Shown here in pieces: positions 1 to 64,000 of a stretch of DNA of 64,000 nucleotides (positions within the stretch are counted from its first letter, which is position 1; the number at the start of each line of letters is the position of its first letter). Both the position numbers and the translations under genes were made by a program. The stretch covers positions 62,001-126,000 of the forward strand of contig NZ_JMLS01000021.1 in assembly GCF_000686845.1 (NCBI RefSeq), read 5' to 3'. The notes beneath the pieces are model-generated. The model was not told the DNA's origin. It was given only the letters and a program-made list of their open reading frames with translations, and did not search any database. The stretch comes from Paenibacillus sp. UNC451MF (GTDB taxonomy: Bacteria; Bacillota; Bacilli; Paenibacillales; NBRC-103111).

Positions 1-248
<248 letters not shown>

Positions 249-264
249 AAAGGAGAGCATTGGA

Positions 265-1308
265 ATGACCTCAGATGGATTTGCTGAATTAACATATGAG
301 CAGCTTCTTATAGAGGAGGAACGCTGGGAGCAAGCATTTGACCATCCGCGGTTCCAAGAAGATGAAGCAGAGCAATGGCAGCGAGGTTCAGAGCTTTATG
401 ATGCATTGTATCAGATGCGGCCAGACGAAGAGCGATTTCAAAATATGCTGGTGCACTGCTTGCTGGAGCTCGGAAGGGATTTTAAAATGCGGGGGACGCA
501 TATGCGCAGAGCCCGTGATATTTTCCAACAAGTAGTGAAGATGGACAGGGAGCACTCTTTGGCAAATTACCGACTCGGGTTTTTACATTATTATAATGAG
601 CAATGGAGCAGCGCCGCCAATGCGTTCGAGCGGGCTCTCCGAAGACGGGCTCTCTTATCCGAGCATCGAATCAACGAGGAGCAGGCTGTCCGGGCGCTCT
701 GTTATCAGGCGCGTGCGTACCAGAAGCTAAGCCAGCAGACGATGGAACGGCTGCGTGCCAAGTGGTCCGCTATATCGCCTACGGAGCTTGGGAGAACCCT
801 TCGATCCCTCGTGGAAGAGACGGAGGATCAGATCTTTTCCGAGGAACCTTTCAAGCCTTACATTGTGCAATCCGAGACGGGGCAGGAACACATCGGTGAA
901 GAACGGCTGCTGCAGCTGCTAGAGACGAATACGGATGTTCCTGTTGTTATCTTAAGCTACGTCGATGCTCCGCGTTTGTATACGGTGCGTACTTCAGCAG
1001 GAAAGCAGCTGTATGTTACGGAGAGAGCGGCGGATCTGCTTCGGTGCCTGCTGCAATCGAAGCATCCTGTTAGCAAGGATGAGCTGTTCTACCGAATGTT
1101 CAGACGGCCGAAGCCTGCGAGCAATACATGGGTGAAGACCAACATTTCGCGATTACGCTCAGAGCTTGGGGGTTGTTTCTCTGAACCTATGGACCATATC
1201 ATAGTGACGACAAAAGAGGGTTACAGCTGGAATCATGAGCTATATCCCATTTATCAGGTTATTTACCGTGAGGATGATATTTACCGAGCTGATTTCAATC
1301 TGGATTAA
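265..1308 (+). CDS. TPR and winged-helix (OmpR-type) regulator
   Basis: 347 residues from the ATG at 265, which has AAAAAGGAGAG just upstream; a longer frame opens at 202 inside the preceding rpoC end and is unlikely. Residues about 45-170 are helical and TPR-like (for example HSLANYRLGFLHYYNEQW and the following ANAFERALRRR). The last 90 residues look like a winged-helix DNA-binding domain of the OmpR/PhoB kind (LYVTERAADLLRCLL, then SNTWVKTNISRLRSELG and the wing VTTKEGYSWN). There is no receiver domain and no membrane segment, so a cytoplasmic regulator is inferred. The 16-nt gap to the rpoC tail suggests cotranscription. The target is unknown. Confidence 0.6.
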   Translation: MTSDGFAELTYEQLLIEEERWEQAFDHPRFQEDEAEQWQRGSELYDALYQMRPDEERFQNMLVHCLLELGRDFKMRGTHMRRARDIFQQVVKMDREHSLANYRLGFLHYYNEQWSSAANAFERALRRRALLSEHRINEEQAVRALCYQARAYQKLSQQTMERLRAKWSAISPTELGRTLRSLVEETEDQIFSEEPFKPYIVQSETGQEHIGEERLLQLLETNTDVPVVILSYVDAPRLYTVRTSAGKQLYVTERAADLLRCLLQSKHPVSKDELFYRMFRRPKPASNTWVKTNISRLRSELGGCFSEPMDHIIVTTKEGYSWNHELYPIYQVIYREDDIYRADFNLD

Positions 1309-1353
1309 GAGGATAGGAAATCATTATTTAAAATAAAATGAATTTTCCATTTG

Positions 1354-1379
1354 GGGGTCACGGGCGTGACTCCTTTTTT
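1354..1379 (+). terminator. Rho-independent terminator after the TPR regulator
   Basis: GGGGTCAC, loop GGGC, GTGACTCC (one G-U pair), followed by six T. It lies 45 nt after the stop at 1308. Confidence 0.75.
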
Positions 1380-1399
1380 ATGCTGGATTCAAGTATTAC

Positions 1400-1419
1400 G
1401 CGGGGGCGGCCCCGCTTTT
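1400..1419 (+). terminator. Second GC-rich terminator
   Basis: GCGGGG, loop GCGG, CCCCGC, then TTTT. It is in tandem with the terminator at 1354 and insulates the next operon. Confidence 0.55.
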
Positions 1420-1446
1420 ATATGAGTAATAAGTAGTGGTATCTAA

Positions 1447-1466
1447 CGGTTACACGGCTGTAACCG
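1447..1466 (+). promoter_or_regulatory. 20-bp perfect dyad upstream of the unknown gene
   Basis: CGGTTACA-CGGC-TGTAACCG, an 8-bp perfect inverted repeat 58 nt before the ATG at 1525 and without a T-run. It could be an operator or an RNA hairpin in the leader; no regulator is identified. Confidence 0.35.
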
Positions 1467-1524
1467 CCATTTGGTGTAATAAATTCATCGAACAAAGACA
1501 TTACATACAAGGAGATGGATTGAA

Positions 1525-2325
1525 ATGAATCATCAACAAATGGTAGCGAACCCTGCAAAATATTTAGCTCAAGCTTTAACGCGTCGTGGATTTTTGGTCA
1601 AGGTGGAGAACGATCAGGTTATTTTCTCAGCGGGGAATGGGAAGCGGGACTTCGAGGATGTACGTCAGGAATTGGAGCGCAGCGGAATTCCGGTCTGCTA
1701 TTCCGGTCTTCGTATTCAAGTACTCAGTCCCATGATTCCCCTCAAGGCGCTATATGCAATAGAGAAGATGCCAGTGCGATACGGTCGTTCCCCAATTCCT
1801 AACGGATTCGACTCGTGGAGAGCTTTTACCAAACGAAATCATGGTCTGCGCTGGAGCAGCTTGTCACTAGATAAAGGGATTGCTTGCCTCGTCAAGGCAA
1901 TGAGCGAAGCCGGAATACTTGTCACGGGAGGCTGCGATGGACATGGCAAGCACAAGCCTCGAATTTATTTTGCCAGCATGTGGGCTGCTGCATGGTTTCA
2001 CGTAGTATATGAACGGATAAATGCCAAGCATTTGCTTCACTATACTTGGAAAGTCGTTATACCCGAGGGAGGAAACGGAAGTCCTTGCCTACAAGCAATC
2101 CAAGCGGAGGGGATGAAATGGTCGGAGAGATGGATACGGCAGGACGCGCTAACAATGGCGTTAATGATGAGGGAATGGGCTGAGCAGCTTCGTGAGCTTC
2201 GACGGACAAGCTTTAAAAACCGGAGCATGCGTAAGGAGTCGGAAGCGTTAGCTCATGATTTTGAAGCGCTCTGCCAGTGGATGACGGATAAATTGGACGA
2301 AAAGGAGGCGGCCGTTCATGCGTAA
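1525..2325 (+). CDS. Unknown 266-residue protein
   Basis: Starts at ATG 1525 with AAGGAGATGG upstream. I do not recognise the family. It is a soluble protein without signal or membrane segments. A central conserved-looking stretch carries GGCDGHGKHKPRIYF (about residue 133) followed by a Trp/Ala-rich segment (MWAAAWFHVVYERI), and the C-terminal 60 residues are charged and helical. The Gly/His/Asp cluster could be a nucleotide or metal site, but this is a guess. Its last 8 nt overlap the peptidase gene, so the two are translationally coupled and probably act together. Confidence 0.6.
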   Translation: MNHQQMVANPAKYLAQALTRRGFLVKVENDQVIFSAGNGKRDFEDVRQELERSGIPVCYSGLRIQVLSPMIPLKALYAIEKMPVRYGRSPIPNGFDSWRAFTKRNHGLRWSSLSLDKGIACLVKAMSEAGILVTGGCDGHGKHKPRIYFASMWAAAWFHVVYERINAKHLLHYTWKVVIPEGGNGSPCLQAIQAEGMKWSERWIRQDALTMALMMREWAEQLRELRRTSFKNRSMRKESEALAHDFEALCQWMTDKLDEKEAAVHA

Positions 2326-3088
2326 GCTGGAAAATGAATTGCTCGAGCTTCTTGCTATAACCGCTCCTAGCGGTATGGAACGTCCGGTTGCCGATTTTCT
2401 TATGCAGCGTTTGAAGGGACAAGTCGATTCATTGGATCAGGATGATTATGGTAATGTGTTGGCTGAAAAGCAATACGGCATTGGAGCAGGGCCAACAATT
2501 CTGCTTTGTGCTCATATGGATACGGTGTGGGTAGATCCGAAGCGATGCATTGTTCGGGAGGAAGATAGATGGAGCAGCAACAGCGGTCCGCTAGGTGCGG
2601 ACGACCGTGCGGGAATTGCCATCATTTTGGATGTGCTGCGTAAGGTTCAAAGGTTTGGTTCGTTTCATGGGAGGCTGAAGCTGGCTTTTACCCGTGAGGA
2701 AGAGATTGGCCGTATTGGTTCGGGGCAGATCGATCCTGCATGGCTGCAAGATATAGAGCTAGCGATGGTTATTGACCGCAGGGGCAGCAGAGATATTGTA
2801 GTACGCAATAGTAGGATGCGATTTTGTAATCCGCAATGGGGCGTATTTTTTGAAGCTGTGGGAATGAGGTGTGGAATGTCCGACTGGCGTGCGGTTCAAG
2901 GGGGAATCAGCGATGCGGTAACTTTTGCCTCTTACGGGATTCCCTCAGTCAATCTGTCAGCGGGTTACGAGTATGAGCATTCAGAAGAGGAATATGTGAA
3001 TGTAGCGCATTGTCGTGATACAGTTCGATTGTTGGTTCAAGCGCTGCAATGCATGTTTTATAGAAATGCCAAGGGGGGAGCTAGTTGA
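2318..3088 (+). CDS. M20-like metallopeptidase, short form
   Basis: 256 residues. Visible metal-site motifs, in order: AHMDTVW (about residue 66), GADDRAG (about 93), TREEEIG (about 127), a VIDRRG Asp (about 146) and YEYEHSEEEYV near the end. These correspond to the two-zinc ligands and catalytic Glu of M20/M28/M42 exopeptidases. Typical M20 enzymes run to 350-400 residues because of an inserted dimerisation domain. Here the region between the Asp ligand and the last His is only about 85 residues, so that lid domain is probably missing. Expected to be a cytoplasmic peptidase or amidohydrolase; substrate unknown. It overlaps the genes on both sides. Confidence 0.7.
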   Translation: MRKLENELLELLAITAPSGMERPVADFLMQRLKGQVDSLDQDDYGNVLAEKQYGIGAGPTILLCAHMDTVWVDPKRCIVREEDRWSSNSGPLGADDRAGIAIILDVLRKVQRFGSFHGRLKLAFTREEEIGRIGSGQIDPAWLQDIELAMVIDRRGSRDIVVRNSRMRFCNPQWGVFFEAVGMRCGMSDWRAVQGGISDAVTFASYGIPSVNLSAGYEYEHSEEEYVNVAHCRDTVRLLVQALQCMFYRNAKGGAS

Positions 3089-3231
3089 CAGATCATATTG
3101 TGATTACAATTGACGTTCGCAAAATCATGTCTCAGCTAGGAATACTGGAGTCATTTGATAAGCAAGTCGGCCTTGACCAACAAGATAGTGGGAAAGAGAA
3201 TGAGGAAAAAGCTGCCTTGCTGGTCGAATAG
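3085..3231 (+). CDS. Small 48-residue protein coupled to the peptidase
   Basis: TTG at 3085 overlaps the peptidase stop (TTGA) and is preceded by AAGGGGGG at 3071-3078. The product begins MTDHIVITIDVRK and ends EEKAALLVE, charged and without a signal peptide. The overlap and ribosome binding site argue that it is translated, but the family is not recognised. It is followed by a terminator at 3279. Confidence 0.4.
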   Translation: MTDHIVITIDVRKIMSQLGILESFDKQVGLDQQDSGKENEEKAALLVE

Positions 3232-3278
3232 TTTCAAGCTAAAGGTTTGGGCGGATAGACATCATCACGATTGGAAAG

Positions 3279-3321
3279 GCCTGCAGATAGCTTCTTGCGA
3301 AGCTGATTCTACAGGCTTTTT
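3279..3321 (+). terminator. Terminator closing the 1525-3231 operon
   Basis: Outer stem GCCTG/CAGGC, inner stem AGCTTC-TTGC-GAAGCT, then TTTTT at 3317-3321. It lies between convergent genes and may also serve the minus-strand activator gene, although that side has a poorer T-run. Confidence 0.6.
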
Positions 3322-3332
3322 GGCATGGTTAT

Positions 3333-5093
3333 CTAAAACGGAGTCATATCATACTCCTGTATTTTCCTGTACAAGGTCGTCCGCCCGATTTGTAATAAAG
3401 CTGCAGCCTTGCTTAAGTTGCCACCCGTTTGCCGGAGAGCCTTCTTAATGGCATGCATTTCCGCATCCTTCAGTGATAGGGTAGCTTCCGGCTGAGTAAA
3501 CTCACCCAGTTCAGGCACATCCTCCTCAAGCTGAAGATGCTTTACGTCGATCGGACCTCCTTCCGCAAGGAAGCTCGCTTGCAACAATACGCTGTTCAGC
3601 TCTCGGATATTACCTGGCCAATGATATTGCTGCAGCTTCATCTGCGCTTGCTCCGTCAGGATGGAGGAGGGGGAGCCGTGCCCTTGAAGTAGATGATAGG
3701 AAAGGGGGACGAGATCGCTTCGTTCTCTTAGGGGGGGCAGGGTAATTTGGATTCCTTTCAGCCGGTAGTATAAGTCGGCTCGAAAACGCCCCTCCCTCAC
3801 TTCCTCAGATAAATTGCGGTGGGTGGCGGCTACAATACGGATGTCGATCCTTTTGCTCTTCGTACTACCTACCGGCGTGATAGTATTTTCCTGCAGTACC
3901 CGCAGCAGCGCGGCTTGCGCCCGAAGCGACATGTCTCCGATTTCGTCTAGAAAAATCGTCCCTTTATGCGCAGCTTCGAACTTGCCGATGCTTCCTTCTT
4001 TGTTAGCTCCGGTGAAAGCTCCGCGTTCATAGCCGAACAGCTCGCTCTCGACCAGACTGTCCGGAATGGCGCTGCAGTTGACGGCGATGAACGGGTGTGC
4101 GCTGCGAAAGCTTGCCGAATGAATGGATTGGGCGAACAGCTCTTTGCCAGTACCGCTTTCGCCCAGCAGCACGACAGGGTATTCGGTCAGGGCGGCTTTC
4201 CTGGCGATTTCTTTGGTATGGAGAAGCTTCGGGCATGCTCCGATAATATCCTGGAACTCGTATAACCGAGGCTCTCCATGCGGCTTCCGTTGAATGGCGA
4301 CGGATCGCCATACTTTGTGCCGGTCATCGCAGATCGTTTCCATAGCGAAGCCTTTGGCCCCGGCAAACTCCTTGCCCAAGGCATCGCGGCCGACGATGCG
4401 CAAAGCGGCTTGATTGGCACGGACAATTCGATTGTCCCGGTCTAGCGAGAGCAGTGGCATTGGAACATTTTGCGCCGTGTATTCGAGCTCCTTCAACGTA
4501 ATGAGATGCTCCTCGCTGGTTTTCTCCCAAATCAGCTTATTCTGCAAAGAATCCGCTGCTAGACAAGCGAGGGTCAATGTATAGTCATAGTAGCTTTCTT
4601 TTTTACCGCTGATGTTAATGACACCGATTAATTGACCGTCAGGGCTAAAGATGGGTGATGAAGCACAGGTCAAAAAGCGGTTGGACGTGTAATAATGCTC
4701 CTCGGCGTGGACTCGCACGGCGGTTTGCTCCGTTAAAGCCAATCCGATAGCGTTCGTCCCTTTGCGGCGTTCCTCCCAATTGGCACCTACCTGTAGCTGT
4801 ACCATTTCAGCACGGTTGGAGAAATCGGGATCGCCGACAGAGTGAAGGATAGTCCCTTGGGCATCGATGAGGAGGGCCATTTGCCCAGACTGTTTAATGA
4901 GGCGATTCATTTTGGCGAATATCTGCTCCGTGTGCAGGATGAGCTGCTCGTGCTGTTGAGTGATTTCCCGTATGCGATTCCCGGTAATAATGTCGTCATA
5001 AACAGGATCGGACGACTTCAATCCATAACGCTGACAGCGCTTCCAAGAATTCTCCATCATTTGTGACAGGTCGTTTACTTCCAGAGAGGACAA
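3333..5093 (-). CDS. Sigma-54 dependent activator, AcoR-like
   Basis: 586 residues from the TTG at 5093, chosen because GGAGGTG lies 6 nt upstream of it; the ATG at 5111 has no such site. N-terminal GAF-like sensor (about 60-185, with GTNAIGLAL and ISGKKESYYDY), a PAS-like segment (about 205-270), an AAA+ domain with Walker A GESGTGKE, the sigma-54 contact loop GAFTGA and the ATPase motif FLDEIGD, then a Fis-type helix-turn-helix at the C terminus (GGNLSKAAALLQIGRTTLY). This is the AcoR layout of activators of acetoin or aldehyde metabolism. It is divergent from the aldehyde dehydrogenase gene, whose promoter is of sigma-54 type, so activation of that gene is the obvious role. The effector is unknown. 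Confidence 0.88.
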   Translation of the reverse strand: MSSLEVNDLSQMMENSWKRCQRYGLKSSDPVYDDIITGNRIREITQQHEQLILHTEQIFAKMNRLIKQSGQMALLIDAQGTILHSVGDPDFSNRAEMVQLQVGANWEERRKGTNAIGLALTEQTAVRVHAEEHYYTSNRFLTCASSPIFSPDGQLIGVINISGKKESYYDYTLTLACLAADSLQNKLIWEKTSEEHLITLKELEYTAQNVPMPLLSLDRDNRIVRANQAALRIVGRDALGKEFAGAKGFAMETICDDRHKVWRSVAIQRKPHGEPRLYEFQDIIGACPKLLHTKEIARKAALTEYPVVLLGESGTGKELFAQSIHSASFRSAHPFIAVNCSAIPDSLVESELFGYERGAFTGANKEGSIGKFEAAHKGTIFLDEIGDMSLRAQAALLRVLQENTITPVGSTKSKRIDIRIVAATHRNLSEEVREGRFRADLYYRLKGIQITLPPLRERSDLVPLSYHLLQGHGSPSSILTEQAQMKLQQYHWPGNIRELNSVLLQASFLAEGGPIDVKHLQLEEDVPELGEFTQPEATLSLKDAEMHAIKKALRQTGGNLSKAAALLQIGRTTLYRKIQEYDMTPF

Positions 5094-5174
5094 AGTGAAC
5101 ACCTCCATCATTCGTACGGGCTTCTACCTTCATGATATCATAAAATATCCATTCGTTTCTATTCAGCGAAAGGT

Positions 5175-5215
5175 TGTATCAAAATGAAACATAAGGGCTG
5201 TTTCAAAAGGGAACA
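5175..5215 (+). promoter_or_regulatory. Two upstream activator sites for the AcoR-like regulator
   Basis: TGTATCAAAATGAAACA (5175-5191) and TGTTTCAAAAGGGAACA (5199-5215) are 17-bp imperfect palindromes of the form TGTTTC-N5-GAAACA, repeated with a 24-bp period. They lie 50-90 bp upstream of the -24 element, the usual place for enhancer-binding proteins. Confidence 0.6.
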
Positions 5216-5265
5216 ATTGTTATAAAGCGATTTCAATAAATGCGTTTCGGCTGGCCTCGCAAGAT

Positions 5266-5280
5266 TGGCACGATTCTTGC
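5266..5280 (+). promoter_or_regulatory. Sigma-54 (-24/-12) promoter
   Basis: TGGCACGATTCTTGC matches the consensus TGGCAC-N5-TTGC at every defined position. It lies 42 nt before the dehydrogenase ATG and downstream of the two activator sites. Confidence 0.88.
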
Positions 5281-5321
5281 TTATATAGTTATTGAAACTA
5301 TATTGGAGGAGGCTGTTCATA

Positions 5322-6842
5322 ATGATCTATGCTCAACCGGGATACAATGATTCGTTGGTAACGTTCAAGAAACGCTATGAAAACTTTATTGGAGGCGAGT
5401 GGGTTGCGCCTGTCCAAGGCCAATATTTTGACAATGTTTCGCCGGTGAACAATCGTCCTTTTTGCGAAGTTCCCCGCTCGACGGCGGAAGATATTGAACT
5501 GGCGCTCGATGCGGCTCATGCAGCGAAGGAGAGCTGGGGACGCACTTCGGTGGCGGAGCGGGCATTAATTCTTAATAGAATAGCTGATCGTATAGAAGCA
5601 AATTTGGAAATGCTGGCGGTAGCTGAGACTTGGGATAACGGCAAGCCGGTTCGTGAGACTTTGGCTGCCGACCTGCCGCTTGCGGTCGATCATTTCCGGT
5701 ATTTTGCGGGCTGCATCCGTGCCCAGGAAGGGGCCTTGAGCCAGATCGACAATGACACGGTGGCCTATCATTTCCATGAGCCGTTAGGCGTCGTAGGCCA
5801 AATCATTCCGTGGAACTTCCCTCTGTTGATGGCGACCTGGAAGCTGGCTCCGGCATTGGCGACCGGAAACTGCGTCGTGCTGAAACCGGCAGAGCAAACC
5901 CCGGCCTCAATTCTGGTGTTGGCTGAGCTGATCCAAGATTTACTGCCTCCAGGTGTTTTGAACATTGTCAACGGCTTCGGTCTTGAAGCAGGTAAGCCTC
6001 TCGCTTCCAGCAGTCGCATCGCCAAAATTGCTTTTACAGGGGAGACGACAACCGGTCGCCTCATTATGCAGTACGCTTCCCAGAACATTATTCCCGTTAC
6101 ATTGGAGCTGGGCGGCAAATCTCCGAACCTGTTCTTCGAAGACGTAATGGCCAAAGATGATGCATTCTTTAACAAAGCTATCGAGGGCTTTGTTCTGTTC
6201 GCCTTGAACCAAGGGGAAGTGTGTACGTGCCCATCGCGTGCCATCATTCAAGAATCGATCTATGACGCTTTCATGGAGAGAGCGCTCAAACGCGTTGCAG
6301 CCATCAAGCAGGGCAATCCGTTGGATACGGAAACAATGATTGGAGCCCAAGCTTCTACGGAGCAGGTTGAGAAAATTATGAGCTATATCAACATCGGGCA
6401 GCAGGAGGGGGCAGAATGCTTGATCGGCGGAGGCAGAGCCACATTGGAGGGAGATCTTTCGGAGGGCTATTATATTCAGCCAACCGTACTTAAAGGCAAT
6501 AATAAAATGAGAATTTTCCAAGAAGAAATCTTCGGGCCGGTCGTCTCCGTTACCACCTTCAAGGACCAGGAGGATGCGCTAGCGATTGCCAATGATACGT
6601 TGTACGGCTTGGGAGCAGGGCTGTGGACACGCGACATTAACGTCGCATACCGAATGGGGCGTCAAATTGAGGCCGGTCGCGTATGGACGAACTGCTATCA
6701 TGCTTACCCTGCTCATGCAGCCTTCGGCGGCTACAAAACTTCAGGCATCGGTCGTGAAAATCATAAAATGATGCTTTCGCATTATCAACAAACGAAAAAC
6801 CTATTGGTCAGCTACGGCCAAGATGCTTTGGGCTTCTTCTAA
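5322..6842 (+). CDS. NAD-dependent aldehyde dehydrogenase (AldB/ExaC type)
   Basis: 506 residues from ATG 5322, with GGAGGAGG at 5305-5312. It oxidises aldehydes, probably acetaldehyde, to the acid with NAD. Visible signatures: PWNFPLLM, the catalytic Glu in LELGGKSPN, the catalytic Cys in [11 protein letters not shown], and EEIFGPVVS. The C terminus ends in LGFF, typical of the AldB/ExaC/AcoD branch. Length is normal. It is driven by the sigma-54 promoter at 5266 and followed after 11 nt by a DUF779 gene, a pairing known for this branch. Confidence 0.9.
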
Positions 6843-6853
6843 GAGGAGCCGAG

Positions 6854-7222
6854 ATGGCACAGGACGTGAGAAAGGTTCTGGCAACCGATGCTGCGCTGGA
6901 ATTGATTAAACTGCTGAAGACCAAGCATGGACCTGTCATGTTTCATCAATCGGGAGGGTGCTGCGACGGCAGCTCGCCTATGTGCTATCCTCTGGGAGAT
7001 TTTATTATCGGAGACACGGATGTACTGCTAGGAGAGATCGGCGGAGCTCCTTTCTATATGAGCAAAGCTCAGTACGAATATTGGAGGTACACACAGCTGA
7101 TCATTGATGTGGTTCCCGGCAGGGGAGGCATGTTTTCTCTGGAAAATCCCGAGGGAAGGCGGTTTTTGACCCGATCTCGCGTATTTACTGAAGAGGAACG
7201 CCGCAGTCTTAATCTTTTATAA
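6854..7222 (+). CDS. DUF779 family protein
   Basis: 122 residues, soluble. Contains HQSGGCCDGSSPMC near residue 35, a Cys-rich motif that marks the DUF779 family, and GRGGMFSLENPEGRRFLTRS near the end. Genes of this family commonly follow AldB-type aldehyde dehydrogenases; the function is not established. The three cysteines suggest a metal or redox role, which is inference. Same operon as the dehydrogenase, followed by a terminator. Confidence 0.85.
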   Translation: MAQDVRKVLATDAALELIKLLKTKHGPVMFHQSGGCCDGSSPMCYPLGDFIIGDTDVLLGEIGGAPFYMSKAQYEYWRYTQLIIDVVPGRGGMFSLENPEGRRFLTRSRVFTEEERRSLNLL

Positions 7223-7229
7223 TGCATTC

Positions 7230-7274
7230 AAGCCCTTTTTCCGGTCTCTGTGCCGTCGAAGAAGGGCTTTTTCT
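7230..7274 (+). terminator. Terminator of the aldehyde dehydrogenase operon
   Basis: AAGCCCTT at 7230-7237 pairs with AAGGGCTT at 7262-7269, followed by a T-run. Confidence 0.75.
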
Positions 7275-7430
7275 CGTGCATTTTGGGTTAACCATGTCGC
7301 TTTTACGTAGGGAATTGTCCGTGTGTGTCGAAATAGTAATGCATGCCGTTGCAACATTACATTGAACTCGTCGATGTCAGTGGCAACTATACGGATAAAC
7401 CCGAGTATTGATATTGTTGGAGGAACCGAT

Positions 7431-8387
7431 ATGACGTTAATAAAAACTTTGGTAAGTCAGGATGAATTTGTAGGCTTTTATCTGCTCAAGGAGCTGGAAG
7501 TAAAACAGACAAACGGAACGCCTGCTAAAGACTATTTTGATATTGTTTTAAGTGATGCCAGCGGCCAGCTTCCAGCTAAATTCTGGGATGTGACGCCGAC
7601 GGATAAAGAAACGTTTTTCCCTATGGGGCTTGTGAAGGTTCATGGTATTGTGCAGACGTACCGCGAGAAGCTGCAGGCCAAAATTGTTCGCATCCGAAAA
7701 GCAACCGAGAGCGACGGTATCTCGCTAACTGATTTTATTCGGTCAGCACCGATTCGTCCTATTGATCTTGTCTATACAGTCAAACAGGTTTTGGGAACGA
7801 TTGAGGATGAAGAGATCCGGACGATTGCCGCATTTTGCGTGGCCAAGGTAGAGGAGAAATTAATGCATTATCCGGCTGCCAAATCCCATCATCATGCTTA
7901 CTGTGCCGGGTTGGCTTATCATATGGTACGAATGCTTGAAATCGGAGATTTCTTGTGCAAGCAAAGACCGTTCTTGAATTCCGATTTGATTAAGGCGGGG
8001 ATCATTCTACATGATATTGCCAAGCCGGAGGAAATGATCGCGCAACTGGGCATTGTGTCCGATTATAGTGTCCAAGGCAAGCTGCTGGGCCATATCTCCA
8101 TGGCTTCGAACTGGATTACGGAGGCGGCGATCTTAAGCAGTATTGACCTGCAGTCTGAGCGGGTGCTCGCTTTGCAGCATTTGGTTCTGTCTCATCATAA
8201 TCTCGGTGAGTGGGGAAGCCCGGTTCAGCCCCAGATGGCGGAAGCGGTAGCTCTGCACCATATTGATGCGCTAGATGCCAAGCTTCAGATGGTGGAGGAT
8301 GCACTGGATACGACTCCGGAAACCGAGAACTGGACGCCTTTGATCCGCGGTTTGGAGAATAAACCGATTTATCGGATGAAGTTTTGA
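7431..8387 (+). CDS. yhaM: 3'-5' exoribonuclease YhaM
   Basis: 318 residues from ATG 7431, preceded by TTGGAGGA; the frame extends further upstream but without a ribosome site. N-terminal OB-fold (about 15-95, DYFDIVLSDASGQLPAKFWD), then an HD phosphohydrolase domain with SHHHAYCAGLAYH and IILHDIAKPEE. Length and layout fit YhaM/CBF1, an exoribonuclease of low-GC Gram-positives. Monocistronic here, between unrelated operons. Confidence 0.9.
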   Translation: MTLIKTLVSQDEFVGFYLLKELEVKQTNGTPAKDYFDIVLSDASGQLPAKFWDVTPTDKETFFPMGLVKVHGIVQTYREKLQAKIVRIRKATESDGISLTDFIRSAPIRPIDLVYTVKQVLGTIEDEEIRTIAAFCVAKVEEKLMHYPAAKSHHHAYCAGLAYHMVRMLEIGDFLCKQRPFLNSDLIKAGIILHDIAKPEEMIAQLGIVSDYSVQGKLLGHISMASNWITEAAILSSIDLQSERVLALQHLVLSHHNLGEWGSPVQPQMAEAVALHHIDALDAKLQMVEDALDTTPETENWTPLIRGLENKPIYRMKF

Positions 8388-8512
8388 AAAAGTGATGTAT
8401 GAACATATATTCCATGTCATTCTGCTGACGAATGCCTATGCTTTAATATAGATACCTGACAAGCGCACTAACGAAGCAGTCAGACTGGAATCTTACAACG
8501 TTGGAGGTCTAC

Positions 8513-10783
8513 ATGAATATTAAGAGAATTGAGGAACTGCTCGCGATTCCCGAAACTTCCGAGCGCTGCGAACGTGTCCATGATGAGGTGCAGCCCGTAC
8601 TTTTGCAGCTGATGGATGCCTTTAGAGCACAGTATGGAGGACTGGCCCCGGAGCTGCAAGGCTATCAGGTCCATACGTATGAAATGACGCTGCGGACGAC
8701 TATGCATGATGCCCGTAACCCAAAATATGCTCCCAAGAAGCAGGATACGGATATAGGGAAAAGGGCTTTTATCGAGCTGGTCGACAAAAGCCTGTTTCAA
8801 ACGGAGATTGGGGTGCTTCGCCTGGAATTCAATGGGCTGGAAAAGCAATTCAAAATCATTATACCTAGCAGCTTTTATCCTTTTTGGGTTGCGGTGCGCA
8901 GCCAGTCGAACGAGAAAGGCTTCGTTGATTTGTTGGAAAAGCTCGATCCTGAGATTCGTATTCAAGTGGCGGATAAAGAGGGGCAATTTCTTGCCAAGGA
9001 CGAATGGATCACTTACCTGCAAAAGGCGGTTGATGATAAACGCCGCCCATGGTTTCATATCGGCATCTTGATTCCTTTTGCCGAGGTGGCTTCTGAAGCT
9101 GAGCTGATGGAATCGATTTGGGAGACTTATACGAAGCTTCAGCCTATTCGGGAATATATTCAAAGAGAAGCCGAGCAGCATGCCCTGTCATTGAAAGTAT
9201 TGAGTCTGCTGAACGAGCATCATGATGACATTCCTTTAACCTTGTACGGGAAAACGTACGACATTAAGTTCGAGGAAGCCTATGACTATAAATCGAACAA
9301 TCGCCGTCAGAAGTTCGGCTTGTATGAGAAAGGCCAGCTTGTTGCGGACGGAATGTTTGATCAATATCTTCGGGATCCGTATGAGGTTCTAGGGATTTTC
9401 GTCAATGGCTACGGTCATATCTATACGAATCTGCGTCAATTATCGACCGAGACTCAATATCCGTTTCCTTGGCCTTGGTACATAACGAAAAGTTTCAGAT
9501 ATCATAAGCAGGACGGCAAGGACATTAACAAAGAATATCAGCTTAAAGCCTTCGAAGCGTTAGCTGCACATGACTTTGAGGTCAGAGATACCTCCTTTTA
9601 TGTGGGCAGCTACGATACCGTTTTGGGGAGGTTTAAAGAGTCTGCTGCAGAGGTGAAGAAGGTATTTGTTGCAGCAGCTCTCCTTTTTGCGGACATTTCC
9701 CAGATGATTACTTTGCCTAGAATCGATGCAGCGAGCACACAGAACTCACAGGAAGAGTCCTTAGAGGACCTTGCTGAAATTATGGAGGAAGCTTACGAGC
9801 ATAACTTCGATTTGTCCGTTATTATGGCCAATATCGGGGACAGCGAATTGACATATTCTCCTTCTATTATTCGGGATTTTCATTTAAACCTGGTCAGTCT
9901 CGAAGACAAGCATTTCGTGATTCTAAACGGTATTTCCGGTACAGGTAAAACCCAGCTTTGCCTGCTTTACGCCAATGCGGTGTACGGACAACCGCGAGAT
10001 CATATCAATCCTTATGTCAAGGTCATCCCTGTAAGGCCGGATTGGACGGATTCGACCGCTTTATTCGGATATTACAGTGCGCTGGAGAAACGTTATGTGC
10101 GGACACCTTTCCTGAATGCCTTGCTTCAAGCTATTCATGAGGGGAAGCCCATGTTTATCGTTCTGGATGAAATGAACTTAGCTCGCGTGGAGTATTACTT
10201 AAGCGACTATTTAAGTGCCGTAGAGTCCAAGCAACCCGTTCAATTACATACGGAAGAGCACGTTACCGATGTTCCACAAGTGCTGCATATCCCGAACAAT
10301 TTATATGTGATCGGGACGATCAATGTCGACGAGACCACTCACAGCATCTCAGATAAGGTGCTGGACCGAGCATTCGTTATGACTTTAACTGATGTGGATT
10401 TGGATAGCTTTTGGAACGGAACCAATCCTAAATATAAATCGGCACTCGCGCAGGAGTGGGGGCTGCTGCAGGAACTTCATGGCAAGCTTCACCAGTATGA
10501 TCTTCATTTCGGCTACCGGACGCTGAACGAGATGATCCGCAAGCTATATGTGAATGCTCAGCTGGATCCAGGCATTCGAATGGAGCCTGTAGAAGCCGTG
10601 GATCGCGTAGTAGCCGAGAAGGTGCTTCCCAAAATTCGTGGAGATGAGCGGATCGCTCCGCTGCTGCTGCTGCTGAATGATTGGATGAAGGCAAGCCTTG
10701 GAGAGGGTTCGGAGTCGCTGCGTCATGTGAAGCGGATGAGGGAGGAGCTGGACCGGTATGGAGCAGCCCAATTCTGGAGATAA
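8513..10783 (+). CDS. McrB-like AAA+ GTPase of a type IV restriction-like pair
   Basis: 756 residues from ATG 8513 with TTGGAGG upstream. The C-terminal AAA+ module has Walker A NGISGTGKTQ (about 473), Walker B FIVLDEMNLARVEYY (about 547) and GTINVDETTHSISDKVLDRAF (in the NTAD-type position of McrB GTPases, about 600). The first 430 residues, with YGKTYDIKFEEAYDY and a Trp/Pro-rich QYPFPWPWYITK stretch, do not match the methylcytosine-reading DUF3578 domain as I know it, so the recognised target is unknown. The next gene overlaps by 26 nt and is the expected nuclease partner. Probably a defence system. Confidence 0.78.
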   Translation: MNIKRIEELLAIPETSERCERVHDEVQPVLLQLMDAFRAQYGGLAPELQGYQVHTYEMTLRTTMHDARNPKYAPKKQDTDIGKRAFIELVDKSLFQTEIGVLRLEFNGLEKQFKIIIPSSFYPFWVAVRSQSNEKGFVDLLEKLDPEIRIQVADKEGQFLAKDEWITYLQKAVDDKRRPWFHIGILIPFAEVASEAELMESIWETYTKLQPIREYIQREAEQHALSLKVLSLLNEHHDDIPLTLYGKTYDIKFEEAYDYKSNNRRQKFGLYEKGQLVADGMFDQYLRDPYEVLGIFVNGYGHIYTNLRQLSTETQYPFPWPWYITKSFRYHKQDGKDINKEYQLKAFEALAAHDFEVRDTSFYVGSYDTVLGRFKESAAEVKKVFVAAALLFADISQMITLPRIDAASTQNSQEESLEDLAEIMEEAYEHNFDLSVIMANIGDSELTYSPSIIRDFHLNLVSLEDKHFVILNGISGTGKTQLCLLYANAVYGQPRDHINPYVKVIPVRPDWTDSTALFGYYSALEKRYVRTPFLNALLQAIHEGKPMFIVLDEMNLARVEYYLSDYLSAVESKQPVQLHTEEHVTDVPQVLHIPNNLYVIGTINVDETTHSISDKVLDRAFVMTLTDVDLDSFWNGTNPKYKSALAQEWGLLQELHGKLHQYDLHFGYRTLNEMIRKLYVNAQLDPGIRMEPVEAVDRVVAEKVLPKIRGDERIAPLLLLLNDWMKASLGEGSESLRHVKRMREELDRYGAAQFWR

Positions 10784-12263
10784 CCTGTTCTTTTGGTGCC
10801 CAGATCAGAGTGAGTGGGTCGGGATTGACGCGGTACGTCTGGAAGAGGCGAAGGTATATCGCTGGCGTACGTCGAATCCGTCTCCGTTCCATTTGCTTAT
10901 GAATGGGGTACCGCAGCCAATGATGAAAGCAGAAACGGGATGGGAGGGGGAGATTGCTATGCCCTTCCAATCCGGGAAGATAATCTTTCATATACACAGG
11001 GAGAGCGTCAGAGAGGTCTCTTCTTACTTATACTCCGATTCACGGAAAGTAACAGAAGCGGAATATCACCAGATGATCACCGATATATTGCAGGAAGCCA
11101 AGGTGTGCTTCCAGCACAGCGGAGCTTCCCTGGCCTTCAACTACAGTGGAACAGACCGCTCCATATCCATTCCCCAATGGGATTATATAGAACGTTCCTT
11201 TCATCGTCTGACTTATTTATTTCGAGAAATTCAGGCTAACCCGATGAGAGTATTAAAGGTTACGGACAGCTGGATGAGCAGGGACAAGGTCAAGCATGTG
11301 ACGCCTGCCATTATTGCCTGGGCAGAGCGGCATCCCGGACATGGAGCAACAGAGGAATTACCGGTACCTTCTATGGTTTTAGCTGGTACCAGGGAGGAAT
11401 CCTACGATGTTTATGAGAATCGTATCGTATCCCGTCATCTTCGGGAGCTGCAATCCCTGCTGCGCAAATACACAGAATCGGGCATGGATTCTATTGCCGC
11501 TAAGGCAAACCGCTATCGTGAGATCGTGACCCGCTGGCTGCAGGCCAGTTTTTTGAAACAGGTGGCGAGTCATAAAGGGACGATTTCGATATCTCAAGGC
11601 TTTCGGAAGCATCCCATTTACCGCAACTGGTACCAATGGTTTCAGCAGCTGTATCAGTTCGATGAAATACAGATAGGGCTCACTAGCTCCATCCCTCTTA
11701 AAGATACATACCACGTATACGAAATCTGGGTATTTATGCAGCTTATCGGAATGCTAAGAGAGCGAGGGCTTGTTGCCGATACGTCATCTCTTTTTGCGTT
11801 GGAACGAGATGGCCTGGTCTTAACGCTTTCTGAGAAAAAGGAGCATCGTGTAAAGCTGAAAGATGGAGGTTCGGTAGCTTATCAACGGTGGTTTACCCGC
11901 AGTACGGAGAAGTTTCGCACGTATACGCACGGCATGAAGCCAGATATTGTACTGGAGCTGAGCGAAAGCTTATATATGTTCGATCCCAAATACAGGCTTG
12001 ACCATAATCTTCCCATGGCACTTGGTGAGATGCATAAATATCGGGATGGCATCGTACGGCAAAGCGACGGTGCCCGCGCGGTAGAAGAGGTCTACATTAT
12101 AACTCCGGCATTAGGCAAGGATAATATCCGTTTCTTTGAAGATGAGTACCGATGGACATATCACATGGGTGCCTACTCCATGAATCCGAGCGGTTCCAAG
12201 GACGATATAAATACCAGTTTGAATCGTATCATTCACGCTGCGTTGAAGCTAACTCTTGTATAA
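10758..12263 (+). CDS. McrC-like DUF2357 / PD-(D/E)XK nuclease
   Basis: 501 residues from ATG 10758, with GGAGGAG 10 nt upstream inside the McrB-like gene. N-terminal two thirds resemble DUF2357. The C-terminal part carries a PD-(D/E)XK nuclease core: MKPDIVLEL (Asp about 395), FDPKYRLD (D-x-K about 408) and GEMHKYRDGI. With the upstream GTPase it makes a McrBC-like pair expected to translocate along and cut modified or foreign DNA. The two genes form an isolated operon with its own terminator. Confidence 0.78.
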   Translation: MEQPNSGDNLFFWCPDQSEWVGIDAVRLEEAKVYRWRTSNPSPFHLLMNGVPQPMMKAETGWEGEIAMPFQSGKIIFHIHRESVREVSSYLYSDSRKVTEAEYHQMITDILQEAKVCFQHSGASLAFNYSGTDRSISIPQWDYIERSFHRLTYLFREIQANPMRVLKVTDSWMSRDKVKHVTPAIIAWAERHPGHGATEELPVPSMVLAGTREESYDVYENRIVSRHLRELQSLLRKYTESGMDSIAAKANRYREIVTRWLQASFLKQVASHKGTISISQGFRKHPIYRNWYQWFQQLYQFDEIQIGLTSSIPLKDTYHVYEIWVFMQLIGMLRERGLVADTSSLFALERDGLVLTLSEKKEHRVKLKDGGSVAYQRWFTRSTEKFRTYTHGMKPDIVLELSESLYMFDPKYRLDHNLPMALGEMHKYRDGIVRQSDGARAVEEVYIITPALGKDNIRFFEDEYRWTYHMGAYSMNPSGSKDDINTSLNRIIHAALKLTLV

Positions 12264-12279
12264 AGGGTTGGCTTTTTTT
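12246..12279 (+). terminator. Terminator of the McrBC-like operon
   Basis: Ten-pair stem AAGCTAACTC / GGGTTGGCTT (including G-U pairs), loop of 9, then seven T. The left arm overlaps the end of the nuclease gene. Confidence 0.75.
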
Positions 12280-12353
12280 GTTGCACAACAACAGGATGGG
12301 GTTAGGGAAGGGTAGTACAAAAAGTAGCAGTCACCATCCAAAGTAGAACCGAA

Positions 12354-12478
12354 GAGGGAAGGGGTGTGGGGTGGAGGAGCGATAGCGTTCGCCTTTGAAG
12401 CTCGTGTTCCCACCTCTGTAATTATAAGTTCAAGGAACACGACTTCAACAGCGGCCGGAACCCCACACCCCTTCCCTC
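12354..12478. repeat. 125-bp long inverted repeat, MITE-like or structured
   Basis: A perfect 19-bp inverted repeat (12354-12372 against 12460-12478; arm begins GAGGGAAGGGGTGTG) encloses a second inverted pair, TTGAAGCTCGTGTTCC (12395-12410) against GGAACACGACTTCAA (12434-12448), with a 23-nt loop. No ORF inside is credible. It is the only marked structure in the 433-bp gap 12264-12696 between the McrBC-like operon and the ABC importer. A non-autonomous mobile element or a structured RNA are both possible. Confidence 0.6.
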
Positions 12479-12696
12479 CCCACGCAAACGTAGGGGTTGA
12501 CCATCATCTATTCAATCCGCCGCAAAAAAAGTCAATGGCAGGAAATCCCGCATAAACTCTATGTTTTTTCAAAGTACAACCAGTTACAAAAATGAGTGAT
12601 TGCCGGAAATGAGCGGGCAATGTAGATTGAAATCAGCGTAATCAACGCCTTAGCATGACCACAAAAAGTTTGCATACTCGAACGGGGGAAGGATGA

Positions 12697-13668
12697 ATGG
12701 CTTCAGCATTGGAACCGATTGCCAAACCAGCCGCTCAAAGCAAAGAAGCTCGGAGCACAAGACTCAAACAAATAGGGACAGGAATAGTCCGGGACAAGTT
12801 CCTTTATTTATTGGCTCTGCCGGGGCTGCTGTACTTTCTCATTTTCCGTTATGTGCCGATGTGGGGAATCATCATTTCATTTCAGAATTATTCCCCCTAT
12901 CAAGGTGTAATGGGGAGCGCTTGGGTCGGCTTGGAGCACTTTCAACGATTTTTCTCCAATCCGGATTTTTTCGTTCTGTTCCGCAATACATTGGCCATTA
13001 ACGCACTCTCGCTAATCTTTTTCTTCCCGCTGCCCATCTTGTTATCTTTGATGCTGAACGAAGTGAGACAGCAGGCCTACAAGAAAATCGTACAATCTAT
13101 CGTATACTTGCCGCATTTTTTATCCTGGGTCATCATTGTTGGGATTACGTTTATTTTGTTCTCGACAGGCGATGGGGCCATCAATCAAATTCTGGTTAGC
13201 TTGGGCTTTGAGAAAGTCGATTTTTTAACGAATAAAAGCTACTTTTGGGGGATGCTTACGGCACAGTCGATCTGGAAGGATGCAGGATGGGGGACGATCA
13301 TCTTCCTTGCCTCCATGGCAAGCATTGATCCGCAGCTGTACGAAGCGGCCAAAATGGATGGTGCAGGCAGGTTCCGCCAAATGTGGCATGTCACGCTGCC
13401 CGGTATCCGCTCGGTTATTATCATCTTATTAATTCTGCGCATTGGCCATATTATGGACGTTGGATTCGAGCAGGTGTTCCTTATGATGAATGGAGCTGTC
13501 TCAGAAGTGGCGGATGTATTCGATACATACGTATACCGTTTGGGTGTGAAGCAGGGGCAATTCAGCTACAGCACAGCGGTTGGCTTGTTCAAGTCGGTCG
13601 TCGGCCTGCTGCTCGTCATAGGTGCTAATAAGCTAGCCAAGAAGTTCGGCGAGGAAGGGGTGTACTGA
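12697..13668 (+). CDS. Sugar ABC transporter permease, LplB type
   Basis: 323 residues, ATG 12697 with GGGGGAAGG upstream. Six predicted membrane helices and the EAA loop YEAAKMDGAGRFRQMWHVTLPGI that contacts the ATPase. The sequence style (RYVPMWGIIISFQNYSPYQG, KSYFWGM) is that of the LplB/YteP group, which imports oligosaccharides such as unsaturated rhamnogalacturonan products in Bacillales. First gene of an importer operon without its own ATPase, which in this family is usually supplied by a shared MsmX-like protein. Confidence 0.88.
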   Translation: MASALEPIAKPAAQSKEARSTRLKQIGTGIVRDKFLYLLALPGLLYFLIFRYVPMWGIIISFQNYSPYQGVMGSAWVGLEHFQRFFSNPDFFVLFRNTLAINALSLIFFFPLPILLSLMLNEVRQQAYKKIVQSIVYLPHFLSWVIIVGITFILFSTGDGAINQILVSLGFEKVDFLTNKSYFWGMLTAQSIWKDAGWGTIIFLASMASIDPQLYEAAKMDGAGRFRQMWHVTLPGIRSVIIILLILRIGHIMDVGFEQVFLMMNGAVSEVADVFDTYVYRLGVKQGQFSYSTAVGLFKSVVGLLLVIGANKLAKKFGEEGVY

Positions 13669-13674
13669 CGGAAT

Positions 13675-14553
13675 ATGAACCATCACAGACGCGATCGCAC
13701 ATTTCAAACCGTAAACGCAGTTCTTCTCGGTATTATCGGTATTATTACGTTTTTCCCTCTATACTACGTGTTTATCGTCTCGTTTACGGAGCCGTCGGAG
13801 TACTTATCTAATGAAGTCCAGCTGTTCCCTAAACACTGGAGCTTGGATTCTTATAAATATTTAATGTCGACGAACGCTTTTCTGAACGCAATCGGCAACA
13901 GTGTATTTTTGGCGGTTGTCGGCACGGCGTTAAGCTTGCTCGTTACTTCTTGCTTGTCCTACGCGATCTCGCGCAGAAGGCTGCAGGGTCGCCGAGTCAT
14001 GATGCTGCTTATATTGCTCACGACTTTGTTCAATCCCGGCATCATTCCACCATATTTGCTGGTACGGGATCTGCATCTGATTAACAGCACCTGGTCTCTT
14101 ATTTTGCCTGTGCTGACCAGCGGATGGTACGTACTGCTAATGAAAGGCTTCTTCGATAGCATTCCAGCCAGTCTGGAGGAGGCGGCTAGAATCGATGGCT
14201 GCAATGATGTTAGCGTATGGTATCGCGTCATTCTGCCTTTATCGCTGCCTTCGCTTGCCGCATTCGGGTTGTTTTACGCCGTAGCTTACTGGAACACGTT
14301 TTTTACGGCGCTTTTATATATCAATGATTTTTCCAAGCATCCGCTTCAGGTTTTGCTGCAAAACATGCTGATCGACGCATCGACGGCTGCTGGTGGTTCT
14401 GCTGCGGCGGAAATGATGTCAGAACAGCGGATTCCGCCAGAAACGCTGAAGATGGCGGCGGTCGTCATTGCTACCGTTCCGATCCTCCTGGTGTATCCTT
14501 TTTTGCAAAAGCATTTCGCCAAGGGTGCTATGGTCGGCTCGGTCAAAGAATAA
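13675..14553 (+). CDS. Sugar ABC transporter permease, LplC/YtcP type
   Basis: 292 residues, beginning 6 nt after the first permease. Six membrane helices, start MNHHRRDRTFQTVNAV, the EAA loop EEAARIDGCNDVSVWYRVILP, and a C terminus ending GAMVGSVKE as is usual for YtcP/LplC proteins. Partner of the upstream permease in the same inner-membrane channel. Confidence 0.88.
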   Translation: MNHHRRDRTFQTVNAVLLGIIGIITFFPLYYVFIVSFTEPSEYLSNEVQLFPKHWSLDSYKYLMSTNAFLNAIGNSVFLAVVGTALSLLVTSCLSYAISRRRLQGRRVMMLLILLTTLFNPGIIPPYLLVRDLHLINSTWSLILPVLTSGWYVLLMKGFFDSIPASLEEAARIDGCNDVSVWYRVILPLSLPSLAAFGLFYAVAYWNTFFTALLYINDFSKHPLQVLLQNMLIDASTAAGGSAAAEMMSEQRIPPETLKMAAVVIATVPILLVYPFLQKHFAKGAMVGSVKE

Positions 14554-14578
14554 ACATTTCATGGGAGGTCAAAGCATT

Positions 14579-16111
14579 ATGAACAAAAAAGCTTCAGTCG
14601 TTGTTGCTTCCACCCTGCTGGTTTCTTCACTGCTTTCTGCTTGTTCCGGCGGCGATAAGCCCGTCCCTGCGGCAGGTTCAGGGTCAGGAGGAGCGACCCC
14701 AGGCAAACCGTTGGACATCAGCATTATGACCATGTATTATACCCCCGAGCCTCCGGGACCGGATAATGTCATCGTCAAGGAAATCGAGAAACGGACGAAT
14801 ACGAAGCTGAAGATCACTTGGGTGTCTCCGAACAACTATGCGGACAAAATCAACGTCACCTTGGCCTCAGGGGATATTCCGGATCTGATTTTGCTGGATG
14901 ATCCGTTCAGCGCTCAAGTTCGAGGTATGGTGGCTCAGGGGGCCTTTTGGGATATGACGCCTATCCTCAAAGATTATCCGAACTTGATGCAGTATCCGAA
15001 GGAATCGTGGGAAAATACGAAACAAGCAGATGGTAAAAATTACGGTATCCCTCGTCCCCGTCCTACCGATGGCGGAGGCTTCCCTTATCTACGTAAGGAC
15101 TGGCTGGATGCGCTGAAGCTGGACGTTCCAAAAACAACCGATGATCTGTACAATGTGCTGAAGGCATTTGTGGAGAAGGACCCGGACGGCAATGGAAAAA
15201 ATGACACGATCGGATATATCGGCTTCGTCGATCAGAACGGAATGGCCTATTTTAACCAGCTGCAAAATACGTTTACCAAGGTGAATGGTGACTGGAAGCT
15301 GATAGATGGCAAGCTCGTCAACGTCAATGTGCTCCCTGAAGTGAAGGACAGTCTGGTATGGCTGAATAAGGCCTATAAAGAGAAGCTGATTCCAGAGGAT
15401 GTAGCCGTATTGAAGAATACGCAGGCCAAGGATTTACTGAAAGCGAACCGCGGCGGCGGGTTCCAGGATACGGTGGAGGCGGCGTGGGAGCCGACGGAGG
15501 AGCTTCGCAAGTCGAATCCGAAAGCAGACTTCCTGCCACTAGTCTCGCTGAACGGTTACTCTAACAAAGACAGCGGATTCTTCGGAATGTATGCGATACC
15601 GAAGTCTGTTCCAGAAGCCAAGATGAAGCAGCTGATGAAGTTCATGGATTACGGTGCAAGCCAAGAAGGAAGCGATTTGGCCAGCTACGGCTTGAAGGAT
15701 GTTCACTACACCGAGAAGGATGGCATCAAGACAGCAACGCCGCAGGCTCAAAAAGATATCGTGGCTCAGCAGGCATTCGGACAAATTTTCCTGAAATATG
15801 ATCCTTATCTTCGCGCTTATAGAACGGGGATGCCGGCGGATGTGCTGGAACGTAATAAGAAAATTATTGACGAGAAGGCTAAGACCAGTATAGGAGACCC
15901 TGCGATCGGATTGAACTCAGATACGAACACCAAGGTCGGAACTGAGCTGCGTAAAAAAATCCAAGATATGAAAACGAAGGTGATCATGGGCAAAGAACCG
16001 ATCAGCGCCTGGGACGATTATATGGCGAAGCTGAAGGTCGACCCCGATATGGTCAAAATCACAGCAGAGTTGAATGACGCATACCAGAAAAAACAGAGCG
16101 CGAAAAAATAA
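14579..16111 (+). CDS. Extracellular sugar-binding lipoprotein (LplA/YtcQ type)
   Basis: 510 residues from ATG 14579 with GGGAGGTC upstream; the longer frame from 14468 would run back into the permease gene. Signal peptide with lipobox LLSAC, lipid-modified Cys22, then a Gly/Ser/Pro linker. Residues about 45-510 are a cluster B substrate-binding fold (DISIMTMYYTPEPPG, TNTKLKITWVSPNNY, YGIPRPR, DGNGKNDTIGY). It captures oligosaccharide at the cell surface for the two permeases. Third gene of the operon, closed by a hairpin at 16120. Confidence 0.88.
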   Translation: MNKKASVVVASTLLVSSLLSACSGGDKPVPAAGSGSGGATPGKPLDISIMTMYYTPEPPGPDNVIVKEIEKRTNTKLKITWVSPNNYADKINVTLASGDIPDLILLDDPFSAQVRGMVAQGAFWDMTPILKDYPNLMQYPKESWENTKQADGKNYGIPRPRPTDGGGFPYLRKDWLDALKLDVPKTTDDLYNVLKAFVEKDPDGNGKNDTIGYIGFVDQNGMAYFNQLQNTFTKVNGDWKLIDGKLVNVNVLPEVKDSLVWLNKAYKEKLIPEDVAVLKNTQAKDLLKANRGGGFQDTVEAAWEPTEELRKSNPKADFLPLVSLNGYSNKDSGFFGMYAIPKSVPEAKMKQLMKFMDYGASQEGSDLASYGLKDVHYTEKDGIKTATPQAQKDIVAQQAFGQIFLKYDPYLRAYRTGMPADVLERNKKIIDEKAKTSIGDPAIGLNSDTNTKVGTELRKKIQDMKTKVIMGKEPISAWDDYMAKLKVDPDMVKITAELNDAYQKKQSAKK

Positions 16112-16119
16112 TAGTCTTA

Positions 16120-16158
16120 CCCCCGATTGCAAAAAAAATGATGCGGTCGGGGGATTTT
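16120..16158 (+). terminator. Probable terminator after the binding lipoprotein
   Basis: CCCCCGA (16120-16126) pairs with TCGGGGG (16147-16153); loop of 20; then ATTTT. The T-run is short, so some read-through into the regulator gene is possible. Confidence 0.5.
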
Positions 16159-16231
16159 CCCGTTTCCATATACATGATGCGGGACGATTCAGTATAATAA
16201 GTGCAGCACAACAGGAGAAGGTGAAATCCTT

Positions 16232-18598
16232 ATGTGGTTACGTTGGAAGCAGCTGTGGTACTGGTGGACCCAAAAGTCCAGTAAAAGCAACTTTTACCGA
16301 AAAAGCTTGCTATTGGTTCTTTGCATTACCAGCTTGCCGACAGTCATTATTGGGATTACATCCTATGTCACAGGCCGAGCGCATATTGAAAAAGAAATTA
16401 CGCAAAATCACGACGTTTTTTTGAAGAAAACGATAGATCGAATGAATGAAAATTTGGCTCAGCTGGAGCTGGCAGCTACGCAGTGGTCTTTGGACAGTCG
16501 ATTGGATGCAAGACTTGGAGATATTGACCTGATTGACGATTACAATACAACCCAAAATTTGTACCGTTTTCTTGGGGTGATGAAAGGTGCTTATCCTTTG
16601 ATCGACCAGGTTCATTTATATTTAAACAAAAAACAGCCGGTGATCGTATCGGATATCGAGGGAATCGTACCCGTTACGAACGAGCAGGAGCAGAAGCAGT
16701 TTCGTTCCCTGCTGGAGAAGGGCAGAGGGGAATTTTGGAACGATTCGCTTACAAAAGTCAATGGCAAAGGTGCATCATCTTATGTAGCCCTCGTTCATAA
16801 ACTGCCGAGCATAGGCCAGCCCTATGGAGCACTTATCTTTTATCTGGATAAAGCCAAGCTGGTGCAGATGGTGGAGGAGATGTCAACCGATAATGAAGGC
16901 GCTTCCTTTCTTATGTTCCAGGACGGTCATATTATCGTTTCCCCAGCAGCCTCCGATAAGGAACGTTTTGCATTAGAATCGGCGGTGAAAGCAAGCGTGA
17001 TGCAGCGTGAAGAGGAGACCGGCTCTTACTCATTCGACTGGAAGGGAGAGTCTTACTCCGTCTCCTATGGTGAGTTTTCCCGTTTAGGGGTTCCCTGGAG
17101 GTATGTAACGACGACATCCTTATCGCAGTTGACTGCACCCGTCGTTATTATGTCGAGAGTGATGCTGGGCATCGGTCTATTCGGGCTTTTGATGGCCATT
17201 CTCTTATCGTGGATGGCATCCAACCGTTTGTACCAACCGATAGGGCGGTTGTTCAGTCTTGTTAAGAACCAAAAGACAGTGCCAGACACCCACGGACAAA
17301 AGGATGATGGAGACGAGCTGGAGTTCATCGAGAGCCAGTGGAATCATTTGAGCGAAGAACGTAAGGTGCTGGAAACCAAGCTGGAGCAGGCCTATCCTTC
17401 GCTTAGAGCCGCATTTTTAATGCAGCTGGTGCAGGGGCATTTTTATTCGCTAAAGGAGCCCGAGGTGCGTGCCCGCATGGAAAGCTTTGGGTGGCAATCG
17501 GAAGCGCAATGGTTCGTACTGCTGCTGGCACAAATAACGGGTTTTGCAAAAGAAGACGGAAAATTTATGGAAAGCGAAGAACATCTAGTGACGTTTGCAG
17601 CTGCCAACATAGCTCAGGAAATCGTGCGAAGTCGAAGCCAGCAGGCGGAGATCATCAACTTTCAAGATTTGACGGTCGGCATTCTGCTCTCGTATCCGAT
17701 CGATAGAACGAAGCCGCAGGTTAAGGAAGAGCTGTACTTGCTGGCGGATGATTTGGTGCGGACGATCAGCTCTTTGCTTAAGATGCAAACGACGATTTGT
17801 GTAGGACGTCTAACCTCGCAAGTAAAAGATATTCCACAAATGCTGCCTTATCTTAGGAATGCCATCCGCTATCGGGACTTGAAGGAAGAGCATCAAGTGC
17901 TGGATTTGGAGGAGATGCTGCCAAGTGCCAATCAGGACGTTCATTATCCGTTTGCCTTGGAAAAAGATCTTATGCAGGCGATACGGATGGGGCAGAGCGA
18001 ACAGGCCATGCGGCTTGTTGAGGCATTTGTGACGGAACTCGTCAGGCAATCGGGCAAAGAAAAGCTGCTGCAAGAAGGCGTTATGCAGGTTCTTGGAAGT
18101 ATGATGCATACGATGCTGGAGACCGGCTACCATCCTCATCATCTGTATGAAGGTGACAATCTGTATGAGCAGCTGAATCAGCTGCGGGAGCCTGAACATA
18201 TGGTTCGTTTTTTTCAGCAAAAGGTTATCCTGCCCTATGCGCATAAGCTGAGTCAGCATCAGGATATTCATGTGAAGCCTTTGGTGGAGCAGGTAACGAA
18301 TATGTTGAAGGAAAGGTTTGCCGGCGATATATCGCTGGAGGAATGTGCCCGGGCATTTAACACAACACCCTATGCGCTCAGTAAAGTGTTCAAGCAGGTG
18401 ACTGGGATGAATTTTATCGACTATCTGACCGCGCTGCGAATCGATAAGGCTAAGGAGCTGCTCGGTGACTCGGATATGAAGGTCAATGAAATTGCGGAAA
18501 GCATCGGTTTTCAACCCTCTTATTTCATCAGGCTGTTTAAAAAATTTGAAAATATGACGCCAGGACAGTATCGCGAGAAGATGATTCAATTAAAATAG
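16232..18598 (+). CDS. Membrane sensor with AraC-type DNA-binding domain
   Basis: 788 residues. One membrane helix near residues 25-45, an extracellular Cache-like sensor of about 250 residues, a second helix (about 305-325, MLGIGLFGLLMAILLSWMA), a cytoplasmic linker, and a C-terminal AraC helix-turn-helix pair (ISLEECARAFNTTPYALSKVFK, EIAESIGFQPSYFIRLFK). This one-piece sensor-regulator class in Paenibacillus usually sits beside LplABC-type importers and senses the sugar outside the cell. Here it lies between the importer and the giant lyase-like surface protein, so it probably controls both. Confidence 0.85.
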   Translation: MWLRWKQLWYWWTQKSSKSNFYRKSLLLVLCITSLPTVIIGITSYVTGRAHIEKEITQNHDVFLKKTIDRMNENLAQLELAATQWSLDSRLDARLGDIDLIDDYNTTQNLYRFLGVMKGAYPLIDQVHLYLNKKQPVIVSDIEGIVPVTNEQEQKQFRSLLEKGRGEFWNDSLTKVNGKGASSYVALVHKLPSIGQPYGALIFYLDKAKLVQMVEEMSTDNEGASFLMFQDGHIIVSPAASDKERFALESAVKASVMQREEETGSYSFDWKGESYSVSYGEFSRLGVPWRYVTTTSLSQLTAPVVIMSRVMLGIGLFGLLMAILLSWMASNRLYQPIGRLFSLVKNQKTVPDTHGQKDDGDELEFIESQWNHLSEERKVLETKLEQAYPSLRAAFLMQLVQGHFYSLKEPEVRARMESFGWQSEAQWFVLLLAQITGFAKEDGKFMESEEHLVTFAAANIAQEIVRSRSQQAEIINFQDLTVGILLSYPIDRTKPQVKEELYLLADDLVRTISSLLKMQTTICVGRLTSQVKDIPQMLPYLRNAIRYRDLKEEHQVLDLEEMLPSANQDVHYPFALEKDLMQAIRMGQSEQAMRLVEAFVTELVRQSGKEKLLQEGVMQVLGSMMHTMLETGYHPHHLYEGDNLYEQLNQLREPEHMVRFFQQKVILPYAHKLSQHQDIHVKPLVEQVTNMLKERFAGDISLEECARAFNTTPYALSKVFKQVTGMNFIDYLTALRIDKAKELLGDSDMKVNEIAESIGFQPSYFIRLFKKFENMTPGQYREKMIQLK

Positions 18599-18641
18599 AG
18601 TCATTTTCCTTTCGACAAAAGAATACATGTCATCAGCTAAA

Positions 18642-18673
18642 AACAACTTTCTTATGTAGAAGGTTGTTTTTTT
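18642..18673 (+). terminator. Terminator of the AraC-type regulator gene
   Basis: Eleven-pair stem AACAACTTTCT / AGAAGGTTGTT, loop TATGT, T-run of seven. Confidence 0.85.
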
Positions 18674-18850
18674 ATGTCTGTACTATGCTTGTACCAAGAG
18701 TCATAGCCATCTTTTTCAAAATAAAATGAAGTTAAAAAGAGCTTATTGAGTGTTCCTAGTGGCTGCCCTACACTACAACTATTGCTTATGCTTCCTTAGG
18801 TAAGGGTGGCAGGAGCACTACAAAAAAACAACACGAGGGGGAAATGCGGT

Positions 18851-21800
18851 TTGCGTAAACAACAACGATGGTTCGCGTTGGTTATGTCACTGTTTCTATT
18901 GTTTTCTTTGCAACCTGGGCGAGCTTTGGCTGCGACGGGGGATATGATTAGTATTGGGAGCGGAAGTCAATGGCAGGGGAGAGTTTTTGGGAATTTGGGT
19001 GGAACTCCGTCAGCTGACAATTTTCAGATTGCTGAAAATCAGGATGGATCGGCAGTAACAATAAAGGTGGTGGGCGATAAGGGGAAGATTGATTCTAGTA
19101 CCGAAGGGATTGCCTATTACTTTCAGGAAATACCTACTGATGCCAATTACGAGTTGTCTGCGCAAGTAAAAGTAGATGATTGGAAAGCACACAACCAGGT
19201 TTCATTTGGTATTATGCTGAGAAGTAATATTATGGAGACTAATAGTAGCAACAGTACTTATACTGGAGACTACATTGCTCTTGGAGCATATGACCAAGTA
19301 ATGAAGGGCTTTTATAAGCAAGCTTCTCAAGTAAAGACGGGTCTCGAATTCAATAAAGCAAGCGCTCCGGGAATTGGAAAAGTATATGATCTAAGCATTA
19401 GAAAATCAGGAAACGTTTATATCCTGAAATGTGGAGATCAAACCCAAATCATTGACAAGTTTACTGGCAGCATAGCCTATGCTGGGTTCTACACATCAAG
19501 AAATGCGACAGCTACTTTCAGTAATATTCAACTAAAAATGGACTCCAGAGTCCCTACCGGCATCCAAGTTGACGCCGCTTCCATGAAAAAAGATTATTTC
19601 GTAGGCGATAGCCTCGACTTAACCGGACTAAAAGTTAAAGCGCTTTACGGAAGCAGCGAGGAAATTCTTACAGCTAATGATTACATCATTTCTGGATTCG
19701 ACAGCAGCAAAGCGGGTGTGAATCCGATTAATGTTAATTTCAACGGACAAAAGTATACGATTAATCTCAGCATCACAGCTTTAACGGTTGATGCCTTGGA
19801 CATTAAATACTATCCTGCTAAGACTACATACTACAAAGGAGATGAGTTTGATCCTGCTGGTCTTGTTGTTACGGCGACGTATAATACGGGGAAAGTAGCA
19901 GATATCGGCAGCGATCAATATGCCATTTCGATTCCAGGCGCGACGGTAACCGGTTCTACTTATGTGTTCAATACTCCGGGTACCAAGACGGTTAACGTTA
20001 CATCGAAACAAACACCGTCAACCTCCAATGATTTCGATGTCGTCGTCAATAATGCAGATATCTCTGGCTTGGAGATTAAACAGCAGCCTCAAAAAACAGT
20101 CTATTATTTAGGTGATTCTTTAGATTTGGAGGGGTTAGTCGTATATGCCAAGTACAGCGACAATTCCTCGGTTCGTCTGCTGAATACGGAGTACACGGTA
20201 GGCACTTTGGATACGGGTACGCCAGGTACAAAGCAGATTGCGATTACGTATAAAGGAAAATCCGTTAATGTAGTAGTTAACGTCAAACAAAAGCAAGTCG
20301 TTGGCATCGGAGTTACTAAATATCCGCGTACGACTTACGCTTTGAACGAGCCTTTCGATAAAACAGGTTTGGAAGTATCCAAGCTTTATGATAACTCGGA
20401 CAAGGATGTGCTGGCTGAAGGCAGCTATTCCTTAGATAGCTCCTCTGTGGATACGACGAAAGTCGGGACATATGATGTAATCATTACTCCTGCGGATACG
20501 ACTCTTGCGCCAATTGTTTTTAAAGTTACGGTAAGACAACCTGTGGACTACCAATGGAATTCCATCCGGTTTGGCCAATCGACTTCGGCTTCAAATAAAG
20601 TAACAGTAAATGCAGATAACAGCGTGAAGCTGGAGGCTCCCCAAGGCAGCGGTAAGGTAACCGGAGACCATGATGGCATTTCGTTCTACTATACCGAGCT
20701 TGATGCCACGCAAGATAACTTTGTTTTGTCTGCGGATATTACCGTCCTGGAATATGCCAAAGACCCCTATGATGGTCAAGAATCGTTCGGGATTATGGCA
20801 AGAGATGCAATCGGTCCTGCTAATGATTCCAGTGTGTTTGCATCGAATATCGCAGCTATCGGTGGATACAGCGGTGGTACGACCAAACCTAATGGAACGC
20901 AGTTGTTTGTAAGATCCGGTGTTCTAACGAAGGAAGGAACAGGCAGTAAGGGTATTCAGAACATTATGCTGAAAAATGTGAAGCCTTCTGCATCCAACAC
21001 GCCGTACAAATTAACGCTGACCAAAACGAACAGCGGCTTTACAGGAAAAATTAACAACGAGCAGGAATCTATTATTTTCGAGCCGGATATTTTGAACGTT
21101 CAGGATTCCAAAATGTACGTAGGCTTTTATACAGCCCGTCTTGCGACGATTGAAGTACGCAATATCCAACTGACGGTATCGGAGGCTGCGACGGATGCTC
21201 TTAAAGTAGAAGCGCCTAAGAAGCCGGTTACGCCGGACTTCCAAGTGGTCTCACTTGATAAAATCTCTGCAGCGGATTATGAATTGCTGGTCAAATCCAA
21301 TGTGAGCGGTACAGTAACAGTTAAACAAGGACAAACCATTATTGCGCAAGACAAGACAGTAGAAGCAAGCAAAAATGTAGCGATCCGAGCTGCGCTTGCT
21401 GCCAACAGCAGTACGAACTTTAGCTTAACGTTTTTGCCGGATGATACGCAGGCGTTGACATCATACGATAAAATCATCCGTAATTTTACAGTAACCCAGA
21501 AATCTTATGTACAAAACGGAGATATCTATGTTTCTCCAACCGGATCGGCTAACGGTACGGGTATGGAAAATAATCCTTTGGATCTTGACACAGCCGTTGC
21601 TTTTGTAAGAGCGGGTCAAAAAATTATTATGCTCGACGGCAACTACGTACGCAGCTCGAAGCTTGAAATTAAAAAATATAATGACGGTACAGCACAAGCG
21701 ATGAAGTATCTGGTAGCTGCACCTGGAGCAAAACCGGTTATCGACTTTAACAAAAAGTCAGAAGGTGTCGTGCTAAGCGGTAATTACTGGCATGTGAAGG

Positions 21801-24511
21801 GCATTGATTTCGCAAGATCCGCAGATAACACGAAAGGATTCACGGTAGGCGGAAACTACAATATTGTGGAAGCTAGCCGATTCTATGAGAACGGGGATAC
21901 TGGGCTTCAGATCAGCCGCACGGATGATTCGGAGGATAAAGCCCAATGGCCTTCTTACAACTTGATTTTGAACAGTGAATCGTTCGACAACCGTGATCCA
22001 TCCGATAATAACGCCGATGGTTTCGCAGCCAAACTGACAGTCGGTGAAGGCAATATTTTCAGAGGATGTATTTCTCATAACAACATTGATGACGGCTGGG
22101 ATTTATACACAAAAGCTGGATCTGGAGCAATTGGTGCCGTTATTATAGAAAATAGCATTGCCTATAACAACGGTACGTTGACTAACGGTAAAGTAGGTCA
22201 AGGGGATAAAAACGGATTTAAGCTTGGGGGCGAAGGCATTCATGTACCTCATATCATCCGGAACAGTATCGCTTTTGACAACGGAGCCTATGGCTTTACA
22301 AGCAACAGCAACCCGGGCGTAAGAGCAGAGAATAACATTGCATACAACAATGCAAGAGCAAATTTGAACTTCTCTACGTACACTGGTATTCCAACGGACT
22401 TCAGAATCGATGGATTCATTTCTTATCAAAAGGATTACGTAAACAATAACGCTAAAGATAACTATCCTCCTGGCTTGAACTCGGATACAAACTATTTGTT
22501 TAACGGCTCCGTTTCCGTTAATAAGTCTGGGGTCAAGCTGACAGACGCTAACTTTGTAAGCTTGCAGCCGGTTGTTCCTTATCAAAGAAATGCGGACGGC
22601 AGTATTATTTGGGGAGACTTCCTTAAGTTCATTGCACCCATACCGGGAACAGCTCCAGCGGCACCAACAGGCTTGACCGCCAGCGCAGGAGATGCCCAAG
22701 CGATATTGACCTGGACATCAGTAACAGGTGCAACGTATTACAATGTATATCGCGGTGATTCGGAAAACGGCGGATATGCGAAGATCGCATCGAATGTGAC
22801 GAATGCCGTTTATACCAACACAGGTTTGACCAACGGCACGACCTATTATTACAAGGTAACCGGGGGCAACGCCAGCGGTGAGAGTGGTTATTCGAATGTA
22901 GTTAACGTCACTCCTACAGCGGTGGTACAACCACCTCAAGCACCTGGAGCACCAACAGGCTTGACCGCTGAAGGCGGATATCGTGCTGTAACTTTGAAAT
23001 GGACGCAAAGTGCTGGAGCATCGAGCTATACGATTTATCAAAGCACAATCAATAACGGTCCATACACAAAAGCAGCGTCCAACGTAACAAGTGCAACTTA
23101 TACTATCGATAACCTGATTCCATTCACCGAGTACTATTATGTTATCACCGCATCCAATGCGGCAGGCGAAAGCTCCTATTCCACTCAAGCGGGTGCGAGA
23201 ACTTACGGCGGCAGCAGTCCTAGCAAAGGCGGCGGAGGTTCAGGCGGATCCTCGTCGACTGGTAGCGGAAGCACGACTACGAACCAAGATGGAACACATT
23301 TGACAGGTGAAGCAACGGTAGTTACAGCCAACGGTAAGAAAATTGCAAAATGGACGATTGCAGCGGATGCTTTGACAAAAGCGTTTGATGCTGTGAAGGG
23401 AAAAACCGATCAGAAAATTACGATGGAAGTAAAGAGTACGGAAGCGGTCGTAAAAGTGGAAATGCCTGCAAGCGTGCTTACTGCTGGGGCACAAACGGCT
23501 CCTAACGCAGTGCTTTCCATTAAATCAGACGCAGCAACCTATGATCTGCCGATCAGCGTGCTCCACATCGCGGAATTGGTGAAATCTCTTGGAGCTACAG
23601 TAGACAATGTAACCATCAGCTTGACGATCGAGAAGGTATCTGGGACGACGGCCAGCCAAATTTCGGCCAAAATGAAGGATTCCGGTATGACTTTACTATT
23701 TGGTCCTATTGATTTTGTCATTACGGCTGAAGGAAACGGCAAGTCCGTTACGGTAAGCGACTTTGGCGGTACGTATGTGACGAGAACGATGACGCTTACC
23801 CAAACAGCTCCGTTCTCCCAATTAACGGCAGTATGGTACAATCCGGAAACCGGTGATTTAAGCTTTGTGCCTGCCCTATTTGCAACTGTAAATGGAAAAA
23901 CAGAAGCGGCTGTAAAACGTGCGGGCAACAGCATTTATGCCATTGTGAAGGCATCCAAAACGTTTGCTGACTTGCAAGGGCATTGGGCAAAAGGTGAAGC
24001 TGAATTGCTAGCGTCCAAGGGAGTCGTTAACGGTACTTCCGAAACAACCTTTGCACCTGACACTCCTATTACACGCGCTGAATTTGCGACACTGCTCGTA
24101 AGATCTGCAGGACTTTCTACGGAATCCACAGCAAAATTCTCGGATGTAAAATCCGAATGGTATGCGGGTTATGTAGGAGCAGCTTCAAAGGCAGGGCTTG
24201 TAGATGGGTTTGAGGATGGTACGTTCCAACCGAACGCGACCATTACTCGTGAACAAATGGCAACCATGATTGCCCGGGCAATCAAGCTCATGGGCAAGAA
24301 CAGTGATCCGAATGCCAACAAGCTTGAGGCATTTGCAGATAGTAAGGACATTTCCGGCTGGGCAAAGGATGCTATAGCTGGAGCGGTTAACGCAGGGATT
24401 ATTAACGGTGTAACCGATAAGACCTTTGCTCCAAGCAGCAAGGCAACGCGCGCAGAAGCCGCTGTTATGCTCAAGCGTCTGCTGCAGTATGCAGGATTCA
24501 TGAACGAGTAG
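18851..24511 (+). CDS. SLH-anchored multidomain surface protein with PL9-like pectate lyase domain
   Basis: 1886 residues from the TTG at 18851, chosen because GAGGGGG (18835-18841) precedes it; an in-frame GTG at 18806 is the alternative. Order of parts: signal peptide (to about 28); a concanavalin-like domain; four bacterial Ig-like repeats (about 235-570, each with a GLxVxAxY core); a second concanavalin-like domain; a right-handed beta-helix (about 890-1260) with NADGFAAKLTVGEGNIFRGC and DDGWDLYTK, typical of polysaccharide lyase family 9; two fibronectin type III domains (about 1268 and 1366); a Gly/Ser linker; an unassigned 200-residue domain; and three S-layer homology domains (from about 1703, FADLQGHWAKGEAE). 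It likely cleaves pectin on the cell surface and feeds the upstream importer. Confidence 0.85.
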   Translation: MRKQQRWFALVMSLFLLFSLQPGRALAATGDMISIGSGSQWQGRVFGNLGGTPSADNFQIAENQDGSAVTIKVVGDKGKIDSSTEGIAYYFQEIPTDANYELSAQVKVDDWKAHNQVSFGIMLRSNIMETNSSNSTYTGDYIALGAYDQVMKGFYKQASQVKTGLEFNKASAPGIGKVYDLSIRKSGNVYILKCGDQTQIIDKFTGSIAYAGFYTSRNATATFSNIQLKMDSRVPTGIQVDAASMKKDYFVGDSLDLTGLKVKALYGSSEEILTANDYIISGFDSSKAGVNPINVNFNGQKYTINLSITALTVDALDIKYYPAKTTYYKGDEFDPAGLVVTATYNTGKVADIGSDQYAISIPGATVTGSTYVFNTPGTKTVNVTSKQTPSTSNDFDVVVNNADISGLEIKQQPQKTVYYLGDSLDLEGLVVYAKYSDNSSVRLLNTEYTVGTLDTGTPGTKQIAITYKGKSVNVVVNVKQKQVVGIGVTKYPRTTYALNEPFDKTGLEVSKLYDNSDKDVLAEGSYSLDSSSVDTTKVGTYDVIITPADTTLAPIVFKVTVRQPVDYQWNSIRFGQSTSASNKVTVNADNSVKLEAPQGSGKVTGDHDGISFYYTELDATQDNFVLSADITVLEYAKDPYDGQESFGIMARDAIGPANDSSVFASNIAAIGGYSGGTTKPNGTQLFVRSGVLTKEGTGSKGIQNIMLKNVKPSASNTPYKLTLTKTNSGFTGKINNEQESIIFEPDILNVQDSKMYVGFYTARLATIEVRNIQLTVSEAATDALKVEAPKKPVTPDFQVVSLDKISAADYELLVKSNVSGTVTVKQGQTIIAQDKTVEASKNVAIRAALAANSSTNFSLTFLPDDTQALTSYDKIIRNFTVTQKSYVQNGDIYVSPTGSANGTGMENNPLDLDTAVAFVRAGQKIIMLDGNYVRSSKLEIKKYNDGTAQAMKYLVAAPGAKPVIDFNKKSEGVVLSGNYWHVKGIDFARSADNTKGFTVGGNYNIVEASRFYENGDTGLQISRTDDSEDKAQWPSYNLILNSESFDNRDPSDNNADGFAAKLTVGEGNIFRGCISHNNIDDGWDLYTKAGSGAIGAVIIENSIAYNNGTLTNGKVGQGDKNGFKLGGEGIHVPHIIRNSIAFDNGAYGFTSNSNPGVRAENNIAYNNARANLNFSTYTGIPTDFRIDGFISYQKDYVNNNAKDNYPPGLNSDTNYLFNGSVSVNKSGVKLTDANFVSLQPVVPYQRNADGSIIWGDFLKFIAPIPGTAPAAPTGLTASAGDAQAILTWTSVTGATYYNVYRGDSENGGYAKIASNVTNAVYTNTGLTNGTTYYYKVTGGNASGESGYSNVVNVTPTAVVQPPQAPGAPTGLTAEGGYRAVTLKWTQSAGASSYTIYQSTINNGPYTKAASNVTSATYTIDNLIPFTEYYYVITASNAAGESSYSTQAGARTYGGSSPSKGGGGSGGSSSTGSGSTTTNQDGTHLTGEATVVTANGKKIAKWTIAADALTKAFDAVKGKTDQKITMEVKSTEAVVKVEMPASVLTAGAQTAPNAVLSIKSDAATYDLPISVLHIAELVKSLGATVDNVTISLTIEKVSGTTASQISAKMKDSGMTLLFGPIDFVITAEGNGKSVTVSDFGGTYVTRTMTLTQTAPFSQLTAVWYNPETGDLSFVPALFATVNGKTEAAVKRAGNSIYAIVKASKTFADLQGHWAKGEAELLASKGVVNGTSETTFAPDTPITRAEFATLLVRSAGLSTESTAKFSDVKSEWYAGYVGAASKAGLVDGFEDGTFQPNATITREQMATMIARAIKLMGKNSDPNANKLEAFADSKDISGWAKDAIAGAVNAGIINGVTDKTFAPSSKATRAEAAVMLKRLLQYAGFMNE

Positions 24512-24529
24512 CATCTAGATAACAGTTAA

Positions 24530-24578
24530 GGGGTTATCCTTATAAGTCTGATGACTTATGCAGGATAACCCCTTTTTT
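24530..24578 (+). terminator. Strong terminator of the surface protein gene
   Basis: Eleven-pair stem GGGGTTATCCT / AGGATAACCCC with a nested hairpin ATAAGTC-TGAT-GACTTAT, then TTTTTT. Confidence 0.9.
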
Positions 24579-24603
24579 AAATAAGCAAGAAGGAGGCTAG
24601 CTA

Positions 24604-24912
24604 TTAGTAACAAAACCACTTTTTCCAAATATCATCGGATTCGCCGTCCGGACAGTCATTTTTGTGCTTGTCATACCAATCCTTGAAGTCCTTGTTATTG
24701 TCGTAATAATGCTTCCAATCATCATCCTTGTTCCCTTTATTTCCGGAGAAAAAGGATGAGAAATATTGCTCCCAGCTCTGGTTGTTATTGTTCTTTGGAT
24801 TGTTTTGATGATTTTGACTGTTGGAATTGCCGTTGGATGCGAAAGCTGTTGTAGGAAGTATGAATGCAATGAGGAGCAGGGTAACACAAATGAACCTTTT
24901 TAAGTGCCGCAT
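24604..24912 (-). CDS. Small secreted Asn-rich protein, candidate matrix component
   Basis: 102 residues; ATG at 24912 preceded by AAGGAGGG. Clear signal peptide with cleavage after AFA (about residue 25), then an Asn/Ser/Gln-rich segment (NGNSNSQNHQNNPKNNNN), then a Trp/Tyr/Asp/Lys-rich part (WKHYYDNNKDFKDWYDKH) and two cysteines near the end that could form a disulfide. No family is recognised. A SinR-like operator lies 41 nt upstream of the start, which ties it to the EPS regulon and suggests, as inference only, a biofilm matrix or surface role. Confidence 0.65.
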   Translation of the reverse strand: MRHLKRFICVTLLLIAFILPTTAFASNGNSNSQNHQNNPKNNNNQSWEQYFSSFFSGNKGNKDDDWKHYYDNNKDFKDWYDKHKNDCPDGESDDIWKKWFCY

Positions 24913-24952
24913 AACTGCTAACCCTCCTTCTATGAATAAATTGTAAAGAAAT

Positions 24953-24968
24953 GTTCGTTATTAAGAAT
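24953..24968 (-). promoter_or_regulatory. SinR-like operator upstream of the small secreted protein
   Basis: GTTCGTTATTAAGAAT, 13 of 16 matches to the palindrome GTTCTTTATAAAGAAC found repeatedly in the EPS leaders. It is in the leader or promoter region of the minus-strand gene at 24604-24912. Confidence 0.6.
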
Positions 24969-25020
24969 CATACATCAAATAAGGATGTTTGAGAATGTCT
25001 TTTTTTAAAGATTAAAAAAT

Positions 25021-25044
25021 AAAAAAGCTGCCGTAAACGGCAGC
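25021..25044 (-). terminator. Terminator of the tailspike-like genes (minus strand)
   Basis: On the minus strand: GCTGCCG, loop TTTA, CGGCAGC, then TTTTTT. It lies just after the stop of the 916-residue protein. Confidence 0.85.
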
Positions 25045-25051
25045 GATTCTA

Positions 25052-27802
25052 CTAAGTGCTTATGGGGCCGAAATTGTTGAATACAGCCAATAGACCGATT
25101 TCCTTCCATACGATTGTATTATCTGTGATGGTACTTCCTGATGATGTAGGGAAGACTGGAGGTACGGAACCCGATGTGCCGGCAGTGGTCACCTCGTATA
25201 CATGCCCCCCGGATTGGATTCGATATCCTAGAGAAAAGGCTTTGGAAGCGGCCCATGCCTGATTAGTAGCGTACCCGCCTGTTGTGCATATCCAGCCTAC
25301 ATAGCCTCCCGGCTTAGGAGTGGAATTATAAATGATTTGCCCGAGAGTGTATTTGCCGCTGACAGGTAACGCATTCATACGATTATCGGAAAGTCCGGAA
25401 TTAACGTCGACATTATCAATCATCTTAACGGAGGAGCTGGCATCCACTGTAACATTATTGAAAAGACATTTCGTTATTATCATCGACTTATCCATTGTTA
25501 GCCAATGAAGCGACAAAGAAGTGTTTTCCAAGTAACTATTGCTTAGGATCGATCGGTTAGAATGATCCTGTTTGTACACGATCGCATTGATAAAGGTTCC
25601 GTTGTTAAGATAAGCTTCCTCAAAATTGACTTGAATCCCTTGAAAGAGACCGCTGTCGATATTCACTCTTGAGTAGGCTGTAGTGGAGCCTAGGGTCAGA
25701 TCTCCGCCCAGTGCTTTTGTTCTTACTTTCATCACCTTAAGATTGCTCAAGTCGCTAGCTTGAAGATTACCGCCGCTCTCAAGTAAAGTGAGGCCCACTA
25801 TGACATTAGGTCTGCCAACATAATTATCGGGCGCTTTGATAGACACTGGACAGTTCTTCACGGTTACATTATGGATTACGGCACCGGCAACTAGCGTATT
25901 AAAGCCTTTACTCCCTGTAGTATCATTCCAGTCGGTCTCAACCGTTATGTTGGAAATGTAGCATCTGCCGTAATTGTAGCGGGAAATATTGAAGCCGGTA
26001 ACACCTGCATCTGTTATCATAACAGGGCTCCCGCCCTTGGTTTCAGATACTTGGAAGCTCGTGGATGTAATATTGACGGTGTAGTACACTTTATCGACAC
26101 TAATTCCCGTAGGCACCTTACCGAACCATTGTTCAAAGCAAATTTGAGCTCCGTTGCCCATTCCATGAGGTGCAGTATACGCAAATGTACCTGTAGCTAT
26201 ATTGACAGCAGAAGGCATCCCGAAATAACCGTAGATGCTCGACCCGTAAAACAAGCCGTCCTTGATTTGGCAATTGTCGATAAGAGCTCCTTGAACATCC
26301 ATTAGATTCAAATTGGCTTTGTTGAACACGCCGCCGTTAACGACATTATTTCCTTTCACAACTAACGTGCACTGGATGAACGTATTATTGAGATACTTAA
26401 TGTACCATTGATTAGGATAAGAGCTTATTGCTCCTACGTTGTAAGCCTCAAAAGTATTGTTCTGTAGTGTAATCTGAGTTCCATCCGCATTAACAAAGTG
26501 TCCTTTGGCATTATGATGAATATAGTTATTGTAAATGTAAATCCGATAATTTGTTTCCAGCCCGTCCTGATTCAAATAAATGCTTTTGTAAGGAATATTG
26601 CTTTCGCCGACCATCGACTCCACATCAATACCAAACATAGGAGCAGTTCCGTTCCGAAAGTCGGTCGTTACTCCATCGTCAGCATATCCAATATGGTGAA
26701 TCGTGTTATTAGCTACGAAGACATCATTGGAACCGCATAGCGACATGCCTTGTCGTCTGCAATGATGGATATCGCAGCCGTGAATATAAATATGCTGTCC
26801 CATCTCTTCCTGGGTATATTGGGAGGGATCTTCATAACGGACGCTGATTCCTACAAAGATACCGTCGCCCGTACAATTCGATATCTCAATTCCCTGGACT
26901 TCGATGTAATTGGAGCTAAAAACGGCAACGCCATAACCCCCTTCATGAGTGTAATAGGAGTTATCAACCTTGGCGCTAATTTGCGAAATCTGTTCATTTG
27001 TGAGTGGCGATGATGTAATATCGATGACGAATACCATCTTGTTATCTTGATCTATGGTATCGAACCATCCTCTACCCGTAGGAGCTGCTGGAGCAAATTC
27101 ACCATTGGTACGGAAATTGACCAAAGTGTCTTTTGAAACGCTGTCTTTATATTGGTAAAAGCTGTACGTGGTTGTTGTAATACCGTTTATTGACCAGAGT
27201 CTGAAGGTGGATAAAAGGCCAGGATTTTGATAGCGATCGATCACTTCACTTCTAATAAAGTTGGGGTTATCATTCAAAGAACCGTCCGCATTAACCCCGC
27301 CTCTTACAAATTTGACATACATTTCATATTGGTGAGATGCTTTATCGCCGATAATGGTTCCGCCTGAAACTTTTGCGTGATCGATTTGATCAAAATGAAT
27401 GATACGATAACTAGGTGACGAGTTTCCTTCCAACTGCAGCACACAGTCATCTTTCATTTCAAAGTGTATGCCGCTCAGCATATAAATAGCGATGCCATTC
27501 GGATCAATCTTTAGAGAATAAGTTCCACTAGGTAATAGTACATGATTATACCCGCTGGACTTGGCCCAAGATAGCGCGTCGTTAATTCCTTTGGTCGTAG
27601 CGGCCGATTCTGATCCGTCACTATGAATACCCCATTTATCTAATTCTATGACATAAGAATTAGGATTACCGAGGTTGGCATCCAACTCGGCAAGTTTGGT
27701 TTTTAAGCTGGTTTCGGGATCTACGTATACCGCATCCGAAACTGTTATCGGATACATATATTCGTTTTGGGCATTTTTTATTTTTTTCAGCTTACCATCC
27801 AT
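25052..27802 (-). CDS. Tailspike-like right-handed beta-helix protein
   Basis: 916 residues, ATG at 27802 with GGGGGGTGG upstream, no signal peptide. The N terminus (MDGKLKKIKNAQNEYMYPIT, with DAVYVDP close behind) resembles the collar-attachment heads of Bacillus phage tail fibres. Residues about 50-650 have pectin-lyase-fold repeats (for example NNTIHHIGYADDG, YIYNNYIHHNAKGHF). The last 60 residues (GYRIQSGGHVYEVTTAGTSG and VWKEIG) look like the small carbohydrate-binding modules found on phage tail proteins. Expected to bind or cut a polysaccharide. No other phage gene is near, and the gene sits beside the EPS locus, so a domesticated EPS-acting enzyme is possible. How it would leave the cell is not evident. 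Confidence 0.65.
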   Translation of the reverse strand: MDGKLKKIKNAQNEYMYPITVSDAVYVDPETSLKTKLAELDANLGNPNSYVIELDKWGIHSDGSESAATTKGINDALSWAKSSGYNHVLLPSGTYSLKIDPNGIAIYMLSGIHFEMKDDCVLQLEGNSSPSYRIIHFDQIDHAKVSGGTIIGDKASHQYEMYVKFVRGGVNADGSLNDNPNFIRSEVIDRYQNPGLLSTFRLWSINGITTTTYSFYQYKDSVSKDTLVNFRTNGEFAPAAPTGRGWFDTIDQDNKMVFVIDITSSPLTNEQISQISAKVDNSYYTHEGGYGVAVFSSNYIEVQGIEISNCTGDGIFVGISVRYEDPSQYTQEEMGQHIYIHGCDIHHCRRQGMSLCGSNDVFVANNTIHHIGYADDGVTTDFRNGTAPMFGIDVESMVGESNIPYKSIYLNQDGLETNYRIYIYNNYIHHNAKGHFVNADGTQITLQNNTFEAYNVGAISSYPNQWYIKYLNNTFIQCTLVVKGNNVVNGGVFNKANLNLMDVQGALIDNCQIKDGLFYGSSIYGYFGMPSAVNIATGTFAYTAPHGMGNGAQICFEQWFGKVPTGISVDKVYYTVNITSTSFQVSETKGGSPVMITDAGVTGFNISRYNYGRCYISNITVETDWNDTTGSKGFNTLVAGAVIHNVTVKNCPVSIKAPDNYVGRPNVIVGLTLLESGGNLQASDLSNLKVMKVRTKALGGDLTLGSTTAYSRVNIDSGLFQGIQVNFEEAYLNNGTFINAIVYKQDHSNRSILSNSYLENTSLSLHWLTMDKSMIITKCLFNNVTVDASSSVKMIDNVDVNSGLSDNRMNALPVSGKYTLGQIIYNSTPKPGGYVGWICTTGGYATNQAWAASKAFSLGYRIQSGGHVYEVTTAGTSGSVPPVFPTSSGSTITDNTIVWKEIGLLAVFNNFGPIST

Positions 27803-27841
27803 TATTGCACCACCCCCCGCGTTAGTTTGCTGTCAAGTACT

Positions 27842-28681
27842 TTATCCGTTGATCCATGTTCCCCCCTGCAGCTTGGCTGTCTGATTATTGCCGCTCGAGT
27901 CGGGAACGGCTGTCCCTGTGAACGGTTTCGTGAAATCATATAAAGCAGTCACGACCCCACCCGACATTATCTTTACACTGTAAAGAATTCCTTTCATAGG
28001 AATGCTCCCAAGCTGGTTCGCAAATAGGACCAGAATGGACTTGCCAGGTGACTTAAGAACAACCGTAACGGTTATTCGTTGCTGGGTAGGAACAATGGCT
28101 GAAATATTTGCTCCAGCGGTCTTGTCTACTCCATTGATAGATACCGACTTCCAAGCGGACTGCAAGTAGTCGTACCCTGAGCTGTTTCTTCCGAAAGCAG
28201 ATTGAGGAATTCCTCTAGTGGCGTCTAGATAGGAGTTGTAAACCATGCTTTTTGGATCTACCAAAATATCCATAATAACTGTATCGAAAGAGAGGGAGGG
28301 AGTCTGAACGTAGTCGGTTGTCCCATTCATGGACAGGGCATAAGTCAATATAGGCGTTGTCACAGATATACTGGCGCCATTGCTCGTTAGTCCATCTTTA
28401 TTTATAGTTTTTACGGCAAACGTATAGGTTGTTTCTGGATTTAATCCCGTTACATCATACGTTGTGGATGCTGTGCTGCCAACATAGACCGTTCCATTGT
28501 ATATGCCATATCCTGTCACATCATTTGAAGAGCTTGCAGTCCATGATAACGTAACCAGATTGCCCTGTACTTTGGATGCTGTCAGATTCGTAACATTATC
28601 AGGAGGCACCGTGTTGATTACATTTACGGGTTCTAAATCTGACCAGTCCTCATAATAAACAATCGAATTTTGATCTGCCAC
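27842..28681 (-). CDS. Fibronectin III plus laminin-G-like protein, probable tailspike partner
   Basis: 279 residues from the GTG at 28681, which has AAAGGGG 8 nt upstream; an in-frame TTG at 28756 is weaker. After a short N terminus there is one fibronectin type III domain (about 30-115, PPDNVTNLTASKVQGNLVTL then YGIYNGTVYVGS), then a beta-rich domain (about 115-279) with SMNGTTDYVQTPSLSF and ALYDFTKPFTG, typical of concanavalin/laminin-G-like carbohydrate binding. No signal peptide. It is 39 nt upstream of the 916-residue gene in the same direction, so the two are probably made together. Confidence 0.6.
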   Translation of the reverse strand: MADQNSIVYYEDWSDLEPVNVINTVPPDNVTNLTASKVQGNLVTLSWTASSSNDVTGYGIYNGTVYVGSTASTTYDVTGLNPETTYTFAVKTINKDGLTSNGASISVTTPILTYALSMNGTTDYVQTPSLSFDTVIMDILVDPKSMVYNSYLDATRGIPQSAFGRNSSGYDYLQSAWKSVSINGVDKTAGANISAIVPTQQRITVTVVLKSPGKSILVLFANQLGSIPMKGILYSVKIMSGGVVTALYDFTKPFTGTAVPDSSGNNQTAKLQGGTWING

Positions 28682-28851
28682 GAGGATCACCCCTTTGTAA
28701 TCTTTTATATAGATTATGTTTTCATAGATGGAATGGTGAATTATTATTTCATGCAAAATGGTATTCTAAAGAGAACAAAATAGCAGTAGAACGGGTTCTA
28801 GCCTTTTTGTATCTTCTTGTCGGGTAAGAATTAATTCAATTCTGTGAAATA

Positions 28852-28948
28852 TGATACAAAATGGATCAAACAGCGTAAAATCCGGTGTTGACACGATACA
28901 AAAAGTGTCATAAAGTATTGACTATAGGCAATGATACAAAAAGTATCA
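28852..28948 (+). promoter_or_regulatory. EPS unit 1 promoter with three 17-bp palindromic operators
   Basis: Sites at 28852-28868 (TGATACAAAATGGATCA), 28894-28910 (CGATACAAAAAGTGTCA) and 28932-28948 (TGATACAAAAAGTATCA, perfect palindrome), spaced 42 and 38 bp. The middle site exactly fills the 17-bp spacer between TTGACA (28888-28893) and TAAAGT (28911-28916). This is unlike the SinR-type motif of the other EPS units, so a different repressor is implied. No such regulator is identified in the window. Confidence 0.65.
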
Positions 28949-28998
28949 ACGGCTTTGGGGCAAAAAATGATATGACTACTTTTCGCTGGGGGAGAATT

Positions 28999-29760
28999 AT
29001 GGAAATTAACTTAAGAGAGTATTTTATGATAATAAAGAAGCGCCTTTGGCTAGTCGTTACCATTGTTTTTATATGCACTGCACTAACGGCTGTATACAGC
29101 AGCATGAATTATCAGCCGGTCTACATGGCTGCCACTAAGCTGATCGTCAATAAAACCAGCGAGAAGGATCAGCTCGGCAGGGAACAGATAGATTTTGGGG
29201 CCATAGGCGTTAATATAGGGTTGATCAACACGTACAAAGAAATCATCAAAACCCCCGCCATCATGGATAAGGTCGTTCAACGTTATCCCGATCTCAACTT
29301 AACCGCAGAACAGCTCATCGCAATGACCAACGTAGCAGGATTACATGACACTCAGGTTATGACCATCGTTGCCACTCACTATTCCTATGAAAAAGCAGTA
29401 AACATTGTCAATGCCGTCTCGGAGGTTTTCCAATCCGAAATTCCTAAGATCATGAAGGTCGATAACATTACGATTTTAAATAGAGCCAAAATGCAGGACT
29501 ATCCTGTACCTGTGAATAAAAAATCCAATCAGTACATCATTCTAAGCTTCGCAGCTTCCTTGGTTGTTGCTATCGGGATTGTATTACTGCTGGATGCAAT
29601 GGATGACACCTTGAAAACAGAAGAAGATGTGCGCCAAATGTTTGCCGTCTCGACGTTAGCGTGTGTACCCAGGATGAAGGGCAAGGATCTAAAGTCAAGT
29701 AAAGGAAGGAAGTCTAGAAAGAAAGTAGGAGAGGTACACCATGTCAATACCATCCACTAA
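28999..29760 (+). CDS. EPS chain-length / kinase modulator (EpsA/YveK-like, Wzz family)
   Basis: 253 residues from ATG 28999 with GGGGGAGAA upstream; the frame from 28885 would cross the operators. Two membrane helices flank an extracellular loop: about 14-32 (LWLVVTIVFICTALTAVYS) and about 178-198. Residues RAKMQDYPVPVNKK before the second helix are the Pro-rich signature of Wzz co-polymerases. The cytoplasmic tail (KTEEDVRQMF onward) would contact the kinase encoded next. Its 20-nt overlap with that gene fits the normal pairing. Confidence 0.85.
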   Translation: MEINLREYFMIIKKRLWLVVTIVFICTALTAVYSSMNYQPVYMAATKLIVNKTSEKDQLGREQIDFGAIGVNIGLINTYKEIIKTPAIMDKVVQRYPDLNLTAEQLIAMTNVAGLHDTQVMTIVATHYSYEKAVNIVNAVSEVFQSEIPKIMKVDNITILNRAKMQDYPVPVNKKSNQYIILSFAASLVVAIGIVLLLDAMDDTLKTEEDVRQMFAVSTLACVPRMKGKDLKSSKGRKSRKKVGEVHHVNTIH

Positions 29761-30409
29761 ATCGGAAATTATGATGGAGACTAACCCCGGTTCACTAGCT
29801 TCAGAATCATACCGGTCTTTGAGATTCAATATGGAGACCTTTGCACTAGACCAAGGCATTCAGACGGTTTCATTGACTTCGGCAGGTCGGGGAGAAGGCA
29901 AGACGACAACGGCGCTCAACGTAGCAACGGCTTATGCGCAGATCGAAAAGAGGGTTTTGCTGATCGATGCCGACTTACGTAATCCTTCGCTTCATTACAC
30001 ATTTGGTGGCGATAATAGTAAGGGACTAAGCAGCTACCTTATGCATCAAAGCACTCTGGATGAAATTATTGCGCCTACTAACATTCAAAATTTATCTGTC
30101 ATCCCGGCAGGCGCTGTTCCAACAAATCCGGCGGAGCTTCTGGCATCTAAAGCAATGAAGCAGCTTCTGGAAGAGGTAAAGCCTAGGTACGATATGATTT
30201 TTATCGATAGTTCCTCCGTACTGTCATTAACTGATGGCAAAATTGTTGCAGCTCAATGCGACGGAGTCCTTCTAGTCGTGGATCATGGGAAATTAAAGCG
30301 ACAAGCGGCAAAAAAGGTGAAGGAAGAGCTGGAGCTGGCGAAGGCGAAGCTGCTTGGTGTCGTTTTCAATAAAGTCAATCCTAAAAATGCAGAGTTATTT
30401 CTATATTAA
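29741..30409 (+). CDS. BY-type tyrosine kinase (EpsB/CapB-like)
   Basis: 222 residues. Cytoplasmic ATPase partner of the upstream modulator in EPS assembly. Walker A is GRGEGKTT (most BY-kinases have PGEGKS or PGEGKT), Walker A' LLIDADLRNPS, Walker B MIFIDSSS in place of the common IIDTPP. The C terminus ends ELFLY, a single Tyr instead of the usual cluster, so autophosphorylation may be limited. ATG 29741 has AGGAGAGG upstream. Confidence 0.85.
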   Translation: MSIPSTKSEIMMETNPGSLASESYRSLRFNMETFALDQGIQTVSLTSAGRGEGKTTTALNVATAYAQIEKRVLLIDADLRNPSLHYTFGGDNSKGLSSYLMHQSTLDEIIAPTNIQNLSVIPAGAVPTNPAELLASKAMKQLLEEVKPRYDMIFIDSSSVLSLTDGKIVAAQCDGVLLVVDHGKLKRQAAKKVKEELELAKAKLLGVVFNKVNPKNAELFLY

Positions 30410-30473
30410 TCGTTAATGGTGTGATAGATCAGTATCAAAGGAAATGTTGCGAGGAGAGAGGGTAAGAACGCTC

Positions 30474-31751
30474 ATGAGAAGAAAACGGGTTGGGCTGCAC
30501 CGCCGAAGAGTAAGAACCATCTGCATATTGGCGTTAAGCTTTGTCATTATTGCAGGATGTTCGGAAACCATACCAATAAGTTCCGATGGAAATGCTGCTG
30601 CTCAGGCGCAGGCGCTGAAAAGTGTTAAGGTCAGCAAAGTTACCAAGCAAAAAATAGGAGATCCCTTAGTTCATGCCGCCGATGTGCAGTCCTCCGTTCA
30701 ATTCGATATTGTGGCTAAAGCAGCGGGAGATATCGAGGCTATCCTGAAAGCGCGTGGGGATGTAGTCCAAGAAGGTGACGTTATTGCCAGGCTGAACTCA
30801 AGTGAAGCCAAGTTCGAGAAGGAGAAGGCCGCACTTGCAGTTCAGACGGTGCAGGACGCAATTGTAAAAGCGAAGGAAAGAGCGAAAAAAGAGATGGATA
30901 ATCAGAAGCGGGACCTGAATGACTCCATCAAGAAGCAGGAACAAGCACTAAATGATTTGACCCGCAACTATAATAAAACGAAAAATGACTATGAAGTCGG
31001 ATTGGCGACAAAGGTTCAGGTATATCAGATGGAGGTTCAATTAAGGAACAGCCGCACGGATCTGGAGCTGCTTAAAGATAAGCTGGCCCGACTAGAGCCG
31101 GTAGACACGACGTCGGAGCTGCAGACACAACTGAAAACCACTCAAATGGCACAGCTTCAGGTCGAGCAGTCGTTGACTTATTTGGAAGTAAAAGCACCCG
31201 TGAGCGGAGTATTGACGGAGCTTCCGTTTGAAGTCGGCATGAGTATACCGGCAGGCACCAAGATCGGTCTGATTCAGAAGCTGGATCCGATCAAGCTTAA
31301 AGCGCAGCTATCCGAGGAAGAGTCTAAGTTTGCCACGGGTAAATCGGAAATGACGTATTACATGCAAGGAGCGGCGCAAAAGTCTAAAGCCAGAATCAGC
31401 TTCCTCTCCAAAGTGATTAATCCTGATACCAAAGCCTATGAGATTAACCTGGATGTACCCAATAAAGACATGACTTTAAAGCCGGGGATGAAAGTATGGC
31501 TTCAATTAACCGAAGATCAAGATCAAATCGTGTTAACGGTTCCTACGTACAGTGTTGTGAAAGAAGGACAGGATTCTTTTGTCTTTGTCCTCACCGGAGA
31601 TACCGTTGAAAAACGTTTGGTACAGCTTGGACGGTTAAATGATTCTACTCAGGAGATTCTTTCAGGTGTTAAAGAAGGAGAGCAGGTCGTCGTTTCCAAT
31701 CCAGGTCAATTAAAAGATAAAGAGCAGGTACAACGTACTGCTGTAGAATAG
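30474..31751 (+). CDS. HlyD/MFP-type adaptor lipoprotein without a cognate pump
   Basis: 425 residues from ATG 30474 (GAGGAGAGAGG upstream); an in-frame ATG at 30444 is possible. Basic N terminus, membrane segment and lipobox VIIAGC, so it is a lipoprotein. Then a lipoyl/barrel-sandwich half (DIVAKAAGDIEAILKARGDV), a coiled coil (about 110-220, many Lys/Glu/Gln), the second half (YLEVKAPVSGVLTELPFEVG) and a beta-barrel ending in a KEGEQVVVSNPGQLKD tail. These proteins normally link an ABC or RND pump. No pump gene follows here; the gene lies in the EPS export unit, so a role in polysaccharide passage across the envelope is inferred. Confidence 0.75.
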   Translation: MRRKRVGLHRRRVRTICILALSFVIIAGCSETIPISSDGNAAAQAQALKSVKVSKVTKQKIGDPLVHAADVQSSVQFDIVAKAAGDIEAILKARGDVVQEGDVIARLNSSEAKFEKEKAALAVQTVQDAIVKAKERAKKEMDNQKRDLNDSIKKQEQALNDLTRNYNKTKNDYEVGLATKVQVYQMEVQLRNSRTDLELLKDKLARLEPVDTTSELQTQLKTTQMAQLQVEQSLTYLEVKAPVSGVLTELPFEVGMSIPAGTKIGLIQKLDPIKLKAQLSEEESKFATGKSEMTYYMQGAAQKSKARISFLSKVINPDTKAYEINLDVPNKDMTLKPGMKVWLQLTEDQDQIVLTVPTYSVVKEGQDSFVFVLTGDTVEKRLVQLGRLNDSTQEILSGVKEGEQVVVSNPGQLKDKEQVQRTAVE

Positions 31752-31777
31752 TAAAAATATAATTGGAGTGAACCGTA

Positions 31778-33490
31778 TTGAGAATGAAATGGAAACCAAC
31801 GTTGCTAATGACCCTTTTAATATTCTCTTTGCTCATTCCCTCCGCTTCTTTCTTGGCTATCGCGGAAGAAGGAGTACCTGTAACGAAAGAATATTCATTG
31901 ACTTCAACGGTTAAAGCAGCGGTGAAAAGTATTCTGAATGAGCAGGTGGCGGAAGGAACAAGAATAGGCGCAGTCGTTCGATTAACCAATGAAGGAACTC
32001 GATTAACTAGAGTACCGGACTATGAAGTAAGGGTTAAAGCAGAAGATGGAGTACTGTATACTCTGCGTCCGAGCGCCGAGAATGTTATTGCCATTCAGCC
32101 GAAGGAAACTGTGGAGCTTAGCTATATGATCGTCATTGATCGTGAAGATACGTTCTCATTATCTGAGATATCTTGGGTCGATGTAGATGAATTCGTGTCC
32201 CCGAGATCCGAGAAAATGATCGTGTCCATCCCTATCTCTTCTATTGAATGGAGGGGTGATATCGCTGTCTTCTCCGATGCGCTTGCCACGCATTCGTGGG
32301 GTGAGAATATGACTATCCAGGTTTTATCTACTTCATTAGAATATAAACCGGTTAGCTTAAGTGAGCAAAATACGCCTCAAGGGCCTAAAACGATTGTTGG
32401 GCTGCTTGCCACGAACAAAAGTGACAAGAAGAAAGCCATCCCGGATTTTCGTGTGAACGGAAGATCGGATAAGAAAGTATATACGGGTGTAAGACTGGAG
32501 AAGGATCCGATTGTGCTTGGACCCGGAGAGCAGCAGTATATCCACTATGCTATTCCTGCCGGAAAAAAGGAAGAGTTAATTGGATTAACCGTTCTTACCC
32601 CTGAAAGCTTTGCAACGGATGATAAAACCAAGATCGAATACTTGATCGGCCAGTTCAATGTAGCTCTCCCACAGGATGGCGGTGTCGTTAGCGAGGCGGA
32701 TCAACCCAAAATGTACGTCTGGAACAGCCCGATTCAGTTTGATCCGTTGAACAACGTCGTTCAACCAGAGGTTAGTGTCTCTATGGTTACTCTTCAAATG
32801 CATGAAAGTGTGGGAGGCGGATTTAAAGCGGCTGTCGCCAAATTCAAGCTGACCAATCGGAGTGACCGGCCTATGCCTGTCCCTAAATTTCAAGCACAAT
32901 TGATGGGTGTTGGCGGTACCAAATATACGGGGACTCGACAAACTGCCGTAGTAGAAACGCTTATTCCTAATGTCAGCTATGTGATGTACTATTCCTTTGT
33001 CCTTCCTAGCAATGAGAAGGGCGAGCAGTTGACTATGGACATATTGGATAGTGAAAGTGTTGCCCCGTATAACATTCCTATTGCCACGTTTAAAACGATG
33101 GTTAAAAAGGAAAAGTCAGAGGATACAGGTCTGTCCTTTTATCCTTTCAATGTCAAGATTAACAGTTGGAAAAGTGAAGTATTCTACGGCTCTGCAAGAG
33201 AAAGCTTCCCTTATTCCTATAAGCTGAGCATCGACATGGATGTCAGCCTCCAAGAAGAGGTCGTCGTCGATCAAAACTTCCCTAAACTGAAGGTGGAGCT
33301 AGTTGATGACAAAGGAAAAGTCATAGGATCCAAGACGCTTCCTTTCATTGGGGAAAACCGGGTTGCTACGGGAACGCAAACCGTTAATATGGACTCTGTT
33401 CTATATGAATTTTCTAATTCTCTTCGTGTTTACGAGACGATTGACACGCCTTATGGTCAGGCAGACCGACTGATTGCGACACTTCAATAA
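31778..33490 (+). CDS. Secreted protein with three internal beta-domain repeats
   Basis: 570 residues from the TTG at 31778 (GGAG 9 nt upstream); an ATG lies two codons later. Signal peptide with cleavage near residue 29. I do not recognise the family. Three copies of a beta-sandwich-like unit can be aligned by eye: RLTNEGTRLTRVPDYEVRVK, LATNKSDKKKAIPDFRVNG and KLTNRSDRPMPVPKFQAQL, each followed about 45 residues later by a Y(M/I)xxxxP-type strand. This resembles domains that mediate protein contacts at the cell surface. It closes EPS unit 1, behind the adaptor lipoprotein, and the pair may act together outside the membrane. Confidence 0.6.
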   Translation: MRMKWKPTLLMTLLIFSLLIPSASFLAIAEEGVPVTKEYSLTSTVKAAVKSILNEQVAEGTRIGAVVRLTNEGTRLTRVPDYEVRVKAEDGVLYTLRPSAENVIAIQPKETVELSYMIVIDREDTFSLSEISWVDVDEFVSPRSEKMIVSIPISSIEWRGDIAVFSDALATHSWGENMTIQVLSTSLEYKPVSLSEQNTPQGPKTIVGLLATNKSDKKKAIPDFRVNGRSDKKVYTGVRLEKDPIVLGPGEQQYIHYAIPAGKKEELIGLTVLTPESFATDDKTKIEYLIGQFNVALPQDGGVVSEADQPKMYVWNSPIQFDPLNNVVQPEVSVSMVTLQMHESVGGGFKAAVAKFKLTNRSDRPMPVPKFQAQLMGVGGTKYTGTRQTAVVETLIPNVSYVMYYSFVLPSNEKGEQLTMDILDSESVAPYNIPIATFKTMVKKEKSEDTGLSFYPFNVKINSWKSEVFYGSARESFPYSYKLSIDMDVSLQEEVVVDQNFPKLKVELVDDKGKVIGSKTLPFIGENRVATGTQTVNMDSVLYEFSNSLRVYETIDTPYGQADRLIATLQ

Positions 33491-33506
33491 ACTTATCTAC
33501 ATGCAT

Positions 33507-33550
33507 CCCTAGGGGAGGATTGCTTTCTTATACGCAGTTGCTCCCTCGGG
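33507..33550 (+). terminator. Hairpin after EPS unit 1
   Basis: CCCTAGGGGAG pairs with CTCCCTCGGG across a 23-nt loop (one mismatch, one bulge). It is followed by AATAATATAT, not a T-run, so it may be a weak terminator or a transcript-stabilising hairpin. Confidence 0.35.
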
Positions 33551-33607
33551 AATAATATATCAATGTAAATCCAAACCAAAGCCAAAAATATTATTTACAA
33601 TAACTGG

Positions 33608-33658
33608 TTGACACCAAAGCAGTAAGATGCTATCCTAAAAATGTTCTTAATAAAGAAC
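33608..33658 (+). promoter_or_regulatory. Lasso cluster promoter and first SinR-like operator
   Basis: TTGACA (33608-33613), 17-bp spacer, TATCCT (33631-33636), then the palindrome GTTCTTAATAAAGAAC at 33643-33658, covering the expected transcription start. Confidence 0.7.
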
Positions 33659-33694
33659 GAATCAAGATCGTTATAGATAACAAATCGGAGAATA

Positions 33695-33754
33695 AAAAGG
33701 TTGAATTCAACGGTTTTGTTACTTTTTTTAAAATGATAATTCGTTATTAAGAAC
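33695..33754 (+). promoter_or_regulatory. Leader hairpin, T-run and second SinR-like operator before the lasso cyclase
   Basis: A weak hairpin around GTTGAATTCAAC (33700-33711), seven T at 33723-33729, then after 9 nt the operator ATTCGTTATTAAGAAC (33739-33754). The gap 33491-33791 holds only these elements and the hairpin at 33507. Confidence 0.5.
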
Positions 33755-33791
33755 AACATCCTGCCTATCTTACAGTGTTGCGGAGGGGAAC

Positions 33792-35732
33792 ATGAGCGCC
33801 ATAACTGGAATATATCATTTCACTCAAGAACCGATACCTACGGAGCACGGACTAACGCTGATGTCCGGTCTACAGCAATTCCCTTCGGACTCCATTCATA
33901 CTTGGAGAAATGAACATGTATTCTTAGGCTGCCATGCTCAATACATTACACCCGAATCGGCACATGAACTCTTGCCCTATTATGATACTGAAAGACAGCT
34001 GGTAATAACAGCTGATGCTATCATCGATAATCGAGAATCCTTATTTCAGCTGCTGCAGATTGATTATGGCAGAAGAAGTACAATAACGGATAGTGAATTG
34101 ATTTTGCTGGCATATGATAAATGGGAAGAAAATGCCCCGCAGTATTTAGTAGGCGATTTTGCTTTCATGATTTGGGATTTGCGCAATGGACGATTATTCG
34201 GAGCGAGAGATTTTTCCGGCAGCCGAACTTTATACTACTACCACGATCATCAGCGATTCGCCTTCTGTACTACAATCCAGCCCCTCTTGTCCTTGCCTTA
34301 CACGAAGACAACACTTAACGAGCAATGGCTTGCCGAATACCTGGCTATCATTGGAATGGTCGACGTAGTGGATGCCTCAACCACCGTGTATCGAGATATT
34401 GCTCAATTGCCGCCTTCTCACAGCATTACTATTGCAGGAAGTAAGGTGACGCTGAAGCGATATTGCACATTAACTTCGAGAGAACGGTTGAAGCTGAAAT
34501 CTAACGAAGAATACATTGAAGCTTTTCAGGAAGTTTACCAGGAAGCCGTCACATCGCGGCTGCGTACGAACCGTCAGGTCGGTGCGCAATTAAGCGGGGG
34601 ATTGGATTCGGGCTCCATAGTCAGCTTTGCTGTTAAAGAACTGAGCAAGAGTGGGAAAACACTTCATACATTCAGCTATGTCCCTCCAAGTGATTTCGAA
34701 GATTTTACTCCTGCTCATATATTGACGGACGAAAGACCGTTTATACAATCGATTGTAAAGCATGTCGGAGGAATGAAGGATAGCTACGAGGATTTTGCTG
34801 GAAGAGATCCTTATACGGAAATGGATAGTTTCCTGAGCACGATGGAGATGCCGTATAAATTTTTTGAAAACTCCTTTTGGTTAAAGGGGATGTTCGAAAA
34901 AGCACAAGAAGCGAATGTAGGTGTGCTGTTAAACGGCGGAAGAGGCAATTTGAGCATTTCCTGGGGTTCGGCCATCGACTATTACGCTACTTTGTTAAAA
35001 CGTCTCCAATGGGTACGGTTGGCTCAAGAACTGCACTCTTACAGCAAAAATGTGGGCGGCGCCCGTTTACGCAGGCTGCCCGATGTGGCTCGAACCGCCT
35101 TTCCAATCATGGATCGCTTATTTCCAACATCGGAGCCCTTTGCCTATCCTATGCTAATTAATCCTGACTTTGCTAAAAAAACAGATGTGTTTAATAAGCT
35201 GAAGCAACATGGCATGGACCAATCCGGGTGGTTTTCCTCTCCCAATCTGTTTGAACAAAGAAAAAGCCATTTTGAGGAACTATTTCATTGGAATGCAAGC
35301 AATACGCTAGCCACCAAGCTGTCCTTGAACTATGGGATATGGAAGCGGGACCCCACTAACGATCTCCGAGTGATACGCTTCTGTCTATCTTTGCCGGAGG
35401 AGCAGTACGTACAAAATGGATTGGATCGCGCACTCATCCGCAGGGCGACCAAAACCTTATTACCGGACAATGTAAGGTTGAACCAATCCATACGAGGTGT
35501 TCAGGGAGCCGATTGGGTTCACCGCATGATTCCACATCAATCTGCATTACTCGTGGAACTGGATGAAATGAGTGCAGATCCAACCATATTTGAGCTCTTG
35601 AACGGCCCTGTCATAAGGCGAGCTATAGACAAGGTTCGGGCGGGACTCAGGCCTGAGGATGCTACTAATGCCGAACTTAAGTTTTTAATGAGAGGCATAG
35701 TTGTCTATCGATTTCTTAAAAAATGGACTTGA
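33792..35732 (+). CDS. Lasso peptide cyclase (asparagine synthetase-like, C protein)
   Basis: 646 residues, ATG 33792 with GCGGAGGGG upstream. The N-terminal half resembles the glutamine amidotransferase domain of asparagine synthetase, but the protein starts MSAITGIYHF with no Cys2, so it cannot use glutamine. This is normal for lasso cyclases. The synthetase half has the ATP pyrophosphate loop LSGGLDSGS (about 265). It adenylates the Asp or Glu side chain of the core peptide and closes the ring onto the N terminus. It is the first gene of the cluster here, ahead of the precursor. Closest relative by layout is PadeC of the paeninodin cluster. Confidence 0.88.
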   Translation: MSAITGIYHFTQEPIPTEHGLTLMSGLQQFPSDSIHTWRNEHVFLGCHAQYITPESAHELLPYYDTERQLVITADAIIDNRESLFQLLQIDYGRRSTITDSELILLAYDKWEENAPQYLVGDFAFMIWDLRNGRLFGARDFSGSRTLYYYHDHQRFAFCTTIQPLLSLPYTKTTLNEQWLAEYLAIIGMVDVVDASTTVYRDIAQLPPSHSITIAGSKVTLKRYCTLTSRERLKLKSNEEYIEAFQEVYQEAVTSRLRTNRQVGAQLSGGLDSGSIVSFAVKELSKSGKTLHTFSYVPPSDFEDFTPAHILTDERPFIQSIVKHVGGMKDSYEDFAGRDPYTEMDSFLSTMEMPYKFFENSFWLKGMFEKAQEANVGVLLNGGRGNLSISWGSAIDYYATLLKRLQWVRLAQELHSYSKNVGGARLRRLPDVARTAFPIMDRLFPTSEPFAYPMLINPDFAKKTDVFNKLKQHGMDQSGWFSSPNLFEQRKSHFEELFHWNASNTLATKLSLNYGIWKRDPTNDLRVIRFCLSLPEEQYVQNGLDRALIRRATKTLLPDNVRLNQSIRGVQGADWVHRMIPHQSALLVELDEMSADPTIFELLNGPVIRRAIDKVRAGLRPEDATNAELKFLMRGIVVYRFLKKWT

Positions 35733-35747
35733 AAGGAGGTGAGTAAT

Positions 35748-35903
35748 ATGAAAAAAGCATGGCAAAAGCCTGTACTTGAAGTGCTTGATGTAAATCAAAC
35801 TATGGCATCGACAGTTTACGGTGATTTCACTGACGAAGCTTATGTACCTGGTAAACCGGTTGATCCTAACAACCCAAGCACCTGGAAACGTTTCAACAGC
35901 TAA
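35748..35903 (+). CDS. Lasso peptide precursor (paeninodin-type A peptide)
   Basis: 51 residues, ATG 35748 with the strongest ribosome site of the cluster (AAAGGAGGTGAG). The leader is 19 residues, MKKAWQKPVLEVLDVNQTM, with the WxxPxLEVLDVNQTM pattern of paeninodin-type leaders and Thr at position -2. The core would start at Ala: ASTVYGDFTDE, then AYVPGKPVDPNNP, then STWKRFNS. That is 32 residues, long for a lasso peptide. Acidic residues are at core positions 7, 10 and 11; only Asp7 falls in the known 7-9 ring range. The C-terminal residue is Ser, the residue that paeninodin-type kinases phosphorylate. Confidence 0.85.
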   Translation: MKKAWQKPVLEVLDVNQTMASTVYGDFTDEAYVPGKPVDPNNPSTWKRFNS

Positions 35904-35979
35904 TATGAAACAAAGTGAGCTTATACAACCCTTAGGTTAATGTTTGCTTTAAATGGGTATTGTCGGTATTACATATGTT

Positions 35980-36015
35980 AAAAGCCTTTATACAAACCAA
36001 CGTATAAAGGCTTTT
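35980..36015 (+). terminator. 14-bp hairpin between precursor and kinase genes
   Basis: AAAAGCCTTTATAC, loop AAACCAAC, GTATAAAGGCTTTT: perfect stem. It has only four T inside the arm, so a partial terminator or 3'-stabilising hairpin that raises precursor mRNA over the enzymes is likely. Confidence 0.6.
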
Positions 36016-36048
36016 AATGCAAAAACGGTAGGTAATGGAGTGGAAGTT

Positions 36049-36975
36049 ATGCTACAGACGGAAAATAAGATCGTGTACTCGGCCTTTGGCCTTCGAATTT
36101 CAAGCGAGATTCCTTTGCCGGAATTACCGCATATCAGCGAGCCCTCAGATGAACTGGATATTGAAATTCGAAATGGAGACATAGGCAGGTTTGCCGATCA
36201 ATTATTTGCGACCCCCTTTATGCATGTAGTTGATGAGGGTGCAGTTATGTTCTATGTTCCCGATACCGCGTATTATTCCATACGGGATGGGCGGTTCATA
36301 ACGGTCTCGCCGGTTCAAGGAGCAGACGAGGATTTAATCCGTCTTTACGTTCTTGGCACCTGCATGGGTGCATTGCTAATGCAAAGAGGAATCCTACCGC
36401 TGCATGGCAGCGCAGTAGCCATTCAAGGCAAAGTCTATGCTTTCGTAGGAGACTCAGGAGCAGGAAAGTCTACCTTAGCGTCTGCCTTCCTTAGTCAAGG
36501 TTATTCGCTTGTAAGCGATGATTTGATTGCGGTTACCCTTTCTAAAGAAGATCAGAAGCCTATGGTGACCCCTTCGTATCCCCAGCAAAAGCTATGGCAA
36601 GATAGCTTGAATCATCTCGGTATGTCATCAAGCGATTTGCGATCCATCTATGGAAGAGAGGATAAGTACTGTATCCCCGTTGCTTCGAACTATGTAACGT
36701 CTCCTTTGCCCCTTGCAGGTGTCATTGAACTGGTCAAAACAGAGAATCAACTGCAGGTTGTAAGGATAGAGAAGCTGGATCGTCTACAGACATTATTTTA
36801 TCATACGTTCCGTCCATTCCTAATTCCACGCTTGGGACTGATGGAGTGGCACTTCCAGTCTAGCTCCGTTATTGCGAATCAAATCTCCATGTATCAACTA
36901 AGCAGACCGGAAAGCCAATTCACAGCTCCCCAATTAGTTAACCTAATATTAGATACATTATCGATGGAGGCATAA
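36049..36975 (+). CDS. HPr kinase-like lasso peptide kinase (K protein)
   Basis: 308 residues from ATG 36049 (GGAG 8 nt upstream); the longer frame from 35953 would include the hairpin. Contains LHGSAVAIQGKVYAFVGDSG with the P-loop GDSGAGKST and the HPr-kinase-like LVSDDLIAV. In the paeninodin cluster the equivalent kinase phosphorylates the C-terminal Ser of the precursor. The precursor here ends in Ser, so the same reaction is expected. Separated by 3 nt from the RRE gene. Confidence 0.82.
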   Translation: MLQTENKIVYSAFGLRISSEIPLPELPHISEPSDELDIEIRNGDIGRFADQLFATPFMHVVDEGAVMFYVPDTAYYSIRDGRFITVSPVQGADEDLIRLYVLGTCMGALLMQRGILPLHGSAVAIQGKVYAFVGDSGAGKSTLASAFLSQGYSLVSDDLIAVTLSKEDQKPMVTPSYPQQKLWQDSLNHLGMSSSDLRSIYGREDKYCIPVASNYVTSPLPLAGVIELVKTENQLQVVRIEKLDRLQTLFYHTFRPFLIPRLGLMEWHFQSSSVIANQISMYQLSRPESQFTAPQLVNLILDTLSMEA

Positions 36976-36978
36976 CAT

Positions 36979-37278
36979 ATGATCCAAAATCATAAAATCG
37001 GCATGCAGGATTGCTTTTCCCAAGTGACAGGAAATATTGTTAGCGACATGGGAGGGGAAAAGGTCATGCTGAGCATAGCCAACAGCAAATATTATAATTT
37101 AGGCGAGGTCGGCGGTGAAATCTGGAATTGTCTTACTGAAGCCTCTAGTGTTTCGGCAGAACAAATTGTTGCCGTCCTAATGTCACAGTATGATGTAGAG
37201 CAAGTTGAGTGCGAGCAGCAGGTGGTGTCCTTTTTGGAGCATTTGTTGGAGGAAGGTTTAATTAAGTGGGCATCGTAA
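36979..37278 (+). CDS. Lasso peptide RRE protein (PqqD-like, B1)
   Basis: 99 residues. PqqD fold: start MIQNHKIGMQDCFSQVTGNI, then KYYNLGEVGGEIWNCL and a C-terminal helix (VVSFLEHLLEEGLI). It binds the leader of the precursor and presents it to the protease and cyclase. Overlaps the B2 gene by 13 nt. Confidence 0.88.
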   Translation: MIQNHKIGMQDCFSQVTGNIVSDMGGEKVMLSIANSKYYNLGEVGGEIWNCLTEASSVSAEQIVAVLMSQYDVEQVECEQQVVSFLEHLLEEGLIKWAS

Positions 37279-37730
37279 GTAAGGTAAAGAAGTTCCTTCA
37301 GCTAGATATGGCAACGATGCTGCTAATTGCAGAAGCCATCTTTTATTTAGGATGGGCGCGGATGCTTGTGTCCATTCCTTTTGCCAAGGTTGCGCCTTCT
37401 TTAGGTGCTCATATGCAGGAAACCTCTAATTCCGAAAGACGCGATGATATAGAGTCGCTAATTAAGGTTCACGATATTATTCGGGTGATGAGTCAGCATA
37501 CATTCTGGGAAAGCAAATGTCTGGTTAGAGCCATTGCGGCACTAAAAATGCTGGAGAGACGTCACATAGAAAGCACACTCTACCTAGGAACGGCAAGAGA
37601 CGAGCAGCGCAAGATGATTGCACATGCCTGGCTTCGCAGCGGTCCATTCTATATTACAGGTGCAGAAGAGATGGAACGGTTTCAGGTGGTAGGCACGTTC
37701 GCCAAACGGATAAGCGATAAAGGAAATTGA
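37266..37730 (+). CDS. Lasso leader peptidase (transglutaminase-like, B2)
   Basis: 154 residues, GTG at 37266 within the B1 gene. An N-terminal hydrophobic stretch is followed by the cysteine protease core with catalytic Cys in ESKCLVRAIAALKML (about 83) and His in IAHAWLRSG (about 120). It removes the leader from the precursor, with B1 as its recognition partner. Confidence 0.88.
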   Translation: MGIVSKVKKFLQLDMATMLLIAEAIFYLGWARMLVSIPFAKVAPSLGAHMQETSNSERRDDIESLIKVHDIIRVMSQHTFWESKCLVRAIAALKMLERRHIESTLYLGTARDEQRKMIAHAWLRSGPFYITGAEEMERFQVVGTFAKRISDKGN

Positions 37731-37741
37731 AGGTGAATAGA

Positions 37742-38929
37742 ATGGAAGCTGGTTATCATATGGATGTGTCGTTATTCCCTAATGAGCTGGAACTTATGCT
37801 TTCCTTAATCAAGACGGAGGAAGTGAATATCGGCGATACAAGCTATAACAAGGGGCTTACTGATATCGATTGGGCCTTTTTCCTTGAGCTTGCAACCCAT
37901 CATCGGGTTTTCCCCACATTATACACAAAGCTAAAAAGCATGAATGAACCAGGGATTCCCCCGTATGTCATGCAATCATTGCGAAATGATTATCAACAGA
38001 ATACATTTCAAATGCTGCATTTAAGCGCCGAGATGGACACCATATGCAAGCTGCTCTCCGATTCGGGGATTCGCTCCCTTGTTTTAAAAGGACCGGTGCT
38101 CGCTGCTGATCTTTATGGCGATATATCTCAACGAACATCCGGAGACTTGGATATTCTCATTCCTATCGAAGAGCTGGAGCATGCGGAGCAGCTGCTTGTA
38201 AGACAAGGATATGAGAAGGATGAATACATTCAAACGGTATTAAACGATTGGAAGTGGAGACATCATCATATTACGTTCTTCCATCATCATAAAGGGATCA
38301 AGGTAGAGATTCATTGGAGATTAGGCCCCGGCCCCGGCAAAGAGCCCAGCTTTCAGGCATTGTGGGAAAGAAGAAGGACCAGTGCAATAACCCGTCATCC
38401 TGTCTATTATTTAGGGAGAGAGGATTTATTTTTATTTCTTGTTTCCCACGGTGCACGACATGGATGGTCCCGGCTTCGTTGGTTGTTGGACATTGATCGT
38501 ATGGTTAAGCAAAGCATGGATGTACGGAAGCTTCGACGATTGCTTAAGCAATATGAGCACCTGCATATAGGAGCGCAAGCCTTGATACTCGCATCGCAGC
38601 TTCTTCATACTCCTTTAACAGAGGAGATGAGGACCTTAGCGCAGGGACAGCGTGCAAGAAATCTAGCCCAAGAAGCATTGTTCTATATCCGGCAGATGAT
38701 TAACCTTCATACCGATCCAATACCGTATGAGGTATCAGAGTATCATAAAAAGCATCTGTTTTCATTGATGTCGAATCATCGTAAGCTGCTATTTATTTTG
38801 AATTTCTTTTATCCGTACCCAGAGGATGCTAACACACTGGCGCTGCCTAAATATCTTCACTTCCTTTATTTTCCTCTACGTCCCTTCTTATGGGTCTGGA
38901 GAAAAACGAAAAAGGTTGCCTTATCTTGA
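37742..38929 (+). CDS. Lasso-cluster nucleotidyltransferase
   Basis: 395 residues from ATG 37742 (AAGGTG 6 nt upstream); a TTG at 37727 overlapping the B2 stop is an alternative. Family-5 nucleotidyltransferase with LKGPVLAADLYGD and the metal-binding Asp pair in RTSGDLDILIP (about 140), and HITFFHHHKGIKVEIHWRLG. Such genes are found in many paeninodin-like firmicute lasso clusters; the substrate is not established. It could act on the phosphorylated C-terminal Ser, which is inference. Confidence 0.78.
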   Translation: MEAGYHMDVSLFPNELELMLSLIKTEEVNIGDTSYNKGLTDIDWAFFLELATHHRVFPTLYTKLKSMNEPGIPPYVMQSLRNDYQQNTFQMLHLSAEMDTICKLLSDSGIRSLVLKGPVLAADLYGDISQRTSGDLDILIPIEELEHAEQLLVRQGYEKDEYIQTVLNDWKWRHHHITFFHHHKGIKVEIHWRLGPGPGKEPSFQALWERRRTSAITRHPVYYLGREDLFLFLVSHGARHGWSRLRWLLDIDRMVKQSMDVRKLRRLLKQYEHLHIGAQALILASQLLHTPLTEEMRTLAQGQRARNLAQEALFYIRQMINLHTDPIPYEVSEYHKKHLFSLMSNHRKLLFILNFFYPYPEDANTLALPKYLHFLYFPLRPFLWVWRKTKKVALS

Positions 38930-38940
38930 GGAGGAACGGA

Positions 38941-40755
38941 ATGGAGCATGTCCTGTATTACACCCGAAAATTACATGCCTACGCAGGTAAAGTGTTGTAT
39001 ATGAATCTTCTAGGCATGACACTGATTGGCTTGCTGGATGGAATAGGCATTTTTTTATTAATTCCTTTGTTAAGCGTCAGCGGCCTTCTGAGCATTCAAA
39101 CATCAGCCATTCCTTTCATGGGAATGCTGGATTTCCTGAAGGATGTGTCAAGACCGGTCGGTCTGCTCCTGATCCTCGGATTGTACTTTTTATTAGTGGT
39201 CGGTCAGGCTGCGATCCAGCGTAACCTTAGCCTAAGGGATGTCCAAATTCATGCCGGTTTTGTCAATCATGTGAGAATGGAAACCTATCAGGCGCTATTA
39301 CAAGCGAATTGGAGCTTTTTTATTAAAAAAAGAAAGTCAGATCTAATCAACTCGATGACGAACGAGCTGGCACGAGTGACGAATGGGACCTATGTCTTTT
39401 TGCAGCTTCTGGCATCGCTGGTATTTATGGTGATCCAGATTGGTATCGCTTTGTGGTTATCGGCAAAGATGACGCTGTTTGTTTTGGCGTGTGGCCTGAT
39501 AATGGCCTTATTCTCCCGCACATTCATAAGAAAGTTCCGAATGCTGGGAACCCAAACCTCAGATGTAGCAAGAAGCTATATTGGAGGTATTACCGATCAC
39601 TTCAACGGTATTAAAGATATTAAGAGCAATATGCTGGAACCTTCACGTTACCGTTGGCTCCAGAACTGGAGTGTTACTGTAGCTCAAGAGAGATACGAGC
39701 AAGCCAAGCTAGGCTCGCAATCACAGTTTTATTACAAGGCTGCCTCAACTCTGATCATCGCCGTGTTCATATACTTCTCCGTCACGTTGTTCCAAACTCA
39801 AGGTGAGCAGCTGCTCCTGATCATTATGATATTCTCCAGGCTTTGGCCCAGATTTACTGGAATACAATCCAATTTAGAACAAATCGCCGCTGCGATCCCC
39901 GCCTTTACATCTTTAACCGAGCTGCAAAAGGAATGCATGGAAACAAGGGAAGTCAGTATCGGCACTCTCGACTACAATCAAGTGAAGCCGCTACGTATAC
40001 AAGAAGGCATTGAATGCAAGGACATTTATTTTAGATATGACAAAAATTCACCCATCTATGCTCTTGAACATATTCAGTTAAGCATTGGCTCGAATCAAAT
40101 GACAGCTATCATAGGCCGGTCGGGAGCAGGTAAAAGTACATTGATCGATATTATCATGGGACTGCTGCAGCCGGACCATGGCCAGGTTCTAATCGATGGA
40201 GTTCCGTTGACCAAGGATAACTTGTTACGTTTAAGAAAAGCGATCAGCTATGTCCCTCAGGACCCGTTTTTGTTTAATGGAACCATTAGGGAAAATCTGC
40301 TCCTCATGAATCCCAACTCCACTGAAGAAGAGCTGTGGGAAGCCATTCAATTTGCCGCAGGGGAATTTGTGAGTCGACTGCCCCAAGGCTTGGATACGCT
40401 TATAGGTGACAGAGGAGTCAGGCTGTCAGGCGGAGAACGCCAGCGTTTAGTTTTGGCAAGAGCCATCTTAAGGAAGCCATCGATTCTTGTACTGGATGAA
40501 GCAACAAGCTCTTTGGACACAGAGAACGAGGCTAAAATTCAAGAGGCATTGGAAAGACTAAAGGGAACCATGACGATCATCGTGATAGCGCACCGCTTGT
40601 CGACCATTCGTAACGCGGACCAAGTCATTGTATTAGATGAAGGAGCTATCGTTCAAAGAGGCGGCTTTAATCAATTGGCAAAAGAAAGAGGCAAAGTGTT
40701 CGCTCATTTGTTAGGCAGTCAGTTCCAGGATTCGACAATGATTTCACAAAAGTAA
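38941..40755 (+). CDS. Lasso peptide ABC exporter (D protein)
   Basis: 604 residues from ATG 38941 with GAGGAGGAA upstream; a start at 38890 lies inside the previous gene. N-terminal six-helix exporter domain (to about 320), then the ATPase: Walker A IGRSGAGKST, signature LSGGERQRLVLARA, Walker B ILVLDEATSSLD and the H-loop IVIAHRLST. It exports the mature peptide and usually gives self-immunity. Last gene of the cluster, 154 nt before EPS unit 3. Confidence 0.9.
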   Translation: MEHVLYYTRKLHAYAGKVLYMNLLGMTLIGLLDGIGIFLLIPLLSVSGLLSIQTSAIPFMGMLDFLKDVSRPVGLLLILGLYFLLVVGQAAIQRNLSLRDVQIHAGFVNHVRMETYQALLQANWSFFIKKRKSDLINSMTNELARVTNGTYVFLQLLASLVFMVIQIGIALWLSAKMTLFVLACGLIMALFSRTFIRKFRMLGTQTSDVARSYIGGITDHFNGIKDIKSNMLEPSRYRWLQNWSVTVAQERYEQAKLGSQSQFYYKAASTLIIAVFIYFSVTLFQTQGEQLLLIIMIFSRLWPRFTGIQSNLEQIAAAIPAFTSLTELQKECMETREVSIGTLDYNQVKPLRIQEGIECKDIYFRYDKNSPIYALEHIQLSIGSNQMTAIIGRSGAGKSTLIDIIMGLLQPDHGQVLIDGVPLTKDNLLRLRKAISYVPQDPFLFNGTIRENLLLMNPNSTEEELWEAIQFAAGEFVSRLPQGLDTLIGDRGVRLSGGERQRLVLARAILRKPSILVLDEATSSLDTENEAKIQEALERLKGTMTIIVIAHRLSTIRNADQVIVLDEGAIVQRGGFNQLAKERGKVFAHLLGSQFQDSTMISQK

Positions 40756-40764
40756 AATTTTGTA

Positions 40765-40793
40765 TTGACATGTTCGTTATAAAGAATTACCAT
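40765..40793 (+). promoter_or_regulatory. EPS unit 3 promoter with operator filling the spacer
   Basis: TTGACA (40765-40770), 17-bp spacer, TACCAT (40788-40793). The SinR-like operator GTTCGTTATAAAGAAT occupies 40772-40787, so bound repressor would block RNA polymerase. Confidence 0.75.
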
Positions 40794-40825
40794 GAAGTAA
40801 GAAGCAATAATAGTGCTGTTCGGGG

Positions 40826-40855
40826 TGAAAATGGTGGTGACACCTTCATTTTTTT
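40826..40855 (+). terminator. Leader terminator or attenuator of EPS unit 3
   Basis: TGAA and GGTG pair with CACC and TTCA around loop GTGA with a 3-nt bulge, followed by seven T (40849-40855). It lies between the promoter and the first gene. Confidence 0.55.
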
Positions 40856-40863
40856 GTCCAGTC

Positions 40864-40879
40864 GTTCTTTATAGAGAAT
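40864..40879 (+). promoter_or_regulatory. Second SinR-like operator of EPS unit 3
   Basis: GTTCTTTATAGAGAAT, 14 of 16 matches to the palindrome, 8 nt after the T-run and about 15 nt before the ribosome site of the first gene. Confidence 0.65.
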
Positions 40880-40909
40880 TAATCATCTGAATATAAGGAG
40901 GAACACGAA

Positions 40910-41662
40910 GTGATCGCGAATCACCATCCAACCCGTCAAATACCAAGAGTCATTCATTATTGCTGGTTCGGCGGCAAAGAGAAGCCCGATATCGTGAAGC
41001 GATGTATTCAAAGCTGGCAGCAGCATCTACAGGGCTATGAAATATTTGAATGGAACGAAGAAAGCTTTGATATAAACACGAATTTATACACTAAACAGGC
41101 TTATGAAGCTGGGAAATTTGCATTTGTCAGCGATTATGTAAGAGTTCACGCTTTATACCATTTTGGCGGTATCTATATGGATACGGACGTTGAAGTATTC
41201 AAGTCTTTTGACGATCTGCTGCATCATGCATCGTTTTGGGGATTTGAACAGGAGAATTACATAGCGACAAGTACGATAGGTGCAGCAAAGGGGAATAAGC
41301 TTATTCAACGCTTCCTGGAATCCTATGATGGTAAGAGCTTCATTAAAGCAGATGGCACGCATGATGATTTAACCAATGTTGCTATCGTAACGAAGATGCT
41401 GGAGGAGCTTGGTCTGAAACCGGATGGACAGTACCAGGAGATGGAAGGAATAGGCGTCTTTTATCCACAAACGTATTTTTCTCCTTATGACTATATTAAC
41501 TGCAGGAAGTTTATTACAGAAAATACATATGCCATGCATCACTATCATAAAAGCTGGCTGTCCCCAAAAGCAAGGCTTAAAAGCAAGGTGAAAACGATAG
41601 CGGCCCAATGGATTGGCGGGGACAATATTGCGAGACTGAGAAAATTGGTATCCAAAATGTAG
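40910..41662 (+). CDS. Glycosyltransferase, GT32-like (DXD)
   Basis: 250 residues, GTG 40910 with AAGGAGGAA upstream. IPRVIHYCWFGGKEKP at the start, then KFAFVSDYVRVHALYHFGGI with the metal site MDTDVE, the signature of Gly_transf_sug/OCH1-type capsular transferases. First gene of EPS unit 3; cytoplasmic, adds one sugar to the lipid-linked repeat. Donor unknown. Confidence 0.82.
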   Translation: MIANHHPTRQIPRVIHYCWFGGKEKPDIVKRCIQSWQQHLQGYEIFEWNEESFDINTNLYTKQAYEAGKFAFVSDYVRVHALYHFGGIYMDTDVEVFKSFDDLLHHASFWGFEQENYIATSTIGAAKGNKLIQRFLESYDGKSFIKADGTHDDLTNVAIVTKMLEELGLKPDGQYQEMEGIGVFYPQTYFSPYDYINCRKFITENTYAMHHYHKSWLSPKARLKSKVKTIAAQWIGGDNIARLRKLVSKM

Positions 41663-41668
41663 GGGGTC

Positions 41669-42865
41669 ATGATGAAGAACATATTGGTTGCCTCCTATGA
41701 CATGGAAGTTGGAGGAGTAGAGCGGAGTCTTGCCAGTATGCTGGAGCACTTCGATTATGAACAATATTCGGTTGATCTGATGCTCCATAGACATAAGGGC
41801 GATTTTATGAACCTACTGTCTCCTAAGGTGCGCTTGATCGATGAAATTCCGGAGTATGCGACGTTTCGCAAGTCCATTGCGGAGACGATCAAAGACAGGC
41901 ATTACAGGATCGGGATATCAAGGGTTGCATCCAGAGTGAGTGCAGGACTCCTCGGGAAAATTCGCAATATGGCGGAACCGGGATACTATCAAATGCAGCT
42001 GATGTGGAAGTACGCGCTGCCTTATTTGCCGAGCCTGGAAAAACCATATGATGTCGCGATCAGTTATTTGTGGCCGCATTATTTTGTCGCAGAGAAAATT
42101 CATGCCCGACAAAAAATAGCTTGGATTCATACGGATTATTCCAATATTGATACCGACATATCGCTGGATCTTCGGATGTGGAATCAATTTGACCTCATTG
42201 TAGCTGTGTCGGATGCTTGCCAAGCTTCATTTCTTGGGAAATATCCTTCGCTAGAGCCAAAAGTCATCGTTATGGAGAACATCACATCACCGGAATTTAT
42301 AAGAACAATGGCCAACAAGGAAGCTGCTGAACCTATAGAGAGTGACAGCCGTTTCACCCTGATTACGGTCGCCCGATTGTCTCATGCCAAAGGGATCGAC
42401 AATGCAGTAAGAGCCCTGAAGCTCCTGAAGGATAAAGGCTATGACGATATCGCGTGGTATGTAGTCGGGTATGGTGGAGATGAGGCTATGATACATCAAT
42501 TAATAGCAGAGCATAAGCTGGAGGACCGCTTTATTTTATTAGGCAAAAAAACAAATCCTTATCCGTACATGAAGGCAGCCAATCTCTATGTACAGCCATC
42601 ACGCTATGAAGGTAAAGCCGTTACGGTCACCGAGGCTAAGATCTTAGGTAAGCCGGTTCTGATTACCAACTATCCTACCGCAGGCAGTCAGGTAGATAAC
42701 GAAGTCGATGGAGTGATCTGTGATTTGAATGTTGAGGGAATAGCCGAGGGCATCGAGAGAATGTATAAGAAGCAGGAGCTGAGGGTGCAGCTGATGGACA
42801 ATATTAAGGATAAGGATTACGGAAACTCCTGTGAATTAGAAAAGCTATACCGGCTCATTGGATAA
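41669..42865 (+). CDS. Glycosyltransferase, GT4 (GT-B fold)
   Basis: 398 residues. N terminus ILVASYDMEVGGVERSLASML, donor domain VARLSHAKGIDNAVRALKLL and the retaining GT4 E-x7-E region VQPSRYEGKAVTVTEAKILG. Closely resembles the two GT4 proteins encoded at 45164 and 46373, pointing to duplication. Acceptor and donor unknown. Confidence 0.88.
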   Translation: MMKNILVASYDMEVGGVERSLASMLEHFDYEQYSVDLMLHRHKGDFMNLLSPKVRLIDEIPEYATFRKSIAETIKDRHYRIGISRVASRVSAGLLGKIRNMAEPGYYQMQLMWKYALPYLPSLEKPYDVAISYLWPHYFVAEKIHARQKIAWIHTDYSNIDTDISLDLRMWNQFDLIVAVSDACQASFLGKYPSLEPKVIVMENITSPEFIRTMANKEAAEPIESDSRFTLITVARLSHAKGIDNAVRALKLLKDKGYDDIAWYVVGYGGDEAMIHQLIAEHKLEDRFILLGKKTNPYPYMKAANLYVQPSRYEGKAVTVTEAKILGKPVLITNYPTAGSQVDNEVDGVICDLNVEGIAEGIERMYKKQELRVQLMDNIKDKDYGNSCELEKLYRLIG

Positions 42866-42911
42866 GGCCTTTAGACTATAGAGAGATTTTAGTTGCGGAG
42901 TGATTAGAGAC

Positions 42912-43946
42912 ATGAGTATCAAAGTAAGCGTGATTGTACCGGTGTATAACGCAGAGCAGTACATAGCCCATTGTATTGAATCCTTGTTAAACCAGACGCT
43001 TGAGGAATGTGAGTTTATCTTTGTAAATGACGGCTCGAAGGATCAAAGCGGGCAGGTCATTGAGGAGTATAGCAAAACGGATTCAAGAATTAAGCTGGTC
43101 CATCAATCGAACCAAGGAGTAAGCGCAGCCAGAAATGCAGGATTACAGGAAGCCACAGGAACCTATATCGGTTTCGTGGATGCCGATGATTATGTAGACA
43201 AGGACATGTATGAAGTACTCTACAACACAGCAATCGAGAGCGATTACGACGTGGTTATTTCCAATTTTGAAAGTGAGATTGAGGGTCATAAGGTGATAAC
43301 CACTTATCCGTTCCCACTCGGGACGGTTCTGAAGAAAGATTATATCGAGCAAGAAGTTTTAACTTATTTCCTCAAATCAGATCAATTGAATACCGTCTGC
43401 AGTAAATTGTATAAAAACAAACGGATACAAGATTATAAAGTCAAGTTTCCCGAGAAAGTAGCATTAGGGGAAGACGGATTGTTTAATATGCAATTTTTTA
43501 GACATGCGGATCGCATTCAATATATAGACTATACCGGGTACCATTATCGCGAAGTCGTTGGAAGCGCAACAAGAAATATTTTAGAAAAAGACTACTTTAA
43601 GCGGGCTTTAGAAGTGTACACATTAGACATCCCAGAGATGTACTTAACCACATTGGATAAGATGAGGATCCAGCAGCTGCGATCCATCAAGCTTATTAAC
43701 AGTGTCATGTCCTATATTTACGTATACTTCAAATCATCGAATGAGATCAGCTTTCGCCAAAGAATGAAGTACGTCAATAACATGATTAATGATCCGTGTG
43801 TGAGGGAAGCGTTGCCCTACTTCTACAGCGAAATGTATACCTCCTTGGGGACATATGAGAAATTTCTTGCCGATATGATTCGAAAAAGATTCACGCTGGG
43901 TCTGTTTGTTGCCACCACTTACAGCAGGTTAAGAAATAAAGCTTAG
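42912..43946 (+). CDS. Glycosyltransferase, GT2 (GT-A fold)
   Basis: 344 residues from ATG 42912; a GTG at 42900 overlaps the ribosome site GGAG and is rejected. VSVIVPVYNAEQYIAHCIES, FVNDGSKDQS and the metal motif FVDADDYVD are standard family 2 signatures. Inverting transferase of the EPS repeat unit. Confidence 0.88.
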   Translation: MSIKVSVIVPVYNAEQYIAHCIESLLNQTLEECEFIFVNDGSKDQSGQVIEEYSKTDSRIKLVHQSNQGVSAARNAGLQEATGTYIGFVDADDYVDKDMYEVLYNTAIESDYDVVISNFESEIEGHKVITTYPFPLGTVLKKDYIEQEVLTYFLKSDQLNTVCSKLYKNKRIQDYKVKFPEKVALGEDGLFNMQFFRHADRIQYIDYTGYHYREVVGSATRNILEKDYFKRALEVYTLDIPEMYLTTLDKMRIQQLRSIKLINSVMSYIYVYFKSSNEISFRQRMKYVNNMINDPCVREALPYFYSEMYTSLGTYEKFLADMIRKRFTLGLFVATTYSRLRNKA

Positions 43947-43987
43947 CTGTAAGGAGCGCTGCATAATTCAAAGGAGGAGCTTAAGAA

Positions 43988-45148
43988 ATGAAGATTATGA
44001 TGTTTGCCCACGATGGGAGTCTGAACAGGGGATGCGAGGCCATTGTACGCTCATCGACCCATATCATTAAGGAAAAGATTCAAGGCGCCAAGGTTTACTT
44101 GGCATCAGGGAAGCCTGACACGGACAAGGTGATCTCGAAGCTGGACGGCATTTATGACGGTTCTGCCCGCGGAATCAAGAAGTTTTCCTATGATTGGTTT
44201 CTTTCGGCAGTCAAGGTAAAGCTGTTCCAGGATGAGACCTATGCACTCGGTAAAATTCATAACAATATTGTGAAGCATATTCCTAACATGGACGTCTGTT
44301 TATCGATTGGGGGGGACAACTATTGCTACGGGGAGCAGCCGGGCTGGTATGAAATTAACCGCAGGGTGAAGGCCTCGGGCAAGAAACTCGTATTATGGGG
44401 CTGCTCTATAGGGGAAGAAGATATGTCCGATAGAAAGCTGCAAGATCTTCGCTTGTTCGATCTGATCCTCGCCCGTGAAACGTTGACCTACGATATGCTG
44501 GTTGCAAAGGGGCTAACGAACGTCAAGCTGTGTGCGGATTCTGCGTTTACGATGGAGAAGGAAGAGCTGGAACTGCCGGCAGGCTGGCAAGAAGGCAATA
44601 CGGTAGGGCTTAATTTCAGTCCATTAGTATGGAAGAAAAATAAAGAGTCCAGAACAGCCGTGAAGGACCTTATCCAACACATCCTTGATACGACAGATAT
44701 GGCCATCGCCCTAACCCCCCATGTTATGGAAGGCGGTAACAATGATTATGAGGTTCTTCAGCAATACTATGAGGAGTTCAAGCACACCCATCGGGTCATC
44801 CTGCTGCCTAATCATTTAACTGCTATCCAATATAAAGGCTACATATCCAGAATGAGATTTTTTATCGGAGCTAGAACGCATGCGACCATAGCGGCATATT
44901 CCAATTACGTTCCAACGATGGTGCTTGGCTATAGCGTTAAGTCTAAGGGCATATCGAAGGATATTTTTGGTGAAGAAAAATTGGTATTAAGTATTGATCA
45001 AATATCGAACAGCTTCATGTTGAAGGCGAAATTTGATGAGATGATCAAAGAAGAAGGGCTGATTAAGCAAAAGCTTCAGGCATCGATCCCCCGCATTAAA
45101 AAGATGTCCTACAAGGCTGTTGAGTATTTAGATAAGCTAGTTCAATAA
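43988..45148 (+). CDS. Polysaccharide pyruvyl transferase family protein
   Basis: 386 residues, ATG 43988 with AAAGGAGGAG upstream. MFAHDGSLNRGCEAIVRSS, LSIGGDNYCYGEQPGW, LVLWGCSIGE and the conserved IGARTHATIAAYSNYVPT mark the CsaB/WcaK/EpsI/EpsO family. It transfers pyruvate from phosphoenolpyruvate to a sugar, giving a ketal that adds negative charge to the EPS. Confidence 0.85.
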   Translation: MKIMMFAHDGSLNRGCEAIVRSSTHIIKEKIQGAKVYLASGKPDTDKVISKLDGIYDGSARGIKKFSYDWFLSAVKVKLFQDETYALGKIHNNIVKHIPNMDVCLSIGGDNYCYGEQPGWYEINRRVKASGKKLVLWGCSIGEEDMSDRKLQDLRLFDLILARETLTYDMLVAKGLTNVKLCADSAFTMEKEELELPAGWQEGNTVGLNFSPLVWKKNKESRTAVKDLIQHILDTTDMAIALTPHVMEGGNNDYEVLQQYYEEFKHTHRVILLPNHLTAIQYKGYISRMRFFIGARTHATIAAYSNYVPTMVLGYSVKSKGISKDIFGEEKLVLSIDQISNSFMLKAKFDEMIKEEGLIKQKLQASIPRIKKMSYKAVEYLDKLVQ

Positions 45149-45163
45149 AAAGAGGGTTATAGG

Positions 45164-46354
45164 ATGAAGAAGAACTTACTTTTTGTTATGCCAAGCCTGA
45201 CAGCCGGTGGCGGAGAGAAAAGTTTAGTGAATTTGTTATCACAAATTGACTATAAAGCCTATAATGTGGACTTATTTCTATTCAGCCAAACCGGGGTATT
45301 CATTAATTCCCTGCCGAAAGAAGTCAATATATTGGGCTTTCCCAACAAATACAATATTTACACTAAAGGCTTGAAGAAGTCGATGGAGGAGTTTCTAGCC
45401 AAAGGTCAGGTGACCTTAGCTTACTCCAGACTTATGTTCACGGTGATGAACCGAGTCATCAGAAATACAGACTTTTCAGAGCAATTCACATGGAAATATC
45501 AAAGAAAATCATTGGATACATTGGAAAAAGTATATGATGCAGCCATTGGATTTCTTGAGAAATCATCCATTTACTTTGTAGTGGATAAAGTGAAGGCCCG
45601 GAAGAAGATCGGATGGATTCATACGAATTACTCCGATTCAGGGATGAGACATCACTATGACGATCCGTATTTCAAGCAGCTGGATCATATCGTAACGGTA
45701 TCGGAAGAGTGTGCCAAATCACTGAGCGATCATTTTCTTCATTTGAATAATAAAATTAAAGTGATCTACAACATCGTATCGCCGAAGATGATCCATCATT
45801 TATCCAATGAGGACATCGATGAAGGTACCATATTTGATACGGAATATACGAACATCGTTACACTAGCTAGATTAAGCCACGAGAAGGGCATCGATCTGGC
45901 AATCGAATCCTGCAAATTACTGGTGGGCAAGGGCCACAACATAAGATGGTATGTTCTAGGGGACGGACAGGACAGGGAAAGCTTGGAATCTCTTATCGAG
46001 AAGCATCAATTAGGCCCCTATTTCAAGCTTCTTGGAGTTAAGGAAAATCCATATCCGTATATCAAAAAGGCAGATATTTACGTCCAGCCTTCCCGTTACG
46101 AAGGTAAATCGATAGCGATCGACGAAGCCAAAATTCTTCAAAAACCCATTGTCGTTACGAACTTTGAAACTGCCAAGGATCAAATTCAACATGGGATCAA
46201 TGGTGTCATTGTAGATTTATCTCCTGCGGGGATCTCTCAAGGGATTGAGAAGCTGATGGAAGATATCCCATTGAAGAATAGGGTTATTTGTAATCTAGCT
46301 ATTGAGAAGCTGGGCACGGAGGGAGAAATACGGAAGCTCTACGAAATTTTATGA
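45164..46354 (+). CDS. Glycosyltransferase, GT4, paralogue A
   Basis: 396 residues. MPSLTAGGGEKSLVNLLSQI, VTLARLSHEKGIDLAIESC, and VQPSRYEGKSIAIDEAKILQ with the GT4 acid pair. Shares long runs with the next gene, including ENPYPYIKKADIYVQPSRYE, so the two arose by tandem duplication. EPS repeat assembly. Confidence 0.88.
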   Translation: MKKNLLFVMPSLTAGGGEKSLVNLLSQIDYKAYNVDLFLFSQTGVFINSLPKEVNILGFPNKYNIYTKGLKKSMEEFLAKGQVTLAYSRLMFTVMNRVIRNTDFSEQFTWKYQRKSLDTLEKVYDAAIGFLEKSSIYFVVDKVKARKKIGWIHTNYSDSGMRHHYDDPYFKQLDHIVTVSEECAKSLSDHFLHLNNKIKVIYNIVSPKMIHHLSNEDIDEGTIFDTEYTNIVTLARLSHEKGIDLAIESCKLLVGKGHNIRWYVLGDGQDRESLESLIEKHQLGPYFKLLGVKENPYPYIKKADIYVQPSRYEGKSIAIDEAKILQKPIVVTNFETAKDQIQHGINGVIVDLSPAGISQGIEKLMEDIPLKNRVICNLAIEKLGTEGEIRKLYEIL

Positions 46355-46372
46355 TGCGGGTGGTTGTTGCTT

Positions 46373-47554
46373 GTGAAGAAGAGAGTTTTGTTTGTCATGA
46401 ACAATATGCGCTGCGGCGGAGCCGAGAAGGCATTGATTTCGCTGCTGGAAACGATGGATTATTCAGCATACGAAGTTGATTTATTCTTATTCAAGCATGA
46501 CGGGATATTTATGAACCAAATACCCGAGTCAGTCCATTTATTGGAAGAGCCGGCAGAATACCAGTATTATGATATGTCCATCAAAAGAGCGATTCTTGAT
46601 TGTGTGAGAAAAGGAAAATTACATATTGCTTTATTCAGAGGCCTTGCAGGCGTGATTTTTAAAAGTGAAAAAAACAGAGTTCGATGTGAACAGAGGGTTT
46701 GGAAGTATATATCGAAGTCGTTGAAAAACATAGATAAGCCTTATGATATTGCCGTAGGGTACCTTGAAAAAAATCCGATATATTTTTGCATAGACAAAGT
46801 AAAGGCTCATAAGAAGATAGGATTTATTCATAATGACTATGACAAATTGGGCATGGACCCGGAGCTGGATCGCTCTTACTTTGACAAGCTCGACCATTTG
46901 GTAACGGTATCTGAAGAATGCGGCCATGTTCTCAAGAATAGATTTCCTATGTATCAGCAAAAGGTGGACGTCATGTATAACATTGTCTCTCCCGCCGCGA
47001 TATCCAAATTATCGCAGGAGCAGTCCGAATGGGATGATCGTCGCATGAAGCTGGTTTCCGTAGGACGGCTCAATCATCAAAAGGGCTTCGAGCTGGCTGT
47101 AGAGACTTGTAAAGAGCTGGTGCATAACGGATATCCCGTCACATGGTATGTCATTGGTGAGGGAGAGGAGCGGGGAATGCTGGAGAAGCTGATAGCAGCT
47201 AACAACCTCCAAGATCGCTTTGTGCTCATGGGATTAAAAGAAAATCCGTATCCGTACATAAAAGAAGCAGATATTTATGTGCAGCCGTCCCGGTTTGAAG
47301 GAAAATCGATTGCAATAGATGAAGCCAAAATTCTTCACAAGCCCATCGTCGTAACGAACTTCAGCACGGCTAAGGATCAAATTAACGACAGGGAGAACGG
47401 CTTGATTGTAGAGATGAACTCTACATCGCTGTTTCATGCTATAAAATCATTGATCGATGACGAGGAGCTAAGACGTAAATTGACGCTCAACTTATCGAGG
47501 GAGAAGCTGGGGACCGAATCTGAAATTCATAAATTATATGAACTATTCGCGTAA
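46373..47554 (+). CDS. Glycosyltransferase, GT4, paralogue B
   Basis: 393 residues from the GTG at 46373 (MKKRVLFVMNNMRCGGAEKA), with GCGGGTGG 9 nt upstream; a TTG at 46364 is possible. VSVGRLNHQKGFELAVETC and VQPSRFEGKSIAIDEAKILH. Tandem copy of the preceding transferase, probably with a changed acceptor or donor. Confidence 0.85.
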   Translation: MKKRVLFVMNNMRCGGAEKALISLLETMDYSAYEVDLFLFKHDGIFMNQIPESVHLLEEPAEYQYYDMSIKRAILDCVRKGKLHIALFRGLAGVIFKSEKNRVRCEQRVWKYISKSLKNIDKPYDIAVGYLEKNPIYFCIDKVKAHKKIGFIHNDYDKLGMDPELDRSYFDKLDHLVTVSEECGHVLKNRFPMYQQKVDVMYNIVSPAAISKLSQEQSEWDDRRMKLVSVGRLNHQKGFELAVETCKELVHNGYPVTWYVIGEGEERGMLEKLIAANNLQDRFVLMGLKENPYPYIKEADIYVQPSRFEGKSIAIDEAKILHKPIVVTNFSTAKDQINDRENGLIVEMNSTSLFHAIKSLIDDEELRRKLTLNLSREKLGTESEIHKLYELFA

Positions 47555-47572
47555 TAGGAAAGGAACGATTCC

Positions 47573-48760
47573 ATGGTGGTTCAAATCTTAAGTGTGGTGT
47601 TACTGAGTCTCATTGCTGTAATCATCCTTATCGATGTCATCCCTATGTTCAAGGATTGGGTCAGCAGAATCCATATTGGACGCTACCAAGATAAACAAAT
47701 GTGGAATAAATCCATTACGACAAGAGGGATTCGTTGGTTGAATAATACCCCTAAGATCAAAGTAACGGACAATACTCGATTCGTTGCTATCGATATGCTT
47801 AGAGGGAACTATACGAAAAGTGCGATCCAGCACTGGCAAGAAGCTGCGTTAGTCATGGGACTGGCCGAGTATTTGAAACAAAACGATGATTCGGAAGTCA
47901 AGCAGGAAATGACCAAGTTTTTGAATTCAAAGCTGGATAGCTCAGGCCAGTGGATCGAGAAGCCGAAGCAGGTGGATGGAGCCATCCTTGCTTACGCTAT
48001 TATGAAGCTTGATTTCATTGATACAGATCGTTACAAAGCAGCCTTTGATTATATTTGGGACATGATTCAAGATCACAGGGGACAAGACGGAACAGTGGCA
48101 TATCGGAAGTTCATGCAAAACTATCGTTATGTAGATACGATTGGATTCATTTGTCCCTTCTTGGTTTCATACGGTATCCGATATCAGAATCAGGAAAGTG
48201 TTAACTTGGCTGTAGAGCAGATTAAGGCGTACGAGGACAACGGTATGTTGGATCCTCATTTTATTCCAAGTCATGCTTATCAAGTTGAGAATAAAGTTCC
48301 CCTAGGGTTATATGGATGGGGAAGAGGACTTGGTTGGTATGCCATTGGACTTATCGATGCCTGGAACGAGCTGCCGGAAGGGCATCCCCATAAAGCTGCG
48401 CTGGAAGCTAGTGTGAAGAAATTCGCAATCGCCGCCAAATCCTTTCAGCAGCCATCCGGGAATTGGAGCTGGACAGTAACTCGAGGAGAGTGCAGGCCGG
48501 ACTCATCAACAACTGCTACACTTGGCTGGTTTATGCTGCAAGCAGCGAAGATTGAGGAGATTTCTGAGTTATGCGCCAATAGCGCAGACCTAGCTGTTCA
48601 TTACTTAATGCAGGCTACGCGAAGGAACGGCGCAGTCGATTTTTCCCAAGGAGATACTAAGGATATTGGCGTCTATTCCATGTTATTTAACATACTTCCT
48701 TTCACACAAGGATTTTGTATCCGATTAATGAATTCCAAAACCTATTCTAAGGCTGTGTGA
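47573..48760 (+). CDS. Membrane-anchored GH88/GH105-like hydrolase
   Basis: 395 residues. An N-terminal membrane helix (about 4-24, ILSVVLLSLIAVIILIDVI) anchors it, probably with the catalytic domain outside. The rest resembles the alpha/alpha toroid of unsaturated glucuronyl/rhamnogalacturonyl hydrolases such as YteR: WIEKPKQVDGAILAYAIMK with the Asp general acid position, GLYGWGRGLGWYAIGLID and CRPDSSTTATLGWFML. An enzyme of this type inside an EPS assembly unit could trim or process a uronic-acid-containing polymer. Confidence 0.72.
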   Translation: MVVQILSVVLLSLIAVIILIDVIPMFKDWVSRIHIGRYQDKQMWNKSITTRGIRWLNNTPKIKVTDNTRFVAIDMLRGNYTKSAIQHWQEAALVMGLAEYLKQNDDSEVKQEMTKFLNSKLDSSGQWIEKPKQVDGAILAYAIMKLDFIDTDRYKAAFDYIWDMIQDHRGQDGTVAYRKFMQNYRYVDTIGFICPFLVSYGIRYQNQESVNLAVEQIKAYEDNGMLDPHFIPSHAYQVENKVPLGLYGWGRGLGWYAIGLIDAWNELPEGHPHKAALEASVKKFAIAAKSFQQPSGNWSWTVTRGECRPDSSTTATLGWFMLQAAKIEEISELCANSADLAVHYLMQATRRNGAVDFSQGDTKDIGVYSMLFNILPFTQGFCIRLMNSKTYSKAV

Positions 48761-49326
48761 GACTGATGATAAAAAAATGTATTCATTTTATTAGAGCTAG
48801 GGCCAGAAAATATATTCTGGAGGAGCTATGGCTTGAAGATTACATTAAAGTGGGGTTGAAGCTAGGCGACAATTGCTCCATTCAACCGGGGGGCGTTTTT
48901 GATTACTCCCATTGCTGGCTAATCAATATTGGCAACAATGTAACGATAGCGCCTCAAGCTTACTTACTTGCACACGATGCCAGCACTAAACAATTAAATC
49001 AGTATACCAAGGTGGGCAGCATTACAATAGAGGATGATGTTTTTATAGGTGCCAGAGCTTTGATTATGCCTGGAGTCACGGTTGGCAAACGTTCGATCAT
49101 TGCAGCTGGAAGCATCGTCACCAAATCGGTGCCCGAGGGAAGTATAGTTGCAGGCAATCCAGCTAAGGTCCTGTTTACGGTCGAGGAGTACATCGAAAAG
49201 ACGAACAAATTAATGGAAAGCAAAAAGATATATGACCGTCGCTACACGCTAGGCGGGAACATATCGCCTGCAGATAAAGTAAAGATGTACGAGGAGCTAA
49301 TACAAAATATTGGATTTGTAGTCTAA
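48757..49326 (+). CDS. Left-handed beta-helix acyltransferase A
   Basis: 189 residues; GTG 48757 overlaps the previous stop, or ATG 48766. Hexapeptide repeats (VTIAPQAYLLAHDASTK, VFIGARALIMPGVTVGKRS, IVAGNPAKVLF) mark a trimeric O- or N-acyltransferase with His in AHDAS as the likely base. Acetylates an EPS sugar or precursor. Confidence 0.82.
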   Translation: MRLMIKKCIHFIRARARKYILEELWLEDYIKVGLKLGDNCSIQPGGVFDYSHCWLINIGNNVTIAPQAYLLAHDASTKQLNQYTKVGSITIEDDVFIGARALIMPGVTVGKRSIIAAGSIVTKSVPEGSIVAGNPAKVLFTVEEYIEKTNKLMESKKIYDRRYTLGGNISPADKVKMYEELIQNIGFVV

Positions 49327-49353
49327 TAATCGTAGAGTAAGCAGGTGGCATTA

Positions 49354-49899
49354 ATGATAACAAGAATAATAGCATCGTTGAAAGCGAGAATAAAAAATAA
49401 GCTAAACCCCAAAACTGAGCTCCAAATTTTAAAAGAACGAGGCTTGACCTACGGGAAAAATTTTAATTTTTTTAATAGTCATATAGACTACGGACATTGT
49501 TGGCTGGTCGAAATTGGGGACGACGTAACCATAACCAACAGTACTATATTAGCACACGATGCCAGTACAAAATTACACTTTGGAAAAGCGAAAATTGGGA
49601 AAGTCAAGATAGGGGATAGAGTATTTATCGGGTACAACAGTGTGGTTTTGTGTAATGTCACCATAGGAAATGATGTTATCGTTGCGGCCGGTTCTATTGT
49701 AACTAAATCGATACCGGAAAATAGTATTGTTGCTGGGAATCCAGCGAGGATTATTGGTACAACAACCGATTATTTAGAAAAGCATAGACAGCAAATGATG
49801 GTTAAACCGGTTTACGATACGTACTGGCCGCATAAAACTCAGGAACAAATCGCGACTATAAAAAAAGATTTAGACAATGACTTCGGCTATGATGAATAA
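49354..49899 (+). CDS. Left-handed beta-helix acyltransferase B
   Basis: 181 residues from ATG 49354 with AGGTGG upstream; GTG 49345 overlaps that site. Same layout as the preceding gene (YGHCWLVEIGDDVTITNST, LAHDASTKLHFGK, IVAGNPARIIG), so a tandem duplicate, but AT-richer and with a different C terminus. EPS acylation. Confidence 0.82.
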   Translation: MITRIIASLKARIKNKLNPKTELQILKERGLTYGKNFNFFNSHIDYGHCWLVEIGDDVTITNSTILAHDASTKLHFGKAKIGKVKIGDRVFIGYNSVVLCNVTIGNDVIVAAGSIVTKSIPENSIVAGNPARIIGTTTDYLEKHRQQMMVKPVYDTYWPHKTQEQIATIKKDLDNDFGYDE

Positions 49900-49926
49900 A
49901 TTAGAGCATGGAACGCGGAGATGCAT

Positions 49927-51489
49927 ATGAGAATAAACAACTCTATTATCAATATATCTGTCGGCATAGGAAATCAGCTTATCATTACCTTTTTGAGCTT
50001 CTTTTCGAGAACGGTTTTTATAAATACGCTCGGTGTCGAATATTTGGGCTTAAATGGGTTGTTTACGAACTTATTGGCGATGCTTTCCCTCGCCGAGGCG
50101 GGCATAGGCTCCAGTATCATTTACAGTCTCTACAAACCAGTAGCGGATAATGATTATGAAAAAATTAATGTGCTCATGAAATTATACAAAAAGGCATATA
50201 CAATAATAGCCCTCGTCGTATTATTGCTTGGATTATTGCTGATGCCTTTTCTTCCGTATTTCATAAAAGATTCCAGTCTCCAAAATATTCATGTAATCTA
50301 CTTATTATTTTTGGTGAATACCGTCATACCTTACTTTTTTTCTTACAAAACGAACTTATTAAACGTATACCAAAAAAGCTATATCACAACAGCTATCTTT
50401 ACAGGATTGTCCATCGCATCGACCTGCCTTAAGATCGCTATATTGTATTGGACTCAGAACTTCATTTATTACCTGATTGTAGACAGCACCATCGTCATAA
50501 GCAACTCCATAATTTTATTCATCATAGTAAACCGAATGTATCCTTTTTTGAAGGAAAAAGTCACTGCCAAATTAGATGCTATTACGAAGAGCAGCATTAT
50601 CAAAAATGTGAAAGCCATCGTATTACAAAATGTGGGGACCTATTTCATTTTCGGAACAAGCAATATTATGATATCGACATTCGTTAGCATCGCAGCAGTA
50701 GGCTTGTATTCCAACTATAATATGCTGATAGAAATTTGCCGTACGTTTATTAATCAAATTTTCAACAATATATACCATAGTGTCGGTAACCTGGTGGCTA
50801 AAGAGAGCAAAGAAAAAATTTATAGCGTGTATAAAGTGACGATGTTTCTGAATTTCTGGCTGTATTCCTTCTGCGCTATTTTCATGTACGTCATCATCGA
50901 GCCATTTATCACCATGTGGATAGGCAAGCAATTTGTAATGGAAAAGATGGTTTTGATTGTGTTAATGATAACCTTCTATGAAAGAGGCATGAGAAATTCG
51001 ATCAGTACGGTAAAAACAACAGCCGGTATTTTCCATGAAGATCGTTATGCACCATTAATCCAAGCCGTTGTGAATTTAGGTTCTTCGATATGGCTTGTTC
51101 AAGTGATGGGGATATCGGGCGTATTCATCGGCGCTCTCATTAGTGCTCTGCTGGTACCGTTCTGGACGACACCTTATTTTGTGTATAAAAAAGTATTTCA
51201 AAAGCCGCTTATGCACTATTACGGAACTTATGCTTATTATGCAGCTATTGGACTTGGAACTTGTTTGCTCACAAGCCTGCTTTGTCGTTGGCTGACTGCG
51301 GATACCATTCTGGTGCTTGCATTGAAGATCATTATTTGTTTGGTTGTTCCGAATGTTGTTTATATTGTTCTGTTTTACAAAACAGAGGAGTTTAAATATG
51401 TATTTGGAATCGTTGAGCAGCTGGTGAAAAAAGTGCTGAGGAAAGCAAAGCGCATTTCCAGAACGAATGTGCCAACCGGCAACTCGTAA
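49927..51489 (+). CDS. Polysaccharide flippase (Wzx/EpsK-like)
   Basis: 520 residues from ATG 49927 (GCGGAG 6 nt upstream); the ATG at 49921 touches that site. About 12-14 membrane helices; start MRINNSIINISVGIGNQLII, then LSFFSRTVFINTLGVEYLGL, typical of the MATE-like oligosaccharide flippase family. It moves lipid-linked repeat units across the membrane. Last gene of unit 3. Confidence 0.88.
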   Translation: MRINNSIINISVGIGNQLIITFLSFFSRTVFINTLGVEYLGLNGLFTNLLAMLSLAEAGIGSSIIYSLYKPVADNDYEKINVLMKLYKKAYTIIALVVLLLGLLLMPFLPYFIKDSSLQNIHVIYLLFLVNTVIPYFFSYKTNLLNVYQKSYITTAIFTGLSIASTCLKIAILYWTQNFIYYLIVDSTIVISNSIILFIIVNRMYPFLKEKVTAKLDAITKSSIIKNVKAIVLQNVGTYFIFGTSNIMISTFVSIAAVGLYSNYNMLIEICRTFINQIFNNIYHSVGNLVAKESKEKIYSVYKVTMFLNFWLYSFCAIFMYVIIEPFITMWIGKQFVMEKMVLIVLMITFYERGMRNSISTVKTTAGIFHEDRYAPLIQAVVNLGSSIWLVQVMGISGVFIGALISALLVPFWTTPYFVYKKVFQKPLMHYYGTYAYYAAIGLGTCLLTSLLCRWLTADTILVLALKIIICLVVPNVVYIVLFYKTEEFKYVFGIVEQLVKKVLRKAKRISRTNVPTGNS

Positions 51490-51535
51490 ATTTAGTGATG
51501 GTGTTGAAATGTGGGAAAAAACACAATAAACTGTA

Positions 51536-51564
51536 TTGACAAATTCTTTATAAAGAACTAGAAT
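51536..51564 (+). promoter_or_regulatory. EPS unit 4 promoter with operator filling the spacer
   Basis: TTGACA (51536-51541), 17-bp spacer, TAGAAT (51559-51564). The operator ATTCTTTATAAAGAAC occupies 51543-51558, the same geometry as at 40765. Confidence 0.8.
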
Positions 51565-51585
51565 GGAAGTACTAAGTACTACTTT

Positions 51586-51611
51586 AGCGAAACCTATCGC
51601 TCATTTTTTTT
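51586..51611 (+). terminator. Leader terminator or attenuator of EPS unit 4
   Basis: AGCGA, loop AACCTA, TCGCT, then CA and eight T (51604-51611). A short stem, between the promoter and the second operator. Confidence 0.5.
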
Positions 51612-51620
51612 GTTCTCAAC

Positions 51621-51666
51621 GTTCTTTATAAAGAATATTTTGAGTGAAAACTTCTTATAAAAGAAC
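51621..51666 (+). promoter_or_regulatory. Second and third SinR-like operators of EPS unit 4
   Basis: GTTCTTTATAAAGAAT (51621-51636) follows the T-run by 9 nt, and CTTCTTATAAAAGAAC (51651-51666) is a weaker copy 30 bp on. A secondary promoter TTCTCA-N17-TATTTT (51613-51641) would again contain the first of these. Confidence 0.6.
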
Positions 51667-51802
51667 AATGATCCATGATATCACTTCGTTTTACTCCTCT
51701 AGACCTACTACACGAGAACTATAAACTTTCCGACAAAACGAATCATGAAATGCGTACTACGAGCTCACATAACATAGAATTTTATTTTTTTTTTGCATTT
51801 AC

Positions 51803-51818
51803 GTTCTTTATAAAGAAC
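51803..51818 (+). promoter_or_regulatory. Perfect SinR-like operator before the EAR-like RNA
   Basis: GTTCTTTATAAAGAAC, the only perfect 16-bp palindrome of the set, 8 nt after a run of ten T (51785-51794). Confidence 0.7.
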
Positions 51819-51975
51819 ATCGAACTTGTTCCGGTGATGTCTCCTTGCCGTTATCGAAGGAGGTACTCGACCATGCTGTGGGTTGCGATAAACCTTAGAC
51901 GCCAGTCGTCAAGGGTGTGGTGAGAGGAAGGGTTAAATGCCCTACATGACACTAAAGGGTTTAATTATAGGGTCT
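51819..51975 (+). ncRNA. Probable EAR (epsC leader) antitermination RNA
   Basis: Visible structure: CTCCTT (51841-51846) pairs with AAGGAG (51857-51862), and its loop TTATCG (51851-51856) pairs with CGATAA (51886-51891), a pseudoknot. CCTT-GACG (51893-51901, one bulge) pairs with CGTC-AAGG (51907-51914). AGGG (51929-51932) pairs with CCCT (51940-51943), with loop TTAAA matching TTTAA at 51960-51964. In Bacillus subtilis the EAR RNA lies just upstream of epsC, contains a pseudoknot and lets polymerase read through terminators in the long eps operon. The position here, directly before the epsC homologue, is the same. Boundaries are approximate. Confidence 0.6.
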
Positions 51976-52023
51976 TTCATGAAGGCCTTATACTTAAGTA
52001 CTTTATTGAGAGGGTGAACATTT

Positions 52024-53853
52024 TTGTCATACCATCAAAGGTTATCGCTATTAATTATGGTAGACTCTGCTATCGTATTGACATCGATCTTTTTCAGCAG
52101 ATTTTTATTGGAAGCCGATCTTCATGTCATTACACTTCCGCTAGTCGTCAGTTCTATCACATTATTGCTCAGTCACCATGTGTTCTCAATGATTTACAAG
52201 CTGTATAAAAAAGCCTGGGAGTATGCGAGCATCGGGGAACTGGTATGCATTTTCAAAGCTATTACGCTTTCCATTATTTCTGCAGCGTTCATTCAGGAAA
52301 TTATCGTTCAGGATATTTACGTCCGGCTGCTTGCAGTGACGTGGATGGTGCACATCTTGCTGATCGGAGGCTCACGCTTCTGCTGGCGGCTTGTAAGGGA
52401 CATTTATATTAAAAAAGACGTGAATAAAAAACGTACGTTAATCGTAGGAGCCGGTTCCGCAGGTATGATGGTCGTCAGACAATTGATTAAGAATCATGAC
52501 GCAGAGCTTTTGCCCGTTGCTTTTATTGACGACAACATTAACATTCAGCATTTGGATATTCTGGGCATTCCGGTTGTTGGCGGCATCGACCAAATTGAAA
52601 GAGCGGTGGCTGACCTGCATATCGATAACATCGTTATTGCTATTCCGTCACTTGGCAAAAAGGATTTGAATATCATCTTCAGAGAATGCGCAAAGACCCC
52701 AGCCAAAACGCAAATACTGCCTATGCTGGAGGATATCGTAACCGGCAAGCTGGCCGTGAACCAGTTCCGTGACGTTCAAGTAGAAGATTTACTGGGAAGG
52801 GAACCGATTGAACTCGATATTGACAGCATCTCGGAGTATATTACGCAAAAAAGAGTGCTGGTTACAGGAGCAGGGGGATCGATTGGATCGGAAATTTGCC
52901 GTCAAATTACGCGATTTAATCCGAGTCAATTGATACTGCTTGGTCATGGGGAGAACAGCATTTACTGCATCGAGATGGAGCTTCGGGATAGATGCGGACA
53001 GACGGATATTAAATTTATAACAGAAATTGCGGATATTCAGGATCCTGTCAAAATGATGTCCATTATGAACAAGTACCGTCCTCATGTGGTCTATCATGCC
53101 GCTGCTCATAAGCATGTGCCGTTGATGGAACGAAATCCGGAGGAAGCGGTCAAAAACAATGTCATTGGAACGATGAATGTAGCCCGAGCAGCGAGCAAGT
53201 TCGGGGTTGGCACCTTCGTTATGATCTCGACCGATAAAGCGGTCAATCCCACAAGCGTCATGGGTGCTACGAAACGGCTTGCGGAAATGATCATCCAGCA
53301 TATGGATAAGAGCAGCGAGACCAAGTTTGTCGCTGTACGTTTCGGCAATGTGTTGGGAAGCCGTGGCAGTGTCATTCCTCGATTCAAACAGCAAATTGAA
53401 AAAGGTGGACCCGTTTCGGTCACACACCCGGACATGATTCGTTATTTTATGACGATACCGGAGGCTTCCCGTTTGGTTATACAAGCAGGAGCATTGGCCA
53501 GGGGCGGTGAAATATTCGTTCTCGATATGGGAGATCCGGTCAAGATCGTCGATTTGGCGAAAAATTTGATCAAGCTCTCGGGTAATTCCATAGACGATAT
53601 CGAAATCGTATTTACAGGTGTAAGACCAGGTGAGAAGCTGTTCGAAGAGCTGCTCCAGGCTAATGAAATTGAGGAGCAGCAAGTGTATCCAAAAATTTAT
53701 ATCGGTAAAACGGCAGATCTGTACATAGAAGAAATCCGGAAAATGATTAACAATTATTCGACTTTGGATGGTGTCATTTTGCGGGAGCAGTTATTGAATT
53801 TGGCTAACGGCAATGTGATTCCAGCATCCAAGAAGTTGATTTCGATTGGTTAA
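52024..53853 (+). CDS. epsC: UDP-sugar 4,6-dehydratase, membrane-bound (EpsC/CapD/PglF type)
   Basis: 609 residues from TTG 52024 with GAGAGGGTG upstream. Four membrane helices (to about 125), a first Rossmann part (RTLIVGAGSAGMMVVRQL), then the extended SDR domain with the NAD site VLVTGAGGSIGSEICRQI, a STDKA active-site motif and the RPGEKLFEELL tail. It converts UDP-GlcNAc to the 4-keto-6-deoxy sugar, first step toward UDP-diacetamido-trideoxy hexose; EpsN and EpsM encoded at 60.9-62.7 kb give the next steps. First gene of unit 4. Confidence 0.88.
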   Translation: MSYHQRLSLLIMVDSAIVLTSIFFSRFLLEADLHVITLPLVVSSITLLLSHHVFSMIYKLYKKAWEYASIGELVCIFKAITLSIISAAFIQEIIVQDIYVRLLAVTWMVHILLIGGSRFCWRLVRDIYIKKDVNKKRTLIVGAGSAGMMVVRQLIKNHDAELLPVAFIDDNINIQHLDILGIPVVGGIDQIERAVADLHIDNIVIAIPSLGKKDLNIIFRECAKTPAKTQILPMLEDIVTGKLAVNQFRDVQVEDLLGREPIELDIDSISEYITQKRVLVTGAGGSIGSEICRQITRFNPSQLILLGHGENSIYCIEMELRDRCGQTDIKFITEIADIQDPVKMMSIMNKYRPHVVYHAAAHKHVPLMERNPEEAVKNNVIGTMNVARAASKFGVGTFVMISTDKAVNPTSVMGATKRLAEMIIQHMDKSSETKFVAVRFGNVLGSRGSVIPRFKQQIEKGGPVSVTHPDMIRYFMTIPEASRLVIQAGALARGGEIFVLDMGDPVKIVDLAKNLIKLSGNSIDDIEIVFTGVRPGEKLFEELLQANEIEEQQVYPKIYIGKTADLYIEEIRKMINNYSTLDGVILREQLLNLANGNVIPASKKLISIG

Positions 53854-53871
53854 TAAGGAGTGGATGTAGAG

Positions 53872-54747
53872 ATGAAAGTAAGAAAAGCGATTATTCCGGC
53901 TGCTGGACTCGGTACCCGATTTCTTCCAGCAACGAAGGCTATGCCGAAGGAAATGCTGCCCATAGTAGATAAACCGACTATTCAATACATTGTGGAAGAA
54001 GCGATAGAGTCCGGTATTGAAGATATCATTATCGTTACAGGTAAAGGAAAGCGGGCCATTGAGGATCATTTCGACAGCTCCTTCGAGCTGGAACAAAACT
54101 TACTGGAAAAGCAAAAGTTCGACTTGTTGAATGAGGTTCAAAAGTCTGCGAATGTGGACATTCACTATATTCGTCAAAAGGAACCTAAAGGCTTGGGACA
54201 TGCGATTTGGTGCGCACGCAAATTTATTGGCGATGAACCATTTGCCGTTCTGCTCGGGGACGATATTGTTAGGGCCGAGAAGCCTTGCTTGAAGCAAATG
54301 ATGGAGCTCTACGAGCATTACCGCGCTTCCATTATTGGGGTTAAGCACGTGTCCGATGATGAGGTTTCCCGATATGGCATAGTAGACGGTAATCCTATGG
54401 ATGAACGCTTTTATAAAGTAAAGCATTTGGTGGAGAAGCCGAAGAAAGAATTCGCTCCTTCGAATCTGGCGATCATGGGACGATACATTTTAAGTCCGCG
54501 TATCTTTGATATTTTAAATAACCAGGAACCGGGCGCCGGCTCGGAGATCCAGCTTACGGACGGCATTGCGGAGTTGAATCGCATTGAAGCGGTATACGCT
54601 TACGAATTTCACGGAACTCGGCACGATGTTGGGGAGAAAATGGGCTTTATTCAGACGACCATTGAATTTGCGCTTCAAAGAGATGATTTACGGTATGATC
54701 TGCTCAACTATCTGTCCCGAGTTTTGGAGAAAGAATTGATAAAATAG
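53872..54747 (+). CDS. gtaB: UTP-glucose-1-phosphate uridylyltransferase
   Basis: 291 residues from ATG 53872; a GTG at 53860 lies in the ribosome site [25 protein letters not shown], then [20 protein letters not shown] and [13 protein letters not shown] are GalU/GtaB signatures. Makes UDP-glucose, which GalE encoded at 59006 can convert to UDP-galactose for the EPS. Confidence 0.93.
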
Positions 54748-54756
54748 GTGATCCCC

Positions 54757-55911
54757 GTGACAAAGAAAGTGTTATTTTGCGCAACGATGGACTATCACTT
54801 TAAAGCTTTTCACCTGCCCTATATGAGCTGGTTCAAGGATCAAGGGTGGGAGGTCCATGTGGCCGCCAACGGACAGATAGAGCTGCCCCATGTGGATGCG
54901 AAGTTCGACATTCCTTTTGAACGTTCGCCTTTTAAATGGCAAAACAGGAATGTCTTTAATCGATTGAAATCGATTATTAATGCCAATGACTACGATATTA
55001 TCCATTGTCACACCCCAATGGGCGGCGTGCTTGCCCGTCTCGCAGCACGCAAAGCACGTAAGCAAGGCACGAAAGTGTTGTACACTGCTCATGGCTTCCA
55101 CTTTTGCAAAGGAGGGCCGCTTATCAATTGGCTGTTGTATTATCCGATTGAGAAGTGGCTCTCCCATTATACGGATTGTTTAATCACGATTAATGAAGAA
55201 GACTACCGTCTGGCTGTGAATCACCGGTTCAAGGCCAAGCGAATCGACCATGTTCATGGGGTAGGAGTCAATACGGAACGCTTTAAGCCATGGACGGAAG
55301 ATGAGAAGCGTGAAGCGCGTAATATGCTTGGGTATGCCGCAGATGATGTTTTAATGTTTTATGCAGCAGAATTTAACAAGAACAAGAACCAGCAATACCT
55401 TATTCAAGCATTGGCTCTTATCCAACACGAAGCTCCTCATGCGAAGCTTCTGCTGGCGGGTGAAGGCCCTTTAAAAGAAGGATGTCGTGATTTGGCAGCT
55501 CGCTTGGGAATTGCTGATAAGGTGGATTTTCTAGGTTATCGGACGGATATCGATAAGCTGCTGCCGATGTGTGATATTGCCGTTGCATCCAGTGCACGTG
55601 AAGGATTGCCTGTCAACATCATGGAAGCGATGGCCTGCGGCCTTCCCGTTATCGCGAGTGATAACAGGGGTCACAGAGAGCTTGTGCGCAACGATCTGAA
55701 CGGTTGGATTGTAGCCGCTAATGAAGTCAACATTATGGCGGAGCGAATCATAACCCTTGTCCGCAGCAAACCAATGCAGCGTAAGCTGGGAATGGCGGGT
55801 CGTCAAATGATTGAGGCGGACTATTCGATCCGTAAAGTGTTGGATGAGAAAAGAAAGATTTATTCTTTATTTATGGAAGAAAAGGCGGAGGTACTGTGGG
55901 CGATCCAGTAA
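54757..55911 (+). CDS. Glycosyltransferase, GT4 (EpsD-like)
   Basis: 384 residues from GTG 54757 (AGGTGAT upstream); GTG 54748 overlaps that site. KKVLFCATMDYHFKAFHLPY, HCHTPMGGVLARLAARKARK, and SSAREGLPVNIMEAMACGLP carrying the GT4 acid pair. Resembles EpsD of Bacillus, consistent with its place soon after epsC. Its end overlaps the next gene by 16 nt. Confidence 0.87.
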   Translation: MTKKVLFCATMDYHFKAFHLPYMSWFKDQGWEVHVAANGQIELPHVDAKFDIPFERSPFKWQNRNVFNRLKSIINANDYDIIHCHTPMGGVLARLAARKARKQGTKVLYTAHGFHFCKGGPLINWLLYYPIEKWLSHYTDCLITINEEDYRLAVNHRFKAKRIDHVHGVGVNTERFKPWTEDEKREARNMLGYAADDVLMFYAAEFNKNKNQQYLIQALALIQHEAPHAKLLLAGEGPLKEGCRDLAARLGIADKVDFLGYRTDIDKLLPMCDIAVASSAREGLPVNIMEAMACGLPVIASDNRGHRELVRNDLNGWIVAANEVNIMAERIITLVRSKPMQRKLGMAGRQMIEADYSIRKVLDEKRKIYSLFMEEKAEVLWAIQ

Positions 55912-57011
55912 GGATTTTACACGTCGTTGTTAATATGAATCGCGGTGGAGCCGAAACGCTGTTAATGAATATGTATCGAAATATTGATCGAACCCAAATC
56001 CAGTTCGATTTTTTGACATGCAAGGAAGGGATTTTTGATTCGGAAATAACGGCTATGGGCGGCAGGGTTCACCGGATTCCTTATTTGACTGAGGTGGGCC
56101 ATTCCAAATACATACAAGCGTTGAATCAATTTTTCGTTTCGCATCCCGAATATCGAATCGTCCATTCCCACATGGACAAAATGAGCGGCTTCGTTCTTCG
56201 TTCGGCGAAGAAGGCTGGTGTGCCTACGCGTATTGCTCATAGTCATAATACAAGCAGTGAGGGTGGCTTTGCAGCCAGAATGTATAAATGGGCCGCAGGC
56301 AGCTTTATACGACCAAGCTCCACCCACTTTATAGCTTGCTCGCTTAAAGCCGCCGAATGGCTATTTCCTGGAAGGAAGGATCAAGCGGCGATATTAAAAA
56401 ACGGAATTGAGTACGAGAAATTTTTATTTAACCAGGAGGTTCGGGTACAAGTACGAAGGGAATTGGAGATTCCCGAAGCCAGCTGCGTAGTCGGACATGT
56501 TGGACGATTCAACCATCAGAAGAATCATGCATTTCTTATCGATATTTTTGCTCAATTACATGCTGATACTCCGAACACGAACACCGTTCTGGTGCTGGCC
56601 GGGGACGGACCGCTGCGGCCTGAAATGGAGAAGAAAGTAAGGGAATGCAAGTTGGAGGGAAAAGTGAAATTTCTCGGAGTACGCAGTGATATTGCAAGGC
56701 TGCTTCAAGCTTTTGATACATTCGTATTTCCATCATTGCATGAGGGCTTGCCGGTTACTCTGATAGAGGCGCAAGGAGCGGGTTTACCTTGTATTATTTC
56801 CGATGTTATCACTCAGGAAGTGGACATGGGGATGGAGCTAGTAGATTATATATCGCTTGACCAGCCGACGACTTGGGTACAGGCGATAAAGCGCCGAATA
56901 GCGAAACCAACATCTCGCCATATACCAGCTAACTCATTAACCGAGCGTGGTTATGATATTAGAACGACAGCTAGATGGGTGGAAGACTATTATTTAACCA
57001 TGACGAGGTGA
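55896..57011 (+). CDS. Glycosyltransferase, GT4 (EpsF-like)
   Basis: 371 residues, GTG 55896 with GGCGGAGG upstream. RILHVVVNMNRGGAETLLMN and FDFLTCKEGIFDSEI, then VGRFNHQKNHAFLIDIF and FPSLHEGLPVTLIEAQGAGL, the EpsF/EpsD-group pattern. Overlaps the genes on both sides and is part of the compact unit 4 operon. Confidence 0.87.
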   Translation: MGDPVRILHVVVNMNRGGAETLLMNMYRNIDRTQIQFDFLTCKEGIFDSEITAMGGRVHRIPYLTEVGHSKYIQALNQFFVSHPEYRIVHSHMDKMSGFVLRSAKKAGVPTRIAHSHNTSSEGGFAARMYKWAAGSFIRPSSTHFIACSLKAAEWLFPGRKDQAAILKNGIEYEKFLFNQEVRVQVRRELEIPEASCVVGHVGRFNHQKNHAFLIDIFAQLHADTPNTNTVLVLAGDGPLRPEMEKKVRECKLEGKVKFLGVRSDIARLLQAFDTFVFPSLHEGLPVTLIEAQGAGLPCIISDVITQEVDMGMELVDYISLDQPTTWVQAIKRRIAKPTSRHIPANSLTERGYDIRTTARWVEDYYLTMTR

Positions 57012-57016
57012 TGAAT

Positions 57017-57901
57017 TTGAAGACACTAACCGTGTTTACACCTACTTATAATCGGGCATATTGTCTTCCAGTTTGTTACGAAAGCCTAAAACGCCAAACA
57101 TCCAAGCAGTTTATTTGGCTTATTATAGACGACGGCTCCAGTGACACGACTAAAGAATTGGTCAAGGGCTGGATGGACGATAAAGAAATCGAAATCCGTT
57201 ATCATTGGCAGGAAAATCAGGGGATGCATGGAGCCCATAATACGGCTTATGAGCTGATTGATACGGAGCTTAATGTGTGTATTGATTCGGATGATTATAT
57301 GCCGGACGATGCTGTAGAGCAAATCCTTTCATTTTGGGACCGATATGGAAGCGACAAAGTCAGCGGAATCATAGGCCTGGATTCTTATACTGACGGGCGG
57401 ATTGTAGGCTCTTGCCTGCCGGAGCAGCTTAAATACTCGTCTTTGTTCGAGTTGTATAACAAGCATGGAGTGACTGGCGATAAGAAGCTGGTGTACCGAA
57501 CCGAGTTAACCCGAGAATATCCTTATCCGCTATTTAAGAATGAGAAATACGTGGGTCTAGCTTATAAATATTACATGCTGGATCAGAAGTATGAAATGCT
57601 GCTGATGAACGAAGTGCTTTGCTGTGTCGAATATTTACCGGATGGATCATCCAGAAATATGTTAAGTCAATATCGTAAAAATCCTAACGGATTCGCTTTT
57701 TACCGTAAGGAGCTCATGAAGCTGCCGTTCGCCGGCAGGTTATTTAAGTTCAAACAATCGATACATTATGTATCAAGCAGCCTTTTATCCAAAAACAGGC
57801 GATTCATTAATGAGACACCTTGCAAGCTGCTAACGTTCGCTGCGATTCCGTTCGGGTTTATGCTTTATTGTTACGTACTTAGAAAAACAAGAACCTCTTA
57901 A
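57017..57901 (+). CDS. Glycosyltransferase, GT2
   Basis: 294 residues from TTG 57017, which has GAGGTG at proper spacing; ATG 57011 overlaps the previous stop and lacks spacing. TVFTPTYNRAYCLPVCYESL, WLIIDDGSSD and the metal site CIDSDDYMPDD. Inverting transferase adding a sugar to the EPS repeat. Confidence 0.87.
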   Translation: MKTLTVFTPTYNRAYCLPVCYESLKRQTSKQFIWLIIDDGSSDTTKELVKGWMDDKEIEIRYHWQENQGMHGAHNTAYELIDTELNVCIDSDDYMPDDAVEQILSFWDRYGSDKVSGIIGLDSYTDGRIVGSCLPEQLKYSSLFELYNKHGVTGDKKLVYRTELTREYPYPLFKNEKYVGLAYKYYMLDQKYEMLLMNEVLCCVEYLPDGSSRNMLSQYRKNPNGFAFYRKELMKLPFAGRLFKFKQSIHYVSSSLLSKNRRFINETPCKLLTFAAIPFGFMLYCYVLRKTRTS

Positions 57902-57924
57902 CGGGTTTGAAGGGATTACAAGCT

Positions 57925-58992
57925 ATGGCCATTCTTTGGATTAATCTGTTCTCTGTCTATGCTGTCTCCTTGTTCTCAAGATTTTTGGCAAAGCCTTCAG
58001 CTCTGGGTCCTGTCTATATTAAGCCTAATAAGTTCATGGCGTTTGTTGTTATTGTTATTTTCGTTATGATATCGGGTCTTCGCAATAATATCGGCGATAC
58101 TTTCTTTTATATGCATTCATTTGTTGTGGACCCTTATACCTGGGAGTATGTGTTATCCAAAAAAGATATGGGCTTCGGCATTCTCCTGATGATTTTGAAA
58201 ATGTACACGGCTAATCCTCAAGCGCTTGTATTTATAACGGCATTAGTGACCAATTTGCTTATCGTTATGGTGTTGTATAAATATTCCCGCTTGTTCGAGA
58301 TAAGTGTTTATCTCTATATTACGTCGGGACTGTATATCGTAGCTATGAATGGGATTCGGCAATTTTTGGCTGGCGCCATCATTTTTGCGGCTACCAAATA
58401 CATTTTTAATGGGGATTGGAAGAAGTATATTGCCGTCGTTTTATTCGCATCAACGATTCATCAAAGTGCGCTTATCCTTATTCCCATTTATTTCATTGTG
58501 AGAAGAAGGGCATGGACGAGTGCGACTTTTACCCTGCTGGCGTTAGCCATTCTGCTGGTGCTTGGCTACAATCAATTTTCCGATGCTATCTTCTCAGCCA
58601 TTGAGGATACGCAATACAGCAATTACAAAGATTTCAATGAAGGAGGCGCTAACTTTATCCGGGTAGTGATACAAGGTGTCCCCGTTCTGTTTGCTTATCT
58701 GGGCAGGCATAAGCTTAGGGAGATTTTTCCGCAAAGTGATTATGTGGTCAATATGTCGTTGTTAGGCTTCATTTTCATGGCTATCGCTACACAAAACTGG
58801 ATATTCGCCCGATTCATCGTTTATTTCGGTTTATACAATTTAATTCTAATGTCTTGGATTGTGAAAATATTCGCCAAAGACAGTCAACGGCTTATTTACT
58901 ATGCGATTATCGTCTGTTACTTCATTTATTTTTATTACGAAAACGTCGTGGTCTTAAACCTCATCTATAAAAGCGACTATTTAAGTCTATAG
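57925..58992 (+). CDS. EPS polymerase-like membrane protein (EpsG family)
   Basis: 355 residues from ATG 57925 (GAAGGG upstream); a TTG at 57907 is possible. About ten membrane helices. [20 protein letters not shown], the block [19 protein letters not shown], and [12 protein letters not shown] are EpsG hallmarks. It probably polymerises flipped repeat units into the EPS chain. Confidence 0.85.
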
Positions 58993-59005
58993 GAGGGCGA
59001 AACAG

Positions 59006-60124
59006 TTGGCTGTACTTATTACGGGTGGTTCCGGCTATATCGGAAGTCATACATGTGTGGAGCTATTAAATGCGGGGTATGAAATTATTGTAGTAGATAA
59101 TCTGGCAAACAGTCATGTCGAATCGCTAAGGCGGGTAAGGGAGATAACGGGCAAGGATTTTAAGTTCTATCAAATTGATTTAATGGACCAGGAGAAGCTC
59201 GATAAGGTCGTATTTGCACAAAATGAGATCGATGCCGTCATTCACTTTGCCGGTCTCAAGGCGGTAGGGGAATCGGTACTGCTGCCGCTCCGTTATTATG
59301 ACAATAACATTACGGGGACATTGGCGCTTTGTAAAGTGATGGAGAAGTACGGGGTGAAAAAGTTAGTGTTCAGCTCCTCCGCAACTGTATATGGTTTACA
59401 GGAACGCGTACCTATCTCTGAGGAGCTGCCGCTTAGCGCAACGAATCCGTACGGACGAACGAAGCTGATGATTGAGGAAATCCTGCGGGACTTATATAAG
59501 TCAGATTCCAAATGGAGCATTGCGCTATTACGTTACTTTAACCCTGTTGGAGCGCATAAAAGCGGTCGGATCGGGGAAGACCCGAACGGCATTCCTAACA
59601 ATCTCATGCCTTATATTACTCAAGTAGCGGTCGGAAGGCTCAAGGAGCTTCAAGTATACGGTAATGATTATCCGACACCGGACGGTACAGGAGTAAGAGA
59701 TTACATTCATGCGGTGGATCTTGCACAAGGGCATTTGAAGGCGCTGGATAAGGTGAGTGCTTCCACCGGAGTAGAAGCCTACAATCTTGGAACCGGTCGA
59801 GGGTATAGCGTGTTGGATATGGTAGCCGCCTTTGAGAGTGTAACCGGTAAGAGCATTCCGTATAAAATCACGGAGCGCAGACCAGGCGATATCGGAGTTT
59901 GTTATGCAGATCCGAGTAAAGCAAAGCGAGAGCTGGGCTGGGCTGCTAAGCTGGGTTTAGAAGAAATGTGCCGAGATGCCTGGCGTTGGCAGCTGCACAA
60001 TCCGAATGGCTACAAGGAAAAAGAGTCCATGCTGGCGGGGATTGGCGTGAATGGCGACCCTCAGATGTTTCAACAAAGCGGAAGGGATTTCTCATTAGAT
60101 CATCTTGTAAATGAGGTTTTGTAA
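59006..60124 (+). CDS. galE: UDP-glucose 4-epimerase
   Basis: 372 residues, TTG 59006 with AGGAGG upstream. [20 protein letters not shown] (NAD site), [19 protein letters not shown] (Tyr-x3-Lys) and [11 protein letters not shown]. Normal family length is about 330-340; here about 30 extra C-terminal residues ([20 protein letters not shown]) are present. Supplies UDP-galactose or UDP-GalNAc to the transferases. Confidence 0.92.
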
Positions 60125-60271
60125 ATGAAGCTATCGGAACTGACTCAGCAGCAGATGAAGGAAATTATGTTAAGGGCCTATCATAGGGGCAATGAGGCTG
60201 AGAACCTAGGAGTTAGAGATTTAATCGAGGAAATCAAAGAGCAAATTTTATCCGCCGTAAGGGGGAAGTAA
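60125..60271 (+). CDS. Small 48-residue protein between galE and epsL
   Basis: ATG 60125 directly follows the galE stop, with no spacer. The product starts MKLSELTQQQMKEIMLRAYH, continues RGNEAENLGVRDLIEEI and ends AVRGK; highly helical, amphipathic, no signal. It fits the operon reading without leaving a gap, and the next start is 7 nt on. Family not recognised; might be a small adaptor for EPS enzymes. Confidence 0.55.
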   Translation: MKLSELTQQQMKEIMLRAYHRGNEAENLGVRDLIEEIKEQILSAVRGK

Positions 60272-60277
60272 CAAACC

Positions 60278-60874
60278 ATGAAACGACTGTTTGACTTGCT
60301 GGTTTCAATCTCGCTGCTGCTGCTGTTATCCATAGTTATTGCGATTGTGGCTATTCTGGTGAAAAGAAAACTAGGCTCGCCTATCGTATTCGCACAGCAG
60401 CGTCCAGGATTACACGGCAACCCATTTTATTTGTATAAGTTCCGTACGATGACGGATGCAACCGATAGTGAAGGGAATTTACTTTCAGATGCCGTGCGAT
60501 TAACCCCTTTCGGCCAATTTTTGAGAAAGTACAGCTTGGATGAGATGCTGCAGCTGGTCAACGTGGTCAAAGGGGATTTGAGTTTAGTCGGTCCTCGTCC
60601 GTTATTGATGGACTACTTGCCTTTGTATTCGGAAGAGCAGGCTAGGAGGCATAATGTCAGGCCGGGAATTACCGGATGGGCCCAAGTGAACGGTAGGAAC
60701 GCTATCTCCTGGGAAGAAAAATTCAAGCTGGATGTATGGTATTTGGAGCATCAGAGCTTTTTCCTCGATCTCAAAATATTGGGAATGACCCTTAAAAAAG
60801 TGCTGAAACCGGAAGGGATCAGCCATGCAAGCCATGTAACTATGGAACGATTCACAGGGTCTAAATTTTCATGA
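60278..60874 (+). CDS. epsL: Initiating phosphoglycosyl transferase (EpsL/PglC type)
   Basis: 198 residues. One N-terminal re-entrant membrane helix (LLVSISLLLLLSIVIAIVAIL), then PFYLYKFRTMTDATDSEG, the catalytic Asp-Glu in KYSLDEMLQLVNVVKGDLSL, VGPRPLLMDYLP and RPGITGWAQVNGRNAISW. It links the first sugar phosphate to undecaprenyl phosphate. With EpsM and EpsN next door the sugar is probably the diacetamido-trideoxy hexose. Confidence 0.92.
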   Translation: MKRLFDLLVSISLLLLLSIVIAIVAILVKRKLGSPIVFAQQRPGLHGNPFYLYKFRTMTDATDSEGNLLSDAVRLTPFGQFLRKYSLDEMLQLVNVVKGDLSLVGPRPLLMDYLPLYSEEQARRHNVRPGITGWAQVNGRNAISWEEKFKLDVWYLEHQSFFLDLKILGMTLKKVLKPEGISHASHVTMERFTGSKFS

Positions 60875-60891
60875 AACGAGAGGGTTGAACG

Positions 60892-61530
60892 ATGGAGCTT
60901 GCCGTTATTGGCGAGGGTGGACATAGTAAAGTCATCATGGACCTCATTCGATTTCAAAATGATAAGGTAAAAGCTGTTTTGGATGATAAATATACGGAGC
61001 TTGTATGCCACGATGACGGCATTTACAGAGGACCTGTTGCTTCCGTTCCACATTTGCTGCGGCAAATCGAGCATCTGAAGTTTATTGTAGCCATTGGGAA
61101 CAACAAAGTAAGAAAATCGATTGTCACAAAGCTCGGATTCACGAAGGAAAGCTACGTTTCGCTAATCCATCCTTCTGCGGTGGTAAGTCCTAGTGCTCAG
61201 ATCGGGCAGGGTGCTGTTATTATGGCTCATTGCACAATCAATGCGGATGCCATTATCGGTAATCACACCATCATCAATACGGGAGCCATAGTCGAACACG
61301 ACAGCCGGATTGAGGATTATGCCCATGTGGCGCCTCATGCGACGCTTACCGGAGCGGTATGCGTAAGGGAAGGAACGATGATCGGTGCAGCTGCAGCCGT
61401 TATTCCAGGAAAAACAATTGGCGAATGGGCTGTCATTGGTGCAGGTTCGACGGTAATAAGCGATATTCCATCATTCAGTACTGCTGTTGGGAGCCCGGCC
61501 AAGGTGCTTCATTGCCCTAATACAATTTAG
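60892..61530 (+). CDS. epsM: Sugar N-acetyltransferase (EpsM/PglD type)
   Basis: 212 residues, ATG 60892. N-terminal Rossmann-like UDP-sugar site (AVIGEGGHSKVIMDLIRFQN), then hexapeptide repeats with the catalytic His in NTGAIVEHDSRIEDYAHVAP. It acetylates the 4-amino sugar made by EpsN. Confidence 0.92.
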   Translation: MELAVIGEGGHSKVIMDLIRFQNDKVKAVLDDKYTELVCHDDGIYRGPVASVPHLLRQIEHLKFIVAIGNNKVRKSIVTKLGFTKESYVSLIHPSAVVSPSAQIGQGAVIMAHCTINADAIIGNHTIINTGAIVEHDSRIEDYAHVAPHATLTGAVCVREGTMIGAAAAVIPGKTIGEWAVIGAGSTVISDIPSFSTAVGSPAKVLHCPNTI

Positions 61531-61550
61531 AAAGGACGTGATCATTCATT

Positions 61551-62741
61551 ATGAGTACGGATAAGACCAGAATTTATTTGTCCGCTCCACATATGAGCGA
61601 GAACGAATTGAAGTACATTCAGGACGCCTTTGATACAAATTGGATCGCTCCGTTAGGACCGCATGTCGATGCCTTCGAGAAGGAGCTGGCTGCGCATGTG
61701 GGAGTCCGGGATGCTGCTGCGGTTATTTCAGGGACGGCTGCCATCCATCTGGCTTTGCGCTTGATTGGAATTAAAGAAGGAGATGTCGTATTTTGCTCCA
61801 GTCTTACGTTTGTTGCGAGCGCGAACCCGATTGTGTATATGGGAGCTAACCCGGTCTTTATTGATTCGGAGCCGGAAACCTGGAATATGTCTCCACAGGC
61901 ATTGGAACGGGCATTGGCTGACGCTTATGTCGAGGGCAGCTTGCCCAAAGCTGTCATCGTCGTTAATTTATATGGACAAAGTGCAAAAATGGATGAAATC
62001 GTTATGCTTTGCAATCGCTATAACATCCCGGTGATCGAAGATGCAGCGGAATCTCTCGGTTCTACCTATAAAGGAAGAGCGAGCGGAACATTCGGCAAAT
62101 ACGGTGTGTATTCTTTTAACGGCAACAAAATTATTACAACCTCCGGTGGGGGAATGCTCGTTTCCAATGATATTGAGGGATTGCAAAACGCCAGATTTTT
62201 TGCGACGCAAGCAAGAGATCAGGCCTCCCATTATCAGCATAGCCAGATGGGCTATAACTATCGGATGAGCAATGTGCTGGCAGGCATCGGGAGAGCCCAA
62301 CTGGAAGTTTTGAAAGAAAGGGTTGAGGCAAGAAGAGCGATCTTTGAACGATATTATTTGGAGCTCTCTCATCTACCCGGTTTTCATTTTATGTCCGAGA
62401 TGAAGCATACTCGCTCAAACCGCTGGCTGACCGTACTTACAATAGATTCGAATGAGGCTGGAATTACTGTCGAGGAGCTGCTGGCCGCTTTGACGGAAGA
62501 AAATATTGAAGCACGGCCTGTCTGGAAGCCGCTTCATTTGCAGCCTTTGTTTGAAGGGTGCAAATATTATAAACATGCAGACAACGAGAGTGTTTCCGAT
62601 CAATTATTTACGACAGGCATATGCCTTCCGTCCGGTTCCAAGATGACTCTGGAAGAGCAGCACAGAGTTATCGAATGCATCAAGAGCGCCGTAAGCAAAA
62701 AGACGAAGGGTATCGGTGTGCAGCAAGCAGCAATGCACTGA
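61551..62741 (+). CDS. epsN: PLP-dependent sugar aminotransferase (EpsN/PglE type)
   Basis: 396 residues, ATG 61551 with AAAGGACG upstream. IYLSAPHMSENELKYIQDAF, VIEDAAESLGSTYKGRASGT, and FNGNKIITTSGGGMLVSND carrying the PLP-binding Lys. It aminates the 4-keto sugar from EpsC. Last gene of EPS unit 4. Confidence 0.93.
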   Translation: MSTDKTRIYLSAPHMSENELKYIQDAFDTNWIAPLGPHVDAFEKELAAHVGVRDAAAVISGTAAIHLALRLIGIKEGDVVFCSSLTFVASANPIVYMGANPVFIDSEPETWNMSPQALERALADAYVEGSLPKAVIVVNLYGQSAKMDEIVMLCNRYNIPVIEDAAESLGSTYKGRASGTFGKYGVYSFNGNKIITTSGGGMLVSNDIEGLQNARFFATQARDQASHYQHSQMGYNYRMSNVLAGIGRAQLEVLKERVEARRAIFERYYLELSHLPGFHFMSEMKHTRSNRWLTVLTIDSNEAGITVEELLAALTEENIEARPVWKPLHLQPLFEGCKYYKHADNESVSDQLFTTGICLPSGSKMTLEEQHRVIECIKSAVSKKTKGIGVQQAAMH

Positions 62742-63321
62742 TCAGCTCAGCTGGACGATTTTAGTTTTAGTTCATGATGCCTTGCCATCCGGTAAAAATG
62801 CGCTTTCATTTGCATATCAAGACAATCCTTGTAGAGAGTGCAATGGTAAGCATGCATCACTTGATGGTAAACATATTGTGCCCTTTTCCATGTTCCCGTT
62901 AGAAGCGAATACATAACGCATGACCCCCTTTTGTAAAATTTATGTGTGTTGATGCCGATGTATTCAGTTTATAACGGGAATGGCTTAAGGTATTAGGGAA
63001 CTTTACCATTAAAGTAAGCGGAGGAGGTGAGAATAAGCGGACGATGATGCCTTATGGCATGTACTGAAAAGGGAATAGTAAGCGCTTTAATATTAGTCCG
63101 ACAAAGAGTGAATTGGGAAAAAGTACGGTACCAATCCAATAATCAAGGGAAAAGACTCCTGTAATCGCTCTTGTATGAACTTTACTCGTTTTAAAGGGAC
63201 TATTTGGAGTAAGGAGCGGGAGGTCATGACACGGGGGGAAAATGTCTGATGATTAGTATTGAGGGTGTGATGTGGAAAAACCAGGAATGCTTACCTGAAG
63301 TGCTGCGGAGTGATGAACAAC
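62742..63321 (+). other. 580-bp gap between epsN and sinR with no convincing gene
   Basis: No ORF with a good ribosome site exceeds 21 residues. A hairpin ATGCC-TTAT-GGCAT (about 63048) follows a ribosome-site-like AGGAGGTGAG (63021-63030). No SinI-like ORF was found by eye on the plus strand, no SinR-like operator is present, and no clear terminator for the EPS operon is visible. A long leader for sinR is possible. Confidence 0.4.
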
Positions 63322-63663
63322 ATGATCGGTAATAATATTTCCTCCATTCGGAAACAAAGAGGGTTTACTCTTTCCGAGCTTTCAGAGCGGACCGGGATTT
63401 CCAAATCGTATTTAAGCAATATTGAGCGTAACTTAAAGCAAAATCCATCGATTCATGTTATGGAGAAAATCGCATCGGTATTAAAGGTGGATCTCAAGAC
63501 GCTGCTTAAAATTGCGACAGATGCAGAAATAAAGCAGCACCCCGATAAAGAATGGCTTGATTTCATTAGTGATTTGAAAAATTCGGGTATTGAGAAAGAG
63601 CGTATACATGAATATAAAATAGTGATTGAGTTTATGAAATGGCACAATGATAAAGTTAAGTAA
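63322..63663 (+). CDS. sinR: SinR-like biofilm repressor
   Basis: 113 residues from ATG 63322, which aligns with the SinR start MIGQRI and has GCGGAG upstream; GTG 63310 is the longer option. XRE helix-turn-helix IRKQRGFTLSELSERTGISK, then SYLSNIERNLKQNPSI, both very close to Bacillus SinR. The C-terminal part KEWLDFISDLKNSGIEKERI matches the SinI/SinR interaction helices. SinR binds GTTCTYT and represses matrix genes. Palindromes built from that half-site are present in three EPS/lasso leaders upstream, making this the prime candidate regulator. Confidence 0.88.
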   Translation: MIGNNISSIRKQRGFTLSELSERTGISKSYLSNIERNLKQNPSIHVMEKIASVLKVDLKTLLKIATDAEIKQHPDKEWLDFISDLKNSGIEKERIHEYKIVIEFMKWHNDKVK

Positions 63664-64000
63664 AAGCATAAAAGGTTGGATGGGGTGGCTAGGGCTAGCC
63701 GTCGTATTGACCGCAATCTTTTTGTTCACTGCATTTCAAATGTTTACCGGAGAGCATACCAAGGTGATTATCCAGCGCATAACCGGATTGACGGAGCAGG
63801 ACGCTTATGCATTGAATGCGATAGTCCGGAAGACGGCTCATGTCATCGCCTTTGGTTTGCTAGGTATCCTGTTATACCGGATTGTTGGAAGACAATCTAT
63901 CGTTTATGCCTGGCTAGGTGCTACGCTTATGGCTGTTTTGGATGAATGGCATCAGTTCTTTGTCCCGGGAAGGTCGCCTTTATTTCAGGATGTTATTCTT
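63647..64000 (+). CDS. VanZ-like membrane protein (partial)
   Basis: Open to the window end, at least 118 residues. Start uncertain: ATG 63647 overlaps sinR by 17 nt; ATG 63680 has AAAAGG upstream. Hydrophobic N terminus (GLAVVLTAIFLFTAFQMF) and the VanZ signature VRKTAHVIAFGLLGILLY with LDEWHQFFVPGRSPLFQDV. Function of these proteins is mostly unknown. Coupled to sinR. Confidence 0.82.
   Translation, partial: MIKLSKSIKGWMGWLGLAVVLTAIFLFTAFQMFTGEHTKVIIQRITGLTEQDAYALNAIVRKTAHVIAFGLLGILLYRIVGRQSIVYAWLGATLMAVLDEWHQFFVPGRSPLFQDVIL

Follow-up and report, generated by a model that had tools for sequence, protein, structure and literature searches.

Predicted SinR-type operators shared by EPS units and a paeninodin-family lasso peptide cluster in Paenibacillus

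In Bacillus subtilis, the SinR operators of epsA-O and yqxM/tapA stand before matrix genes and contain several half-sites per promoter, with the eps and yqxM motifs extending over 80-100 bp. The published account proposes looping of the DNA and gives SinR as binding an inverted repeat 10-fold more tightly, with a Kd of about 0.3 uM (PMC3163267), and the half-site is GTTCTYT in PMC3163267 and PMC5733473. Paeninodin-family lasso peptide clusters, the second system of relevance, combine a precursor, a cyclase, an HprK-like kinase, a PqqD-type B1 protein, a B2 protein, a nucleotidyltransferase and an exporter, and are set within polysaccharide loci (PMC13381572). The role of paeninodin is stated there as unknown, a link to biofilms is offered as speculation awaiting test, and SinR, an operator or a repressor are not mentioned; the operator held in common with EPS genes is what the present locus adds. 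The original prediction had considered SinR control of a RiPP together with matrix polysaccharide to be undescribed and, among the literature matches listed, no paper tying SinR to lasso peptides was found.

In this study, we analyse a 64-kb stretch of DNA (the window) in which EPS genes surround a lasso cluster. We estimate at roughly 85% the probability that predicted SinR-type operators co-control the EPS units and the paeninodin-family cluster, which would be silent in growth and released at biofilm onset. Such an arrangement suggests that the lasso peptides may be among the products of the biofilm programme.

The palindrome GTTCTTTATAAAGAAC matched the window with at most 3 mismatches at eight positions (24953, 33643, 33739, 40772, 40864, 51543, 51621 and 51803), against 0.48 expected by chance and a maximum of 2 in 100 shuffles. 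In a leave-one-out matrix these eight sites scored 20.1-25.6 and the top other 16-mer of the window 11.2. Eight of the nine positions first proposed are thereby retained as a genuine repeated site; the ninth, 51651, which had been called weak, scored 10.1, equal to background, and was discarded. All eight operators are in leaders, between accepted genes, as had been claimed, with the proviso that 51803 falls within a mechanical 82-aa ORF (51675-51923) that overlaps an EAR RNA, has no Pfam match, and that we take to be non-coding. The window sites present the GTTCTYT half-site as an inverted repeat, in agreement with PMC3163267 and PMC5733473. In contrast to the B. subtilis operators, they have a single tight form, a 16-bp palindrome with an AT centre, and the operator is also borne by the lasso cluster and by stand-alone acyl-/acetyltransferase genes. 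The features of the three leaders are as follows.

33608..33636, + strand: lasso promoter, TTGACA-17-TATCCT, with an extended -10
33643..33658, + strand: lasso operator 1, 6 bp past the -10 and covering the expected transcription start
33739..33754, + strand: lasso operator 2, 96 bp 3' of operator 1
40765..40793, + strand: EPS unit 3 promoter, TTGACA-T-operator-TACCAT, operator within the 17-bp spacer
40772..40787, + strand: EPS unit 3 operator 1, from mismatch search and matrix
40864..40879, + strand: EPS unit 3 operator 2, from mismatch search and matrix
51536..51564, + strand: EPS unit 4 promoter, TTGACA-A-operator-TAGAAT, operator within the 17-bp spacer
51543..51558, + strand: EPS unit 4 operator 1, from mismatch search and matrix
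51621..51636, + strand: EPS unit 4 operator 2, from mismatch search and matrix
51803..51818, + strand: EPS unit 4 operator 3, a perfect palindrome, from mismatch search and matrix

An operator thus overlaps or adjoins the promoter in the lasso unit and in the EPS units alike, and the claim that it fills the spacer of a TTGACA promoter in units 3 and 4 is correct, only the first of the 17 spacer bases being left outside the 16-bp operator. We infer from here a course of events in which a SinR-family tetramer would bind the inverted repeat over each promoter, lying over the -35/-10 spacer in the EPS units and over the start point in the lasso unit. The second site, 78-96 bp downstream, would probably be bound too, likely with the DNA looped. 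EPS units 3 and 4, a small secreted protein and the lasso cluster would be held silent during growth until SinI or a paralogue titrated SinR at biofilm onset and freed all units together, EPS unit 4 being additionally read through, as predicted, via its EAR element. A terminator-like hairpin between paired operators was considered as a conserved part of these leaders and rejected. One was scored at 51586-51601, with similar ones seen by eye in the other two window leaders; a terminator scan found 12 versus 13.9 in shuffles, no excess, and the lasso leaders of 45 of 79 related loci showed by eye no consistent hairpin of this type.

The genes downstream of these promoters are listed below.

33792..35732, + strand: lasso macrolactam cyclase (C), Asn_synthase and GATase_7, top NCBIfam lass_lactam_cya, under cut-off
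35748..35903, + strand: lasso precursor of 51 aa, NF033524 paeninodin family lasso peptide, 47.2 bits (cut-off 27)
35953..36975, + strand: HprK-like kinase, PF07475, 31.9 bits, slightly under the cut-off of 33.3
36979..37278, + strand: lasso B1, PqqD-type RiPP recognition element, NF033536 above cut-off
37266..37730, + strand: lasso B2 leader peptidase, NF033537 above cut-off
37727..38929, + strand: nucleotidyltransferase (NTP_transf_5)
38890..40755, + strand: ABC exporter
40910..51489, + strand: EPS unit 3, with capsule-type and other glycosyltransferases, a pyruvyl transferase, a GH88-like protein and two hexapeptide transferases
51832..51943, + strand: epsC RNA (EAR, RF01735), 102.3 bits versus a gathering score of 42, 13 bases past operator 3
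52024..62741, + strand: EPS unit 4, with Polysacc_synt_2 (EpsC-like), a nucleotidyltransferase, glycosyltransferases, an EpsG family protein, an epimerase, a sugar transferase, and PglD-type and DegT-type proteins

These profile matches place the lasso cluster in the paeninodin family: an NF033524 precursor is accompanied by B1, B2, a cyclase whose Pfam domains score above cut-off and an HprK-like kinase just under it. The final ORF of EPS unit 3 (49921) has no Pfam match and is a membrane protein by eye. In B. subtilis the EAR element lies inside the eps operon. Here it likewise stands 5' of an EpsC-like gene, but in the operon leader and directly 3' of a SinR-type operator.

A genome scan, proposed as a check of the original prediction, gave a divided answer. 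With up to 2 mismatches allowed, the genome (7.49 Mb) gave 12 matches versus 8 for a reversed control, and with up to 3 allowed 70 versus 73, no excess; 6 of the 12, on the other hand, crowd into the 64-kb window. The signal is one of position and crowding, and the genome-wide tally by itself proves nothing. Three of the six matches outside the window fall within genes (L007, L009 and L010), and the other three stand 5' of genes, L001 before a hexapeptide-transferase gene, with no promoter recognised at the site, and L006 and L008 before Acyl_transf_3 genes.

Conservation of the sites in relatives was to count in favour of the idea and a random spread against it. Among 79 related lasso loci, whose genomes are not independent of one another, 61 have the palindrome 5' of the cyclase gene at a distance of at most 400 bp; of 20 shuffled palindromes, 19 were found there in none of the 79 loci and one in a single locus. 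Within these loci, 208 of the 222 sites stand 5' of a gene, whereas 20 further control palindromes together gave 1 such site. The operator link between EPS and lasso genes recurs across many genera. A promoter was recognised beside the operator in 47 of the 61 lasso leaders, with a gap to the -10 of exactly 6 bp in 21. Over the 54 of 61 leaders kept, conservation was 1.38 bits per column in the operator, a value inflated because sites were picked by similarity, 0.18 in the promoter stretch and 0.05-0.07 outside, so conservation does not extend into the sequence flanking the lasso operator. Paired sites were examined for fixed spacing and helical phasing, neither of which we claim, as the start-to-start spacing was scattered, many at 63-105 bp, with no clear period. 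Weighing against SinR control, a site within 400 bp is missing in 18 of the 79 loci, 15 of them in genomes where SinR is present.

The lasso cluster might instead be a bystander inside an EPS locus, with the operators serving the EPS genes. Paeninodin-like clusters within capsular polysaccharide loci have been described (PMC13381572), and at least two EPS homologues occur in the fetched flanks of 67 of the 79 lasso loci. We regard this as quite improbable in view of the position of the site, which is next to the promoter of the lasso genes and in many cases a constant number of bases from its -10; moreover, the site is also present in 6 of the 12 loci that have one EPS homologue or none, and within 500 bp of 4 of 7 LPP-type RiPP precursor ORFs, one site being common to two of these ORFs.

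It appears to us rather probable that, across Bacilli, paeninodin-type lasso peptides and, to some extent, the linear LPP peptides belong regularly to the biofilm regulon of SinR, as products of the matrix phase with an operator at or near the start point, and that an EPS-linked SinR/SlrR-like pair tunes them in Paenibacillus.

The number of sites follows the presence of SinR. In 79 genomes, our own and its relatives, those with a SinR homologue held 114 sites versus 9 for the control and those without held 8 versus 6, a clear excess over control appearing only where a SinR homologue was found (Spearman 0.80; Fisher p 1.5e-10 for two or more sites, both ignoring kinship). Eight of the 37 SinR genomes lack a site when up to 1 mismatch is allowed, and 1 of the 42 without SinR has two. 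SinR was sought in 50 of the lasso genomes, and in the 3 that gave no match the whole fetched locus is free of sites. A palindrome-binding regulator unrelated to SinR, for which further, weaker helix-turn-helix matches in the genome could provide candidates, is very improbable given this association and a sequence that is the SinR half-site.

With a limit of E 1e-15, four SinR-like proteins are encoded in our genome. One of them is the protein that had been named as the regulator.

63322..63663, + strand: divergent SinR/SlrR-family repressor of an EPS-linked clade, from PDB matches, NF046032 and tree

Its identification as a SinR homologue is borne out by a SinR-type helix-turn-helix and a top PDB match to SinR (1b0n/3zkc, E 2.9e-24, residues 1-110), and phmmer aligns its C-terminal part to SinR as well. 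Like a member of a SlrR/SinR paralogue pair, it has NF046032 SlrR as its best NCBIfam model, with 71.4 bits under a cut-off of 250, and its homologues stand beside a second SinR in 12 fetched relatives, 7 of these 12 second-SinR genes having a site 76-99 bp 5' of the start. Unlike such pairs, it sits on its own long-stemmed branch, a separate clade of 15 tree rows (support 100/98), and the partner is absent beside it here and in G009 and G011. No PF08671 (SinI domain) match was obtained at E 0.1, though two other SinR-like proteins of the genome (L017 and L018) match, one of them with a SinI ORF 5'. A SinI-domain ORF (L016:2324-2545) lies about 0.5 kb beyond 63322, outside the window and on the opposite strand, and the classical sinI-sinR order is found at C11:71951. 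An AlphaFold model of 63322 from single sequence was set aside (pLDDT 50).

Could this linked protein alone read the palindromes, as a dedicated local repressor of EPS and lasso genes apart from the canonical SinR regulon? Its helix-turn-helix closely matches that of SinR, and the 16 genomes of its clade, membership beyond the tree rows being judged from homologue search matches, account for 87 of the 114 sites. A clade gene lies at most 50 kb from a lasso cyclase in 15 of the 16 (G043 being added by its similar match); in the sixteenth, G062, the contig with the clade gene carries several sites, the cyclase search having covered the other 15. We nevertheless consider it unlikely, for, besides the missing SinI domain match, the 21 SinR-positive genomes outside the clade show 27 sites versus 1 for the control, and five genomes (L095, L098, L110, L114 and L122) with a single SinR match (58-68% identity to canonical L018) keep the lasso operator. 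With four SinR-like proteins and a separate clade to reckon with, 63322 is doubtful as the regulator named. Our preferred candidate for the acting protein is a canonical SinR, either C11:71951, which has SinI next to it, or C29:33226, and 63322 would be its SlrR-like partner. The interpretation first put forward is supported in its link between EPS and lasso genes, its half-site and its tie to SinR, and not as it stood for 63322 and 51651.

Expression has been published for one relative, P. alginolyticus, which has a syntenic EPS unit 3 and in whose locus sites precede the lasso unit and the EPS units. By RT-qPCR the lasso gene pbaB1 and an EPS-related gene both rise in stationary phase (PMC13381572). 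The gene lppB, also up in stationary phase, lies in a gene run without a site at up to 3 mismatches, as probably does the tested EPS gene, whose identity we deduce from the order of locus tags and from a TIGR03029 EpsG-kinase match, below threshold, of the window homologue. The published co-regulation is therefore not explained by the sites alone, and we rejected it as proof of operator control.

A conserved operator on paeninodin promoters makes the speculated biofilm link simply testable and, if the co-control by SinR that we propose is true, paeninodins would gain a place and a time of action, inside the biofilm. The SinR regulon would then include a RiPP family besides the matrix genes, and both the operator and the promoter geometry would be sharply defined. 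Unknown modifications have been named as a reason why lasso products went undetected in the native host (PMC13381572), and a SinR-type operator may be another; more SinI, or no SinR, would be a way to turn on paeninodin clusters in a laboratory strain.

The remaining site of the window precedes a small gene on the other strand.

24953..24968, - strand: operator 5' of a small secreted protein gene, GTTCGTTATTAAGAAT on the + strand, 3 mismatches, leave-one-out 20.9
24604..24912, - strand: small protein of 102 aa, candidate matrix protein, with a signal-peptide-like start by eye

This protein has no Pfam match at its cut-off and no NCBIfam match, and the promoter at 24953 is weak; homologues of its gene in L090, L100 and L101 have sites with 1-2 mismatches. 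The Wzz unit at 28885, upstream in the window, showed no operator in the matrix scan, and 21 genes matching it in related loci do have one.

The original prediction counted nine SinR-type palindromes in gene leaders, and eight of these stood (24953, 33643, 33739, 40772, 40864, 51543, 51621 and 51803). At up to three mismatches the window holds 8 matches to the palindrome versus 0.48 expected by chance, the leave-one-out matrix scores of the eight range from 20.1 to 25.6, with 11.2 for the next best other 16-mer in the window, and all eight are positioned 5' of accepted genes. The ninth, 51651, was rejected as an operator, its leave-one-out score of 10.1 not being separated from the remaining 16-mers of the window. 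The 51803 site also lies within a mechanically called 82-aa ORF that overlaps the epsC RNA (EAR) and has no Pfam match. As had been proposed, an operator sits inside the spacer of the TTGACA promoters of EPS units 3 and 4, where it occupies the last 16 of 17 bases; in the lasso unit a gap of 6 bp separates an extended -10 from the operator downstream of it. Paired sites are spaced 96, 92 and 78 bp from start to start. The third site of EPS unit 4, a perfect palindrome, is located 13 bases ahead of the EAR (RF01735, 102.3 bits), and one further element was found in this leader:

51586-51601, hairpin resembling a terminator, with a T run, located between the first two operators of EPS unit 4 and 5' of the EAR

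The lasso cluster belongs to the paeninodin family, with precursor (NF033524), B1 (NF033536) and B2 (NF033537) each above cut-off, plus a cyclase, an HprK-like kinase, a nucleotidyltransferase and an exporter. EPS units 3 and 4 consist of polysaccharide genes by Pfam, including an EpsG-family protein in unit 4. The 24953 site stands 5' of the gene for a secreted-looking protein of 102 aa in which no known domain was recognised:

24604-24912, minus strand, small Asn-rich secreted-looking protein with its own operator

Three related loci (L090, L100 and L101) have homologues of this gene, likewise preceded by operators, and the product is a candidate new matrix protein.

The accessible text of PMC3163267 describes SinR as a tetramer that prefers an inverted repeat, with DNA looping proposed at eps and yqxM, and that of PMC5733473 cites a crystal structure of SinR on eps operator DNA. 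Here, the operator would block RNA polymerase at the promoter, looping to a second site would add affinity, and the block would be lifted by SinI or a paralogue.

Site conservation in related genomes, which the original prediction had named as support, was examined in 79 loci encoding cyclase relatives (55-86% identity, from the best 80 of 258 matches), including loci of Paenibacillus, Bacillus, Neobacillus, Halobacillus and Alkalihalobacillus. In 61 of them a site with at most two mismatches lies no more than 400 bp 5' of the cyclase, versus 0/79 for 19 of 20 shuffled palindromes and 1/79 for the other. Together the 79 loci (1.68 Mb) contain 222 sites. With genes called by a simple in-house procedure, 208 of these lie up to 450 bp 5' of a gene, 11 fall in genes and 3 elsewhere, as compared to 37 matches for another 20 controls combined, 1 of these 5' of a gene. 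The 153 genes served, by best window match, are the cyclase (68), the Wzz-type gene 28885 (21), the first genes of EPS units 3 (40910; 12) and 4 (52024; 8), the small secreted protein (3), ten other window genes (17) and 24 unmatched genes, the latter including CpsB/CapC, glycosyltransferase, KAS III, metallophosphatase and linear RiPP peptide (LPP)-type genes. A sigma-A-like promoter adjoins the site in 47 of the 61 lasso leaders, with the 6-bp gap in 21. In the 54 leaders left after reduction, mean bits per column are 1.38 for the operator, 0.18 for the promoter stretch and 0.05-0.07 for the outer flanks, of which only the empty flanks are informative because the sites were picked by similarity. 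Of the 18 loci that lack a close site, L117, L138 and L161 have a 3-mismatch site within 400 bp, and 13 have a site elsewhere in the locus. A motif search found seven LPP-type precursor ORFs; four of these have a site no more than 500 bp away, one site being common to two:

L160:10357-10587 and L160:9653-10087, divergent LPP-type precursors, one 5' site common to both
L135:16985-17191, LPP-type precursor with a 5' SinR-type site
L142:20370-20627, LPP-type precursor with a 5' SinR-type site

Since the sites are conserved across related loci, the SinR-EPS-lasso link is of greater interest than could be known from the window alone.

The whole genome (7.49 Mb in 73 contigs) gave 12 places at up to two mismatches versus 8 for the reversed control; six are within the window, three inside genes elsewhere, and three 5' of genes:

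L001, perfect palindrome 5' of a hexapeptide-transferase gene, no promoter recognised
L006, 5' of an Acyl_transf_3 gene, promoter -10 overlapping the site
L008, 5' of an Acyl_transf_3 gene, weak promoter with a 6-bp gap as in the lasso unit

Genome-wide site number alone is weak evidence; site placement is not.

Sites also follow the presence of SinR. Of 79 genomes scanned (this one and relatives), 37 have a SinR match (E up to 1e-15), and these hold 114 sites at up to one mismatch versus 9 for the control, as compared to 8 versus 6 in the other 42. At least two sites are present in 25/37 genomes with SinR versus 1/42 without (Fisher p 1.5e-10, ignoring kinship); in 8 of the 37 not one is present. 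SinR was found in 47 of the genomes of 50 lasso loci, a set made up of every locus lacking a 5' site (18) and 32 of the 61 having one. It is present in 32/32 with a 5' site and 15/18 without, so this contrast is only modest. Any site in the locus occurs in 45/47 genomes with SinR versus 0/3 without (L115, L149 and L163; p 0.0005, in a sample chosen by site).

The main line of the original prediction, SinR-type control of EPS and lasso genes, is most likely correct, but its named regulator, the product of 63322, is doubtful. This genome encodes four SinR-like proteins. A SinI domain is present in two on other contigs (C11:71951, with a SinI ORF 5' of it, and C29:33226), and a search of 63322 for this domain gave no match; among NCBIfam models 63322 matches SlrR best, at a score far below cut-off. 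The protein falls in a long-stemmed clade of 15 (support 100/98) in a 60-row tree built on few columns, for which the program gave a long-branch warning. If G043 is included on account of its similar match, 15/16 genomes have the gene at about 4-48 kb from a lasso cyclase, and in the sixteenth (G062, outside the cyclase search) sites are present on the contig of the gene. That 63322 is the sole reader of the palindromes would agree with the 87 sites versus 8 control in these 16 genomes, but 21 SinR-positive genomes without the clade keep 27 versus 1, and the lasso operator is present in five genomes with a single canonical-kind SinR match (L095, L098, L110, L114 and L122). Because of these last two observations, the sites are more likely read by a canonical SinR. 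A canonical-like second SinR adjoins the 63322-type gene in 12 fetched loci, and in seven of them the start of this second gene has a site (up to three mismatches) 76-99 bp 5' of it; no such neighbour was found in this genome, G009 or G011. 63322 may possibly act as a partner of SinR as SlrR does, a role touched on in the accessible text of PMC3163267 and PMC5733473. Two further genes were noted:

L016:2324-2545, minus strand (about window 64145-64366, past the right edge), SinI-domain ORF (PF08671, 36.9 bits) adjoining the 63322 gene
L187:576 (G017), SinR paralogue whose start is preceded by a perfect site at 181 bp and a 1-mismatch site at 44 bp

The two sites 5' of its start make autoregulation of the latter likely.

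According to the accessible text of PMC13381572, paeninodin-like and LPP clusters of Bacilli are embedded in capsular polysaccharide loci, and their role is given as unknown. In P. alginolyticus, pbaB1, an EPS-related gene and, modestly, lppB are reported to rise in stationary phase; the words SinR, operator and repressor do not appear in that text. This strain has sites with 2 and 3 mismatches at the lasso unit, 1 and 1 at EPS unit 3, 2 at an AMP-binding-enzyme gene, and 0, 1 and 0 at EPS unit 4, where the EAR follows 22 bases after the last; its Wzz-lpp genes have no 5' site at up to three mismatches. SinR control of a RiPP together with matrix polysaccharide had been thought undescribed, and among the matches listed in the open-licence literature no such link was found: the only match for SinR and lasso peptide concerns, by its title, a cancer gene signature, and those for SinR and RiPP are mostly strain descriptions by title. 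The parts are of known kinds; within the literature searched, the SinR-lasso/EPS link is new.

One related locus, the lasso/EPS locus of P. eucommiae, carries an additional element:

L091:7902-7991, plus strand, c-di-GMP-I riboswitch (59.3 bits), with two SinR-type sites about 0.3-0.4 kb downstream

Its position close 5' of these sites hints that this locus may be controlled by c-di-GMP and SinR together.
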